NCBI GenBank assembly: GCA_011033025.1
Contig: WFMF01000348.1
Location: 1-64,000, forward strand
Reading direction: 5' to 3'
Origin: Beroe forskalii
Taxonomy: Eukaryota > Ctenophora > Nuda > Beroida > Beroidae
Length of the DNA stretch: 64,000 nt
Shown: positions 1-64,000 of the stretch, in pieces
How the letters are laid out: each line of letters begins with the position of its first letter
How positions within the stretch are numbered: the stretch's first letter is position 1
Notes under the pieces: generated by a model
The model's input: the letters and a program-made list of their open reading frames with translations, nothing else
What the model was told of the DNA's origin: nothing
Database searches by the model: none
Position numbers and translations under genes: made by a program

Positions 1-253
1 TCCAAACCCGGCCAAAGCTGATTTGGGGTGCCCAGAAATGAAGAACACCGGATCACTGTATTGAGAGGTTCAAATAGGGTTTTTAGTTTACAGGGAAAAC
101 AAAGGAAAACTGGCGAATATCATTGGTTCAGTGGTTTCCAGGCGCATAATTTATGACCAGATACTTCTATTTGACCACCCATGAGACATCTACGCCCAAT
201 AAGGGGCGAAAAAAGGCAGTTTTAAGCCGAAAAACGATTTTAACCCCCCATAA
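1..253. repeat. Satellite unit, 3' part (interrupted copy)
   Basis: This stretch matches the 3' two-thirds of the roughly 350 bp unit found in tandem at 2699-4116. It shares the segments reading GAAATGAAGAAC, CAAAGGAAAACTGGCGAATA, GAGACATCTACGCCCAATAA and the closing run of Cs followed by ATAA. The unit is cut at its TAA by the inserted element that starts at 254. The array therefore continues to the left beyond the window edge. Confidence 0.9.
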
Positions 254-1018
254 CACCCTTGTTCCATATGCATATTTTAGTCGAATTTTTACTCGAATAT
301 CCATGAGAGGAAATTCGAGTAAAAATTCGAGTCGAATTTCTGGGATATTCGGGCAAATATCCGCGCAAAATATCTGTCAACGTGTTTACAGATTTTCTCT
401 GCTGTACTCGAATATTTGCAGTAATTGATACCTTGATTAGATCAGGCACCAATGCTAATTAGTCGGATATTTGGGTGAGATATTTGCTCTTGGTTCCATA
501 TGCATATTTTCTGTGAGATTTTCTCATAATGAACTTAATGAGATAATTTACACACATAAAACTATTACACGGCTGTGTTCTGCGAACAGTGTGTACCTAA
601 ACACTCTTTGAATTAGAAACACACACGGACTTGCGTCGTTCGAAGAAGTGAATATTGGATAAATTTTCTGCTTCTCTCTCAAAATTCATAAAATCATAGA
701 TTATAAATACCTACTGACAATTGTAATCCAGTACTCAATACTTCAATAGTACCCTCTCAATAATTCACGATGACAAAACTAATTGTAAAACTTAAGTTTA
801 AATGATACGACTGGAACACTGAACAGTTAGTAGGTGCAGAATACCATAAAAACAAAATGAAGCTCATTGCGTAAATAGATACTTCAAATCTAAATAGGTG
901 CATTGAAAAAGCTATCACTATTAAAAAGCAATCTTAACTTAAATCAAATCATGTATAATGATAAAATCATGAAATTATCGTAGTGCGTCAACTCATGACC
1001 AAGACATTATGAAAGTAT

Positions 1019-1690
1019 AGTACGGGGATAGTACGGAGGAGCCCAGATAGTACCGGCGAGCCCAAGTTGGTACGGGGGAGGCCAATTCGGTATGGGGGAG
1101 CGTAGATAGTACGAGGGAGCCCAAGTTGGTATGGGGGAGACCAAGTTGGTATGGGGGAGCCCTGATAGTACGGGGGAGCCCAGATAGTATGGGGGAGACC
1201 AGATAATATGGGGGAGACCAGATAGTATGGGGGAATCCAGATTGTACGGGGGAGACCACATAGTATGGGTGAACCCAGATAGTACGGGGGAGACCAGGTA
1301 GTACGGGGGAGCCCAGATAGCACGGGGGAGCCCCAGATAGTACGGGGGAGCCCCAGATAGTACGGGAGAGCCCAAGGTAGTACAGGGGAGCCCAAGTTAG
1401 TACGGGGGAGACCAGATAGTATGGGGGAATCCAGATAGTACTGGGGAGACCAGATAGTATGGCGGAACCATGATAGTACGGGGGAGACCAGATAGTATGG
1501 GGGAGCCCAGATAGTACGGGGGAGCCCAGATAGTACGGGGGAGCTCAGATAGTACGGGGGAGACCAGATAGTATGGGGAGACCAGATAGTACGGGCGAGC
1601 CCAGATAGTACGGGGTAGACCAGATAATATGGGGGAGACCAGATAGTATAGGGGAACCCAGATAGTACGGGGGAGACCAGATAGTATGGT
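1019..1690. repeat. 18-19 bp minisatellite, about 35 copies
   Basis: The unit is close to AGTACGGGGGAGCCCAGAT, repeated head to tail with point changes (TATGG for TACGG, GACCAG for GCCCAG). It lies inside the transposon-like element. Because the unit is nearly a multiple of three and has few stops, the minus strand stays open in several frames for up to 292 codons of Pro/Leu/Tyr/Ser-rich repeat. I regard those frames as by-products, not genes. Confidence 0.9.
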
Positions 1691-1694
1691 GGAG

Positions 1695-1870
1695 CCATAT
1701 ACGCGGTATAGCCCAGGATAAGGGTTGGTCTGATATGGTTGATCCCGTGTTTGGGGATTAGCCCAAGGCATTCCAGAAGCCCAAGGTATGGGGGAGCCAG
1801 ATGCGGTATAGCCCAGGATAAGGGCGAGTATGGTATGGGCGATCCCTTGTTTAGGGGTGAGACCAAGGAA
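1695..1870. repeat. Degenerate duplication of about 110 bp
   Basis: The segment with GCGGTATAGCCCAGGATAAG, a GATCCC(G/T)TGTTT motif and AGCCCAAGG near 1695-1790 recurs at 1803-1865. It follows the 18-bp minisatellite directly and looks like a diverged higher-order part of the same array, still inside the transposon-like element. Confidence 0.65.
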
Positions 1871-2698
1871 AGTGGGTAAGCCCAAGATTAAGGGGAGCGG
1901 TGTTTAGGGGAGTCCGTGATTAGAGGTTGGCCCAAGTGTAGGGCGAGCCTGGGTATGGTTAACTCTGTTATGATGTTTGTCAAGATTAAGAGGAGACATT
2001 TTGGCTCCCCCATTGTCCGGTATACTAAACATGCCACCCCCATTGGCATCAAACAGCTGCTGTCATGATATTCCATCCTTGGATCATCTTTCATTTCTGA
2101 CAAGACGGTTTCTCCCGGTCATGTTTAAGTTCATTTCATCGTTCATTACATCGGCCAATTCATTAACAAAACAGTCTAATTGAGTGACAATTGAGCTAAG
2201 GAATATCTGATTAGATTGAAATTATAGCTATCAATGCTATCAAAACACGTTGGTATCAATTTGTAGTGTTCACGATACAAAATAAGGAATGCTGGTAGGT
2301 ACTCCGTCTTGCCAATACATCCTCACAAGGACCCCAAGAAAAATAATAATTTCAATTGCATTCATTCCCTTTTCGCACCGATCTTTCCAGTTTCAGATCA
2401 GAAGTTGAACGCCATCAACCATATTGCGTGTATGATGCAAGTGTGTACATATAAGTCATTATACTATTACTCTATTACCCTATTACAATACACTGAGGTG
2501 ATTATGATGTGCTCGCCCATCGAGAATCATTCTGCAGCCGGGTCGTCTTTCAAAATTGAATTACGATTCGACCTGCGTGCCAAAAGTTCGACTGGAAAAT
2601 ATGCATATGGAGCCCAGAGCGTCTCTGGGATTTTTTCAAGGTCGAATATTCGACTCGAATATTCTAGTCGAATATATCAATATGGAACAAGGGTGTAA

Positions 2699-4116
2699 CA
2701 GACAGAAAATGGCTGATTTCGGGATTCTGAAGTATGGTATGTCTTTCTTAGGTCGTCAATGGATGGCGTGCAAATTTTCAGCTCAATCGGCCAAAGCTTT
2801 TCGATTTTGGATCTTGGGTGCCTCTGTGAAATGAAGAACATCCTGGATCACTGTTTTGAGAGGTAAAAATAGGGTTTTTTGGATTTTACAGGAAAACAAA
2901 GGAAAACTGGCGAATATCATTGGTTCAGTGGTTTCAGGTGCATAATTTATGACCAGATACACTTCTATTTGACCACCCATGAGACATCTACGCCCAAAAA
3001 GGCAGTTTTAAGCCGAAAAACGCGATTTTAACCCCCCATAACAGACAGAAAATGGCTGATTTCGGGATGCTGAAGTATGGTATGTCTTTCTTAGGTCGTC
3101 CATGGATGGCGTGCAAATTTTCAGCTCAATCGGCCAAAGCTTTTAGATTTCGGATCTTGGGTGCCTCAGAAATGAAGAACATCCTGGATCACTGTTTTGA
3201 GAGGTAAAAATAGGGTTTTTTGGATTTTACAGGAAAACAAAGGAAAACTGGCGAATATCATTGGTTCAGTGGTTTCAGGCGCAATTTAGCGACCAGATAC
3301 ACTTCTATTTGACCACCATGAGACATCTACGCCCAATAAGGGGCGAAAAAGGCAGTTTTAAGCCGAAAAAGGCGATTTTAACCCCCCATAACAGACAGAA
3401 AATGGCTGATTTCGGGATTCTGAAGTATGGTATGTCTTTCTTAGGTCGTCAATGGATGGCGTGCAAATTTTCAGCTCAATCGGCCAAAGCTTTTCGATTT
3501 TGGATCTTGGGTGCCTCAGAAATGAAGAACATCCTGGATCACAGTTTTGAGAGGTAAAATAGGGTTTTTTGATTTTACAGGAAAAACAAAGGAAAACTGG
3601 CGAATATCATTGGTTCAGTAGTTTCAGGCGCATAATTTATGACCAGATACACTTCTATTTGACCACCCATGAGACATCTACGCGCCCAATAAGGGGCGAA
3701 AAAGGCAGTTTTAAGCCGAAAAAGGCGATTTTTACCCCCATAACAGACAGAAAATGGCTGATTTGGGGATTCTGAAGTATGGTATGTCTTTCTTAGGGTC
3801 GCCCATGGATGGCGTGCAAATTTTCAGCTCAATCGGCCAAAGCTTTTCGATTTCGGATCTTGGGTGCCTCAGAAATGAAGAACATCCTGGATCACTGTTT
3901 TTGAGAGGTAGAAATAGGGTTTTTTTGGATTTTACAGGAAAACAAAGGAAAACTGGCGAATATCATTGGTTCAGTGGTTTCAGGCGCATAATTTATGACT
4001 AGATAGACTTCTATTTGACTTCTATTTGACCACCCATGAGACATCTACACCCAATAAGGGGCGAAAAAAGGCAGTTTTTAAGCCGAAAAACGCGATTTTA
4101 ACCCCCATAACAGACA
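2699..4116. repeat. Tandem satellite, four units of about 350 bp
   Basis: Units start at about 2699, 3041, 3391 and 3743, each opening with CAGACAGAAAATGGCTGATT and closing with a run of Cs followed by ATAA. Units differ by small indels; the fourth has a local doubling of ACTTCTATTTG near 4008-4028. Short open frames across the array reflect the repeat and have no coding character. The array may lie within a large 5' intron of the peroxiredoxin gene or mark its upstream boundary. Confidence 0.92.
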
Positions 4117-5769
4117 CAGGATCATGATCCAAATCGGAGCGCTTTTGTTTACTTTTGGCAGTTCACGAAAAATTCATAATGTAAATATGTATGTAAATTC
4201 TACGCTGACGTGAAGCTTTTCTTTCATCAGATATACTTTTTTTTCGTGGACACTGGCCTGTTGTCTAATGTAAGAATCAGAAATCACAATATTTAAGAAA
4301 ATTCTTAATAGTCCCTTGAGCACCATAACACGTGATACAGTGCATTGCTCAAGTAATTAAGTACCACTCCTTCAAAATCCAACTTTTTCCAATGGGGCGG
4401 TGTTTTTGTCAAATCACGTGTTTGTCATCAACCAACAGAAATCAAGTATTCCGTCACATGACTGAATTTAGCCAATCAGAGTAAGATATTTTTATCTACT
4501 AACCACAGTACAGAATTGCTGTACGCTGATCAGTCCATGTCTTTATAGTTAGTAGGCAAAAAATAATAAGCTCCCTATCTCAAGATAGCGTCCTCGACTA
4601 GCAATTAGATCTACTCATCGTAAACTTCTAGGAATGTTAAGCGAATTGTAGCAGTGTTTATTGAGACCTATTTTCCAAGAGCCGTCTAGAAATTCAATTT
4701 TTGATTCCATGGAACAAATACCAGTCCCTTATCTCATTTCCTTGAAATGTAACCGCCCTTCTGAAACAATACTCCGATTGTCATTGGAAACTGTGCCGTA
4801 CATTCCAATTAAGACATCAGAATCTGACTCTGAGTAGAGCGTATACTTCGTACAGACGAAGAGTTCTCGAACATACTCGAAAATCCCCTGATTTTAAGTG
4901 GCTTTCATTCCTAACGGCTAACCCCTCCGGCTTCTAGAACCCCAAAACCGCATAATTTTTTGCATATATTCAACATCAAATAGAGGGTAATGAGTTAATG
5001 TTTTCTGTGAGATGATGTAAGTGTAGATGCACTCCGCCCTCATTAAACATAACTTAGCCACGCATAATGATTCGTAAAAACATACAATAATTGTTTCAGA
5101 GGAAAAGCTACGAAGTTAAATACCTACATAATAATTACATAATACTTCCATTCTACCAATTAGCTGAAAATTACGCAACAGAATTGCCTCTAATCGAGTC
5201 ATGGGAACGTTATCATGAGTTTAACATTAGTAATAGCTTCAATCAGACAGCGATGATTAATTATCAGATCATTCTAGAACTTGTCTTTGTTCGAGATTCA
5301 TTATAAATTGCCATTTGTACCAAAATGATGCAAAAGTGGCACATAAACGTAACGCGCGACCATCTTCCATTAGAATTTCAGCAGTCTGTTGCGCGCATTT
5401 TGCAACGCGCGCACCTGAAGTTGTCCTACACGTCAGCCGAAATCCGAAAATACTGGGAAATACAAAAGTCGGAACTTTCGTATTTTAATTGAATAAGTTT
5501 GAGAGTCCGACGATGACATGTAACTGGTGTCGACATGTTATACTATGACGCGAAATTGATTTAAAACAAAGGAAAGCCAACCGAATGCGGTGCTCAGTTT
5601 AAATAATCCACGTGAGGCCATATTTATGTCCCCGAAGGGTCGGAAATTATTTAAGCATACGTGACCCCCCTAACTTATTGGCCTGTTTCCAAAGAAATTT
5701 TCATGGTTAATCATGGTTAAAATGAAAAGCTGTGCCTCTTATCCTCCATTAGCTTGTTTCCCCTCTCAG
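4117..5769. other. No gene recognised; non-coding flank or intron upstream of peroxiredoxin exons
   Basis: No PVCTTE-type active-site exon of a 1-Cys peroxiredoxin is seen here in any frame. The stretch holds a copy of a short dispersed repeat near 4489-4541 (GTACAGAATTGCTGTAC-like) and a CpG-rich patch at 5345-5420 with several GCGCGC motifs. The 71-codon open frame at 5091-5306 has no recognisable similarity and looks like chance. Confidence 0.5.
4489..4541. repeat. Short dispersed repeat, copy 1 of 3
   Basis: The core reads TTTTTATCTAC, then ACAGTACAGAATTGCTGTAC, then TGATCAGTCC. It recurs near 57749-57795 and 63727-63776. The centre forms a small hairpin (GTACAG...CTGTAC) and the end contains the palindrome TGATCA. 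Confidence 0.6.
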
Positions 5770-5948
5770 GAATGATTGACCCCGATGAAAAAGACGCTGC
5801 CGGTCTCCCCCTCACTGCCCGTGCTGTGTTCATCATTGGACCGGATAAGAAGTTGAAACTCTCCATCCTCTACCCTGCTACTACGGGAAGGAACTTTGAT
5901 GAGATCCTTAGGGTCATTGATAGTCTCCAGCTGACTGCTTACAAGAAG
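5770..5948 (+). CDS. PRDX6: Peroxiredoxin-6-like, penultimate coding exon
   Basis: The exon encodes the C-terminal half of a 1-Cys peroxiredoxin, a thiol peroxidase that reduces hydrogen peroxide and phospholipid hydroperoxides. From codon 2 it reads MIDPDEKD, then [40 protein letters not shown] and TAYKK, an almost uninterrupted match to the family as I know it. The acceptor is CCCCTCTCAG and the exon starts two bases before the Met codon, so the Gly before Met is split by the intron. The donor GTGGGT follows AAG in phase 0. The Met is internal, not a start. The resolving partner of this family is outside the chain, so no second Cys is expected here. The catalytic Cys exon is not visible. 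Confidence 0.93.
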
Positions 5949-6240
5949 GTGGGTCTCCACTCTCCAAATATAAATTTGTCTTGCTCCGATGTTTGTTCGC
6001 GCTGCCAGCTGCGCTGTGCGCGCGCTTCTTCGAATTCGAAATTGAACCCATAAATTGTCTAAAATGGCAAATATATCTTCCCTCTCAGAAACCATTTTCT
6101 TATCTACTGATAGTGATTAAATTCACCTTCGGACCCCGTTATTGCCCATCTGACATCCATCCTTGAAAGTTGAAACTATGGCTGTCCCACCCCCATGAAT
6201 CCCCCTTACCAACTCTTTACCCCACCCTTTCACCCCTCAG

Positions 6241-6393
6241 GTGGCTACCCCCGTGAACTGGCAGTCCGGTGGAGAGTGCATGGTCCTGCCCTCTGTCAAG
6301 GGAGACGAGTGTACCAAGCTGTTCCCCAACATGAGGATTGAGGCTGTCCCCTCTGGGAAGGAATACATGAGGTTCACACCCCAACCTCAGTAG
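6241..6393 (+). CDS. PRDX6: Peroxiredoxin-6-like, last coding exon
   Basis: Acceptor CACCCCTCAG is followed in phase 0 by VATPVNWQSGGECMVLPSVK, then KLFPNMRIEAVPSGKEYMRF and TPQPQ-stop (TAG at 6391-6393). The ending TPQP and the preceding PSGK-YMRFT stretch are the usual C-terminus of PRDX6 proteins. It joins the exon at 5770-5948 with matching phase across a 292 bp intron. Together they give about 110 of the roughly 220 residues expected. The N-terminal exons must lie before position 1 or have been lost. No disabling change is seen in the two exons. Confidence 0.93.
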   Translation: MATPVNWQSGGECMVLPSVKGDECTKLFPNMRIEAVPSGKEYMRFTPQPQ

Positions 6394-7085
6394 AGACCTT
6401 CAGTAGATACTGAGGTTACCCTCTCAGTCTCAGTAGACTGAGAGGAGGAGGAGGAGCCCTTGGAAGATGAGAGAAGGGGTTGGAGGAGGGAAATCCTAGT
6501 GGAAAGTGGATGATTTCACATTTTCACTTCCTTCTAATTGTTGAGAGGGAGGAAATAAGCCTCCTCTTTTTCAACTTTAGAAGTGAGGTTTCCCCAGTAG
6601 AATTGCTGGTATTTAGGTTTAAGGACATAATGTAGCCTCTTTTTCAGTAGATAGCCTTGATGCTTTTTTCGAATAGTCCATCACGAAAAAGGCATCACTA
6701 AAATGTTTTTGTTTGTAAAACTTTATGAATTTCACCTTTTTAATCAGACGCATGATTTAAAGTTTAATTAATCACTTTTTAACTTTTGGTTAAATAAATT
6801 TCTAGGGCAACAGGTTTAAAAACTCAGTATGCAAAAAGATTCTGTCTGATTGCTTAAAAGGGAATTTTTATTGATTTCAATAAGTAGTGTGGTACCTCTT
6901 CGATCTCAAGTCATTGTTTGGCAAGGGTCATCTCATTGATTGTCGGTTTGTTTATCGCCTCCCTATATTAACTCGTTTATTGTTTTTCGTTTAAAATGTT
7001 CAATTGATAACTTTTCACAAAATAACAAGCATTTCATTTGACGATCACAAAACTTGCCTTTCCACTGTGATTGGGAGACTCTGAA
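6394..7085 (+). other. 3' UTR and downstream flank of the peroxiredoxin gene
   Basis: The stop codon is followed by a GAG-rich stretch that duplicates CTCAGTAGA-type words near 6385-6445, then AT-rich sequence. An AATAAA at 6793-6798 is the first good polyadenylation signal and would give a 3' UTR of about 400 bp. No open frame is worth calling. Confidence 0.5.
6793..6798 (+). promoter_or_regulatory. Candidate polyadenylation signal AATAAA
   Basis: This canonical hexamer lies about 400 bp after the peroxiredoxin stop codon, in AT-rich sequence. It is the first AATAAA I see downstream; use is inferred. Confidence 0.4.
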
Positions 7086-7322
7086 TGAGCGGCCTCCAAT
7101 CTGAAGTTCAATTCAAGCAGGCAGTCAACAGAGACTCTAGTTAAAGACTTGAGGTCTCAAGCAGTGATTCGCTCTTATGAGCGGCCTCCAATCTGAAGTT
7201 CAATTCAAGCAGGCAGTCAACAGAAAAGCAAAGTTGTAGGTATCGTACCGCGCGTCACCCAAATTTAAGTATTGGGAGCCAACAGAAAAGCAAAGTTTTA
7301 GGTATCGTACCGCGCGTCACCG
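7086..7322. repeat. Two overlapping local direct duplications
   Basis: Copy A (TGAGCGGCCTCCAATCTGAA onward, about 46 bp) occurs at about 7086-7132 and 7178-7222. Copy B (CAACAGAAAAGCAAAGTT, then TAGGTATCGTACCGCGCGTC) occurs at about 7217-7259 and 7279-7321. The end of A runs into the start of B, so the block looks like two rounds of local duplication. Confidence 0.85.
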
Positions 7323-7797
7323 CTGCTTCCAGGAAAAAGTCTCCGCGCGCAACGCAAACTCAGTCAAATTTAAATGTGTCGCAATTTGTGTGCCACTGTG
7401 CCGTGACGAGTAAAGGTAGGGTGATAAGGTAACTGAACAGGCACTGAAACAGAGTGTTTAAAGGATGGAATGATTTTAGGGAATAATTTACAGACATAAT
7501 GAAAGATTAAAATTCAATTTTAAAACTCAATAGGTTCATTAGTTTTTTAAAATTAATCTTAAAGTAGTTTTGAAGTTGAAAAGTTCAAATTAAACGATGA
7601 AATAGATAAATATCTTACTTTTTAGAAAAATAAGATAAAAAGAAACTAATTGGTCACTTTAAAAAACGCTTTTTGCGCAGTACCTTTCTGAAAATATTCA
7701 ATCTGGTCTTGAACAATCCAAATAAAACTAAAACTTCATCCGAACTGATTTTCATCTACGCTTTAAAAGTTTTGAGAAGATAACGAACTAGTAAAAT

Positions 7798-7878
7798 GGC
7801 AGTCTTGAACTATCCCAACACCACCGGCTAGCCTAGTAGTAGTACCCTGTTGGCCAGTTGGGATTGTTCAAGACTGCC
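7798..7878. repeat. Inverted repeat, 22-bp arms with one mismatch
   Basis: Left arm 7798-7819 (GGCAGTCTTGAACTATCCCA and two more bases) pairs with right arm 7857-7878, with a single mismatch and a spacer of 37 bases. The spacer can pair further (GGCTAGCC with GGCCAGTTGG). A related word GGTCTTGAACAATCC lies upstream near 7708-7722. This could be the remains of a short inverted-repeat element or a transcribed hairpin. Confidence 0.7.
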
Positions 7879-7914
7879 CATAAAATAAAAGTGCAGATAT
7901 TGTGTCGATGATCA

Positions 7915-7923
7915 CGATTCTCG
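7915..7923. repeat. Target site duplication, left copy
   Basis: CGATTCTCG directly precedes the short inverted-repeat element and recurs exactly at 8140-8148 directly after it. Confidence 0.8.
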
Positions 7924-8139
7924 GGGAACGGACATTTCATCTCACGACACTTCATCTCACGACACTTTATCTCGCAATATAGCAATATGTCAGCTCTACG
8001 CAAAGGTAAGGGTCTGGGTTAGGGTCAGGGTTAGTGTTTGGGTTAGGGTCAGGGTAAGGGTTTGGGTTATGGTTAGGGTCAGGACAGGGAGATGAAGTGT
8101 CCTGAGATGAAATGTCGTGAGATGAGATGTCGCCCACCC
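7924..8139. mobile_element. MITE-like element with telomere-like core
   Basis: The 216 bp element begins GGGAACGGACATTTCATCTC and ends with the reverse complement of GGGTGGGCGACATCTCATCT. The arms continue with repeated CATCTCACGACA words and are inverted with respect to each other for about 50 bp. The centre (about 8003-8085) is a degenerate array of TTAGGG-, TCAGGG- and TTTGGG-type hexamers. An exact 9-bp direct repeat, CGATTCTCG, flanks it. There is no coding capacity. The target length fits 8-9 bp superfamilies such as hAT or Mutator; I cannot decide which. Confidence 0.8.
8003..8085. repeat. Degenerate (TTAGGG)n-like array
   Basis: Hexamers GGTTAGGGTCAGGGTTAG and variants with TTTGGG and TAAGGG repeat in phase. 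It is internal to the short element at 7924-8139, so it is interstitial and mobile in origin, not a chromosome end. Confidence 0.8.
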
Positions 8140-8148
8140 CGATTCTCG

Positions 8149-8886
8149 AATCCAATTGTTTCATTTGCATTTTCTGGGGTCATACATTATGATAAAATCC
8201 TAGTCCTAGTAAAACTAAACGTCCTGTTGAGACAGGAAAGGTCGAAGTCATGATTCCTTAAGTTCTAAAACTTGATAGTGACGCTATCAAATCACCATTC
8301 CCCTCTCCATTCAAATCCCTGACCTAACAAGCTAACAGTCTGAGTGGATATTGTCAATTCACCACTTTTTCTACTCAGCACTATGGTTTGGAAAGAGTTC
8401 TGCGCGTTTATAACGTTCTATAGTGTCTATGAGTACTTCAGAAAAAGTTCTTGAAAAGTACTCTTTCTGAAAGACAGACGGAAGAGTGTTTCTACTTCAG
8501 AAAGAGTTCTGGATGAAGTGACTCGTACTGAACTTTCTGCCAGAGCTCTGTAGGGAGTGTTTTCTAGAACTCCGACCACTGCTGCACTGCACTTCCAATA
8601 TCACTGAAAGAAGGACGTTGTTAGCATTTATTTTAATTTATTCGAGGGAAAAGAAAAGTAAAAAACTTAGAAAGCATTTAGATTAGTAGATTTTGAATTT
8701 ATGCCTGGATTTAAACAAATATAAAACGAGTTTCCATGATTTTGAGTCAAAATATAGGTTTAGCAGTATTTATGGAAGAAGGAATTTTTGGACATGCCTG
8801 AATTTAGAACACATCAAACAACATGCGACCGTATCTATAAGATTTTAAAGAGATATGACATAGATTAACAGTTTTTGCCTCTCGAA
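8149..8886. other. No gene recognised
   Basis: AT-rich sequence with a patch of AGAAAGAGTTCT and TTCTGAAAGAC words at about 8385-8520 that is loosely repetitive. No open frame or RNA signature that I can support. Confidence 0.4.
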
Positions 8887-9180
8887 ACTGGTGTCAGAGT
8901 GGACTGGTGTCAGTTGGGAAATTGGAATGCTCTCAATGTGGAATGGTGTCAGAGTGTAATGGTGTCAAGTGTGAAAAACCTGGTGTCAATGTCAATCCGT
9001 GTCAACGACGGAATGGTCTATAGATTTTAATGGTGTCAGAAAACGTAATTAGTGTCAATGTGTGATGGTGTCAGTTTAAATGGTGTCAGTGTGGAATGGT
9101 GTCAGAGTGTAGATGGTGTCAAAGTGTAATGGTGTCTGTGTGTAATGGTGTCAGTGTGGAATTGCTTCGGTGTCACTTGG
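8887..9180. repeat. TGGTGTCA minisatellite, about 12-14 copies
   Basis: The word AATGGTGTCAGTGTG recurs at irregular 15-25 bp spacing. Related arrays with the same TGGTGTCA word lie at 19517-19590 (inverted), 55243-55360 and 60978-61250 (inverted). The array ends at the 3' end of the GPCR-like gene and covers its stop codon. Confidence 0.8.
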
Positions 9181-10139
9181 TTTCAATAATAAAAGATTTA
9201 TAAAATCACCTTTCTTGTCCCAGTAGAAGAAACTCAGGACAGCTATCCACATGAACTCCCTAAAACTAACGACGAATACCGTATAAACGTAAACATTCCC
9301 GACCGTATTTACGAGAATCAGAGACCACGCCACTCGGAATGACAGCACCTGACTTTCCGGTGGCAGACGGATAAAAATACAAAACACAGAGTATGGAAGG
9401 TACGAAACACAGCAAAAAACGGCAGTGAAAACAGCAGTGATGATCCCCTGTCTCTTCAAATTCTCGTGCTTGCAATTCCTCCGAACCACACGCCTCGCGA
9501 TGACCAACAGAACGATTGTGGAGGCTATCACCATGACAATGGGAAGGATGATGTTGATGGTCGTGAGGAGGTTGATGAGCCAGACCCGGGATACCCAAAT
9601 TGGGGAGGAAAAGGAGTAGTAGCACGTGTAGATCCTGTAATCGAAGGTAATGTCACTGCTGTCAGAGATGAGGCAAGTTAAGGGGCACGTTCAGGGCAAA
9701 CACCCACAGAGCTCCACAGAGTAGATGCGCATTCCTGGTGGACCTGAACCAGAGTTGGAGAGGGAATTTCAGGATAATTAGTTTAGAGGTGGTAAGTATT
9801 CCCACAAACAGCACCCCAGCCAAATTACAATAGTAGGTCAGATACGTGGTGATGTAGCAGAGGTGATCTCCAAGAATCCAGCCGTTTGCGAGCAGCGAGA
9901 TTATCGTCGGCAGAATGAGTGGTCAGGGAGATGGCGATGTTACATACTGCAATGTGCTGCATGATGACCACGATGAACCGGGGGAATTTGAAGGCTCGGT
10001 ACCCCAAGGAGGCAATTAGGATGGTACAGCCGCCCAGAAGGGAGGAGAGAAAAGCCAGGAAATAGACTGCTGCCAATGTAATCCTGACTGCATCGCTCTC
10101 TATTTCGTATTGGGTTTTGTTGTCGAACGGGGAGGGCAT
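9151..10139 (-). pseudogene. Class A (rhodopsin-like) GPCR, single exon, two frame changes
   Basis: Read on the minus strand from ATG at 10137-10139 this is a seven-helix protein of about 325 residues, the usual size of an intronless invertebrate orphan or chemosensory-type receptor. TM1 is ITLAAVYFLAFLSSLLGG and TM2 IVVIMQHIAVCNIAISLT. TM3 (about 9770-9880) starts with the conserved Cys in DHLCYITTY. TM4 ends in WVFALNVPL. Loop 2 has Cys (TCLISDSS). TM5 is LLTTINIILPIVMVIAST, TM6 has CCVSYLPYSVFC and TM7 LILVNTVGNVYVY. The DRY position reads TSK and NPxxY is altered (NTVGNVYVY). The frame shifts by one base near 9925 and near 9680, so it is a recent pseudogene or carries sequencing indels. 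Ligand unknown. Confidence 0.75.
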
Positions 10140-12526
10140 TGAAGGAGAAAACGCAGTATTTAAGAGGAGGCGAAGAGAGATGATTGGAGATTAGTTTCTG
10201 TGAGACGCAGAGAAGAAAAGTACTATATTAAAATGAGAGGAGAGCTTTTGAATTCTGTAAAATGAGGCGGTGAAAGAAGGTGGCCTACTAACGAAAACGG
10301 GTCGGTATTACTGAGCAAAGCCTCCGATTATTCGTAAAATGCTGCCATCTTTTTATATTTCAAAATGAATTCATTTAGAGAAATTATTCGAGAGATTATT
10401 CAAGTCAAAAAGTGGCGAGAATTCCACTATGCCCCACTTCTTATACAAGTCGATGAAGTCACCACCATAACGCTAATATACAGGGACAAACCTTCGGAAA
10501 TGTGGCCCAGAGCGTTTCTATCCGTTACATATTCTCAGAAAGTAGAGAAAGCAATAGCTGCCAGTTCCGGCCGATAAGAAACTGTGACCTACATTTTAGT
10601 CCATTAGAACGGGTATATGTTTAAACTAGATAAGAGGTTCATACAGTTTTACAGCCTCACTATTCGTCGGGAAGCTATGTTTGTCTTAGGTTAGAAAACG
10701 TGATATTCTCATCATACGGTGACTGGATCGGGATACAACAAATTAATGGCTGGTCCTTAAGTAAGGGATATCTAGCTGTTGATTTAGAGAAGCCAAGTTT
10801 CATTATTCCCTAAAATATAACACCAGAAATTAAGTCCAAGCTCATAACCAAATCTCGTAAATTAATATCTAAAACCCTCCGAGTTTGCTTCAGCTGGGAG
10901 CCGTATGCCGTAACGTATATGTTGCGAGTTCTGAGAAAGCCTTCACAAATTTCCACACGACCTCCATATGTACGTGGGTGATATAGACGCTGATAAGAGT
11001 TAAGAGATTTTCCAATCACTGAATTGGGTGAACATGAGTAAACGCATTACATGTTGCCGGCCTTGGCTCATCGGATAAATTGGTTGAGACCTAATGAATA
11101 GGGTAATAAATGCGTTATGCATGAGTGAGAGGGAACAGCATTTTCCCCACAAAATGGCATTTCAGTCCGCTTCATTTCGTACCACTTATACCAGAAAGCT
11201 AAAAAAGTAAAAATGATCGTAACTTACACCGCGCAGTTGTTAACTTCTTTTGTTATAACCTTCTGACGTTTTCATTAGTCGGTTCATGCAAAACTTAGAA
11301 ACTTGCTTGATCCGGTTCATATATTGTTTGAGACGCTCGCCCTTCGGGTCTACACCGGGCTGCGGGTCTAAACCGGGCGGCACTCTTGGGAAGCATCCTA
11401 AAATTGACCCATGCGTCCATCAGTCCATGTATTTTGTAATAACTCCCATCTATAACAAAAGTTATTAGGAAGATAATACAATGGGAATCTCCAGTGACCG
11501 ATGGGCGCTTAACATTGTGAGTTACCTAACTCTCTTTAGATCGTATAAATTTATCTTACAGTTCCGCAAATGCAGTGAATACCAAATACAAGAACGAATT
11601 TCGTTACATGTGATCCAAGTTGTACTATTCTCCAGAAGAAGAAGAAGCATCTGCTTATTCCAAACTACTGTTATGCCCGCATAAATAGCTACATTCTGTA
11701 TGTGAAATTTGAATTCATGAAAGTATGAAGATGAAAAGTGAGGAATATGATTTTTTGGCACTGATCCAAATTTTGAAGAAATTAATGGAATTGAAATAAG
11801 TTCATCACAAGTCCTTCAATATAGAAAATATAATCTTGCGACAAACACATTACACACTGCACGTGCAGAGGAGCTGATAAAAGCTTCACATGTCATTTTA
11901 GGAGAGAAATGGAGGATGTTTGTTGTTTTCCAATTGGCCTGGATTTTCGTCCATGATCTCCATGTTGCACAGAAATAATATAGTGAATATAGGAAATGGC
12001 TGGCAAGAGTTATCATAGACTCTTTATAACAGACCTTGAAATAAGCAGATGATTCGCACTATTCCTCCTCTTAGGAATATAATAACTTGGATCATATGTT
12101 GCAGAATTCATTGGCAACGCTGTGGCTTTATATCATGGTTTATACAGTCCAATGAACTTGATCCTGCTGTCTTGATTCATTCGGTGGTTCATCCAATATG
12201 TATCAAGTCCAGCATTTTTACTACTTTACTGGACTACTTGCATTGCAATTTAGCAATTAGTTATGATCATTTATCAGATCAGTTGGCCTGCCAGATCTCA
12301 AGTTAGAAAAAGAGGCAAAATTTAGCTTTTAAGCGATGGGATCCCAACCAAAGCTGTAAATGATTTCTGTAAAAACTTTATTTAAATATCCTCGATTAAA
12401 AACCACAGATCTTGACCCCTATTCTTGTCATGTATTATCAATTATATTCCTTAGTCTCAGGATATGAATCTCCACTAACAGCAATATAATCGATACAGAT
12501 CCCCTGCCTACCAGCTCACTCTCTGA
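10140..12526. other. No gene recognised (intergenic)
   Basis: Several short open frames (for example 10365-10577, 11481-11684, 12049-12306) show no family motif, no splice-flanked structure and no codon bias that I can see. A small GC-rich word cluster with GGGTCTACACCGGGC and GGGTCTAAACCGGGC lies at 11350-11380. No repeat of the palindromic family is found here. Confidence 0.45.
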
Positions 12527-12569
12527 TGACGTCATTATCACAGAGTAAAGTGGTGTGTTGATGACATCA
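12527..12569 (+). repeat. Palindromic CRE repeat, copy at 12.53 kb
   Basis: Leftmost copy in the window. Its left arm is exact (TGACGTCATTATCA) and its right arm is TTGATGACATCA, with one CG-to-CA type change. The outer arms are not recognisable. Confidence 0.8.
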
Positions 12570-12686
12570 CTAGGCTGCAGGAGATAAGTATTATCTGGGA
12601 TATGATGGCGACTATTTCACATTAGCGACCCATTATATCATCATTAGCAGGTACCTCACAAACTGATATGAAATATACTTCAAAAT

Positions 12687-12728
12687 AGCGTCATTATCCG
12701 AGAAAATAATGGTGAATTGATGACGTCA
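12687..12728 (+). repeat. Palindromic CRE repeat, copy at 12.69 kb
   Basis: The left arm is AGCGTCATTATCC, the loop carries AATGGTGAA, and the right arm is exact (TTGATGACGTCA). It lies only 118 bp after the previous copy in the same orientation. Confidence 0.8.
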
Positions 12729-14224
12729 TAGTACTTATAGGCCAGCGCTTCAAGCTAATATCTAATACACGGTGGCTGGTATCTTCTAGATGGCGTTTAT
12801 ATTATAGGACCGAAAATATCAACGCTCGAACTCACGGCTGTCTTTGTCGTATATATAACGCACTTTGCTTATCTTTCTTTCTATAAAATACATCGCTCTT
12901 ATTATCGGTTTAAACGTCGGTAAAACTATCTAAAGTAAACTTACTCGCTCAATCATACGTCATTGAGGTTCTAATTTACTATTCACGTTATACAGAGCAA
13001 CACAGGTCGTATATATATAAATATATGTTCGTTATATATTTACATAAGTTTTATTCAGAGATAAGCGCCTGCTTGGCCTTCACTTTTATAAATAAGCGTA
13101 TATAATCGGCTATTATACATACTGTCGAACCAATGATCGAACACTGATTTTACTTTATATCATGAAAACATAGACAAAAAGAGCAGGGTGAGGGGTTAAA
13201 AGACTAGAGACAAGCCGGGCATATATATTCGATGGGAGGCTCAAGACCTGAGCGAGAATTTTTACCAAAACACAAGTTATATTATGATATATATATATAT
13301 ATTACCATCAGGCAAACATATGTGTGTTTACATTATGTGCGGGATATAAATCTTCCAGTGTATACATATATAGATATATATTAGATACATTTCGATTTAA
13401 CTTCATACCTCTTAAACATCAGATGTCTTCATGTATCAGTCTGGTTCGGGTTATATCTTCCCATTCCATATATATCGATCAATTAATATTGTATCTGCGG
13501 TAAATATCTTATTTTATTGTTTTATCTATAGATGGATAAGATTGTCCATCATGAAGGGGGTTATGGTTATCTTACGAGACGCTTTTATTCTGGGACAATA
13601 ATTCTGGGAATCAAATTTTGGGGGTTAAAAATATGAGGTTTTTTTTCCGTGAAATCACCAAATTTTGTTCCAAATTTAAATGTCTCTCGTAAGATATTAG
13701 CTATTGTTTTATCCAAACGCATTTGTTAGAAATATATTTTATTTCGATCCAGAACGCGGCGTAACGAACCATGAAGTGATCATGGTTGAAAATATACTTA
13801 AGACATATATTTATGCTAAAAGAATTTTCGTGATCCATGCCTTTCAGACATATATAATATCTTTTTATTATGTGAGCTGAGTTAAAACATATATAAATCG
13901 CCGTATTTCCACTTTGTGAACCACGCTCTGCAGCCGAAAAATTGGTTTTGTTAAGTCATAAATTTCTCATTCAAACTCCTGATTATGACGTCATAGACAC
14001 TTGCCTAGCGTTTGCGCGTTGAGGCATACGCAATAGAACATAGTAGCAATATGTCTTGTAACTTTCTGACTACCACTATCTATAGACGGTAGCAACTGCC
14101 GTTTTTTCGCCACTGTAATCAGTGACAATGACGCCGGCTAGAGCCGCCAATTCCTCACAGAAGAGCTTTAAGCGTTGTACCAACCAACTACATATACCAC
14201 ACGCGCGAGCACTACTCAAACCTC

Positions 14225-14264
14225 CGTCATCAACGCACTACGTTAAGCTATGATAATGACGTCA
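14225..14264 (-). repeat. Palindromic CRE repeat, copy at 14.2 kb
   Basis: This inverted copy reads CGTCATCAA, loop with TTAAGCTATGA, then TAATGACGTCA. The CRE octamer in the right-hand arm is intact; the left-hand arm lacks its first TGA. Confidence 0.8.
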
Positions 14265-16802
14265 TTTCACTTAACTACATATCCTGCGCGTATATATTAG
14301 AACGGTTCTAAAGTGGAGGTCTGCCAGTGTTACGACGGACACTCTGGGCAATTTGCCCTCCTCCGCATCTCGCCATCTCTCAGGGCTGTTTACCTTTCTT
14401 ACACCGCATAACACTCGCCATTTGAGGGTACGGTCGAACCGTGGGAGTCCGTTCACACAAGCTGTGCGAGGGCGTTCAAAGAGCAGTTAGAAAATTAACT
14501 TTTGTTTCATGATCTTGTCTACAGTCTCTCAACTGTGGTATCAAATTATGAAATTAAGGCCAGGTTTTTTTCCCTTCACATTGTAACATCGTGTTCTTCT
14601 GATAACTGTTTTTAAGTCGTGCTCACTAAATTTTTAACGTTTCGTTAGACATAGATTGCGGGTTTAACCTGCGACACTCCTTTCATAAAACATGATGTGT
14701 ATTTTCTCAGGTACTTTAAGAACTCTCTTAAATATAAAAGACCTATTTCAAGTTAAAGAAATATATTCTTAACTCGTTCGAGGAACAACTCGCTTAACAT
14801 ATTATAAATACCCTGTATAAATTACAGATGTTAGGAAAGTTATGTGCGTTAATTTCAAGCGATTTTGGAAAATAGCTGCCGTTATTTTTGCAATTTCACG
14901 GATTTATCCCTTCCTCTTTATCGGCTGCACACGTATAACTTAACAGACTATTTAGAGAGGTATCATTATCACGGGTAATAGATTCGCGAATTGTTGCCGT
15001 TATTTTCGCATATGAAATATGCACGTTTCGTATATTATATGTTCGAGTTGTTACATGGTTACAAGAGTTAAGTAACAAATATACTGCAACTGCCATATAT
15101 TATTTCGATATATATTTTGTTGCGAAACTGCTAAAAACGAGTGGTTTTCGAAGAAAATTTTATCAAAATATGCTCGTCCCTTATAATAGTGGTTGCAGTA
15201 TCAGTACGAAATACGGTTCGTAATAATGGCTCGCACCTTCCGGGCTCGAAATTATTACTCACCGTATCACTACACTAGTTGTTAGATGGTTACAAGAGTT
15301 ATGTATCAAATCACAGTATGAGCATATAATATTTAGTGTTTATAACGCGCATGTGTTTTGAATCACAGTAGAAGCTGGGTATTAAGTTGTTACTTGTTAC
15401 ATGTTCTCATCACGGCACTTGGATACACCAGCAGTATCATGCTTCTGCTTGCCTCCGATTCACCCTTCCCGAAATATTGGTAAAATTGTGATACAGCTCT
15501 TTTTGAAAAAAGTTTTATCTGGCTGAGAACTTTGAACACAATATGCGTATTTTGATCATTCCATATTTTACCGGATTCCTCGTCCTTGGCCTTCCGAAAA
15601 ATAAGTCAAGACTTGATAAATGATTGTTCAGAAATCCTAAGTGTGTCTGTCAATTTACAGCGCACCCAAATCAACCAGGGATCTGCAATCAAATATCGAT
15701 ATTTATTTGGTCATATTTGGATTTAAATGATAATGAAAATCATATTATAATCTTTGAGCTTTTTATTCGACATAGAACTTTGAACGCCCTATGCAAATGC
15801 ATCTTTTGATCAATTTATATTTCGTAAATTTCATAAAATGTCGGAATCATTAGTTTTATTGCGAGACAAGCTGTGCCTTATAATAAAGATGTTCAATTCT
15901 CAGAAAACCACGCAAATCTCGAGTTCGAGTTGAAACGTAAAATTCAGTTTTAATTTATTTTGCAGCTCACCATTATCATTTCATTTGATCGCATTTGGTT
16001 TGATAATAGGCATCAAAACGCGATACATTTTGATAACACGACTTGTTCTCAAAACAATTCATGGCCCCAAAATGGCCCTCAATTAGTGAGATTCGAGGAA
16101 TTGTAAAAATCGTGAAGATTCAAGTGGCAAATTATCACACAGATTGATTAAGCGAGATTCGAGGATTGTTAGAATTTTGAAAGATTGCAGAGGCAAATTA
16201 TCACGCTGATTGCAACCAGGACTATAAAGGTATCGTTCACATATAACTTAATCAATTTTTGGCCGATTGTATCCCACCATCCCCCTCGTAATCAAGTTGT
16301 ATTTGCTACAATAACATGTAACCTAATCATTCGGAATTCGGATAAATTTCCATTACATTTCTATTACTACTCTGTCTGTCGTTAGGAACACTTATAGCAG
16401 ACTATTCAGGATAAAATTACCGTGAACTTTAATAAGTCCACAAATGTACCGATTAACCGCTTTATTGGGTATGCAAAATGCAAATTGGTACAAAAATTGT
16501 CAACTAGCTCAATGACTCTATCACTTCTTAAAGATAATTTCCTTCATCACAGGGTATTGGTAATAGTTTGAATGATTGAACCATAATATTTAATTGATGA
16601 TTCATTTGAATGAAATTGCGGTGCAATGTTCTGATATTAACAGCTGTTAATCATGCGTTTAAGTGGTAACAAAACTCCTGCATATAAATATATGTCTTCA
16701 TTACTACCATGAAATTAACACGTGCCGAAGCAGCATGATTCGGGGCAAATCAATTTAAATTCTTCATTATTATTTCAAGAGTAATACCCCATTGTCATGA
16801 TT

Positions 16803-16850
16803 CGTTATCAATTTACCATTCTCTTATTCTAAACCTTGATAATGACGTCA
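16803..16850 (-). repeat. Palindromic CRE repeat, copy at 16.8 kb
   Basis: An inverted copy with left arm CGTTATCAATTTACCATT and right arm TTGATAATGACGTCA. The loop is about 5 bp longer than usual. Confidence 0.75.
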
Positions 16851-18035
16851 CTCAGAACGCGTGCCATTTCTAATAATTATCAAGGGAACTTCCTATTTTG
16901 ACCATGTTGTAACGAACTGACAGTTTACGAATTGACTAACACTTTGACACTGCCCCCTTTAATATAGTTTGATAATGTGGTGCGAAATCAGTTACTGTAA
17001 CGTTGACCGATTTTATAACAGCCTGATTTCTGTCAAATTGATAGTTATTATTAGGCTTAAAAGTCTCAACCTTATCGCTTGGATAGCTCAAATGGTTTAT
17101 TGATTGCCTGAGAACCAAACAATTTAAAAATTCCTCAATTATACCAAACATTTTTTGGTTTAGTGATTCTTAACTGTTACCTTCTGCTCAGTGTCCATTT
17201 TGTCTACAAGCGTATTCCAAAGAACGAAGAGTTTTAAAAGTTCAGTGATTTCTTGGGTGTCCATTAGCAGCGTGGCTCGGCCTCGAAGGTAGCTTTCGCC
17301 GATAATAAGCCACATTCTGTTCTAATTTTAATTGTTTCCATTTTGATTTTATTTCGGTAAAACATTAACAAGTTCATTTAGAAACCAAAAAGTAACACCA
17401 ATTCCACATGCACCAACAAAGAAAACCCATTAGCCAATCAGACGAGGTTTCATGGTTACTTCAACCAATGAAAATTCCCATTTCCCGAGTGAAGTGGTGA
17501 TGAAGTGGCCAAATGTGAATCATTAACAGTCCTTTCTTACCTACTTTTTGTAGTTTTTAGGTATGATCTGCTTGTTTTTGAGTTTTCTATCTTTTGAGCA
17601 CATGTTTTTGTTCGGAGATAATTACTTAATTGGATTGACACATCTTCCGTAAATGACTAATGCCATTCAAACTCTCTGTAGACCACTTTATATGTGAACT
17701 TTTAATGGTCATGAACGAAAAACAAGCGATTTGAACTTTAAAAAAACGATTCTTAAACCGCAACAAAACGACACGATTCTCAAGTGCCTATCCTTTGCAA
17801 GTGACCTATAAATGAACTACAAAAATATACGGACTAACTGCACTACCTAAGTATTTCTAGCGCTAGCTATATTTTGCTTCAAAACGTGCGTGGTTGCTTA
17901 GTTATTAACTTACTTCAGTTTTGAGCGAAAAATAATTTGATGATTATATGATAAATGGTTTCTAAAATGCTATGTGATAGTTACATTATATATGCGATAT
18001 AATCTGCAAAATCCCTATATGGATGGTCTTCAATG

Positions 18036-18505
18036 ATGGCATTATCATAAGTCAAAGTAAACAATTGATGAAACTATATTTCCATCTATTTGCACGGCGT
18101 AAAATTTATAGTTTTACTTTTTAACGGAAGAAATAATCTAGAGAATCACAGGCGGGAGATATCTCCAATTAAATGACGGCATTATCATGAAACAAAATGA
18201 ACAAATGATAGCAATATTCCCTCCCGTAGATTAGGAAAAATATTTGCGTCGCCAATTGCTTTATTGAGAGCGTAGATCCAGCCACCTAGCCGAATTTGAG
18301 GATGATTTTGTTTTCCTGACTAAAAATCAAGGAATTTTCTTGGCTTTTTGATGAATTCAGTTTGGATTTTCAGTAAGTCAACTTTGCTTAATGACGATTC
18401 CTTTCCCTGTCCTATGAGTCAAAGCTGAAATTGATGACACTATTCCTCTTCTTTTGCGCGGCGTAAAACTTATCATTTTATTATTTTACTTTTTAATAAC
18501 GCCGA
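18036..18505. repeat. Diverged relatives of the palindromic repeat
   Basis: Two segments, ATGGCATTATCATAAGTC at 18036 and ACGGCATTATCATGAAAC at 18174, keep the TTATCAT loop start and a ...AAATGAT/TTGATGA end but have lost the CRE octamers. A shared tail GCACGGCGTAAAATTTAT (18092) and GCGCGGCGTAAAACTTAT (18456), each followed by TTTTACTTTTTAA, ties the segments together as one degenerate family. Confidence 0.45.
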
Positions 18506-19516
18506 AATGAACGTTATCGTAAAATTCCACTGGTGAGGTTTCTCTTGGTTATATTATATTGAAATGGTACATTCTACTTCATATTTCGGAGTAGACATAA
18601 TAATATATATGGCATCAGCTGTCAAAAACAACGCATAATTCATTTGCATTTTAGCGGGTCGATTTTAAAATGTTTGTACAGCTATGATTTTTTCATTATT
18701 CATTTGTTGCTTGAGTTCATATAATCGATCTGATCCTTTTTGAGCGATTAGTGATTACTGCCCCGAAAGGTATTTTCAACAGTGGTGTCATTATCAAGAT
18801 AATGAAAGCTCCCTTGTTGGTTTGGAAATGAACCCTGTTTTGGAGTTGACATTGTCTTTCGCTCCGATCAGTTACTGTGGGTTTATGGGGGGGGGGGTTT
18901 GAATTCAGATATTATACGTAAGGACAGAAATAGTCAATCCAAGATAATTATGCTTTCTGAATGCAATTCTAGGAGTTATATATCCCAACAGGCTTCATTT
19001 TGTCCACTTACTGGAGCAAGTAGCTTAAAAACCTACGACAGTGCCTCAACTCCTTAACCCTTTTTGTCTGAGATATCAAACATTTAACTTCAAATTATGT
19101 TTCACGGTTTCAGCAATGTCTCGTGTAAAAATTGACCTGCATCGTCAGGATTTATCGGTTTTACTTACGCGTTAAAATAGGCGGCTGTGAATGACCCAAT
19201 TAAGATAGATTTGAATGGTCAATGGTTGATCTGCCAAAAATTTCACCTTCGACATATAATTTATGCATGAGTCAAATCATAAAATCACGCAGTATAAGAT
19301 TTCTGCAATAACCCGAAAAATTCCCCTGACGCCCGAGAACCTCGACCTTTTTCTGTTAAAAACGTAAGATTTCATCCTCAGGATCGTTTGACCATAATTT
19401 AATTAGGTGAAAATGTTTTGGTGAACAGTTCTAGAACATATTTTCACTGGCACGTGGCCCCTGATGTCCAAACATATGCTCATATTAACTCCAATTATAG
19501 GCATAATTTCGCAGTG

Positions 19517-19590
19517 ATCTGGCACCATTTCATTCCGACACTCATTCAACACCCCATTCTGACACCAGTTTGATTTGTCACCACCTCACC
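19517..19590. repeat. TGACACCA minisatellite fragment
   Basis: Short, diverged array with TGGCACCATTTCATTCC, GACACTCATTC, CAACACCCCATTC and TGACACCAGTTTG. It is the reverse complement of the TGGTGTCA unit seen at 8887-9180. Confidence 0.6.
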
Positions 19591-20255
19591 TTAATTAAGA
19601 CCACTGCCGATCTGACAAATCCATTTTCTCATTTCTGGCATCACATACCGTCTAGCTAGACTTTTAGTTCTATATCTTGTCTCGCAGTGCCCAGTCTTTG
19701 TAACGTTTTGAATATTATTATTATGATTCATGACTTGATAAGTACTTTTATGCGGAATTTGATATTCAGAGATGCTTATTTACAGCCCAAAATGAATAAA
19801 ATTAAACCCTAATTCTGCTAATTTTCGAAAAGCACAGAGGTACAGCCATTAAAACGATAATTTTATATATGTTTTACGTAAATCGTTATCTGACACTCAA
19901 ATTTTTGCTTGAATTATCAGTCCAAACACAGACATCGAATTTCATGTCAACAAATTTTATTAACAAAAAACCATCTTAAATTACCATTATTTGAGTCTGG
20001 CACAAATGGTCAGACCCTTTTGTCTTTGAATATGCATGTTTCTTCTCGTTTAGATGTGCGTTCAAAAACATCTGATTTCACGAATTTTACTCAATTCTAA
20101 TCTTTATTGATTGCAAATTTCTGTTCTATTCTTACGATTCAAATACTAATTCACTACGTTATTTAGGTTACATGTCGAAGTTTTGCGCTTGAAAGAGAAT
20201 CAGTACAAAAAGAAGACCATCCATTGAAAGAAACCCGTTGACCACATTGATCGCC

Positions 20256-21694
20256 ATGTCGATGAATCCAGCTGACTTGGATGACAACATCACAGCGGAG
20301 GATTTGATAGCCCAACTCCAACGCGATATGTCAGACAGCAACCTATCCAGCAAGAGCGATAGCAACATCAACTCCAATGGCAGCAACCATGGTCATCATG
20401 GTAACCATGGTCACCATGGTAACCATGACAACAATAACAACACCATATCACCCAGTGGCAACAAAACATCGGCCCTCTTCAAGAAAATCTCCCAAAAACG
20501 CGCCACCCGAAAGATCTCAAAAGGCAACCTAGCTCACGGTATCCCGCCAGAAAACGTCCCTCTCCTCCACAGCGATCAACATGACAACAAGACTCCACTG
20601 TTGCTAAACAACGGACACCACTACATCTCACTGCTACCAGGGGAGCGGTATGTCGGGTGTGTGGATTCCAGTAAACCAAGTGTCAGTGTGATATTCCAGA
20701 ATCCTGGGTCTGAGGGGGAGAGTGAGGGGAATGGAGGAAATACAGGAGAAGATGGGTTCGGAGGAGGAGAAAAGGGAGGGAAAGGAGTAAAAGGAGGACG
20801 AGAGTCTGAGAGAAGAGGAGGAGTGGTAGACAAAGATCATCATCTGGGGAGGTTTGGGAGAACTAAAGTCCGCATCCACTGAGATGTCTGGGTACAATGA
20901 AAGAGGTATTGACGTGGTGATGTCTGCTCCTGGAGCAACTTTTCAAGCAACCTTCCCAGTGCCATTCCCTGGACCTGAAGTTGCGAGTGACCCTCTGCCA
21001 TCAACTGAAAAAGAGCAGAAGTTCAAGTTGATTGTAGACCTAGAAGAGCTGATAGTAAAAATTCTAACGATGGGAATGAAGCGCTTCCTTCCCCAATCCC
21101 AACATATCAATAACTAAACCTCCAAGATCTCCCACGGAAGTATAGAGTTTGCTGCTGACCCTAACAAAGGAAGTGAAATCAGCACCTGCCCAACCTAGGA
21201 TCCGGAGTCACAAATCAGCACCTGTATCCCGTCAGGTATCAGATACAGGGACCATCCCTGAGATCAGGGATTATTATAACCGGGGACATAGAGAACGGGA
21301 CTATTCTTGGGAACGGGACTGCCTTCCTGACCGGGGGTGGTGGTGGGATTCATGTGGAAAATGGGTCCTATTGCGGGAGTAACCATGGTAACCACACAAC
21401 TGGTTCGCATGGTAACAGTTCCCCTGGTAACGGCTCTGTCCCTGAAGACCACTCCAACTACAAGCCATGCTCCGTGCTAGGCATGTGTACTGCTCACCAC
21501 AAAGGAAACTGCACAGGAACTCAGGTCAGCAGCAGCGGGTTGTAAACCCAAAACCCGCCCCCAAAGTCTCAACCCGTCAGAGTAACAACCTGTCAAAGTC
21601 TAAAGTCAGGACCTACAGATCTTCCTTCAGAAGGACCAGTGTAAGGGAGTCGAGGAGGGCTACCTCGCTGAAGGAAAACAGGAATCATTTGCAG
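20256..21694 (+). CDS. Large uncharacterised gene, first coding exon region (with frame changes)
   Basis: The start chosen is ATG at 20256 (MSMNPADLDDNITAEDLIAQ), with a second ATG at 20262. The open frame runs to about 20850 and contains a His/Asn-rich stretch with HHGNHGHHGNH and then a Gly/Glu-rich stretch. Coding character continues to 21694 but in other frames: LKSASTEMSGYNERG from about 20855, RIRSHKSAPVSRQVSD from 21150, ENGSYCGSNHGNHTTGS around 21300-21530, and KVRTYRSSFRRTSVRESRRA to the donor. The last codons end in phase 0 at CAG|GTGAGA and fit the exon at 22067. The repeated frame changes suggest assembly indels or decay; small introns are a less likely cause. The product is Ser-, Gly- and basic-rich with no recognised domain. 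Confidence 0.6.
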
Positions 21695-22066
21695 GTGAGA
21701 TGGTAGTGAGGGAAGGGGTAGTGAGGGAGCGGTTTAGAGACAAGGCACTAGAATTAGAATTAGGATTAGAATCACTTTCACAATTTAGACTTTTAGGTGG
21801 GGTGGTAATACTCTGCATGTGTTTACATTCGATAATTCCCGGGAGAATTCAAATAAATGTTTCTGCTCCCTTGCCCCGTTGGCCTTGGTCAATAGAATTA
21901 CAGTTAGAATCATTTTCACGATTTAGACTTTATGGATAAAGGACGATGTTATATGCTTCTTTATCTTAGAAATTAGCCCATGTAAAACCTGAGTCGTTCG
22001 TTTTTTAATAGTTTAATCAATCCACGAGGAGTTTGAAATGGGTCTATAATATCTTCCTCATCTCAG
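21695..22066. other. Intron of the large gene
   Basis: It runs from donor GTGAGA to acceptor CTCATCTCAG. It contains a diverged duplication: ATTAGAATCACTTTCACAAT at 21760 and TTAGAATCATTTTCACGATT at 21905, each followed by TAGACTTT. Confidence 0.6.
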
Positions 22067-22151
22067 ATTGAAGGAGTTCTGACGGTGGAAGGAGGTGTGA
22101 ACTACGAGCTGCTCAGGAGGGACAAGTCAAAGTTCTCCAGAGGAAGAAAAG
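22067..22151 (+). CDS. Large uncharacterised gene, exon 2
   Basis: The acceptor is CTCATCTCAG and the donor AAAAG|GTGAGA. In phase 0 it encodes IEGVLTVEGGVNYELLRRDK followed by SKFSRGRK, ending in phase 1. The join to 26988 gives a Lys-Asp-Leu-Phe-Lys junction with no stop. The region is basic at its end (RRDK, RGRK). No domain recognised. Confidence 0.65.
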
Positions 22152-22317
22152 GTGAGAGGAAAGGTGAGTGAAAGGGTGAGAGGATCAGGAAAGGTGAGGT
22201 TAACATTCATTGAATACACCGCGCACACGAGCGCGAAAGATTTGGAGAGGATTAAGGAAAGGTTTAATAAGTTCAGGAAAACCGGGCGCAATTAGGCGAC
22301 GGAAAATTGCGTCATTT

Positions 22318-22349
22318 TCAGGGTTTAGAATGGTGAATTGATGACATCG
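22318..22349 (+). repeat. Palindromic CRE repeat, copy at 22.3 kb
   Basis: The left arm is TGCGTCATTTTCA, the loop GGGTTTAGAATGGTGAA matches the commonest version, and the right arm is TTGATGACATCG. It is flanked by GGCGAC upstream and ACGCGCACC downstream, probably remains of outer arms. Confidence 0.8.
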
Positions 22350-22740
22350 AACGCGCACCAATCCCGACATTTATCAAAATGACGTGATCGCGTCAAGAGA
22401 AACCCTTATCTCTGCTGTACATTATTCACACTACATGATGTAGACTGGTATACATAATGCACCTCGGGAGAGTGAAATAGTTTCGCCAAAACTTAGGATG
22501 GAATTTTGAACAGAATACAGATATCATGGAGTGAAATAAAAAATCCTGAACTTCCATAGTTTTTGAATTTTATTCCCAATGATGACGAAATAATAATATT
22601 CATATGTGGCATGTGTACAGGATGATGTGGTAACCTATCAACAGTTATATCTGATATCACCGAGAGTTATCAAATAACATTGTTCAAGTAAACACCGAGA
22701 ATATAATCATGGCCACATAAGAGGTAATAGGGGATAAAAC

Positions 22741-22783
22741 TGGCGTCATTATCAGGGTTTAGAATGGTGGTTTGATCGCGTTA
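22741..22783 (+). repeat. Palindromic CRE repeat, copy at 22.7 kb
   Basis: The left arm is TGGCGTCATTATCA and the loop GGGTTTAGAATGGTGG; the right arm is decayed to TTTGATCGCGTTA. It is followed by GGTCTATTTCC, a relic of the CGCCTATT arm. Confidence 0.75.
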
Positions 22784-22958
22784 AAAGGTCTATTTCCTGA
22801 ACAACGCATTAAAATACAAGGAGTTAAATATATGGTGTAGGTCACGTGGTTACAGAGTATATAATATAAGTAGACTATGATGCAAACATGGGTGTAATCA
22901 ATGCGTACCCTTTGATATGAATGATGATAAACTGGTCTTGTTCGAATGATAGACAGTC

Positions 22959-23001
22959 TGACATCACCCCTCAGTCACTCCAAACCATGAAAATGACATC
23001 A
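22959..23001 (-). repeat. Palindromic CRE repeat, copy at 22.96 kb
   Basis: An inverted copy that opens TGACATCACCC and closes CATGAAAATGACATCA. Both octamers have become TGACATCA, the change expected from methyl-CpG decay. Confidence 0.7.
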
Positions 23002-23140
23002 TTTTAAATTTCCTATTACTATTATCAACACACGACTCTCTATATATGTGTATATGATCGAGCTATATATGTATATATCACGTGATCAGGATATGTGTGT
23101 ACACTTACGGAATCCTGTAGACAGAGGATGATGAGTGTAC

Positions 23141-23375
23141 GTTGTCACTTCGACTTCCCATATTTCTAGTGTTGTCACCGTGCTCCTACATGTTGTTGTC
23201 ACTGTATTTCCCTTCGTTGTCACTTAAACTTCCCATATTTCTTGTGTTGTCACCGTTATCCTACATGCTGTTGTCACTGAACTTCCCTATGTGGTCACTT
23301 CGACTTCCCATATTGCTACATCATGTTGTCACCGTGCTTTTAATGTTACCACTGAACTTCCATCTTGTGATCAGG
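23141..23375. repeat. Imperfect minisatellite, GTTGTCAC-type
   Basis: Words GTTGTCACTTCGACTTCCCA, TATTTCTAGTGTTGTCACCG and TCCTACATG recur about five times with variable spacing. The 79-codon open frame across it is a repeat artefact. Confidence 0.75.
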
Positions 23376-26241
23376 GGTTGAACCTCGAGAGGCGTTGATC
23401 CGGAAAGTAGCTGGTTTAGGTCTGAGTTTGTGTTGGTTGTTGAAGATCATTCAAGTAATTATAATAGTTTTTCGCTTGAAATCGCCGAGGCTTTGATTAA
23501 GCGTGTGGACCGATTGAGTTTTGTTTGATAAGTGTTGTCAGAGGGTACTTACATCTTGTGGTTGTTGGTTTGGTTCTTAGTTCCTTTGGGAGGTTGGCAT
23601 TCCATTTAAGGAGTTGAGATCCATAGCCAAAGTGGGTTTACGTGGTTGATCTGAAATGTTGCTAGTTTAGATTTAAGGCTAACAAATTATAAACATCTCT
23701 GAATTGAATATTATTAATTCATAAATGTTTAGTTCAAAGCTGCTCATAATTAATAAACCAACATTGATAAAGTTGAACATTATCAATGTTGGCCGCTGTA
23801 AGAGCTTCGGCTCCAGCTTTGATTAAATTTTCTTGCCTTGGACCGATAGAGTTTTGCAATTTGATGGATTGTGGCGAATTTGGCAGTTGTTACGATTATA
23901 AAATCTGTCGAACTTGTATCAATTATTTCTTCAAAATAACGATCATTTCATTTCCCACAAGGATAGTATTAGTGGCATTGACATTTAATTTGTTGCTTAA
24001 TTACTGATTTGTCACCAGACATGTCAAATGTCAACCCACCATTCGTGATCACGTTAATAAATTATAATTTAACCTCACATGGTCAACAAAACCTTCTAGT
24101 ACCATGATAAATAAGCAAATTGAAACTCTACAAAGCCCTTTGATAGTTTGGCATGCCAAAGTAGGAGATTGAAATGAGTTGAATAGATCAGAATCTCGAA
24201 TGAAATTCAGAACCACGGCCCTGATCTCTGCTAAAACCAGTATCATGCTATTGTTTTTGTTATTGGAATATGATCGATTGTTCTGGTAAATTCCCTGAGT
24301 CTACCCCCACCAGACAATCCGATATTAAATGTTTTTAAAACACTAAACAACACATGACATCAAACCAGCAACCAACGTCATTAATTCATTCTGATGACGT
24401 CACAAAGTTTCTCAACCTCACAGATGCATTATTGCCTTGGTTACACCGTGGTAACATCATAGAAACACCATGGTAACACATGGTAATCTCTATCTTGGGA
24501 ACAGGGCGTGCGTTGTTTACAAGTTAAAAATGTTTGTTTGCTCTCTTCCCTCCAACTTAGGTGCACTGTCACTATCATTGATGGGATTTGTTCATATTGT
24601 ACACCAGTGGCAGTAGATTAAAATTTGATAAACCTCATTCCTTCGGAACTTTTGTAGCTTCCGAGTTCCGTATTTGCATTTTGACTTCGAAATCATTAAT
24701 TTTCCCTTTTTTGTAATTCATTTTTGATGCTAGTTCAGAGGAACTTAAATTCATTCTGGCACTAGTTCAGAATGAACCTAACCTTGGCGTGAAGTCCGAA
24801 ACATGCAAAAATTTGTGGCTTAAATATCAAATAATAATAACGGCCCATTTTGAAGGACGTATAAGAGGTTTGATAATGCTTTTCTTATATCCATTTTTAC
24901 ACAGAGCGCTTTAAACCAAAAGGTATCTAGGACTTAAAAATGGGGACGATTATCGTCCACAAAGGATCAAAGATTCTATCAAAGATAGCACCGAACTCAA
25001 CATCATTGGCCATTTAAAAGGAAATTTGAAACTCGTTTAGCACTAATTGAAATCCGCTTCATTTCGAACGATTTTGGCAGTAGAAAACGATTTTCAGTGT
25101 ATAAATTGAGAATTTGAAATGTCTTTTGCGTTTGTCATTTGACAGTGAAGCTTAAAATTAAATATTCCTAAATTCTTCAATCGTGAGAGCTGGATCCTGG
25201 AATAATGGAGCTACCCGTCACAATAATGTCTAAGATAAGTAAATTGATGACGAAAAACAACCTAAATTTCCCTGCGTTACTTTAATCATCAGCCATGAAA
25301 ACTACGATTTGGCTCGGAGTTCCCTGCATCTCACTTAATCTCCTTACTGCAAAGTTCTAATAAAATTCCTGATAGCTTCACTTCCCTGACATTCCCCGCA
25401 GACAAATTGGAGTAATCAACCGAATGTGTAATGGGAATCGTCTATTATATTTAATATTTCTCTCAGTATGTGATCGTCTTTAAAATTATATCCAGGGCCT
25501 CGGAGCAGGATTTTGCGATATAGTTTTAGGCACATTTTCTCTTTTAGTACTAAGCCAACTTTTACGTGGCGTAATGTCTCTGTATTTGTTTGAAAAGCCT
25601 GGTTTTGAATTTCCAATGAAGAACGTTTTTCATTGATTCCGCATCGTTTTTATTGAAAAATAATTTTCACCATGTGATTTTCTGCTTATTTTAAACTCGT
25701 TTCGTTGTGATTATTTACAAAAATCTTTGTTTACCCGTACAATTTTCGAGAATATATTTCCCTTTCAAGACGGCTAATTGACAGACTATCCACGATCCTA
25801 TTAGTATTATAACGCCAATCTCACTTCTGATTGATATAATATCACAAGAAGATATTAAAGTGACAATATTTAAACTGTTTAACTGACAATTTATTAAACT
25901 GGCGAGATTAAATTAAAACACAATCAAATCATCGTCACTGCTGCACGTACTTTATATACAGAGATTTATTAAAATCCAACATGTGCTCAATCAAAATCGC
26001 GATATTAAGTTGCTTACTACAATGTACTAGCTTAGGCCACAAGCATTCAATAGGCGGTAAAAAATCAGATTCATAAAGGTTTGTAGAGTAAAATTCATGC
26101 CATCAAACTGCCTATTTTTCTTAAACCTCCCAAAAGCCCAGGATTCTCGTGCATGAATATACTTCGACGATTAATTTTTTGCAGTTTCAACTCTTGATAA
26201 AACAATAACAGCAGTCTTATTTTTATAATTTAATAAACGCT

Positions 26242-26334
26242 GCGCGCGAAAAATAGCTGATTCAGAATGACATCACCATAATGATTTGAAATGGTGGTTT
26301 TATGACGTCACACCGTCCATTTTCTGCACGTGAC
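26242..26334 (+). repeat. Palindromic CRE repeat, near-complete copy at 26.3 kb
   Basis: Core 26268-26310 opens TGACATCA and closes TATGACGTCA. Outer arms are present: GCGCGCGAAAAATAGCTGAT before, CACCGTCCATTTTCTGCACG after. It ends 60 bp before the alternative first exon, so one CRE octamer lies about 85 bp upstream of that ATG. Confidence 0.8.
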
Positions 26335-26393
26335 ATTTTAATACTTGAACATGATACACTATATAGCGAGAGGGTCAGGAGATCGGGAGTATT

Positions 26394-26484
26394 ATGTTTA
26401 GTTCACTGCACGACATCGCAATGACATCGCTACCGCACAGTTCCAGTAGCTCTTTCAAGGAGTCCCTGCTCCAGAGGAAACGAG
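26394..26484 (+). CDS. Large uncharacterised gene, candidate alternative first exon A
   Basis: ATG at 26394 opens MFSSLHDIAMTSLPHSSSSS followed by FKESLLQRKR and ends in phase 1 at CGAG|GTGAGT. The next exon (26988) completes the split codon as Asp, giving QRKRDLFKLRK; the constitutive upstream exon gives GRKDLFKLRK at the same junction. Treating it as an internal exon fails, because the acceptor-like AGs in front give the wrong phase. A TATATAG word lies at about 26361-26367. These points favour an alternative promoter and start. The peptide is Ser-rich with a basic end. Confidence 0.6.
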
Positions 26485-26846
26485 GTGAGTTTGGACTGGG
26501 TTTTTTTGGAGAAATTGTCAGTCATTGAAGCTGAGAAGAGGAATGATTGGTGAAAATGAGATTTGAGGGCGGAAAGCGTAAATTTGAAAATGCTAGACAT
26601 TATCTCCCTAGAAGGGGGTACACAGGTTGGCAGGGTTTTTTTTGTACAAGTTTGGAAAGCTAGAAAGTTTTCTATGTAAAATGTTCTGCCGATGAGGCTA
26701 GGAAGGGTAAAGGAGAGGGGTACTTGAAAAACACCGGAAAGGATTGTTATAGAAAACAAAGATCGGTTGAGATTGATAACTTGATTTCAAGAATTCATAC
26801 CCTAAGTTTCATGAAAAGAGTTAATTGCAAGACATATAAGCGGTTT

Positions 26847-26870
26847 GATGTCATCAATTCGCCATGCGTT
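26847..26870 (-). repeat. Palindromic CRE repeat, half copy at 26.85 kb
   Basis: Only the half TTGATGTCATCAATTCGCCA is recognisable, 120 bp upstream of the exon at 26988. Confidence 0.5.
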
Positions 26871-26987
26871 TTTCAATTCCGTTGATTGTCAGCGTTTCAC
26901 GGGTACAAATATTAGAATATTTTCTAATCTTTCTGCATATAAGGTCCTAACTTATTATTTTGACTTAATTTTTGTGTATGTTTTCAG

Positions 26988-27047
26988 ATTTGTTCAAGTT
27001 GAGGAAAGCAGATTCGCTCTCACAGATTGACTTCTTAATGCACCATT
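26988..27047 (+). CDS. Large uncharacterised gene, exon 3
   Basis: A 60 bp exon with acceptor TGTTTTCAG and donor CATT|GTGAGT. After completing a split Asp codon it encodes LFKLRKADSLSQIDFLMHH and ends in phase 1 (T). Both ends are phase 1, so its inclusion or skipping keeps the frame. RKADS is a basophilic kinase-type sequence. It accepts either exon 2 or alternative exon A upstream. Confidence 0.75.
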
Positions 27048-27479
27048 GTGAGTAAATTGATTATAACATTTTAGCATTTATTGTTTACATATCTAATTGA
27101 ATCTACGAATACTCTTCTCAAAATTTTGATGAAATTAATTCCAAAACCGAAATGGATCTACAAAAAACTTACATGATTCAGTAGAACAACCATTCTCGTT
27201 CACGCTGTTCAATCTTGGAGTTCGCGCCTGAAAAGTGAAATATGGTTATTTTCAAAAAGCATGAAGACAACCAGACTATTTGAGCAAAATTTGGAATTTA
27301 TGCTCCAGAAGGGACTTTACCACAAGGCAAAATTCCATAATTTACTACGCCTCAGCCTGACCGCGTTTTAGAAACAGGAGCTACGCTGGTAAGTGGTAAA
27401 TGTCCCTATTCTATAACATACATATAGGTAAGTGGTAACAGGTAACCATTTAACATTGTGCCCCACAGAAATATGCTAA

Positions 27480-27640
27480 TATGCCCCATCTCATCATGTA
27501 CCATACACAATGGTAATTGTACCATAACCTTATACCAGACCTTGTACCTTGAGATGCAAATTGTATCATAACTTAACAATTTACATGTACCATAACTTGA
27601 CAATTTACATGTACCAACCACATGTTGTACCACAAGACGT
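27480..27640. repeat. Local ACCATAACTT/TGTACC array
   Basis: TGTACCATAACTTGACAATT occurs twice in a row near 27582-27620 and degenerate TGTACC/ACCATA words extend on both sides. Short-range tandem duplication. Confidence 0.6.
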
Positions 27641-27733
27641 ACCAATTATATATATTGTACGATCATCAGCATCGCATGACATCTGGTAACCCTCTAATGC
27701 AAATGGCCCTCAAGTACAAAACAAGGTTTAAAA

Positions 27734-27778
27734 TGACGTCATCATCATAGCTCAAAGTGGTGAATATTGATGACGTAA
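27734..27778 (+). repeat. Palindromic CRE repeat, copy at 27.7 kb
   Basis: Left arm TGACGTCATCATCA is exact in the octamer; loop TAGCTCAAAGTGGTGAATA; right arm TTGATGACGTAA. Followed by CATCGCCTTCTT, a version of the outer arm. Confidence 0.85.
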
Positions 27779-29191
27779 CATCGCCTTCTTATACTTCGTA
27801 CATATAAACTTGTAAGAGGTTTGTGCATATATTTCTATTATTATATTGACAGTGTTGCGATGTGAGTCATCCTGTGCCCTCGCGCAGTACGCTCGGTGAT
27901 GTAGCTAAGCCATCGCTTAATAAACCATGGTAATGACACCAGGTTTAACCGTATGTTGGTCTCAGGGGGACGCCAGGTTGTAGAGCTGTTTGACTGAGTG
28001 TCTCTTTTAAGAGTGTACTTTTAGACGATTATCTGTGATTGTTACGCTGAAAATAGGTGTAGGCGTTCAGGTTTTATCTTGGAAGTCACGCAGCTTTCAA
28101 ACAGGTCTACCTTAGATCAATTCAAAATTTCAGCAAAATAGTTGTTCATATTTTTACACAAATCAGTAAATCACTAATCAATGCGGTGATAGCGGTGGTG
28201 ATTCCAAACGCCTATTTTTCGTTTTCATCAAAGTACCGAATACTTGAGATTCACAAAATAGTTAATTTCGTTTTGCGCATTGTTCTCCTACGATATTTCC
28301 GTAAGTTTCACAGTAATTGTCCCTCTAGTTCCAGTTCCACTTGATATAACACGTACCAATGTCCAAAACACTTTGTAAATATATGAAGTGGCTCGTTCTC
28401 ATCAAACAATGAGAAAATGAGCTCTTCTTTTCATTAATAAATGTAAGTTTCCATTGTTCGAGGTTAGCGAAGTGTATAATAGAGTGAATACTTGCTCATG
28501 TAGTGGTGCACCGCACTGTTTTGTTATTGATCAGTTATTTTTATTGCTCCTTTGTATTGATTAAGTTTCAAGCCTGTATTATAGCCGCTTTGCACCTAAA
28601 CAGGGGTTATCATTTTAGTTTGAATTCGGTCGTGCGACCGTTCATTCATACCTTATAAGGGCAAAATGCTGTGTTTCATGAACATATTACATGCAGTTTC
28701 ATTGATCAGAAATCCATCCTTGTAGCATCACCAGTTGTAGAGTAAAAGACGTTACATGGCACGAGATATATGTAGACAGAGCATGCAATAAACAAACAAC
28801 ATGCCATCTGAAATGCCACCTTGGAGCTGAATGTTTCATGAAATGCCACCTTACACGAAAATAGGAAATAATGCCGCCCTGAGGCCTGAATACAACATGG
28901 AAATTGGATGCGCAAAATATGTGCAGGAGAATTCAAGACCTGAAAATAAAACCAACATGGAATGTAGGTAGTTTAGAACCGCAATCATGGCTTGAAGTGA
29001 TTCTCTAATCATTTGCCCCACTCCCACTTTAGTACTTTAGTAGAAAGAGTCCACAAGACTAAGATTTGTAAGTAGTAAAAAGAAAGTCAACTGTTATAGT
29101 CGTCAGTTAGAAGAAACCAGACGGGGAGATCTGAACACATATCCCATGTGATTGATATGAGACTACTGACACAACCTTTGAAATGAGTATT

Positions 29192-29234
29192 TGAAATCAT
29201 TATCAGGGTTTAAAATGGTGAATTGATGACGTCA
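29192..29234 (+). repeat. Palindromic CRE repeat, cluster member 1 at 29.2 kb
   Basis: The left octamer is lost (TGAAATCATTATCA), the loop GGGTTTAAAATGGTGAA is intact, and the right arm TTGATGACGTCA is exact, followed by CACCTCCAATTCC. Confidence 0.85.
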
Positions 29235-29402
29235 CACCTCCAATTCCTCTTGTTACCGTAATGATCTCTGTACTAATACAATGAAAGAGTTAAAATCATA
29301 TACCTCCAATTCTTCTCTCACATCAAAACATATATTCTGGGGACACAGGTGTACTTATAACACAACACACAGGACACTAAAACAGATGTTATTATGGCGT
29401 TA

Positions 29403-29444
29403 TGACGTCATTATCAGGGTTTAAAATGCGCTATTGATGACGGA
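29403..29444 (+). repeat. Palindromic CRE repeat, cluster member 2 at 29.4 kb
   Basis: Left arm exact (TGACGTCATTATCA), loop GGGTTTAAAATGCGC, right arm ATTGATGACGGA. It is followed by GTTGATTGTTCTTTAGGTT, a word partly shared with the flank of member 3. Confidence 0.85.
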
Positions 29445-29497
29445 GTTGATTGTTCTTTAGGTTACAACAGGTTGCACTATAACATTACAGAGCAAAA

Positions 29498-29538
29498 TGA
29501 CGTCAATAACAAGGTTTAAATGTGCAAATATTGACGTT
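29498..29538 (+). repeat. Palindromic CRE repeat, cluster member 3 at 29.5 kb
   Basis: Opens TGACGTCAATAACA and ends ATTGACGTTG. It is followed by TTCATCTTATTCTTTAGGTT, resembling the flank after member 2, so members 2 and 3 may have arisen by segmental duplication. Confidence 0.75.
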
Positions 29539-29595
29539 GTTCATCTTATTCTTTAGGTTTAATTTGCCGGCACACGAAAAATACACTGTTAAAAA

Positions 29596-29659
29596 CGACG
29601 TCATTATCATAGCTTAATGAGGTAAGTTGATGAGGTTTGAACCGCCTTTTTTCGCGCGG
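29596..29659 (+). repeat. Palindromic CRE repeat, cluster member 4 at 29.6 kb
   Basis: Opens CGACGTCATTATCA, loop TAGCTTAATGAGGTAAG, right arm decayed to TTGATGAGGT. The 3' outer arm is clear: GAACCGCCTTTTTTCGCGCG. Confidence 0.85.
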
Positions 29660-31670
29660 GGGGTTTACAACATATTAAGTTGTACCATGTGTTGGTACAC
29701 TATCTAAGAGTGTCTGAGAGAGTGTATTCTTTGTTTCTCTTTCTTCAAATTGTTTAATGGTTTGCGTTTAATAGCTTGTTATAATAAACTGTGAGGTTTT
29801 GTTTGATGAAAAAACGTGATAGATGTAAATTTACGAGTTTACGACTTAATAAATTTGTAAGCTTTTGAATTAATAAACCTTGGCTGCTTTTGAATTGAGT
29901 GCTTCCCTGGATAAGATTACAAAAATTCTGCGTATTTTGGTAGTAAACATGCATAACTAATTATTTTCTTCAGAAACCCCATTGCTTTTGACAAAGGCAA
30001 TTGGTTTTCTGAGAAAATTAATTATGAATGAATAATAACATTATATATGCAGTACCACAATAATTGTAACTAAATATACCTTAAATATGCCTTGCATTTA
30101 AAGACAATAAGGGAATTCCCATCATAAGAAGAGAACTTAAAACCCTAATAATGACACCATTCCAAGGCAGCTATTATATTCCCCTGTGATATAAAAGCTT
30201 TCTAGCTTCAAGGACTTACATGTTTACGGTTTAGTCAAAGATAATAAATTCCTAATCCAATGTCGGATCTAACAATAGGAAAGAACCCCTTGGAAAAGGG
30301 TCGCTGATGGGAAATAGACGGGTTCAGATCATATTGATTGACCATTTTAAACAATGATAATTTCGTCAATTTGTGGATCGTCTAATTTATACTCGCGTCC
30401 TTTATTGGGACATATATAGACCCACTGTATAGGGGCACTATATAGGGGTTCTATGTGAGCCCAACATTATTATACGCCGGATAGTGTTAAGTTGCATAGT
30501 CGTCCCGAAACTTCATAATACCAGACTGCAGAAAAGTATATGGAGACATTTTCCACAGCCCTAGTTCTTAGCTTGATGTTGAATCTAACTTCACTTTACA
30601 CCAAATCCAGTTTTTTTTTGCATGAGAACTTCTGTTTCTTTTTTTTCTTAGTTTCCTGTTCTGTTGTTCTCAAGCCAGGTATTATATACTTATATCCCCT
30701 TTATGCGAAAGATCAATGATCAATAAAAGTTTTCCCTACGGCCATAATATGCTCATTTAAATGAAATTTGAAGGACATATTTTCATGAGTCCATATTGTT
30801 AATTAACTAATTAAGATTGTCAAATGATGTAATTTGCTTAGAGACACTTGCGTCTTGCATGCTGCGTAGGCGAATCAAGCACCAAAGCGGTGAACACTTG
30901 TTGGGAAGCATTTTAGTATTTTAATATACAGAATAAAATGTAATAAATAGACATGGAACACATTATAAAAGCTTTTAAGCAGACATGTGAAGTCCACGGT
31001 TCATGCCAATATATATTAAAATTCAAAATATATATTTTGGATTACGTATGATGTATAAAAGTCTGAGTCCTTGTATATATAATACACAGAACGATCCAAG
31101 CTCTGTGTACGGTCATTGCTTGTTGAATAGCTATCAGAGTTTCACTATATAATATAAGTATTAAAGTTGTACACGTGTATATATAAAGATTAATGCATTT
31201 CTAAATTTTTCTCTAACATGTTTGTGTCGTCTGCCGCGCACCGTTTGATTTTGCCAGAATTTTTTGTGATCGTTTTTTGAAATTGTTTCAGTTCAGAAGG
31301 TTTCAAATTGAATTAGGTCTTTCTCTTTTTTACAGAGAAAGATTTGATTTGAGCTTATGAAACGCCCTCGTTTTAAGTTTTTTGCAAGACTTGCTAACTT
31401 TCTATGTAAGTTCGAGTATCTAGATATAACGTGCATTTGATGCTTATTGATTTGAATCTTGTGATTGTAGAATGTTCGTTGTGTATCAAGATGCTATGTT
31501 TTCAACAGCAAAAAAACGGATATTGTAATACAAGCCAATATTCCGATGATAGGACCATCGATTGAAACTTGGGAATGTTGTGCATCATGATTCCAGATAC
31601 TCTTATAACTTAAGATTCGATTGGTTGGATATGAAAACAAGTAGCTATTTCGTAACTGCACACCAAACAG

Positions 31671-31916
31671 CCATGAAGCGTAACGTATTTGAGCGACGGA
31701 GTTACAACGGACCCAAATCCTGTCCACTAATCGAGGTGGACGGCAGTGGACGGAGTTCGGACGACCCTATCTCGACAAGTCAGGTTAAAATCCGACTGGA
31801 GTGTGGATGTGAGGAGGAACAACCGCCAGTGGAAGTTCAGGATGGGAAAGGAGGGAGTTTCTTTACAAGGACATTGCATGGCAGTTTGCGGAGGAAGAAC
31901 AGGAAGGGACACCACG
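31671..31916 (+). CDS. Large uncharacterised gene, exon 4
   Basis: The acceptor ACACCAAACAG is followed by CC, which completes the T left by exon 3 to Ser. The exon then encodes MKRNVFERRSYNGPKSCPLI, EVDGSGRSSDDPIST, SQVKIRLECGCEEEQPPVEV and QDGKGGSFFTRTLHGSLRRK NRKGHH, ending in phase 1 (G) at CACG|GTGAGT. It is 82 codons with no stop in this frame. The C-terminal third is strongly basic. Its last 84 bp are repeated as a separate exon at 32030. No domain recognised. Confidence 0.78.
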
Positions 31917-31924
31917 GTGAGTTA

Positions 31925-32200
31925 TTATAGGGGTTGCTGGGATGTTGTTAGGGGTTGCAAAAAGTTGCTAAGGGGTTGTTATAGGGTAGCTAAGGGGTTG
32001 CTATAGAGTTGCTAAGGGGTTGCTATTAGAGGTTCAGGATGGGAAAGGAGGGAGTTTCTTTACAAGGACACTGCATGGCAGTTTGAGAAGGAAGAACAGG
32101 AAGGGGCAGCACGGTGAGTTATTACAGGGGTTGCAGGGATGTTGCTAGGGGTTGCTAGGGTGTTGCTAGGGGTTGCTATAGAGTTGCTAAGGGTTGCTGA
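31925..32200. repeat. GGTTGCTA minisatellite flanking the duplicated exon
   Basis: Words GGGGTTGCTA, GAGTTGCTAAG and GATGTTGCTAGG repeat at 8-18 bp spacing in 31925-32027 and again in 32118-32200, on either side of the exon copy at 32030-32113. Recombination within such an array can explain the exon duplication. Confidence 0.85.
32030..32113 (+). CDS. Large uncharacterised gene, duplicated exon (4b)
   Basis: This 84 bp copy of the 3' part of exon 4 sits behind an AG (GCTATTAG) and ends at the same CACG|GTGAGT donor. It reads VQDGKGGSFFTRTLHGSLRR KNRKGQH with one amino-acid change (Gln for His), synonymous and conservative differences, and no stop. It enters and leaves in phase 1, so it can be added after exon 4 (joining as HHE-VQDGKG) without changing frame. 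The intact frame suggests it is recent or used. The polypyrimidine tract in front is weak. Confidence 0.55.
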
Positions 32201-33090
32201 ATTTATTCTATTTCAAATTGTGAAGTAGCTAACTGGGTACTTAAATTCCAATACCCTGGCACGGTCGAGCGTACTCCTGCTTCCGTTAATGAAGCTATCA
32301 CACCAAACTTTGGGTCCCTTTCATCACTTAATTGGGTCCTCTACAAGTTGGTGGTGCTACAGTTAAGTTCATTCACATAATAGATAAGAGTTATTCAAAT
32401 TATTCGGTACATCAGCTGTAATTATCTAATCAAGCATGAAGAACAGCGATCATTGTACATTCCTCATAAAAATTGGTGATTCTACGACTTAGTGGTAGGT
32501 CCATATCCTACTTAAGAATCAATAATCAAACTCTTGTACTCACCTAACTGCAGAGAAATGGTACAGAATTGTAGCACCATCATCTGACAAAAGCATCTTC
32601 CAGACTACAAAACGGCGTGAAAATTCGTCGAGCATCAATATATCGAATTGTGTAAGGTTAAGGTTTGAAATCCAGCGCGGCAAGAAATAGCAGGGGTTCG
32701 TGAACACCCTTACCGCAAAATGTAACAACCGAAATGTACACTCGAGATCGCATAACTCGGAATGTACATTGTACATCGCTACGCATTGCGCGCGCGTTTT
32801 CATGCATGTCACGTGACATCAAGTCTAGGATTTGGGCGCCGCGCGCTACAACTTTGAACCCATTCCCGCGAAAATGGAGGAAGAATGTTCCAGTTCAAGT
32901 TGTTCCGAGTTTAGTTTGATTCGCGCACAATCAATGGCAGTTAGCAAGGATTTCAGTTGAATTTTGCGTTTCCGGATTTGACGTTTTGCTTTTCACCCTT
33001 CAGTTATTGATAGATAATTAATTTACAAGTTTACAAGTCCTAATTATTCCCTTTTTCGTAATTTGATATGTAAACTTTTCTTTGGAACAG
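32201..33090. other. Intron of the large gene
   Basis: Contains a CpG-rich patch near 32780-32880 (GCGCGCGTTTTC, GGGCGCCGCGCGC). No repeat of the palindromic family and no exon recognised before the acceptor TTTGGAACAG at 33081-33090. Confidence 0.5.
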
Positions 33091-33176
33091 CAATTTCAAT
33101 CGGTCAGTCGTCCACGAATGACATTTCGCATCTTGATTTAAGTATCGATGATCCAATGAAGCATTCACTTATGGCT
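33091..33176 (+). CDS. Large uncharacterised gene, candidate exon 5
   Basis: Acceptor CTTTGGAACAG, donor GCT|GTAAGT. Entered in phase 1 from exon 4 or 4b it reads AISIGQSSTNDISHLDLSID followed by DPMKHSLMA and leaves in phase 0. The acidic-hydrophobic stretch HLDLSIDDP looks protein-like and the donor is a consensus one. The next large exon at 40882 needs phase 1, so either a further small exon lies in between or this exon belongs to another isoform. Confidence 0.55.
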
Positions 33177-34090
33177 GTAAGTCTATTCACAAGTCATGAC
33201 CCCCTCACATCATTGATTAGAATTTGCATTCTGTCATTTCTGAAGGCTTCTTCGCAAGTTCTTGATTCTTTGATTTGCATTTCTGTATTTGACTAACAAA
33301 TAAAATTTCGCGATAGATTTTTACACATATTTTATCATTCTTTTATTGCCCACGTTTCTTTGTGACGATTGCCCAGAATTAAGATAGGTACAAAAAGAGT
33401 TATTTTGTCTCAAACCAACTTCATTAATATTCGATAACGTCATGAACAATGAACTTGGCTCCCTCTATGTCTGATCTATAATGATCTTCTCATGCATATC
33501 CTGATTTTACTAAGCATATCCACTCTTTATTGTAAATACTGGGTTCTATTTGTTGTAAATATTGGGTTTTTAAGATGTAAATTATTCTGCGGTAGCTCAC
33601 CTACTGGTTTTAACGTAATGGTATGCATATGTCTATAGATTTCACTGATGAATGGCCACGGATTTAGACTTTTATATAGTCTCAGGGAATAAGTAATACC
33701 TTTATCTATGGTAATGAACCGTAATAGATGGTTTTTATAGCTCTTTGTTATTATAAGTCTGTTGCATTAGGCGTATTTTGCTTTTGTCCCGTTTTTACCT
33801 CAGACCTAGATAATTTATATTTCTCTTAAGTCGTACGCAATAAGCATTCAAGAGTTCTATCATTTCTTTGCTTACTCACTTCGAAGTCTCAATATTGCTC
33901 CATAACTTTTCCCATGTCTACATTCTTTTCAAGTTCTCCAAACTTAAAACTATCAAAATTCCATATTAGGGCAACATAAATTACCTTATTTGGCAATTCA
34001 TCAATTCACCACTTACCACCCTCCTGGAATTTTGTTTGCGTACATCCGTTCTTCCTATGTGAACATTATGTACTAAAACAATGCATTTTA

Positions 34091-34151
34091 TGACAACAGC
34101 ACACCATTCTAAACCATGATAATGACGTCATTTTGAACCGCTTAATTTTCC
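34091..34151 (-). repeat. Palindromic CRE repeat, copy at 34.1 kb
   Basis: Inverted copy: TGACAACAG, loop CACCATTCTAAACCATGA, then TAATGACGTCA with an intact octamer, and the 3' outer arm TTTTGAACCGCTTAATTTTC. Confidence 0.85.
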
Positions 34152-35563
34152 TTTACAGCCTCTCGTTAGATATAACTCTCAGCGATCCTATAATCTATAT
34201 ACTTATATAGTGATGTAGTCAATGACTTGTCCAACAGTTATCACTGTGTACTTATGTTTACTGTTGAAAGCGTTTGTATGTCCGTTGTTCCGTCTGAGTT
34301 TGTGCGTTCTTTTGTCTGAGGAAAATACCTGAACATGCAAGGAATGTTGGAAAGTCGGCCTGCATTCCCTAAGAGATTTACATCCACTGTGATTATTGGT
34401 CGTAATGGATTACTCGTTGTTGCGTCTGTTTGTGCATATTTCTTTTGTCTGAGGAAGATACCCGAAATATTTGCTGAAATATCCTCGCTTTGCACCACTT
34501 TATCTTCTAATCTTCTAAAGAATAAGTACAAAATAACTCTGCAAAGTGCTAAATGGTGCAGCCCACTATTGTTTCAATACTTCAATAAGTCAACAGCAAA
34601 GAACTTACACATTTATGACGTACTATTCTCAATTCTAACAAGCTACTTGTTTTGTATATATTTATGTCATTGTTAAGTATGACTATATTTTCTAAAAATA
34701 GTCAGATCGCCACCACGTTTGGGTTTAAGGTTCGTCATGGGCTGCGTATGAGAGCTCCTCATGAGAAATATGCGCTCAAATGTCAACAACTTACCATTCT
34801 AATGTCTATATGGTGATGTTTTCATTCTGAGCTGTGAGCTGTCTTTGATATTCTCGCCCAGAATCAAAAGTGTGATTCTTAGGTGTTTTCATTGTATTTT
34901 CTATGACTTAAGCTGACTTGCGTCGTCTCAGTACGATTTGTGTCTTCATTCAACTGTTTGCTCTGATTTCGGATGGCTGATGTTCGTCAGCTTTAATTTG
35001 AGGTTACTTCGCAATATAATTTTTTCCGCAATTTCTCGGCACCTTTCCTTAAATTATTTTCCTGAGTTTTCGATTTGATTCTTATTTAGTTCTTTATTTA
35101 GTTTATATAGGCGTTCCCTTTGAGACTCATTTTGCCTTTTGATGTTGTGAATTTGGCGACAATCTGCAATCCAAAATTTTGGTGATTCCCTATAAAGCTG
35201 TGAATTTGGTTGCAGTGTTAATGAAATCCAGAATATTTGATGATAATAATAACGGAATTCTTTATTCTAGGAACCTTGTAATGTAGCTCATCTTTAGCAC
35301 ATGGATCTCTGTGAATATTTTCATCTTACTCCTTTGTCTAGCATAGTTTTGTGTGCGTTTTATTAAATCGGGCGTGCGTTCCTTCTGAAAATTCGTGATA
35401 ATTCTATCCCGTGAAATATATAAAGTTTCAAAACTCACATATCATTACGAACATTCTCAAGGCTATGGAGACCGCATCCCATGATATTCACTGGAAGCTC
35501 ATTAACGTTGAATTTTCACCTGAAAAAGTTCCTCTCGCAACCGTGCAAAAAGTTCCATGTTTT

Positions 35564-35628
35564 ACGTCAGCTAGTTACCATTTCAATCATATTATGATGA
35601 CGTAATTCTCAACCGCCTAAACTTTTTT
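35564..35628 (-). repeat. Palindromic CRE repeat, copy at 35.6 kb
   Basis: Inverted copy: ACGTCAGCTAGTTACCATTT, then ATTATGATGACGTAA, then the outer arm CTCAACCGCCTAAACTTTTT. Confidence 0.75.
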
Positions 35629-36338
35629 CACGAGCTTCTCGAACTCGTCTGACGACCACTGGATACTTTAAATCATATGTAAAAAGCTGAATTTCAATCG
35701 GTATTGAGTTACAAATTCAGCAATAGTTAATAAAGCTTCAACACCGCGGGTAAGGAGAGTAATTTATTTAGCTATATTTTATTAAACTCCCCTCTCGCCT
35801 TGAATTCCGTTTCTTTATCAGATTTGAGATTTTTGTTTCTATATGTTTGGAGGAATATATGATTTGAAACGTAAATTAATAAATCAGGTATATTAATAAA
35901 GTCATAGCTGTCTGTATTGGCTTCCGGAAATAATATAGTTAGCTAGTTAGCTACCTGTAATTGTATTTGATTTCAAATAAGCAGATTAGCTCAGATTAGC
36001 ACTGATCTGGCTGCTCTGAGTTGATGTTTAGGCAACAGGACGAGCGACCTTGACGTGTTTTGGAATGAGTCCATCGCGTTCTAATGTATTTTAAATGGAT
36101 GTGAGCTATTTGTTATTTCGTATAGAAGATCGCAGTCCTGTTTATAATTTATTGTATGTATACGGTCGGTATTCTAACTTATTTTGTGTTATCTAATTTT
36201 AAATTTATTTTGTTATCTAATGATAACAATCTCTTCATATTTCAGTTCATTGCCCTACTATTTGTGTATATTTCAAATAAAATGTATATCGTACGTGTAC
36301 CCACTTTGATCCCATACAAATAATAAGCGACAGACTAA

Positions 36339-36400
36339 TGTCGTCATTACCAAGGTTTAAAGCGTCCCAATGATGATTTAAATCCGCCTATTTTCCGTGT
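36339..36400 (+). repeat. Palindromic CRE repeat, copy at 36.3 kb
   Basis: Opens TGTCGTCATTACCA, loop AGGTTTAAAGCGTCCCAA, right arm TGATGATTTA, and a well-kept outer arm AATCCGCCTATTTTCCGTGT. It ends about 90 bp before the candidate alternative first exon at 36489. Confidence 0.8.
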
Positions 36401-36488
36401 GAGATTTATTAAATACCAAAATATATATAAATACTTTGGATTGTAACCGTTAAAGTGTTTCAGCAGGTGGCCGAGGCCCGATCATAAC

Positions 36489-36501
36489 ATGGAAATCATG
36501 G
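36489..36501 (+). CDS. Large uncharacterised gene, possible tiny alternative first exon B
   Basis: ATGGAAATCATGG followed by donor GTATGT encodes only Met-Glu-Ile-Met and one further base. The leftover G would combine with the CC at the start of the 40882 exon to give Ala and then MGNELEKPSG. The phase fit is the main support. A four-codon exon is easily found by chance, so this is weak. Confidence 0.25.
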
Positions 36502-37104
36502 GTATGTTTTATTATTACCTTACATGAAAACCCTCATTTAGTGTTTATCTGCTGGTGATTTAATGTTAGTTTTGTGTTTCGCTTTGGATTTGAGTGTGGG
36601 TGACCGGCAGCTATTTCCTTTTTAAACTTTGAACCTTTTTTTCATTATTTTTTAATTTTTCTATTTTCCCATTTGAAGCTACTCTTCAATTCGTCGTTTT
36701 CCTCTCTTCTGAAACATCATTAAATTTTTTCTTATGAATGAATTTCTACTAAATCGTCTTTTTCTGCTACTTTCATTTATCGCTTTTGAGCCAAAAATGT
36801 AGTTCCTTCTAAACAACACGCCAAAATTTGGGCATTATAAAAATTCGTCTCATGATGAAATCTGACTTTAATAAATCTGCGAATATAATATTTACTATCG
36901 GAACCATATTAGATTGCAAGATGATCAGAATGATATATATATTAAATAAATCTAACTTACAGTTCTCTGCGTTTCCATGACTACAAGTGTCATGTTTACA
37001 ATCATATCGTTAGTTCTATTACCTTATATATAAGCACCCTTGTAGCACGTATATGCCTGTGTACTGTGTCAGTGAGTTTGTGTGAGGATTAGATTGAGAT
37101 AATG

Positions 37105-37170
37105 TGACGTCATTAACAGGGTTTGTAATGGTGAATTGATGATGTCTTAGGGTCTATTTCGGTGCGCGCG
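37105..37170 (+). repeat. Palindromic CRE repeat, copy at 37.1 kb
   Basis: Left arm TGACGTCATTAACA exact in the octamer, loop GGGTTTGTAATGGTGAA, right arm TTGATGATGTCT, then GGTCTATTTCGGTGCGCGCG as outer arm. Confidence 0.85.
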
Positions 37171-38453
37171 AGTAAGTTGATTTATATTATTAAATTATAT
37201 TATTTTGATTATATATTTAATAGATTTGTACTGTTTGATCATTGTTTGGTGATTAAATGTATTGTCAGTTTATTTCGTGATTGATTTGTTGTGGCTCAAT
37301 TTGTGATTGATTTGAGTTGTTGTGTAAGTTATCAAGCCCAAGTGCAGTTAATTTGTTGTAATATATATTGCTAATCAAAGACGATTTTGATTAATTAATG
37401 TTTTGTTTCATAGTCTGCTTTTGGTAGTAGAAAATTTGTTTGAATCCCCAAAGCCTTGCTAAATCCAGCTTAATTAATTGCATAGTACTATAGGTACTTG
37501 ATTTTCTTCAGATTCTATATTCTGCCCTCGTTTAGTCGTTTGGTTAGCCTTGCAAATGTACATTATGAATACGCAATATATTGTACTTTCGTTATCAGAT
37601 GTATTTAAGATAGTCCTATCAAATTATCCTTAAATATTGAACAGATTTTCTGTCATTTTATGTAATGTTCAATGTTCAGTTTTGTTTTAATCTCATTTTG
37701 AACTAGTGTTCTTGAAATAATTGGTTTTGATCTTGTTTTTTCCGCTAATTCTTGTCTTTTAATTGTTTAAGTCCTTTTGAAAACGTTTAGGGTGCGTTTA
37801 TTAGGTGTCGGGCCATTGCTACTTGCCCTCATTACAATAGTTTACAATGTTGAACTGTTGCAGTCAAACAACGTACTTATAATGCGTAGATTTTTATTGT
37901 CAGGACTTTTCACAGTCGGGTAGCATTCTTCCCTTTAATGTAGCCAGCCGACACTCCATAATGTTTATCACAGGACGTGCAGTCATCATATTCACGCACC
38001 GGATGCTGTCAAAAGATAGATTCTGCTATTTCAGTGCATTACCAAATACAAGTAGTTCTGTTCCAAAATTTTAATTTACCACTTTTAAAAACCTTCATTA
38101 GACCATCGTTCTCCAACACCTATTCACACTGTAAGCTTGACTGCAACTTGACATTCAATAACCGTAGCACATATTTTCCATCGTCTTTGCCACCAATAAT
38201 TCATGCGTGACCTGCGCAAAGCTGAAAGCGTACAACTTTTCACATAACTCTGTCCACATTCACATAACTTTGAATATTATATGTTCATGGGATGCGTCTG
38301 GGTGCACTTTTAATAAAAAATGTATGAATAATAATAATGTTTCGTGACAAACCTCACCCCCAGGAAAATATAAATAGTTCACACCAGCCTTTGAGAACAC
38401 ATACTTTTATTATTAACGTACGGTGGTCACAGTGGGAAATATTAAGTTTAGAG

Positions 38454-38510
38454 TGACGTCATTATCATAGTTTAATGTGGTGAGTTGATGACGTCACACC
38501 GCCTGTTTCT
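38454..38510 (+). repeat. Palindromic CRE repeat, best-preserved core at 38.45 kb
   Basis: Both arms carry an intact octamer: TGACGTCATTATCA at the left, TTGATGACGTCA at the right, with a 17 bp loop TAGTTTAATGTGGTGAG. The outer arm CACCGCCTGTTTCT follows. This is a good reference copy for the family. Confidence 0.92.
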
Positions 38511-39180
38511 CAGTGTTTATAAGGGGAGTAGTGAGTTGTTTATTGTAGAGTTTTAGAATTTATTACTGTCTTAGAATATGGTATTTACAGTTTTTACAGT
38601 TAGTATATTTATTTGGAGCTGATGCTGCTTCATACTTTGTTTTGATTATAAACCTTGGATAATTATAGTTGTTGGTAATTACTATATATTATGTAAGACA
38701 CTATTCAAGTTATATTAATAACTTTGAATAATAATTGGTAGTTTCAGTCCATGTAACTTTCCCTTTCTCCTTTGTTAAGCTTTAATAAGCGTTTATGTTT
38801 TGGTCAACTTATAATATTCGTTACTTAGTTAGTTTGTTGGTAGCGTAGAATATTTTATTCTGAACCTGCTATTTTTTCCGTATTTCTCATTTGGCCTTAG
38901 TGGGTTTTTCAATCTTTATATTCATAATTTCCATTCTATCATGTTCTTTCTTTTGAATGCTTGTTTCTCGGAAAATCCGTTAGGACTCTCCTTGAAGGCA
39001 CGTGATCCCTAAATCATCCCATTTATGGGTATGCTAAAAAGTTGCGCGGCGCAACATTTCCAAATATGGAATAATTGAATAAGATCACTATCTTCACTTT
39101 TAGATCATTACCTTTTCCTACTCACACGCCCCACACAGATCTACCCTGAGCCGCGCACTAGAATAAGATTTTATTTAAAG

Positions 39181-39238
39181 TGACGCCATTATCATAGCTT
39201 AACGTGTGGAATTGTTGACATCACACCGCCTATTTTCC
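39181..39238 (+). repeat. Palindromic CRE repeat, copy at 39.2 kb
   Basis: Opens TGACGCCATTATCA, loop TAGCTTAACGTGTGGAA, right arm TTGTTGACATCA, outer arm CACCGCCTATTTTCCAG. GCCGCGCACTAG lies 30 bp upstream. Confidence 0.88.
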
Positions 39239-39543
39239 AGCCACGACTTGTTTGCCTACACCTGTGCACTATCATTATTTGAACGCTGTGAAGCGTAGCC
39301 ACTTGAGATGTGGGGGGTCTTATATATAACTTCTGAGGTCTTTGTGTGTTGTGAGTGTCTTATTTGGGGGTTACGATGCAATCTTTTCTTTAGAAATATT
39401 TACACTTTTACAGTAAATATTATAAATTCAATAGTTCGAAGAGTTCATTCTGTTATTCGCGATTTAGGATGTTCAGTAACTTCTAAGATTTAATTCGGTT
39501 GAGATATTATCCTACATTTTCATCGAGTTGCGTTGCTTGCCGC

Positions 39544-39662
39544 GGATTTAAACTTCACTCCGTTGTTCATTTCATACATTTGAGATTTAAACTTCACTTC
39601 GTTCTTTATTTATTTCATACATTTGAGATTTAAACGCTACTTCGTTCTTTATTTCATACATC
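39544..39662. repeat. Tandem repeat, three units of 35-43 bp
   Basis: GATTTAAACTTCACTCCGTT, GATTTAAACTTCACTTCGTT and GATTTAAACGCTACTTCGTT each lead to TTTCATACAT. Units differ by an extra TTTATT. Confidence 0.85.
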
Positions 39663-40036
39663 AAAGGAGCTACTGAATAAATTATACATGCTTTACATAA
39701 CTCACGAAGGTTACGAAGTTAGAACTTTAGAACTTAAAATGTTAGAAAGTTACTAGCTTACGTCCGAATCGTTCATTTTATGTTTTAGTGTAATAGACTC
39801 AGTTTTATTTTCGGTGAATATATTTTGATTTTACTCAATTTCATCAGTTTATTGAACTTATTCCATGTCCATGACCGTTGCCACCTCTCTCCAGGAGTTA
39901 ACATGAAGTGAAGTGGTTGTAGAGAAGTAGATGATGAATAATTCAATATTTATGTAATGAAATGAAACTTCACTTCACCTTGTGCCAATCTTAATCTTTA
40001 TATTGGTTACGTGTCATGTGCAAAAAATATCCAATG

Positions 40037-40097
40037 TGACGTCATCAATTCTCCATTTTAAGCTATGATAATGACATCACTCTCAACCGCCTAATCT
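40037..40097 (-). repeat. Palindromic CRE repeat, copy at 40.0 kb
   Basis: Inverted copy with exact TGACGTCATCAATT, loop CTCCATTTTAAGCTATGA, TAATGACATCA, then the outer arm CTCAACCGCCTAATCT. It lies next to the TG microsatellite. Confidence 0.9.
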
Positions 40098-40127
40098 CAG
40101 TTCATAACCAGGATGTTTGTTTGTGTC

Positions 40128-40131
40128 ATGT

Positions 40132-40165
<34 letters not shown>

Positions 40166-40264
40166 CTGTGTCTGTGTCTGTGTCTGTGTCTGTGTGTGTG
40201 TGTGCGTGTGTGTGTGTGTGTGTTTGTGTGTTTGTGTGTTTGTTTGTGTGATGTGTGTGTGTGT
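40128..40264. repeat. TG microsatellite with TCTG interruptions
   Basis: Runs of TG broken by a block of TGTCTG repeats and TTTG. Long His/Thr or Cys/Val open frames on either strand come from the repeat. Confidence 0.97.
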
Positions 40265-40881
40265 GACTTGTATATTGAGTTATAGTGGATGTAGTAAGTC
40301 GCATTAGTGAATTACTCTTCATTTTCTTAGCTTTTTGAGATCCATTCAACAGGAATTATAGCTTGGACACATTATAAATGGATTAGGAGTTTTAGTTTCT
40401 CCATTGAATAGAAATTAGTTTGGACGCATTAAATGGATTAAACTTGTTTTAAAGTTTTGAGTCCGTATTTTGAATATTTTGAATATTTTCATATCCTTTT
40501 TGCCGTTTAGGTACATGCCTCTTTCTTTAGATGTACTAGAACTTTTATTTTTCCTGCAAACCAAAATGCATATTATTTGCCGTTTGGGCGTATCCCTTAC
40601 GAACCCTTTAGGTATCAATAGCATATTTTATCGGCTGAATGAATTGTTCGAGTCATATTTTCTTTGTTTTTCGCATTTATCTTCGAAAAGAATCGAAAAC
40701 CCATTGTTTCCCGATGTCCTCTTTTCTCTTTCAGTAACTCTTTACTCTTTGAGTATCCATGAACTGACCGCCCCACCCTTGCACCATGCTAAGCAATCCA
40801 TGATGGCATGGAGTTCTGTTATTTCTTGATTGCAATCCTTGTGCTGAAACCAATATTTTATCTCTCTGAATATAACATCAG

Positions 40882-42966
40882 CCATGGGGAACGAACTTGA
40901 AAAACCATCCGGAAGGAAGCATTTGTCCGGTTCTCAAGTCATCACTAGTTCTTCTTCGGAGGGTTACAGTTTTCAAGGAAGTACACCAGAAGATACACCC
41001 GCTGTTCGAGTAACCAATGCCCCAGGGGACAATGTCCGGAGAAGGAGTACACCGGAACAAACTAAATCATGTCAGGAAAATGCGACAAATCCTTATCAAG
41101 TAACGACAAATCATACAAATCCTTATCAAGGAAATTTGTTGGAAGTGAGCCAATTAAAGAGTGATTCCCTAACAACCAGCACGGGTAAAGGTGGGTCTGG
41201 AGAATCCAGTTCGGACTACCACTCCGCTGATTTCCATATGGAGAAGAGAAATGGAGAAGAGGAGGAAGAAGAGGAGGAGGAGGCTTGTCTTGAGATCCCT
41301 GTTGATGTGAACACCACTGATGATGAAACCGATGAGGATGACGATGTTGTCATAGGTGGTGGTTGTCTGGTGAAGAACAATCATTCTGGAAGCAGCGAAG
41401 AACTTCCTAAAGGCATCAAAAATGTCACAGACGATCAGGTGACAAATGATAATTTTGAAAGCAGCGGTAATTTAATTAGCGATAACCTTGAAAGCGGCGT
41501 TAATGTCACAAGCGATAATCTTAAAAACATCGATAACCTTGAAAGCTGCGATAACGCTGATTTGAATGAAACTATCGTCGACGAAGATGACGAAGATGAC
41601 GACGTTGTTATTGGAACTGGTAACATCACCCGTGACATCGCTGCCGATGAAAATGTTACTGGTGTAGATGAAATTATTTGTGAGGATAATGCCGCCCAGG
41701 TTATCCTTGATTTCGATGATGATGAATCTGATGAGGATGCTAAAAGTCTCAATGATGAGGAAGTTATCGTAGCTGGAGAAGAATCAACCACTGATCCCCC
41801 GGAAGAATCAAGGAATGTCTTAGCAGAAACCCTCCAAGAATTTGCTTTTCTTGAAGAAGACGACGATTGTTGTTATTCCGATGCCGGTTCTCAGAATTCA
41901 GACATCCAGGAGATTCAGATTCAGTTTGAATCATCCTCTGAAGATGAAGACCCCTTTGGTGTCCGGGAGACATCGCACGATGTTGAGATAGAGGTGGAAC
42001 ATGTGATTGATTGTGATCAAACTTCCAAATCCGATCGATCAGCAAAGTACTGTAAAGGTGAGGATGAGGAAAGGAGATCATTTGCGAAGATCAAACGACT
42101 GTGTCTCGATGAACTGAAGAGATTTGCCCGTGGGGATGAAAATAGGTTTACTACCGATGAAACCCAAAGTCAGTCTAAAACCACTTTTTCTGAGTTGGAC
42201 GATTCGTATCAAGAACATTTGAGTACCTACGATGGCAATACTTCCAAGATATCGTTTTCAGAAGAACTGACTTCATACGAATGGGATGATTCCAAAAACT
42301 CGTTCACTGAAGGGACAGATAAGAATCCACTTCTTGATCGTTTGAACGAAATCCCCGGCATCAACGATTCCCGATCCTCCGCAACCAAAGTAACGATAAA
42401 ACTCACCAAAACTCTGAGCGTGGACAATCTTCCTGATTTGAGTATGTCTTCAGAAACTCCTGACCCATCTTCAGATCAAAAGATCCCTCGACGGAAGAAA
42501 ACCAAACGATCACCCTCCCTCAAACTCTCCTCCAGTCTTTGTAGGAGCATCACCGATATCACTAAGATCGGAACTTTGGGAGTGAGTGAGCGTGATCCTC
42601 TCTTCTCCCCAGGACAAATCAGGAAGATGTTCTCGTCCACCTTCTCTTCTCCCAAAAACGTTCCTCGTCGCCATGTTCAGTCCCTTTACTCCCCCTCCGA
42701 TGATGGGATTGAAGTCGACCACCTCCTCGGAGCTACTGTCGAGGGCTCCCCTAAGAGCGGCAAGAAGTCCCCTCTTTTCGAGCGTCTGACTAACTGGGAC
42801 GGGTTTAGGAAGAGCAGGAAGGGAGGAGGTTCTGGGCTGGATGCCAAGTATCTGAACAACACGATCAGTGATCCGGGTAGGGTGAAGAGAAGAGCGTCTC
42901 TAGGGGCGCTGACATCAGCTCCATTGTACGAGGAACAGCCAACTTTCAACCAACTCGCAGCCAAAC
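40882..42966 (+). CDS. Large uncharacterised gene, 2.1 kb exon (acidic, Ser-rich)
   Basis: The AG at 40880-40881 is followed by CC and ATG (40884) in a strong Kozak context, so the exon can be internal (entered in phase 1) or start a shorter isoform. It has 694 codons, ending in phase 1 at CCAAAC|GTGAGT. It opens MGNELEKPSGRKHLSGSQ. A Glu tract (GEEEEEEEEEACLEIP) and two copies of a DEDDDVVIG motif form an acidic N-terminal half, with an Asn/Asp/Ser repeat (SGNLISDNLES, NVTSDNLKN) between them. The middle has SYEWDDSK. The C-terminal part is basic and Ser-rich: RRKKTKRSPSLKLSSSLCRS, SLYSPSDDGIE, PLFERLTNWDGFRKSRK, RVKRRASLGALTS, FNQLAAK. It looks disordered and phosphorylated; no enzyme domain or membrane segment is seen. 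Confidence 0.9.
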
Positions 42967-43500
42967 GTGAGTTTTATACTTGGATTTCATATTTTTTATG
43001 ATTCAACTTCCACTTGTTAACTGCCGGGCGTGCTGTAATCAAATTCGCGCGATATTGCGCGCGCGATTCAAATTTTGCGTGTCAAAGTAGGAAATGCGCG
43101 CTTATTGCATAAATTTTCTGCGATGTGCAATGCAATGTGTATACCTAGCTAATAATACGGAATACCTTATGCCTAATAAATCCATACCTCATACCTATTA
43201 TGATGAGTGACGTGTGAGGAACAGCCGACTTTCAACCAACTCGCAGCCAAACGTGAGTTTTACAAGGAGTTAATATCATAGTTCTGATTCAACTTGTTAA
43301 CTGCCCGGGCGTGCTGTAGTCAATCTCGCTGGATTGCGCGTGCGCGATTCAAAATATTCGTGCGAGAGTAGGAAATGCGCGCGTAATGCAGAATCTTCCA
43401 GCGATGTGCATTGTGCATTGTGTATACTACCTAGATTATAATATGGAATACCTTATGTCTAATAAATATCCATACCTCATACCTATTATGATGTGTGACG
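42930..43500. repeat. Tandem duplication of exon tail plus intron, two units of about 285 bp
   Basis: The end of the big exon with its donor (GAGGAACAGCCAACTTTCAA ... CCAAACGTGAGTTTTA) and about 240 bp of intron recur from about 43216. The second unit keeps the exon-like tail and donor but has no acceptor in front that would make it an exon. Shared intron words include AACTGCC..GGGCGTGCTGTA, AGTAGGAAATGCGCGC and CATACCTCATACCTATTATG. The copies differ by many substitutions and small indels. Confidence 0.9.
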
Positions 43501-43618
43501 TTTGTATACCAGCAAGCTCTACAGTCTAGACAAACATGCTAGACACATTCACGTAGGTGTGTCTAGCTAGGATCTGAGAGTGATCATGAGGTTGATCTCT
43601 GATAAGAAGACGGTTTTG

Positions 43619-43658
43619 CATCCTCAATTCACCATTTTAAACCATGGTAATGACATCA
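43619..43658 (-). repeat. Palindromic CRE repeat, copy at 43.6 kb
   Basis: Inverted copy with left arm reduced to CATCCTCAATT, loop CACCATTTTAAACCATGG, and TAATGACATCA. Both octamers are changed. Confidence 0.75.
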
Positions 43659-44532
43659 TTCACTACAACCTATCATTCAAATGCTACCAATACATCTGCA
43701 GATGATCTGTCATAGCTCATGACTGCATGAAACTCGTTACCGCATGCAAACTGTTAACATCTCACACGTAGAGAAGTGACAAAGTGGAGTAAATGAAGTA
43801 ATGGCCTTGTTTTTTGGCCCATTTTTCGGCCGAATTTCGTGCCTTATCACCACGAATTTGAGGTAATATCAACGTCATTGGTGGAGTTAGTTAAAAAGTG
43901 AAAATGTGGGTATCGTGGACTGTGGAAAATTAATGACATACTGAATTGCAAATTGGATGAAATATTATAAATCTTCCAACATTTTGGCCTTGAATAAAAT
44001 TGAAAATATGAACTGGGTAGAAATTTTTTTTTGAATTCAAGGAGCCTTAATAAAAAGTACTAAGATATGCCTCAGTATGATGTAATTATTGTGATTATGA
44101 TGTTATTATTGTCTAATTAAAAACTGGTTGAAATCACCCTGGAACTATTCCCCGTCGACGGTGGCGTCGCGACTGATTATAGCACCTATCACGTTTTTCT
44201 GGGAGACTGGGAGAATATTTGTAGTCATCCACAGATCACTGATTACTAATAACTAATCTCTGTACCCTAGGGTAAAACGAGAAGTTTCACTAACTTAGTT
44301 TTTGTACGGCCTACGAGGATAGTCGACCGGGGCCAACTTCATCTTCAGATAATTTCTTTGTTACTTATTCCCAAATATTTGGCAGTTTCTTTCAAAAAGA
44401 GGCTATTTTTGTCTGTTGATGTGACTTCATTAATTGATTTTACGCCTCCTGAGCGAGTATGGAGCCCCAGCTAATTAATGAGGTGACAGAATATGGACCC
44501 CGTATGGCGTACACAGAATATCACTCAAAGTA

Positions 44533-44600
44533 CGCGGTGTGACGTCATCAATACACCACTTGAAGCTATAACAATGACGTCATTTTCAGCCACCTTATAT
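44533..44600 (-). repeat. Palindromic CRE repeat, two intact octamers at 44.5 kb
   Basis: Inverted copy: CGCGGTG, TGACGTCATCAA, loop TACACCACTTGAAGCTATA, ACAATGACGTCA, then TTTTCAGCCACCTTATATTC. One of the few copies with TGACGTCA preserved on both sides. Confidence 0.9.
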
Positions 44601-44762
44601 TCGAGAGTTATTCCCCCTCTGGCAGAATACACAGCAATTAATGTATTACCCCTCTCCACCCCGATATAATGATGGTATACTCCAGACATCAGCTATACTT
44701 GTATATACGTATTATAGCTTGATGGACTGAGCAGGAGGAAACAAATAATAGACGAATGAAGC

Positions 44763-44820
44763 TGACGTCTTTATCTCGGTTTAAGGTAGTAGATTAGTGA
44801 AATAAAGACGCCTATTTTTC
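44763..44820 (+). repeat. Palindromic CRE repeat, degenerate copy at 44.8 kb
   Basis: TGACGTCTTTATCTCGGTTT, loop AAGGTAGTAG, right arm lost, but the outer arm AAGACGCCTATTTTTCAAGC is well kept. It starts 180 bp after the previous copy in the opposite orientation. Confidence 0.65.
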
Positions 44821-45921
44821 AAGCGCAGCCTGTTGTAGTAGGCACTGGTAGATTTTGCGTTACCATGACGATTTGTTTGTAGAGATCTCTTTTCCTCTCT
44901 TCCTCCTTCCCCCTTGCGTAGTGTTCTAGAATTTTCAAGTCCTGTCTGATATTTGAAAATATAAATCTGCTTTCTCGCATGTTTTGATCGTAATCATCAC
45001 TGAATATTTTAGCTCTGATTTTCATCTTGATTTACGATGGTTCTCAAGTTTTTGTTTATCAAGTTACCGTGAGTTTGTCTCTCCCAGTTCCACCAACGGA
45101 AGTAGGAAAGTAGGAAGATTGAAGCAACATATTCCCCCCTCTTTTCGTTTCCTGGTGCCATCTGCTGATGGTTTCGTGCCTGGTCGTACCATGTGAAACT
45201 AAGTCTATTATTGACGGATAATCACCATCCATAACTGACAATGCCTCTGAAGACTCCCTTGGCATGTGTCTTCGATTTGTCGTCTTCAATTCTTACTATG
45301 GCATGCTTTTCTGGCAGAAAATGAAGCAATTACAAGACTAAGGTGGTGGGGATCTTTTAAACTTCTCTTTTTTAGATGAAAAATATGCCAGGATTTAGAG
45401 CTTTAGAGGGTAATTGAGCTAGATATAAGAAGATTTTGAGAGAAGATCAACACCAGATGATTGTTAAAAGTTGTTAAGTTTTGTTGGGAGTGGTTTGAGA
45501 TCTAGCAGAGCGAGGAAACTCATTTTAAGCATGGTTTTGATCATAGTCTGTCAAGAAATTCAGAGTTGTTAACGCATGATTTTGAGAACGCCAAACGCTT
45601 GATTCCAGAGTTCTCGGAATTGAAATGACAGATTTAAATGCCAATCCCAGTTTAATCTCTTGATTGGAAGGAAATTTGTGATTCAGATCCCTAACTAACA
45701 GATCGTTCTCGGAACCTTAAACCGTTTCCCGTGGAGTTGGCTAATTAAAGGTAGTTCCTAGAAATGCAGTTTCCAAACACCTCAACATATTATTTTCAGA
45801 AACTTTACATCATAGCTTCTTCGTTTCCGAATAAATCACTTTGCAGACATAATGAAAGTTTATGCTGATAATTAGAGGTCGAGTTTCCTGAAATATTCGA
45901 CCTAATTTTCGGTCGAATATG

Positions 45922-45970
45922 AGATGCACTTCATTATTATTGTTTAAAATGGTAGTTTGATGAGATCTGG
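45922..45970 (+). repeat. Palindromic CRE repeat, degenerate copy at 45.9 kb
   Basis: Only the loop TGTTTAAAATGGTAGTTTGA and a TTCATTATTA before it are recognisable; octamers are lost. Confidence 0.5.
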
Positions 45971-46088
45971 CCCCATGCTTATATGCTGACTTAAGGACAA
46001 AGACCTCACTTAGGAATATATTATAGACTGATGTTATGGAATCGAAAACTGAGGAGTTCAGTACATTTTACATCAGCTATATTGCATT

Positions 46089-46170
46089 GCGCGCGCGGAG
46101 AATAGACGACTCAATGTCAGCAATATTCAATACTTTAAGCTATGATAATGACGTCACTCGACCGCCTATT
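46089..46170 (-). repeat. Palindromic CRE repeat, complete copy at 46.1 kb
   Basis: Both outer arms survive: GCGCGCGCGGAGAATAGACG at the left and CTCGACCGCCTATT at the right. Core reads ATGTCAGCAATATTC, loop AATACTTTAAGCTATGA, TAATGACGTCA. Confidence 0.88.
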
Positions 46171-46254
46171 GGTTTTGCTTGACCAGTTCCCTCCGTTTAG
46201 TGAGTTAGTAGTGTAGTTGCAGAATCTCAATATATATTACCGTTATCATTAGAG

Positions 46255-46517
46255 AGGAGATGGATGTAGTACATCCTTTATTTGAGATGGATGTAGTACA
46301 TCCTTCATTTGAGTACATTTGGAGGGAAGATGCACGTGTTTCATATCGAAAAACTTACTCAACAGCATCAATTTCATTGAGAGTTTTAATGATACATCTG
46401 TAGTGTGTCCTCATTTGGAGGGAATATGCTCATGTTTAATATCGAAAAACTTGCTTTTTTTGCTCAGCATCATCAAGTGTAATATTGAGAGTGTTAATGA
46501 TACATCTGTGGTGTGTC
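46255..46517. repeat. Nested tandem duplications (26 bp x2 and 96 bp x2)
   Basis: GAGATGGATGTAGTACATCC occurs twice in 46257-46313; the GGATGTAGTACATCC part is nearly palindromic. A 96 bp unit beginning CATTTGGAGGGAA and ending AATGATACATCTGTAGTGTG follows at 46316-46411 and 46412-46517. The 71-codon open frame there reflects the duplication. Confidence 0.88.
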
Positions 46518-46854
46518 TTCTTCAGTTTTTATGAGATTTATCAAGTTTTTGTTGGTTGTGCTTTGAAGTGAAGTATCAGTTCGCATATGAACTGATTTAT
46601 GTTGAGTTGATGGTATTGAACCGCCTATTTTTGTACACGACTTCTCCTTTTTTTCTCATCTATGAAGTAATGCTCCTTGTTTGCACCTACTGGGTCACTG
46701 ATGGCGCTCTTAATTCTTCCTCCTAATAATCGAGACTCTTTGATTTTTCCGAACTTATTTAAGTGTTTTCTTCCTCGTTCAAAACGGTTCTAATTTATTC
46801 AAGTCTGAATTCCTTCGAAGAGGATTTCTTTAGAAATATTTCTTTAAATCGTAG

Positions 46855-46990
46855 TCATCTTATTTTAACTTTTAGTTTTGCTAAGTTAGATCTTTAAAAT
46901 TCTGATTTTAGTTTTGCCAAGTTGGATTTCTAAAATTCCTTGTAATCGTTGTCATCTGATTTTAGTTTTGCCAAGTTGGATTTCACTCTC
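46855..46990. repeat. Tandem TTTTAGTTTTGCCAAGTT repeat, three units
   Basis: ACTTTTAGTTTTGCTAAGTT, ATTTTAGTTTTGCCAAGTTG and the same again, each followed by (A)GATTTC/T(TA)AAATTC. The array ends 20 bp before the candidate alternative first exon at 47003. Confidence 0.8.
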
Positions 46991-47002
46991 CGCCGGGATA
47001 AT

Positions 47003-47042
47003 ATGAGTGGGCTCTTTGAGTTCGTCAAGGACATAGAAAGAG
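47003..47042 (+). CDS. Large uncharacterised gene, candidate alternative first exon C
   Basis: ATG at 47003 opens MSGLFEFVKDIER and ends in phase 1 (G) at AGAG|GTGAGC. The G joins the TT that starts the 55451 exon, giving Val and then KKCDSSASISS, so the frame is kept. It would produce a short isoform lacking everything before 55451. Alternative exon A has the same form: short, ATG-led, phase-1 end. A TATA box is not obvious. Support rests on frame, donor and phase only. Confidence 0.5.
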
Positions 47043-48251
47043 GTGAGCTATCTGTGTCAAAAACTTTGCTATAAATTTGAGCTAGTTGCTACCTTTTGCT
47101 GATGAGTTTTTGGAAAAGGTGAAGAGCTTATTTGCTAACTCATACCCCATGTCAAGCTAAGTTGTCCCGGGATTTGATATTCCCGACTTTGGCAACATTT
47201 ATGCAGCCAAAACCTATTTACAGACAATCAATGTATATATCTGGTGATGGAGAATTAACTGTTGCTATAGTAACAGTGATGCGATAAACCAGACTTCTTA
47301 TTAACTTGTACCATTTCATTGGATTTTTTGCATAGTATGGGTGAAAAGCTGCACACTGGTCGTTGGATCTATTGTCCAGACGTTCAAAATTTTGGACACA
47401 ATGATTTTTTGGTCCTCAAATTCATAAGTTTAGTGAATGATTACGTTCCAAAGTGGTGACCGAATACTGTAGCATAGACAGGTAAGACAAAACGAGCCTC
47501 GGAGGGGTATAATTCATCCTATTCCTATCATGAAAATTTTTTTAAACTGAGTCATCACATATGCATTCTCAAGAAATTCGGACAATTAAACGTCACACCC
47601 AGGTTCTAAATTCTTGATCTGGGAGAGTACCAAAAAGCGAAGACATGAAATGGAAATTTCAGATTTAGAAGAAAAGATTTACTGTCAAAATCTGGCATTT
47701 AGCCAGCGAAATAGAATGCCAGCCACTTCAATGTTCCCTCAAAAACTGATGGTTTGACACCATCAACTTTCTCATGATAATGACGCTTACTAATTGTACG
47801 TTTTAGTTAATAACTATATATATCTGACTATAACTATGTGGTATGAGGATCTCCTTACATAGAGTCCTACTCTGTCATCGCTGCGATAAAAAGTCTTCCA
47901 CATTAATGCGCTGTTTTTACTGTCCGTACTCTTTTGCATAGTTTGTTCGTGGTTTGGTGTGTAGTTTTTACTTTCCGTTCGTGGTTTTTACTGTTTGTCC
48001 ACCGCAACGTTTTTCCTTCTGTTCGCTCATTTAAGGAAACTTTTACGAACTGTGCGCAGTTTTTAAGCAGATAAAATTACAGAATTAACCTAAGAGTAAG
48101 ACTGTACTGAAATACTATGTATGAAAGTACTCCTTCATAATGTCTTCATGTACACGTATATATTCTGCTTTAATTGGTAGTGTGACTTTTTGCCTGCCAG
48201 TGTTGATGGTTTAAACGCTGTAAACGTTGTGCTGGAGCGAAATGAACGGTC

Positions 48252-48294
48252 TGACGTCATCAATTCACCATTCTAAAGCGTGATCATGACGTCA
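48252..48294 (-). repeat. Palindromic CRE repeat, two intact octamers at 48.25 kb
   Basis: Inverted copy: TGACGTCATCAATT, loop CACCATTCTAAAGCG, TGATCATGACGTCA, followed by a decayed outer arm AACACTCGTTTTTC. Confidence 0.9.
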
Positions 48295-48905
48295 CTAATG
48301 AACACTCGTTTTTCATGAGACGTATAAAAGTACTCTATTCTTTGTGGCTTGTACGGAACTTATTTGTTCTTTTGTCTCGATAAAATATGTTGGCGCTTCT
48401 GTTGTTGGCTTCCTTCAGGAAGTCTGAAGTTTTCAATAAAAAATATGTTTTTCCTCAGAAAAATTGAACCGTTTCTGAAAATTTGCTTCGTGCTGATTCC
48501 TGTATAACCAATGAAGCAATAAAGATTGAATCGTATTGGAAAATAGTTGTAAGGACTTTGGTACTGAATTATGGTAACCGATGAAGCAACCAAAATTTTA
48601 TAATTTATAATTTGTTGATGTTATGCCATCTCGGCGACCCTTTTAAATTCGAGCCTGCACCGATCAAAGGACAGAGTTAGCTCCCAAAGATAAATGTTTG
48701 TGCTTAGCACATATCAATCTGTACCTTATTATCCAATTAGTATTTAATCACTCAATAATCCGAAGTGTAGTAGCACTACCATATATAGAATAATTGCTTA
48801 TTAGTTAATTAAAATGGCGGATTCCTGAATGTTCTAGCAGGTTTTACATCCTCGATGATTTCCGGAGAATAATTTCCCCGCTCAACCACTTCCCTTGCAA
48901 GCAGG

Positions 48906-48990
48906 AAAAAGCGGTGTGACGTCATCAATTCACCAATTTAAACTTTGATAATGACATCACTTTTAACCAGCCATTTTCCGCCCGCGCGGG
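48906..48990 (-). repeat. Palindromic CRE repeat, complete copy at 48.9 kb
   Basis: Left outer arm AAAAAGCGGTG, TGACGTCATCAATT, loop CACCAATTTAAACTT, TGATAATGACATCA, right outer arm AACCAGCCATTTTCCGCCCG and CGCGGG. This copy shows best that outer arms exist on both sides. Confidence 0.92.
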
Positions 48991-49170
48991 AAATAAAAGA
49001 ACAGTATAATTAACAACGCGCAATTATTAACAAAATAATATTTTACAATCAAATATATTATATTCAATTCAGGAATTCTGAACGCATATTTAATTGGGAA
49101 TTTAAACTCAACCATCTGCCCCCCTCCCTGCCGCGGGTAGAGCGCAAATATAATCTCAAATGTTAAATGT

Positions 49171-49209
49171 TACGTCATAGTCATGGTTTACAATCTTAAA
49201 CTGATGACC
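49171..49209 (+). repeat. Palindromic CRE repeat, copy at 49.2 kb
   Basis: TACGTCATAGTCATGGTTTA, loop CAATCTTAAA, right arm CTGATGACCTA. Only 180 bp from the previous copy and in opposite orientation. Confidence 0.65.
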
Positions 49210-51601
49210 TAAGCATGAGAAATATAGTATGGCGGTGGCAGTGGAAGATAGTATATATTGCTCAACCTCAGCTCACATGCTCATTTATATTTACTGTCAC
49301 GCTTCATTACTCCCAGTATATAAACGTGGCATGTGAAGTTACTTTAGTAGTGGTAGTGGTATGAAGTGTGTGAAGTTAATTTAGAATGAAACACGTGGAG
49401 TATGTTGCGCAGGAATTGCCAATTCTGTTGCTTGAGCCGATATGAAGTTGGACCCGTGGAGTTTTGTTTATTATATTATAAGTGTTAACGATATACAATT
49501 ATACATCTGCCTTTTTACGGTTTTTATAATTCTGACTTCTTAGTCGAAATCGAAAGTAGGTATCACAAGCACAGATGCGTAGCGATGCCACGCACATCAG
49601 CGTAATACGAAAATGAGGAAATAGGAAAACGGAACCAGAAATAACCGCTTTCATAACTGCTTTAACAAAGATCAGTTTTTATTTGTTTGTCATTACAACT
49701 TTTTCCTTCTAGACTCTAGAGTTTTAAATCAGGATCAGGATTTGTACGTGAAGCATTTCGTGCGTGATGTTATAGGTCAGTGGTATATAATAATCATATC
49801 AGCAATTCTACTGGTTCTTATATTTCATCCTTTCTCAGTGGTTCACTTGTTGCTGGTCTTATATTGGCGTTTAGCTTGTTATCTTTCAGTTTAAAGTTCA
49901 ACTTCAACCGTATTTCTGAGTGCTTTCAGTTTTTGAGATTCTTGGTGTTTCGGCAGAGTATTTTGTATCTTGAATCTTATTTTCGAATCAACTCTTAAAT
50001 TTCAAGGGTCAGTCTACCAGTAAGCTGGATTTATGCGTCCCTATAGAAACCCGGGTCACATGTCCTTTAGATAGTATGCACTAATAGGTTGAATACAAAT
50101 CACACGTGCAAAAAGGCAGCCATCACCAATAAGCCATTGAAATCCATGTTAATAACGTCACTTCAGTCGGTAATGTCTCATATGTGATCAATAGTATCAT
50201 GGCTGTTATCACACTATTTCATACGGTATCACTGCTGTAGTAAAGAATGCTTTCGCTATTCCATGATTCCTTGACTCTTTGTATTGTTCAATTGTTGTAC
50301 GTGACATTGGTCCTCCGAACTCGTAGGTAACAACTTGACGTATTATGTTTTTCGGTGCTGACATTATGGTTCATCAAAATTTAGCGGCATAAACTGAGTC
50401 GAAATATCTAGTCACTAATCATATTGTCGAATATTGTGGTTCAATGAGGTTATAAATAATGACGTCACAACTCAAATCACAGCCTCTAACATTATTTCTA
50501 CACGTGGGTATAGTTTTTACTGCCTGTATTATACTATCGATATATCGATGACCTTTGAACTTTGATCTAACTTCGACCCCTAATTATAGTACACCAGGTG
50601 GATGACCTCTGATCGTTTTGCTGAAATTAAAGTGAAATTAAAGCGGAGGTTCCGCACACGTTTCTTGCTGCTGAGATGCCATTCTACTTACGTTCAGACT
50701 TTGCTCGATGTTAGGGGGTCAACCGAAAACCCGAAGTTTTTCACTTTCGTTCAGGAAGAAAATATAATTCGGGATTAAACGAGAAGAGTCGCATTTTTAT
50801 TGACCTCCTGCCGTACCGTAATAAAAGCAAAAATTAACAATTTTATCACTCTACCCGGGAAAATATTATCCTGGGAATGAATAAAATAATAAAAATTCCT
50901 ATTCGTGCCTGTCGGGAATGCACCCCAATTCAGACTTTCATTTCATCTCAGAATCAATTAAGCATGACGAGTCTACTCTATTTCCGTGGCTTCATGAATT
51001 CCCAGCCAGTATTTTAAAGATACGACTTGGAAGCCAATGCGTTAAGTTTTTGAAAAAAAAGGAAGAATTGGCATGGGAAAAGTTTTGCATGAGCAAAAGT
51101 CCAGCATAATAAGATAAATCACAACTTTTACAGCTTTGTCGAAGAATTTTCGGGCTAGTATTTAGATAGTCATATAGTTATAGTTTTTTTGTTCGATTGA
51201 TTTTTAAAGGGAGACCTTGGTTCAAGTTCGACGCATACGTTGTCTCATCGAACAAAATTTGATTTCTTAACTTCTCAGCAAACTACGTAGAAAATTAAGT
51301 GAGCTGTGAGTAGAAAATTAATCTTCACGGCCATGAAAAATGATTAATTTGTTATTCCTCCTTTATTTCGGAGGTCTTAACTTCGAAGCGTGCCATGCGC
51401 CACATTAAAGTAAGCTGTATGAGCTGTATACTTAAAGTAAGCGAGCTTCCATCAGCGCATTATATTATTATTTCGTATATTACGTTGAAATATAATAAAT
51501 ATTTGTCATAATTTACGTGGATTTATGATGATTATATACGTTGGTACAAACTTGAGTGTTGTAGACATCTGGGTCGTTTGCAAACATTAGACGGTTGAAA
51601 G

Positions 51602-51667
51602 TGACGTCATTATCATGGTGGAGAATGGAAAACTTACAGCATTTTGCGGCCGCTTTTTTCTGTGCGC
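51602..51667 (+). repeat. Palindromic CRE repeat, copy at 51.6 kb
   Basis: The left arm TGACGTCATTATCATGG is exact. The right core arm is lost, and the outer arm is altered to TGCGGCCGCTTTTTTCTGTG followed by CGCGGC. Confidence 0.7.
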
Positions 51668-52129
51668 GGCTCTTATACTCTGTGTGGAGTGCAGACACTT
51701 ATTTTCTTATTTTGGTCCTTTGTTTTCTCATTACGTAAGCTAACTTCTTAAGAACATAATTTATTAAATTTCAAGTACACTCGCTCTGTATTTCAATGTA
51801 AATTCGGCATGATGGAGTTTTGACTGAGCTTTAAAAGTGAGGAAAGATCGATAGAATTTCGAATAAAACTTCAAGTTTCGCATTCGTAATATAAAAAGTG
51901 TACTATCATTATTTATTCTGGATAGTTAACATAAAGTATTATTTAAATCAATAAATAAAATCGCCTAAACCATTCTCTGTATCGACGCTCGGCGATCTCT
52001 TCCCATTGTCCTGCTGTTAGCTTTCTCTATTGTCCAAATAATGGATTATAATTAAACCCCACAAATATACTCCTCTTGATTTAATACACAAGCCACTGCT
52101 TAATCATTGGTCTAGGTCCTGCTGAGAAG

Positions 52130-52196
52130 TAGGCGATTCAGTGTCAGCAATCCACTTCTCAAACCCTGATAATGATATCATTCTCTACTGCCTATT
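52130..52196 (-). repeat. Palindromic CRE repeat, complete but decayed copy at 52.1 kb
   Basis: Outer arms TAGGCGATTCAG and CTGCCTATT survive, core octamers are changed (GTGTCAGCAA, AATGATATCA), loop CCACTTCTCAAACCC. Confidence 0.75.
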
Positions 52197-52339
52197 CATT
52201 GAAAGCAACCCGTGAACCCTTACATCATTCTCTTTTGTACGTGGAACGTGGTTATATTCCTTTCTGTCACAGTTCATTTTCCTTCAATATACTAAGTACA
52301 GAGCTCATATCACCCAAGACAAAGACGGTTTATGATTTG

Positions 52340-52396
52340 GATTAGTTCTCCATTCTAAGCAATGATAATGACGACATTTCTTTACTGCCTATTTCT
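52340..52396 (-). repeat. Palindromic CRE repeat, copy at 52.3 kb
   Basis: Loop CTCCATTCTAAGCAATGA, TAATGACGACA, outer arm TTTACTGCCTATTTC. Confidence 0.65.
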
Positions 52397-52932
52397 AATG
52401 CTCACCAACATTCTTCTCTTTGTCCATGCGGGCAGGCCCCACCGATCTCTCAAACTCCGAATACAGATCGAGAGCAGAGCTGATTGTCGATAGATTCTTT
52501 GGTGCTCTTTTTGTTGAAATATATCTCGAGGATCATAATATATTTCTTTTGATCAAGGAGCTTTAAAAAGTGCGTGACCTCTTTGTACAACTGCAATTCC
52601 ATCCAATTTCATTGTCATGATTTGTGTTTTTTCATATCATTCGCTCCATTTGATCTAACCTTCGACATTGTTACGTTTCTAAGAAGCCATTCTATTCGCC
52701 AAAAACATACATCTAGCTGCACTAATGTTTGTTGGTGATCTGTTCGTTTTGTGAGGCTATATCTTCTTGGTACTCCATGATATCTTAAAATAGTGGGTTC
52801 CCTCAATTTCACAGCCAATTGGAATGCTCAATTGGAATGCTGGGGAGAAGAGGAGTCTTGCTACGCTGTTTACCATACATTTCTTAGCGTTTGTGTTTAT
52901 TTTAACGGTGCTTTCCTCTGGTTTATTGTTGA

Positions 52933-53030
52933 TAATCGCCTTAAAACGTATAAATAATCGCCTTAAAACGTATAAATAATCGCCTTAAAACGAATAAATA
53001 ATCGCCTTAAAACGAATAAATAATCGCCTT
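52933..53030. repeat. 22 bp minisatellite, about 4.5 units
   Basis: AATCGCCTTAAAACGTATAA repeats with a CGTATA to CGAATA change in the last units. Confidence 0.95.
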
Positions 53031-53048
53031 CATAGAAGGAAGGCTGAT

Positions 53049-53092
53049 GTGCCTCAATAATTCACCATTGTAAAACTTGGTAACTACGTCAC
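53049..53092 (-). repeat. Palindromic CRE repeat, copy at 53.05 kb
   Basis: GTGCCTCAATAATTCACCAT, loop TGTAAAACTTGG, TAACTACGTCA. It directly follows the 22 bp minisatellite. Confidence 0.6.
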
Positions 53093-53796
53093 ACTCAAAT
53101 ATATGCTTGCTTTTTGCCTCTCCTGAACCATTTGGAGATGGTTTTTTGCTGGTTTATCACATACCATCCCTGCAATAGTAGCTACTGGCTACGTTTTGAC
53201 TCGTTGTATATAAGGGCTTAGGGAACCGATGTAATTGAATTCATTTTCCCTCTTTCTTGTTTTCTCTTTTCCATGCCTCTTATGTGCATAGTCTGCATAT
53301 ATTTTGGAATGAATATTTTAGTAAACATACGTCCATTTCGTTTGCAAGAGCTAGATGGCTTTTTCAAGTTGCAATTCTGCAAATATCACAGGCATTCCAT
53401 CGCAAAGGACAATAAACTGTGTTGGGTCTATTCGTTTCTAAACTTTCGTTGAATCCACTCTCTCCATTTTCTGGTGAATTCCTTCCAGTATCCCATTGAC
53501 ACGAATTCATGACATCCCTTGATCTAGCTCCAAGTATTGCTCAGATCCCTATTTCTCAAGTCCAGGGTTATTTCCTAATCTTCAGAGACATATCACGTGG
53601 TTTTATTTCATGTCACGTGACCTACTCTCAACTTCCTCATCCAATCAGATCACTGCATTTGATCACGTGACATATCCCACGTGACTGTGAGCCCTAATGA
53701 TGATTCTGATCGGGTGTATCCTGCTACGATTATAATACACAATAATCCTCACACATTGCTGATCTTCCTGCAAGATTAATGTGTAGACCACTGAAG

Positions 53797-53854
53797 ATGA
53801 AGTCATTTCCATGGCTGAGAATGGGGTGTATAACATTCGCTGAACCGCCTAAAG
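53797..53854 (+). repeat. Palindromic CRE repeat, copy at 53.8 kb
   Basis: ATGAAGTCATTTCCATGGCT, loop GAGAATGGGGTG, right arm lost, outer arm TGAACCGCCTAAAG. Confidence 0.65.
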
Positions 53855-54060
53855 TCGAATCGAGATCGCCCTATTCCTTTATTTTCGTGGGTGGTGGTTA
53901 CTGGTTATATTCTGAGATTAATTTGCGGAGATAGCTGTCATGATGACCTAGGACGGGTTATAGTATTGGTTGGCATATTATTGTGTACCTATTTCAAGTC
54001 AGGAATTTGATATTTACACCATACATCGTGCAAATTTCTGCATACCGTTCCTTTGATTCC

Positions 54061-54178
54061 ATATTGAGGATCTCCCAACCTTCATTTGCTTCTACATTGA
54101 GGATCTTCCATCTAAAACTTGCTTTAAACTTGAGGATCTTCCATCTTTCCTTTGCCTCCATTTCGAGGATCATCGGAC
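54061..54178. repeat. Tandem TTGAGGATCTTCCATC repeat, about four units
   Basis: ATTGAGGATCTCCCAACCTT, ATTGAGGATCTTCCATCTAA, TTGAGGATCTTCCATCTTTC and TTCGAGGATCATCGGACATC follow at 35-40 bp spacing. Confidence 0.8.
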
Positions 54179-54540
54179 ATCTTTGCTTATGTCGAAAGCA
54201 CGCAGTGGTTCAGGTAAATATGGTTTTCACCTTTTTTTCTTATTGGATGCTCTTTTTCCAACATTCAAAACAGGAGACTGTTCGCTGCCATCAATCCTTC
54301 AATCACTCATTCTAAACCATAACATTGTCGTCATTCTTGTGAACTGCCAATGAATATTGTGTCTGCTTTATTGATCGTGGTAGACTTCAGGCGTCATTTG
54401 ATTCCTACTTCATGGATTGGTGAAAGTGGCGGTTGAGTAGGCGGCACGAAATCAGCAGACGTAGGTCAATGGGCAGAGATATTTCTCTAAGATTTGAAGG
54501 TAGAGATAAGGTCTTCCCAGATAACATATGCTACTGAAGC

Positions 54541-54604
54541 TGATGTCATTATGATGGCTTAGAATGCATAGTGAATCGATGTCACTCAACCACCTTGCCT
54601 ACGT
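54541..54604 (+). repeat. Palindromic CRE repeat, copy at 54.5 kb
   Basis: TGATGTCATTATGATGGCTT, loop AGAATGCATAGTGAA, TCGATGTCA, outer arm CAACCACCTTGCCTACGTG. Octamers lost. Confidence 0.65.
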
Positions 54605-54897
54605 GTACGAGACAAAATATACACTGTATACTCAGTACATTTTCTAAGCTCGAAACAAGATCGCTCGCGTTTCAAATCGTTTGTTTCTGATTAAAGAACT
54701 CGTTATCATGCTCTTTACAGGTTATCTAGGTATTTTGAATCACACTGTGTATTCATGAAAATATCACATCAGTAAATACGTACACTGTACAGTGTACACT
54801 GTACATAATTCAGTTTAGACCCTGAGTTTAGACCCTGGTAAAAATATAGTACCTTAATATTGATGAATGATCACAACTTGAGGATTAGAGGAACTTG

Positions 54898-55025
54898 GAT
54901 AGTAACCATGGTGACATAGATAGTAACCATAGTAACATAGACAGTAATCATAGGTAAATAGAAACACTGAAAGTAACCGTTTATCATTGATAGAAACCAT
55001 AGTAACATATACAGTAACCACAGTA
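54898..55025. repeat. 20-21 bp minisatellite, about six units
   Basis: ATAGTAACCATGGTGACATA, ATAGTAACCATAGTAACATA, CAGTAATCATAGGTAAATAG and CAGTAACCACAGTAA are variants in a row. The open frame on the minus strand is a repeat artefact. Confidence 0.85.
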
Positions 55026-55242
55026 AGGTCATGCCGAGGTCTAAGTACAAGTACCACACTATTTCTGGGGGCATGTCCTCCCGGCCCCTTGTTACCAGCG
55101 TCTTCCCGGGATTCTCCTCCCCTGAACAAGGTAGTTACTGGACTAATAATTCTAAATTTTTATAAAATTGAGGTAAGGAACCCCCCTGAGGAATCTAGGA
55201 ACTTGGTCAGGGTAAACTGATCATCTCAAGAATAAATAATAT

Positions 55243-55360
55243 AAACTGGTGTCAAGGTAAACTGGTGTCAGGGTAAACTAGTGTCAAAATGAAGTGATGT
55301 CAAGATGGAATGTGTGTATTCTGTTTGGTCGAACTGGTGTCAGGCTGTGGACTTGTGTCA
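55243..55360. repeat. TGGTGTCA minisatellite, about six copies
   Basis: AACTGGTGTCAAGGTAAACT, GGTGTCAGGGTAAACTAGTG and related words, the same word as at 8887-9180. It lies 90 bp before the acceptor of the next exon. Confidence 0.75.
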
Positions 55361-55450
55361 AAGATAACGACTTCTTTCCAGGATCTCGCAAATTTCACTT
55401 AGCTCTTCACATTTGAACAATTCTTGACAATAACCCTCTTTGTATTTCAG

Positions 55451-55514
55451 TTAAGAAGTGTGACAGCTCTGCGAGTATCTCCAGTACGGACTCTTACGAG
55501 TGGGATGACAGAAA
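55451..55514 (+). CDS. Large uncharacterised gene, exon after the 2.1 kb exon
   Basis: Acceptor TTTGTATTTCAG, donor AGAAA|GTACGT. The TT at its start completes the C left by the 40882 exon to Leu, reading AAKLKKCDSSASISSTDSYE WDDRK. It enters in phase 1 and leaves in phase 2. SYEWDDRK repeats the SYEWDDSK motif of the preceding exon. The joint fit of phases on both sides makes the exon call firm. Confidence 0.85.
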
Positions 55515-55700
55515 GTACGTTTTCTTTTAAATTGTCAAATACCAAATGATTAACAAAAGAGCAAGAGCAAAAAATGAAAATTTGGATTAATTCTTAATTT
55601 GATTTCAATCAAATTTGGAACTTGTTTGTTTTCGACAGAAATTGAAATTCCACCCTCCTGATTTTCCATATCAAACATGCTAATTTCTCGTTGCTTTCAG
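55515..55700. other. Intron, 186 bp
   Basis: Shortest intron of the gene, GTACGT to TTGCTTTCAG. Nothing else seen. Confidence 0.8.
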
Positions 55701-55776
55701 ACGGACGATATCAGACAACCTCAGGAAAAAGCTTGGTAATAACAGCTCGTCAAAGAAACCACCTGACACCCTCATG
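55701..55776 (+). CDS. Large uncharacterised gene, next exon
   Basis: Acceptor GTTGCTTTCAG, donor ATG|GTATGT. Entered in phase 2 it encodes KRTISDNLRKKLGNNSSSKK and PPDTLM and ends in phase 0. KRTISDNL is a typical basophilic phosphorylation context. The peptide is basic and Ser-rich like its neighbours. Confidence 0.85.
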
Positions 55777-56962
55777 GTATGTTGTCAAGTTCTTGTTGTC
55801 TGTAATTTAGAGGAAATAATGCAAATTTTAACTTTTTAAGCTATCCCAAAACCTCAGAGGTAACGAACGGACTACTTCGCGATGAACACTGAACAGTGAC
55901 CAGACGTTCAATCAGTAGGCGAAAAATTCCCACGCCGCGCGCATAGGGGGTCCTTTTCAACAACAATTTGGCTTTGCGCGTGACGCAAAATGATGTGAAA
56001 TTTTAGGATTGTTCAGTTTCATTCGATCTGTTTTGTCTTTCGGGTCTTTTCGAAGATTTAAGAGGGATTGATCAAATTTTTCCTGATATTGCTTTAGCTC
56101 CTCACTCATTAGTGAGGCTTTGCTCTAAACATGAGCAGCTCATCTTGTCTCAGCCGAACAGTAGGTCCTGTGATGCACTGAGATGATTGGCAACATGAAT
56201 CCATACCCCATATCACATCCAAAAAGCACATTTGTGCCCTTAAATCTGATGACAATTGTATCGTGAATGGGCAGTTGTCAGTATCAAATTGTCACGAATA
56301 GGTTTAGTCAGAGACCAGTTGATTGCCTGGTAATATCTTCATTTGGTCGGTACTTGGAAAGTTGTAAGGAACAGCATTGTCCAACCAATCAGCTATCAGG
56401 TATTTGCAGCGTTGATCCTGATTGGCTATAGTAATTCCAAACCCCCTCATCTAATAATCCAATATCATCATCTCACACCTTTGTCATACTTTAATGTCCG
56501 TCGACCAAAGTGTGTGATATGTCTAGTTTGTAAGTTTGTAGTATAGTTTGTCGATGTGAATTGTGATCTTGTGATCCCGTTTTTGTGATCATTCGTAAAC
56601 TTTGATATTCTCGTTAAGTATAATATAGAATTCCTCAAGTTTCATCATGGAAATTCATGTATTTAGAATGAAATAATGTACGGGATATTGCTTGAGCTCT
56701 CGAGCTGTGAAAGCTTTAAAATTACAATCAAAACTCTTCTGTATTGCTGAGTGCTTTACTTATAAATTGACGATATTGATAGCTCATTGCATCTACGTAG
56801 ATCGCGCTGGTCTTTCCGAGAAAACTCGTCCAGACTTAGGGAACCAAAATGTGTTGATTTGTAGCATTTGGTGGTTCCTTTTAATATTACTCATTAATTA
56901 TTGTTTGTGGCCTCATGATGGATCCAGTTCCACATGTAACATGTTAATCTCTTGTCCTGGCT

Positions 56963-57032
56963 AATAGGCGATGAGATTGCTGTCATTTTCATAGTTTAAA
57001 GTGATGAATTGATGGCTTTTAGTCGCCTATTT
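56963..57032 (+). repeat. Palindromic CRE repeat, complete copy at 57.0 kb
   Basis: Outer arms AATAGGCGA and TCGCCTATT are exact reverse complements. The core reads GCTGTCATTTTCA, loop TAGTTTAAAGTGATGAA, TTGATGGC, so the CRE octamers are gone here while the outer stem is perfect. Confidence 0.92.
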
Positions 57033-57748
57033 CTCGTCCGTGACCTGTCGATTCCCTATGTGTAATAATGAATTAATCATGTCTGGAACAACTCTCTTCG
57101 ACCGCCAAAGAAACTGATGAGATTGTGCTGTCTTCCCAGTCTCTACTTTTGACGACCATCATATTGGTAATCATGATTTTTAATCGTTTAATCACATCCA
57201 ATACAAGATTGTATATTATGTCTAACATGGCCTGGTATGAAATTTCACTGTGAGGCGTATCTTCTCATCCGAGACTTGTGCAAATTTGCAGGAATCAGTA
57301 TAGTTTTTCTGTTTTTGGATTTGTTTCTATCTGTCAATTCGATTGGAAATGTTATGAATAATGATCTCGTCTAGTCGATCCTTTCCCAAAATCAAAGTTT
57401 ACATGATCGTTGTTACAATTTATACCTTCTTGAAAGTCCTTCGTTATATTCGTAAAACTATTCTTTTATCTTTTTGTTTCGACTTTTTGACCGACTATAG
57501 TTACTGTTGACTTACGGGCTGTCTTAAAGTCTGCTTTACTGATTGGATTAGTTAGTAACATTGGATCACATCAAATCGATAAAACGCCAAAAGCAAAAGT
57601 CATCAACATTTAGCGTTGTTGTTGGAATGATATTGATTTTTTCATCAGATTTCTGAGCAGGTGCAAGCCAAGCTGTTAATTCAATAATAAAATGACGCCA
57701 AACATCTGTATGTGATTTATCATTCGCAGTAAACCAGTATTAGCGCAT

Positions 57749-57795
57749 TTTTATCTACGAAACACTGTACAGAAGTGCTGTCCTCTGATCAATAA
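57749..57795. repeat. Short dispersed repeat, copy 2 of 3
   Basis: TTTTTATCTACGAAACACTG, then TACAGAAGTGCTGT, then CTGATCAAT; see copies at 4489 and 63727. Confidence 0.6.
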
Positions 57796-58198
57796 TATTG
57801 GCACTTATCGCGTTATGGATATTACAGAATCTGGAAATACAATACAGGCGGGTCCGTGGTCCGCTTGCGCTGATAAGCAATTTTTTGGAAGATTAACATA
57901 AAAATTATTATTTTATTTCTTTAAGTTGTTCTTAGTTTATGTCATCAATAATTGCTAGGTACCTACTTTATAGCTTTTTCTAGCAGCAGCATTTTGAGCG
58001 ATGAGTTTTATTTGACTGAATTCAGAAATCAGATCGGACTTGAATACGATTCAAATTTTAATAAGATTTTAGTTTCTCCACTGGAGATATGGTGACGTTA
58101 ACTTATAAATTTCCTATGGTTTCAACTACCCGTGAGAGTCTCTTAATTGCCCTGGATCCGCCTGGTGATGTCACGAATCAAGTTACAGATCCACTATC

Positions 58199-58285
58199 CG
58201 CGCAAAAACAGTAGATTTATCCCACTGACGTCATTATCAGGGTCTATAATAGTGGATTATTGACGGCTAAAAGCCTGGTTTTTGT
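58199..58285 (+). repeat. Palindromic CRE repeat, near-complete copy at 58.2 kb
   Basis: CGCGCAAAAACAGTAGATTT at the left, core TGACGTCATTATCA (exact), loop GGGTCTATAATAGTGGA, TTATTGACGG, then AAAAGCCTGGTTTTTG as a decayed outer arm. Confidence 0.82.
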
Positions 58286-58388
58286 GACTGAACAGTACAA
58301 TTATAAAACCCAACCACACGATTAAATCACGTGACCTATCCGGGCATTACACTATAGGTCACTCACAATAAATGGAGGTTTTTCCATC

Positions 58389-58427
58389 GTTAATCCCACC
58401 ATTGTAACCCCTGATAATTACATCAAT
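58389..58427 (-). repeat. Palindromic CRE repeat, degenerate copy at 58.4 kb
   Basis: TAATCCCACCATTGTAACCC, TGATAATTACATCA. Opposite orientation to the copy 130 bp upstream. Confidence 0.5.
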
Positions 58428-59416
58428 GTCTCCTAAATTTTGCTTAAGTGCGACCTGAGCTGTGTATAAATATAGGGTTTATAGTACCTCCCACCTCTAA
58501 GAGGCATATGACCACGCACAAGACTCGTAATATTTATACGCAGGGAGAAAGGTTTGTATGTTTTGAGAACCTCGCCCACTATATGTTTGTATCTAAATCA
58601 CATTATATTATATATCGTGATATCGTCTTGGGGGAGCGTCAGTTAGTGCGCTAAATTGCTCATTAATCAGCAAAAATCGCTGCATTCGATGCATTTATGT
58701 ATTGTGAGTCGGGCTAAAGTTGTTTCGCTGTATTGTGTGTTTTGTGCTGTAATGGTTAGTGTTTTGTGCAGTAGTGGTTCCGTTACAGTGCTATGGGCTG
58801 AGTGGTTCAGTGGTTTGGCCATATTTTGTGATATTTAAGTAGTTTGGTTGTCCATGTGGTTTGATTACCATTTTCATTGATTTTAAGGTACAAACTATTA
58901 AAGAGGAAAATGCAGAATAGAAAGGAATACCTTCACCTTGCCCTTTCGGCCCTATTCTAGTTTTCGTGCTAAAATACCTACTTTTTGTTTCGATTCTTTC
59001 ACCGTCTTTGTCCCAATCCTTTGCTCTCGAAGGTGTTAAATTGAGTTGCTAAGTTACTCTTTGCGATTCATTGTTCAACACTTTTGCTCCTCGTCTGTAT
59101 ATGAGTTGACCTTTTCTGTTCTTTTTAGCTTTTTCTTCTTTGTGTCTCGAATCGCTTCTTGTACTTTTTACTTGAATACATGTAATGAGTAATGACTATT
59201 TTCAGAACTGTTTGCTACTTGTCTGTTAGTTACTTTCTGAATTACTATATTGGACCTTGGTGGATAGCGTAATTCTCTCCGAAATACGAGAGATATTACC
59301 AGCTGCTTCTATTTTTATGCAAATAACACATGCATAAAATGCATGTAGTCGCCACTCTCAAAACCTGCAAAAATTCACGACTTATAATCTCAAGTGTTCC
59401 GACTGCCCATTGCTCG

Positions 59417-59505
59417 CACCTGAAAACAAACAGTTGAAAGTGACATCATTATCACGGTTTAGAATGGTTATTTGACGACATCTAGCAGGCTATTTAATGC
59501 GGCGG
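59417..59505 (+). repeat. Palindromic CRE repeat, copy at 59.4 kb
   Basis: Core from 59441: TGACATCATTATCA, loop CGGTTTAGAATGGTTAT, TTGACGACATCT, then AGCAGGCTATTTAATGCGG. The flank AACAGTTGAAAG before it matches the common inner flank. Confidence 0.8.
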
Positions 59506-60120
59506 TTGTTTGAATACAATACATGCGTTAGCTATAACTGTATAATAACTCGAAGCCTCACCAAAATGGTCCATCGTGTTAACAAGACTCTGACAACTGA
59601 CACATAGTCAAATTGTGGACTTTTATGTGCACCTGTTTTTGAATTTCTAGTTTTATTTGCTGCATTTCAGTTTCCTACTGATTATTTGATTCAAATTTGA
59701 GTTTCGACCCTATGAATATTTTCAATGATAAGAAATGCTATGATTTAACGTCGGGGAATCCAAAAGTTGAATTAATCAATGTTCCAGGCACTAAGTTGGT
59801 CCACTGACTTGCAAGTCTTATCTTACTTGGCAGGTTATCAGGAATATATCAGTCACAAACAATTAACAATTTAGTATGAGTGAATGGTTGTGGAATGTGG
59901 TTTAGATTTTTGCCATGTTGGGGAATAACATTGTATTAGGTCATTGTTACAGCATTCAATTAGGGCAGAGGCTCAAAGTCTTGACTTCGTATGCTCTACC
60001 TCCTCTGCATAATTATTGAATTTTTTCGATATTTTGTGATTTCTATATGAATTTTAACCTGGTTTTTCATTTTCGTTTTTGTTCTCTTTTGTTTTCCGTC
60101 TCGATTCGATGACTTCTCAG

Positions 60121-60262
60121 TATTCATCAACACCATCTTTTAACCGAATCCTTCCCAATCTTTCAAAAGACAGTTTTAATGTCATGTTAACTCCGCCGAT
60201 GAAGAAAAAACTACATCCAAGATCGGAGAGTCCCTTCAGAACGAATGGGGTCTTCAGTAGAG
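60121..60262 (+). CDS. Large uncharacterised gene, next exon
   Basis: Acceptor GACTTCTCAG, donor AGAG|GTGAGA. Entered in phase 0 it encodes YSSTPSFNRILPNLSKDSFN, VMLTPPMKKKLHPRSESPFR and TNGVFSR, leaving in phase 1. It has several Ser/Thr-Pro sites (STPS, LTPP, ESPF) beside basic patches, consistent with a phosphorylated regulatory or scaffold region. Confidence 0.85.
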
Positions 60263-60284
60263 GTGAGAGTCTAAAATAGAATGA

Positions 60285-60475
60285 TCTCAATTATTGGAGT
60301 ATCTTAGATAGGACGATCTTGAATGATGAATATTTAGGAGCATCTTAGAAAGAAAGGTCTTAAATCTTGAATTTAATTCAAGAGCATCTAAAATTGGAGG
60401 ATCCTATATATTAGGATCATCTTAAATATAACAATCTTAAATCTCAAATCTGATCATCTTAAATAAGAGCATCAT
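60285..60475. repeat. Imperfect AGGATCATCTTAAAT-type array
   Basis: Words GAGCATCTTAGA, GGACGATCTTGAATG, GGTCTTAAATC, AGGATCATCTTAAATA and GATCATCTTAAATAAGAGCA recur at 15-40 bp. Starts just after the exon donor at 60262. Confidence 0.7.
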
Positions 60476-60977
60476 AACAGGGGTAACATCAAATGTCACG
60501 GGCAAAAATAGATCTATTTATGCTATAAAGCGACCACTAATTTAAACCGAGATTCTGACATCAATGTCTCTCCGATTATTGTCCGACTGATAACCCTTTA
60601 TTATGGGATGCTTTCTACTATTATGTTATGCATGAAACAAATCTAATATGGCAGCTGTCATGGTGTTCTATATTTGTTGCTTTTATATTTGGTGTCTGTC
60701 ACATGACGTCATGGTGTCAGTTCGCGATCTAAATCGTGAGAACTTAAGAGGTTAAAAAGAGCATCGGGTACGCCTCATGGTTATGGTCATTATGCTACCT
60801 GTATATATGGATATCGTTTAAGCAGTTAAAAATGAATGCTGATTGCTGAAACGGTCATTTTAGATTTATTTCGGGTCTTTATCTTTCTTCCAAGAATTTA
60901 CTAGAATATCTTTCTTAGAAAGTTCCTTGAACTTCGTTGCCTTATGAAACTACTTGGAGTAAGGATCATTTTACTTT

Positions 60978-61250
60978 GATACCGGTTCACTTTGATACCA
61001 GTTTACTACGAAACTGCATCATTTTGATGCCAGTTGACTCTGACACTATTTAATCTTGACTTCGGCACTACTTATTTTTTTAACGCCCTTTTACTTCGGC
61101 ACAACTTACTTCTGACACCATTTTACAGTTTTACCTTGACACCACTTCCTTTTGACACCAGTTTACTTTAACACCACTTTATTTTGACATAATTTTCTTC
61201 TGACACAATTTGGCTTTGACACCACTTTATTTTGACACCAGTTTCCTCTG
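60978..61250. repeat. TTTGACACCA minisatellite, about 12-14 copies
   Basis: TTTGATACCGGTTCACTTTG, TTTTGACACCAGTTTACTTT and variants fill the intron up to about 20 bp before the next exon. It is the reverse complement of the TGGTGTCA unit at 8887-9180. Confidence 0.85.
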
Positions 61251-61273
61251 GGATTCATTTCCGGATCGCGTAG

Positions 61274-61410
61274 GTCGCAACAGCGTTCCGCACGAGATCC
61301 TACCCACTCGCCGGCTTATCATGATGGATAGGTTCAGCAGGAGACGAGCTAAATCTGACGGGGAGATCATTGACAGGTTGCTGGATCTACCTGAGGACAT
61401 TCACCACAAG
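61274..61410 (+). CDS. Large uncharacterised gene, last exon recognised in the window
   Basis: The acceptor is CGGATCGCGTAG, with a weak tract in front, and GT completes the previous G to Gly. The exon encodes RNSVPHEILPTRRLIMMDRF, SRRRAKSDGEIIDRLLDLPE and DIHHK, leaving in phase 0 at AAG|GTTAGT. A helical basic-acidic segment (RRRAKSDGEIIDRLLDL) stands out. The open frame extends upstream into the minisatellite, but the phase fit favours the AG at 61272-61273. The gene probably continues beyond the window. Confidence 0.75.
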
Positions 61411-62043
61411 GTTAGTTTGAATTGCCTGTGCAAGGTTTGGCTTTTGTTTCTTTCGATACAATTGCAGGTTTGTTCGTTTGAGTGTAAGTTTTTCTGTCTG
61501 TCTGTCTGTGCATCTGTTCGTTTTTCGTGGCCATTTTACTGTTTGTGTGTCCTGTTTGTTCTGCACACACAAGCTCTTTCAATGCACCTTCAAATCATAT
61601 TAGACTTTAAACACAAAGTCGCCAAAGTGGGAGCTGAAGCATTATCAGTTACAGGTCAGAAAATTACGCGCAATTCCCGCGCACTGCCCGCGCACGAACA
61701 GGTAGCAGCGCACCTTTAGCACACTTTCCGCGCAAATCGAAATTATGAACAACTTTAAATTCAACTCGGTTCGCGGGAGGTTGATCTTATAATTTTGTCT
61801 TTTTGTTGGGTTGATCGTAATTATAAAAGCTACTGTAGCTATACTATCTAACCCCTGACTAATGTCTAGGCTATTCGTGAACTTCCAATTCTAGAAACTC
61901 CTAGAACCCTCGCTTACTTCAAATCTTTCTGACAAAACGCAGACTGACGCAGACATCCCCTGTTTTACCGATATTGAAGTTGTTTTGTTCGATAACTCAA
62001 TAAGTAAGATAGATAATTATTACATGTTAGGTACAGCATGTTC

Positions 62044-62173
62044 TTTTTTTTTTTTTTTTTTTTTTTGCATATCGAGGAACTCGCCATATAGGTCCGGGGT
62101 TACCGAACGTTTAGACAATGTCCTTGGTTATGGGACACACTCAATGTCGAACCAAGTCATTTCTCCTCGATAT
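62044..62173. repeat. Poly-T tract followed by a segment bounded by 10-bp inverted repeats
   Basis: A 23-base T run is followed by ATATCGAGGA (62069-62078), and its exact reverse complement TCCTCGATAT lies at 62164-62173. The unusually GC-balanced segment between them includes GGTCCGGGGTTACCGAACG. It may be a retroposed sequence in minus orientation, but no clear Pol III boxes or target duplication were found. Confidence 0.4.
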
Positions 62174-62394
62174 CCAAAAAAGATTTGCAGCATATACTGC
62201 GAGTGTGTACCATTTCCAACTAACCTCAAGTGGCTAGTTGGTTGTGTTGTATGTGAGATTCCTTGGATGTGTAGGTGGTGGGAAAAAGAAAAAAGTATCA
62301 ATTGAGATACATAACTGCACCCTGTATGAAGGCAATCAGCTTACTGCAGCGAAAGGCTGCACTATGAAAAGTCAAGTGGGAAGCAAAAGCAAAT

Positions 62395-62630
62395 TTATTT
62401 AATTTACTAAAAGATAAAGGCAAGATATAAATTAAGACACTTTCAGCATAATATTAAAATAATAATACTATTTGATAAAACAATATTATTTAATAATATT
62501 ATTTATTATTTCTATTTAATACTAATATTTAATAATAATAATATTATTTAATAAAATAATAATATTATTTAATTTACTAAGAGATAAAGGCAAGATATAA
62601 ATTAAGACACTTTCAGCATAATATTAAAAT
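62395..62630. repeat. Duplicated 60 bp segment around a TAATATTA run
   Basis: AATTTACTAAAAGATAAAGG, then CAAGATATAAATTAAGACAC, then TTTCAGCATAATATTAAAA occurs at 62401-62460 and again at 62571-62630 with one difference. Between them is an AT-only stretch of ATAATATTATTTAATA type. Confidence 0.95.
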
Positions 62631-63726
62631 TGTATAAGTAGCAATTGAAGAATAACATGAAAGCGAGCAAGTAAAATAGAAGAAGCAAATGAAAAATTAT
62701 GTAATTAAATAATCGAAAGGCAGTCAAACTTAAATACCGTTCGCGTGAAAATGCAGCTGAGGATAGAATCTCTGACTAAGAATGTAAGGGTTTAAAGGTC
62801 CAGTTCTTCATAAAAAGATCTAAAAATTTAAACATACTTTTACTTTTTAGCTGGCAGAATCAAAAGCAAGGCGATGCAATTAAACTGTAAATAAACAACT
62901 AAATAAGGGGCACTTAATGAAACCAACAAAAGTAAAACATACAATTAATTAAACAAAACGTGAATGAAAATTGGTTTATACACTTATCTATACCTTACTG
63001 AACTTATGACTGGCAGTCAATGAAAGTCGACGAAATGGCAAAAGTAGGGAGTTTATAAAACCATTTTATAAGTGCTCTTATATCAAAGTCGGCATTAAAC
63101 ATCATTAAACATCAATAATCGACATTAATCGCATCATTAATCAACTAAAGGAAAGTTTGTTATGAACAAGAATACTTAAAGTCTCTTCCAGGAAGTTATT
63201 TTGGCTTGAATTAAGTATTTCATGCGTATAAGGAGGGCGTTAAAAGTACAGCATCGAATGTATAAAATTTAACCCAAGAATTATTCAAACAAATGGAGAT
63301 GATAACGTATCAAAACTTATAACAAGGAACGAAAGGAATTTTAACCTAAGTAAACAGCGAAAGTAGCAACCAGAGTGCAGTTATGTGTGAACTGTTCCGA
63401 AACTTCTTCATTACATCAGTGGTTTTTATAACGCAAGTGGTAATTGCACTATACGCTGGAGTACATATATTACACGAAAGAGTTGCATGCCGCAAGTTCG
63501 AACATGTGCCTAGTTCATGATTTTCTGGCGTACGCCGTAGACAGTATGCTTTTGATGCTTCATAAACGAATTAATGTTTTCATGATAAAAACTAGAATGA
63601 AACTTAGTAAATTCGTCATCAAAATAGTGACAAGACGTTTAAGGTTTGATGATATAAGCTAAAGTAAAACGATGTAAATATATCATCAAAATGATGGCAT
63701 GCTGTGAATTGAAACAATATATACTT

Positions 63727-63776
63727 TTTTTAATCTATGAACTACAGTACAGAAGTGCTGTAGTCCGATCAGTCCA
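63727..63776. repeat. Short dispersed repeat, copy 3 of 3
   Basis: TTTTTTTAATCTATGAACTA, CAGTACAGAAGTGCTGTAGT, CCGATCAGTCC; matches the copy at 4489 best at its 3' end. Confidence 0.6.
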
Positions 63777-64000
63777 TATATATATACAATTAAATGTAAT
63801 CTTAAATGAAATTACAAGACATATAAAGTATGAGACGATAAATAAAGATGTTGTGAGTAAATATGAATTGAATACATAATGAAGTTACAGAGGTATGGAA
63901 TAGTAAATTCCAGTTAAGTAAGAGATATTAGTGATAAATTTGATCCAATTAAAACAAGAAACAAGTATGTGGCTCCTAGAAATAATTTTAATTGCGGCTT

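Follow-up and report, generated by a model that had tools for sequence, protein, structure and literature searches.

Copies of the repeat in the window and in the genome

The window, which is the whole 64-kb stretch of DNA analysed here, was searched with a profile trained solely on copies outside the window (cut-off E≤0.01, overlapping matches merged). This search identified 35 merged copies of a dispersed repeat in both orientations between positions 12526 and 59495, and the profile gave no matches in the reversed window or in any of five Markov-1 shuffles. The dispersed repeat observed in the window was thus confirmed as real. As the initial annotation had described, copies were absent from positions 1-12,000; none was found by the same profile after position 59,495 either. 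The copy density, which had been put near one per kb, was measured at ~0.74/kb in the dense part of the window (35 copies in 47 kb). Sixteen open reading frames of the window gave no Pfam match. The copies are listed below with their strand and profile score.

12526..12571, +, MITE copy, core only, left CRE octamer intact, 31.8 bits
12688..12729, -, MITE copy, core, one CRE octamer at 12721, 22.8 bits
13935..14005, -, MITE copy, diverged, one CRE octamer, 15.1 bits
14225..14268, -, MITE copy, core, one CRE octamer, 29.2 bits
16803..16860, -, MITE copy, diverged, exact 14-mer core, 15.3 bits
22290..22352, +, MITE copy, no intact octamer, 22.1 bits
22726..22797, +, MITE copy, no intact octamer, 21.7 bits
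26049..26120, +, MITE copy, diverged, 15.6 bits
26247..26324, +, MITE copy with arms, one CRE octamer, 31.7 bits
26831..26865, -, half MITE copy, 15.8 bits
27727..27790, +, MITE copy, one CRE octamer, 36.3 bits
29192..29249, -, MITE copy, one CRE octamer, 35.5 bits (35.4 on +)
29396..29442, +, MITE copy, core, exact 14-mer, 27.3 bits
29575..29652, +, MITE copy with both arms, 39.6 bits
34091..34150, -, MITE copy, exact 14-mer core, 25.9 bits
34763..34808, -, MITE copy, diverged, 13.4 bits
35560..35619, -, MITE copy, diverged, 13.4 bits
36322..36397, +, MITE copy with arms, 25.7 bits
37103..37160, +, MITE copy, one CRE octamer, 27.7 bits
38447..38511, +, best window copy, both CRE octamers intact, 58.2 bits
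39179..39238, +, MITE copy, 39.3 bits
40023..40095, -, MITE copy with arms, one CRE octamer, 41.5 bits
43602..43672, -, MITE copy with arms, 23.7 bits
44528..44596, -, MITE copy, both CRE octamers intact, 41.1 bits
44745..44820, +, MITE copy with arms, no intact octamer, 20.8 bits
46097..46171, -, MITE copy, both arms and GCGCG flank, one CRE octamer, 36.6 bits
48237..48301, -, MITE copy, both CRE octamers intact, 40.4 bits
48904..48980, -, MITE copy with both arms, one CRE octamer, 44.5 bits
50113..50162, -, MITE copy, diverged, 13.2 bits
51584..51622, +, MITE copy, left half, exact 14-mer, 16.8 bits
52124..52196, -, MITE copy with arms, 23.1 bits
52342..52396, -, MITE copy, diverged, 20.0 bits
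56963..57036, +, MITE copy with both arms, no intact octamer, 25.0 bits
58226..58282, +, MITE copy, exact 14-mer core, 22.3 bits
59432..59495, +, MITE copy, TGACATCA form, 26.9 bits

An ungapped core scan placed the copy at 29192..29249 in the + orientation, its two strand scores being nearly equal. In the same type of scan the loop and the right half matched their earlier description.

The repeat is dispersed throughout the genome, since its core 14-mer, TGACGTCATTATCA, has 7,719 exact matches across the 216 Mb of the genome (3,926 forward, 3,793 reverse) versus 3 for the reversed control (1 and 2). Two exact 24-mers were found 84 and 220 times genome-wide versus 0 for the control, and the profile search identified 19 copies within eight 10-kb stretches. 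The core also occurs in tandem arrays of 35-36-bp units. CpG decay, which the initial annotation had suggested, was supported in direction only, with 410 occurrences of the same 14-mer carrying CA in place of CG and 56 carrying a G-to-C change. Younger copies departed from their consensus at 5.7% of non-CpG sites and 7.3% of CpG sites (32 copies).

Boundaries and target site of the whole unit

In near-intact copies outside the window, the whole unit lies between two TAs and spans 101 bp, and the 75-90 bp previously assigned to it covered the inner part only; the three copies that had been regarded as complete (46089, 48906 and 56963) were located at 46097-46171, 48904-48980 and 56963-57036. 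The unit is non-coding, as had been proposed, and carries terminal inverted repeats (TIRs) of 25 nt, WACGCCGCGCACGAGAAATAGGCGG...CCGCCTATTTCTCGTGCGCGGCGTW, with TA on both flanks. The TIRs pair at 24 of 25 positions in the consensus, and within single copies an average of 83% of the terminal 27 nt, TA included, is paired (33 copies). Short spacers separate the TIRs from an inner hairpin, TGACGTCATTATCA...TTGATGACGT. The aligned length, including YTA and TAR, was 106-108 in 47 of 48 copies and 101 in the other one. Full-length copies share their ends, the best matching at 97% over 106/107 query bases, and these ends are symmetrical and inverted, read WACGCC, and were seen without a tail. In younger copies the ends are more variable than the interior (0.85-0.91 versus 0.97-0.99), a difference to which search bias may contribute. 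The two-step hairpin described earlier is strong in the younger consensus (z of -12.3 as DNA and -11.3 as RNA) but much decayed in the window, where three copies folded as DNA gave z values of -2.8, -2.7 and -0.9.

Of 36 copies, 27 carry a TA at each end and 9 lack it at one end or both; Y precedes the TA in 33/36 and R follows it in 35/36, and the target shows a palindromic AYTART preference. Among 60 copies picked by inner sequence only, 18 had TA at the predicted offset, the next highest value being 10.

Empty sites were also identified. One copy (L104) sits within another repeat, and all 12 fetched paralogues of this host repeat lack the element and contain a single TA-type target, which is CTAG in 10 of the 12; the joined flanks of this copy gave 29 straight-through matches among the matches listed. 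A second and less clean empty site was found by comparing L058 with L153, which are in the same register, with TG for TA and an extra gap of ~40 bp in the left flank. L154 and L155, which are related to the flanks of L129 and L117, gave no clean empty sites.

The empty sites indicate that the element is a MITE with TA target duplication. The sharp boundary at TA, the empty sites and the genome-wide dispersal uphold the MITE-like non-autonomous element proposed by the initial annotation, and it is highly probable that the repeats in the window derive, with much decay, from a hairpin-shaped, non-coding mobile element of 101 bases whose insertion sites are TA.

Candidate transposase and the CRE octamer

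The element inserts at YTAR with duplication of TA and a net gain of 103 bp. In the proposed model, a transposase acting in trans would move it, and this enzyme most likely belongs to the Tc1/mariner superfamily. The copies show in outline that inserted elements undergo decay at their CpG-rich ends and often lose one or both arms, so that old copies, including those in the window, display mainly the inner core. The CRE octamer built into the inner hairpin may serve as a second binding site for the transposase or for a host factor, and effects on nearby genes would be incidental or the result of later co-option.

Tc1/mariner elements duplicate TA and have terminal bases of the CAGT/CACTG type. 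The MITE shares the TA duplication, but its ends read WACGCC. These ends also differ from those of two clear-ended Tc1-like elements of this genome, PF13358 loci whose terminal repeats begin CAGTAGGG and TAGTGTGTCC, and no autonomous partner was found among five PF13358 loci, which lacked the ends of the MITE in the 3.2-3.5 kb read and contained only one longer match to it, a 26-bp inner piece in L152. PF03184 had 22 matches in the genome. Both the ends and the failure to find a partner would suit a mover from another superfamily with a 2-bp TA duplication, or some other transposase; however, TA duplication with a palindromic AYTART preference fits Tc1/mariner, so that such a mover is considered rather unlikely and a Tc1/mariner-type transposase most likely.

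The octamer TGACGTCA occurs 26 times in the window versus 0.76 expected from base composition, alongside 13 TGACATCA and 4 TGATGTCA variants. The initial annotation placed a CRE in each arm, and at least one intact octamer was indeed found in 19 of the 35 window copies, but both were intact in only 3, with one in 16 and none in 16. In the most recently amplified subfamily the left octamer is present in 35/36 copies and the right octamer in 3/36, and the difference between the two exact 24-mers (220 versus 84) is a further sign that the second octamer was dropped. Paired CREs are not a constant feature of the element, and a candidate CREB/ATF role is weakened by this loss in the younger subfamily.

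It is nevertheless conceivable, although improbable, that the copies are kept as putative CREB/ATF sites, with the core under selection and a dispersed cAMP-responsive network as the outcome. The location of 22 of the 26 window octamers inside copies would be consistent with such a network, as would the consensus identity of the left core, 86.8% versus 60.8% for the left arm in 60 copies picked by the right half, and values of 0.92 for the left core, 0.78 for the loop and 0.61-0.63 for the arms at non-CpG sites of 51 profile matches of at least 20 bits. However, the core of younger copies (0.992, n=32) is barely above the inner arms (0.983 and 0.969), the low arm identity is partly outright loss, with 36 of the 60 left arms at background level, and the profile is biased toward copies with good cores; the dropped second octamer and the 16 window copies lacking any intact one argue in the same direction. 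Selection on the core, which was hinted at by the abundance of exact 14-mers and by poor arms at 30 loci with exact cores, was set aside as improbable because arms are often lost as blocks, the excess in younger cores is slight and the profile favours good cores.

A further, improbable possibility is that the element recruits a host bZIP (CREB/ATF) protein as a candidate mobilisation cofactor. The CRE core would then be its functional heart, kept while the ends vary or are shed, the sown CRE sites might give rise to a lineage-specific cAMP-responsive layer, and one-ended insertion would be a common side route.

Other routes of spread and comparison with known elements

Direct repeats of 11-31 bp adjoin the element in 6 of 48 copies, some of which have a truncated arm, and these are not predicted by simple TA insertion. 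In 68 older copies such repeats were near background, with scores of at least 24 in 1/68 versus 0.2% of shuffled pairs and of at least 22 in 2/68 versus 0.8%. Variable direct repeats with a truncated arm resemble retrocopy target duplications and, together with the strong RNA hairpin of the consensus, would suit a structured RNA or SINE-like family copied via RNA, as the initial annotation had considered. This route is very improbable, because TA is duplicated at two empty sites of full-length copies and the ends are symmetrical and inverted with no tail seen. In addition, two of the six cases (L106 and L128), where the uninterrupted target copies beside the element also favour the MITE reading, are better explained if the element entered a single unit of a local tandem duplication, and Rfam gave no match in the window at gathering thresholds. 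PIF/Harbinger elements have a 3-bp TWA duplication; this does not fit the element, TA alone being duplicated here, with Y before and R after it. Symmetrical ends and the TA duplication also led to Helitrons/Helentrons being set aside.

The conspicuous repeat is thus explained as a mobile element whose insertion is backed by empty sites, and its consensus and boundary can now be used for masking. The element is ordinary in kind and is notable mainly for spreading a CREB/ATF-type motif to many places; if even a few copies were bound by CREB/ATF proteins, this genome would clearly exemplify how a MITE can seed the motif of a known transcription factor. Because of its hairpin, the element is also a candidate source of small RNAs, a role that MADE1 has in humans.

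Literature searches found no paper containing TGACGTCATTATCA. Among the matches listed, none for shorter sequence pieces had a title or opening of the abstract that concerned a transposable element, and none from term searches described this element. Stowaway elements are Tc1/mariner-type MITEs that are short and non-coding, with TIRs, a TA target duplication and very many copies. The element shares all of these properties, although its TIR sequence differs from Stowaway or Tc1/mariner ends. Porphyromonas gingivalis is reported to have a MITE with an internal minisatellite (PMC4596501); this MITE is bacterial, and by its description it resembles the element in being linked to tandem short units, as the core is in its 35-36-bp arrays. 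MADE1, the MITE of human mariner Hsmar1 and described as a mariner derivative, is 80 bp long, with two 37-bp TIRs around 6 bp and 7,850 annotated copies, and would form a stable hairpin if transcribed and is said to avoid coding exons (PMC1784062). The element differs from MADE1 in its sequence and termini, its 101-bp length, its asymmetric inner hairpin with TGACGTCA and its lack of a known autonomous parent, but both are very short, nearly whole-palindrome, high-copy elements that can form a hairpin.

Copies in the window

The repeat, its loop and its arms, and the absence of copies from the first 12 kb, all described in the initial annotation, were judged real because of the profile, control and TGACGTCA counts. 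When the window was excluded from training and the profile was built from copies at other loci, it gave 66 matches over both strands of the window, which were found on both because the element is palindromic and which merged to 35 copies, none of them in the first 12 kb; the same profile gave no match in the reversed window or in five Markov-1 shuffles. A looser model whose training included the window copies gave 51 matches in the window, and an ungapped core scan gave 33. The sequence TGACGTCA was observed 26 times in the window versus 0.76 expected from composition, and 22 of these 26 occurrences lay inside MITE copies.

In a small sample, the long open stretches 20193-21936 and 40848-43001, no copy begins, which would fit exon avoidance. 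Sixteen window ORFs, including these two, were compared with Pfam, and none matched at the cut-offs applied. Other features of the window were as follows.

1027-1696: 19-bp unit, 35 times in tandem; its minus strand is an open proline/leucine-rich frame
2696-4116: ~350-bp unit, four times in tandem, 93% matches
9151-10190, minus strand: ORFs resembling, by eye, fragments of a seven-helix receptor, none matching Pfam
40848-43001, plus strand: 717-aa open frame with acidic- and serine-rich stretches; no Pfam match

The 101-bp element and its insertion with TA duplication

The window copies are old, and their sequence blurs toward the outside. The contig carrying them (C412), of which the window is bases 1-64000, has 189,050 bases in a genome of 216 Mb and 1,134 contigs. 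Searching with an inner consensus of 72 bp brought up copies at other places, 89-98% identical across the matched part. Sixty copies were fetched with an exact right-half 24-mer, about ten of which had longer arms in common, and a 107-bp query gave 40 scored loci, the best at 97% and most aligned along nearly the whole query. The element is dispersed, non-coding and palindromic. The full-length alignment reads YTA-WACGCCGCGCACGAGAAATAGGCGGGTAGGATGACGTCATTATCATAGCTCAATGTAGTGAGTTGATGACGTTGAACCGCCTATTTCTCGTGCGCGGCGTW-TAR, with 101 bp from TA to TA and inverted ends of 25 nt; the unit of 75-90 bp proposed initially is only its inner part. Mutual pairing of the terminal 27 nt of the same copy, TA included, averaged 83% over those 33 copies, out of 36, that align at exactly 107 bp. 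The two-step hairpin that had been proposed was borne out for the consensus strand, both as DNA (-44 kcal/mol, z -12.3) and as RNA (-68.9 kcal/mol, z -11.3), but three window copies folded far more weakly as DNA (z -2.8, -2.7 and -0.9).

The outer boundary is sharp. Among 36 copies that the full-length search supplied, including three partial matches, TA was present at both ends in 27, preceded by Y in 33 and followed by R in 35; the next outward bases were A and T (24 each of 36), giving the palindromic target AYTART. In the 60 copies chosen by inner sequence only, TA downstream of CCTATTT peaked at offset 15 (18/60; next highest 10), and therefore the boundary is no artefact of picking full-length copies.

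Empty sites were searched for with the joined flanks of 13 copies and later with 18 joined flanks. Those of the copy at locus L104 aligned uninterrupted across the junction at 29 or more places, and the element was absent from all 12 fetched relatives, the empty site reading TTTGAC-TA-GTGTTAGAACTCG versus TTTGAC-TA-[element]-TA-GTTTGAGAGCTCG when filled; the relatives carried CTAG at the target in 10 of 12 cases, and CTTG and CTGG in the remaining two. The 18 joined flanks yielded one further empty site, for L058, in the same register, with TG at the expected TA and an extra gap of ~40 bp within the left flank. The copies at L106 and L128 each have their own target as an uninterrupted copy alongside, also with TA at the junction. 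These sites therefore demonstrate insertion with duplication of TA, L104 being the cleanest case.

The host of the L104 insertion is a second dispersed repeat (CCATCCAGAAGAGAGTCTTTGACTAGTGTTAGAACTCGAAGAGACTTC; L136-L147), with at least 29 matches at 80-92% identity. Four pairs of copies (L028/L029, L049/L059, L054/L055 and L123/L124) have closely similar flanks; here the MITE has been carried by duplications or within other repeats.

Octamers, age and abundance

The proposed pairing of CRE octamers was upheld in part: both were intact in 3 of 35 window copies (one in 16, none in 16), but the younger copies retained the left octamer in 35 of 36 and the right in just 3 of 36. The pair is therefore characteristic of older or sister subfamilies, and the latest amplification did not retain it. 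The right half without CRE (TTGATGACGTTGAACCGCCTATTT) had 220 exact occurrences and the CRE-bearing form 84.

In older copies the left core is better conserved than the arms: non-CpG identity over 51 profile matches was 0.92 for the left core versus 0.61-0.63 for the arms, and in the 60 right-half-selected copies the corresponding values were 86.8% versus 60.8%. The left arm was at background level in 36 of these 60 copies (173 of 180 controls were at that level); many arms are simply gone. In 32 younger copies, conservation of the core was about that of the inner arms. Selection on the core is possible.

The element has been amplified at least once more recently. In 32 younger copies, non-CpG positions differ from the consensus by 5.7% on average and CpG positions by 7.3%. 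Genome-wide counts were 7,719 for the exact 14-mer core, 410 for its CpG-decayed form TGACATCATTATCA and 56 for a form with a G-to-C change; of these last, 13 lay on a single short stretch of contig C434. Eight 10-kb stretches picked regardless of the repeat held 19 copies (0, 2, 6, 0, 6, 2, 3 and 0), which extrapolates to about 50,000 genome-wide, a rough figure because copies are strongly clustered: 92 exact-core positions on contig C1 (100 among the matches listed, minus 8 in a tandem array or <40 bp from a neighbour) had a variance/mean of 3.75 in 25-kb bins versus at most 1.6 in 2,000 random draws.

Arm loss, tandem arrays and mobilisation

Loss of one arm is common: 45 copies selected by both core halves had both arms recognisable in 11 cases, one in 17 and none in 17. 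Direct repeats of 11-31 bp starting or ending at the TA junction were found in 6 of 48 copies, and the core was also found in tandem arrays with a 35-36-bp period; the MITE core has therefore become a minisatellite as well.

L106, L128, L132, L065, L134, L122: copies with direct repeats at the junction
L135:223-473 (C1:1188950-1189650): core tandem array
L009:8514-8654: core tandem array
C434:138121-139184: core tandem array, inferred from the spacing of listed matches only

The direct-repeat score was at least 33 in four of the six copies versus 1 of 562 shuffled pairs; the scores of L134 (26) and L122 (22) were also reached by a few shuffled pairs, and these copies were included since their repeats abut the junction, while L112 (26), with its repeat farther away, was excluded. 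In L132 and L134 the opposite arm ends ~16 nt early. Direct repeats and cut arms may come from one-ended insertion, from insertion into a tandem duplication or from subsequent repair.

A Tc1/mariner-type transposase would probably move the element in trans. Two Tc1-like elements with clear terminal repeats begin CAGTAGGGTGCC and TAGTGTGTCCC, and neither is the autonomous partner. The one at L148:1194-2577 has 36-bp terminal repeats (97% alike) from CAGTAGGGTGCC and a 413-aa open frame.

The closest described analogue found for the 101-bp palindromic MITE is MADE1, a near-perfect palindrome of 80 bp derived from Hsmar1, from which miR-548 genes arose (PMC1784062); by analogy, it is possible that small RNAs arise from the element by a MADE1-like route.
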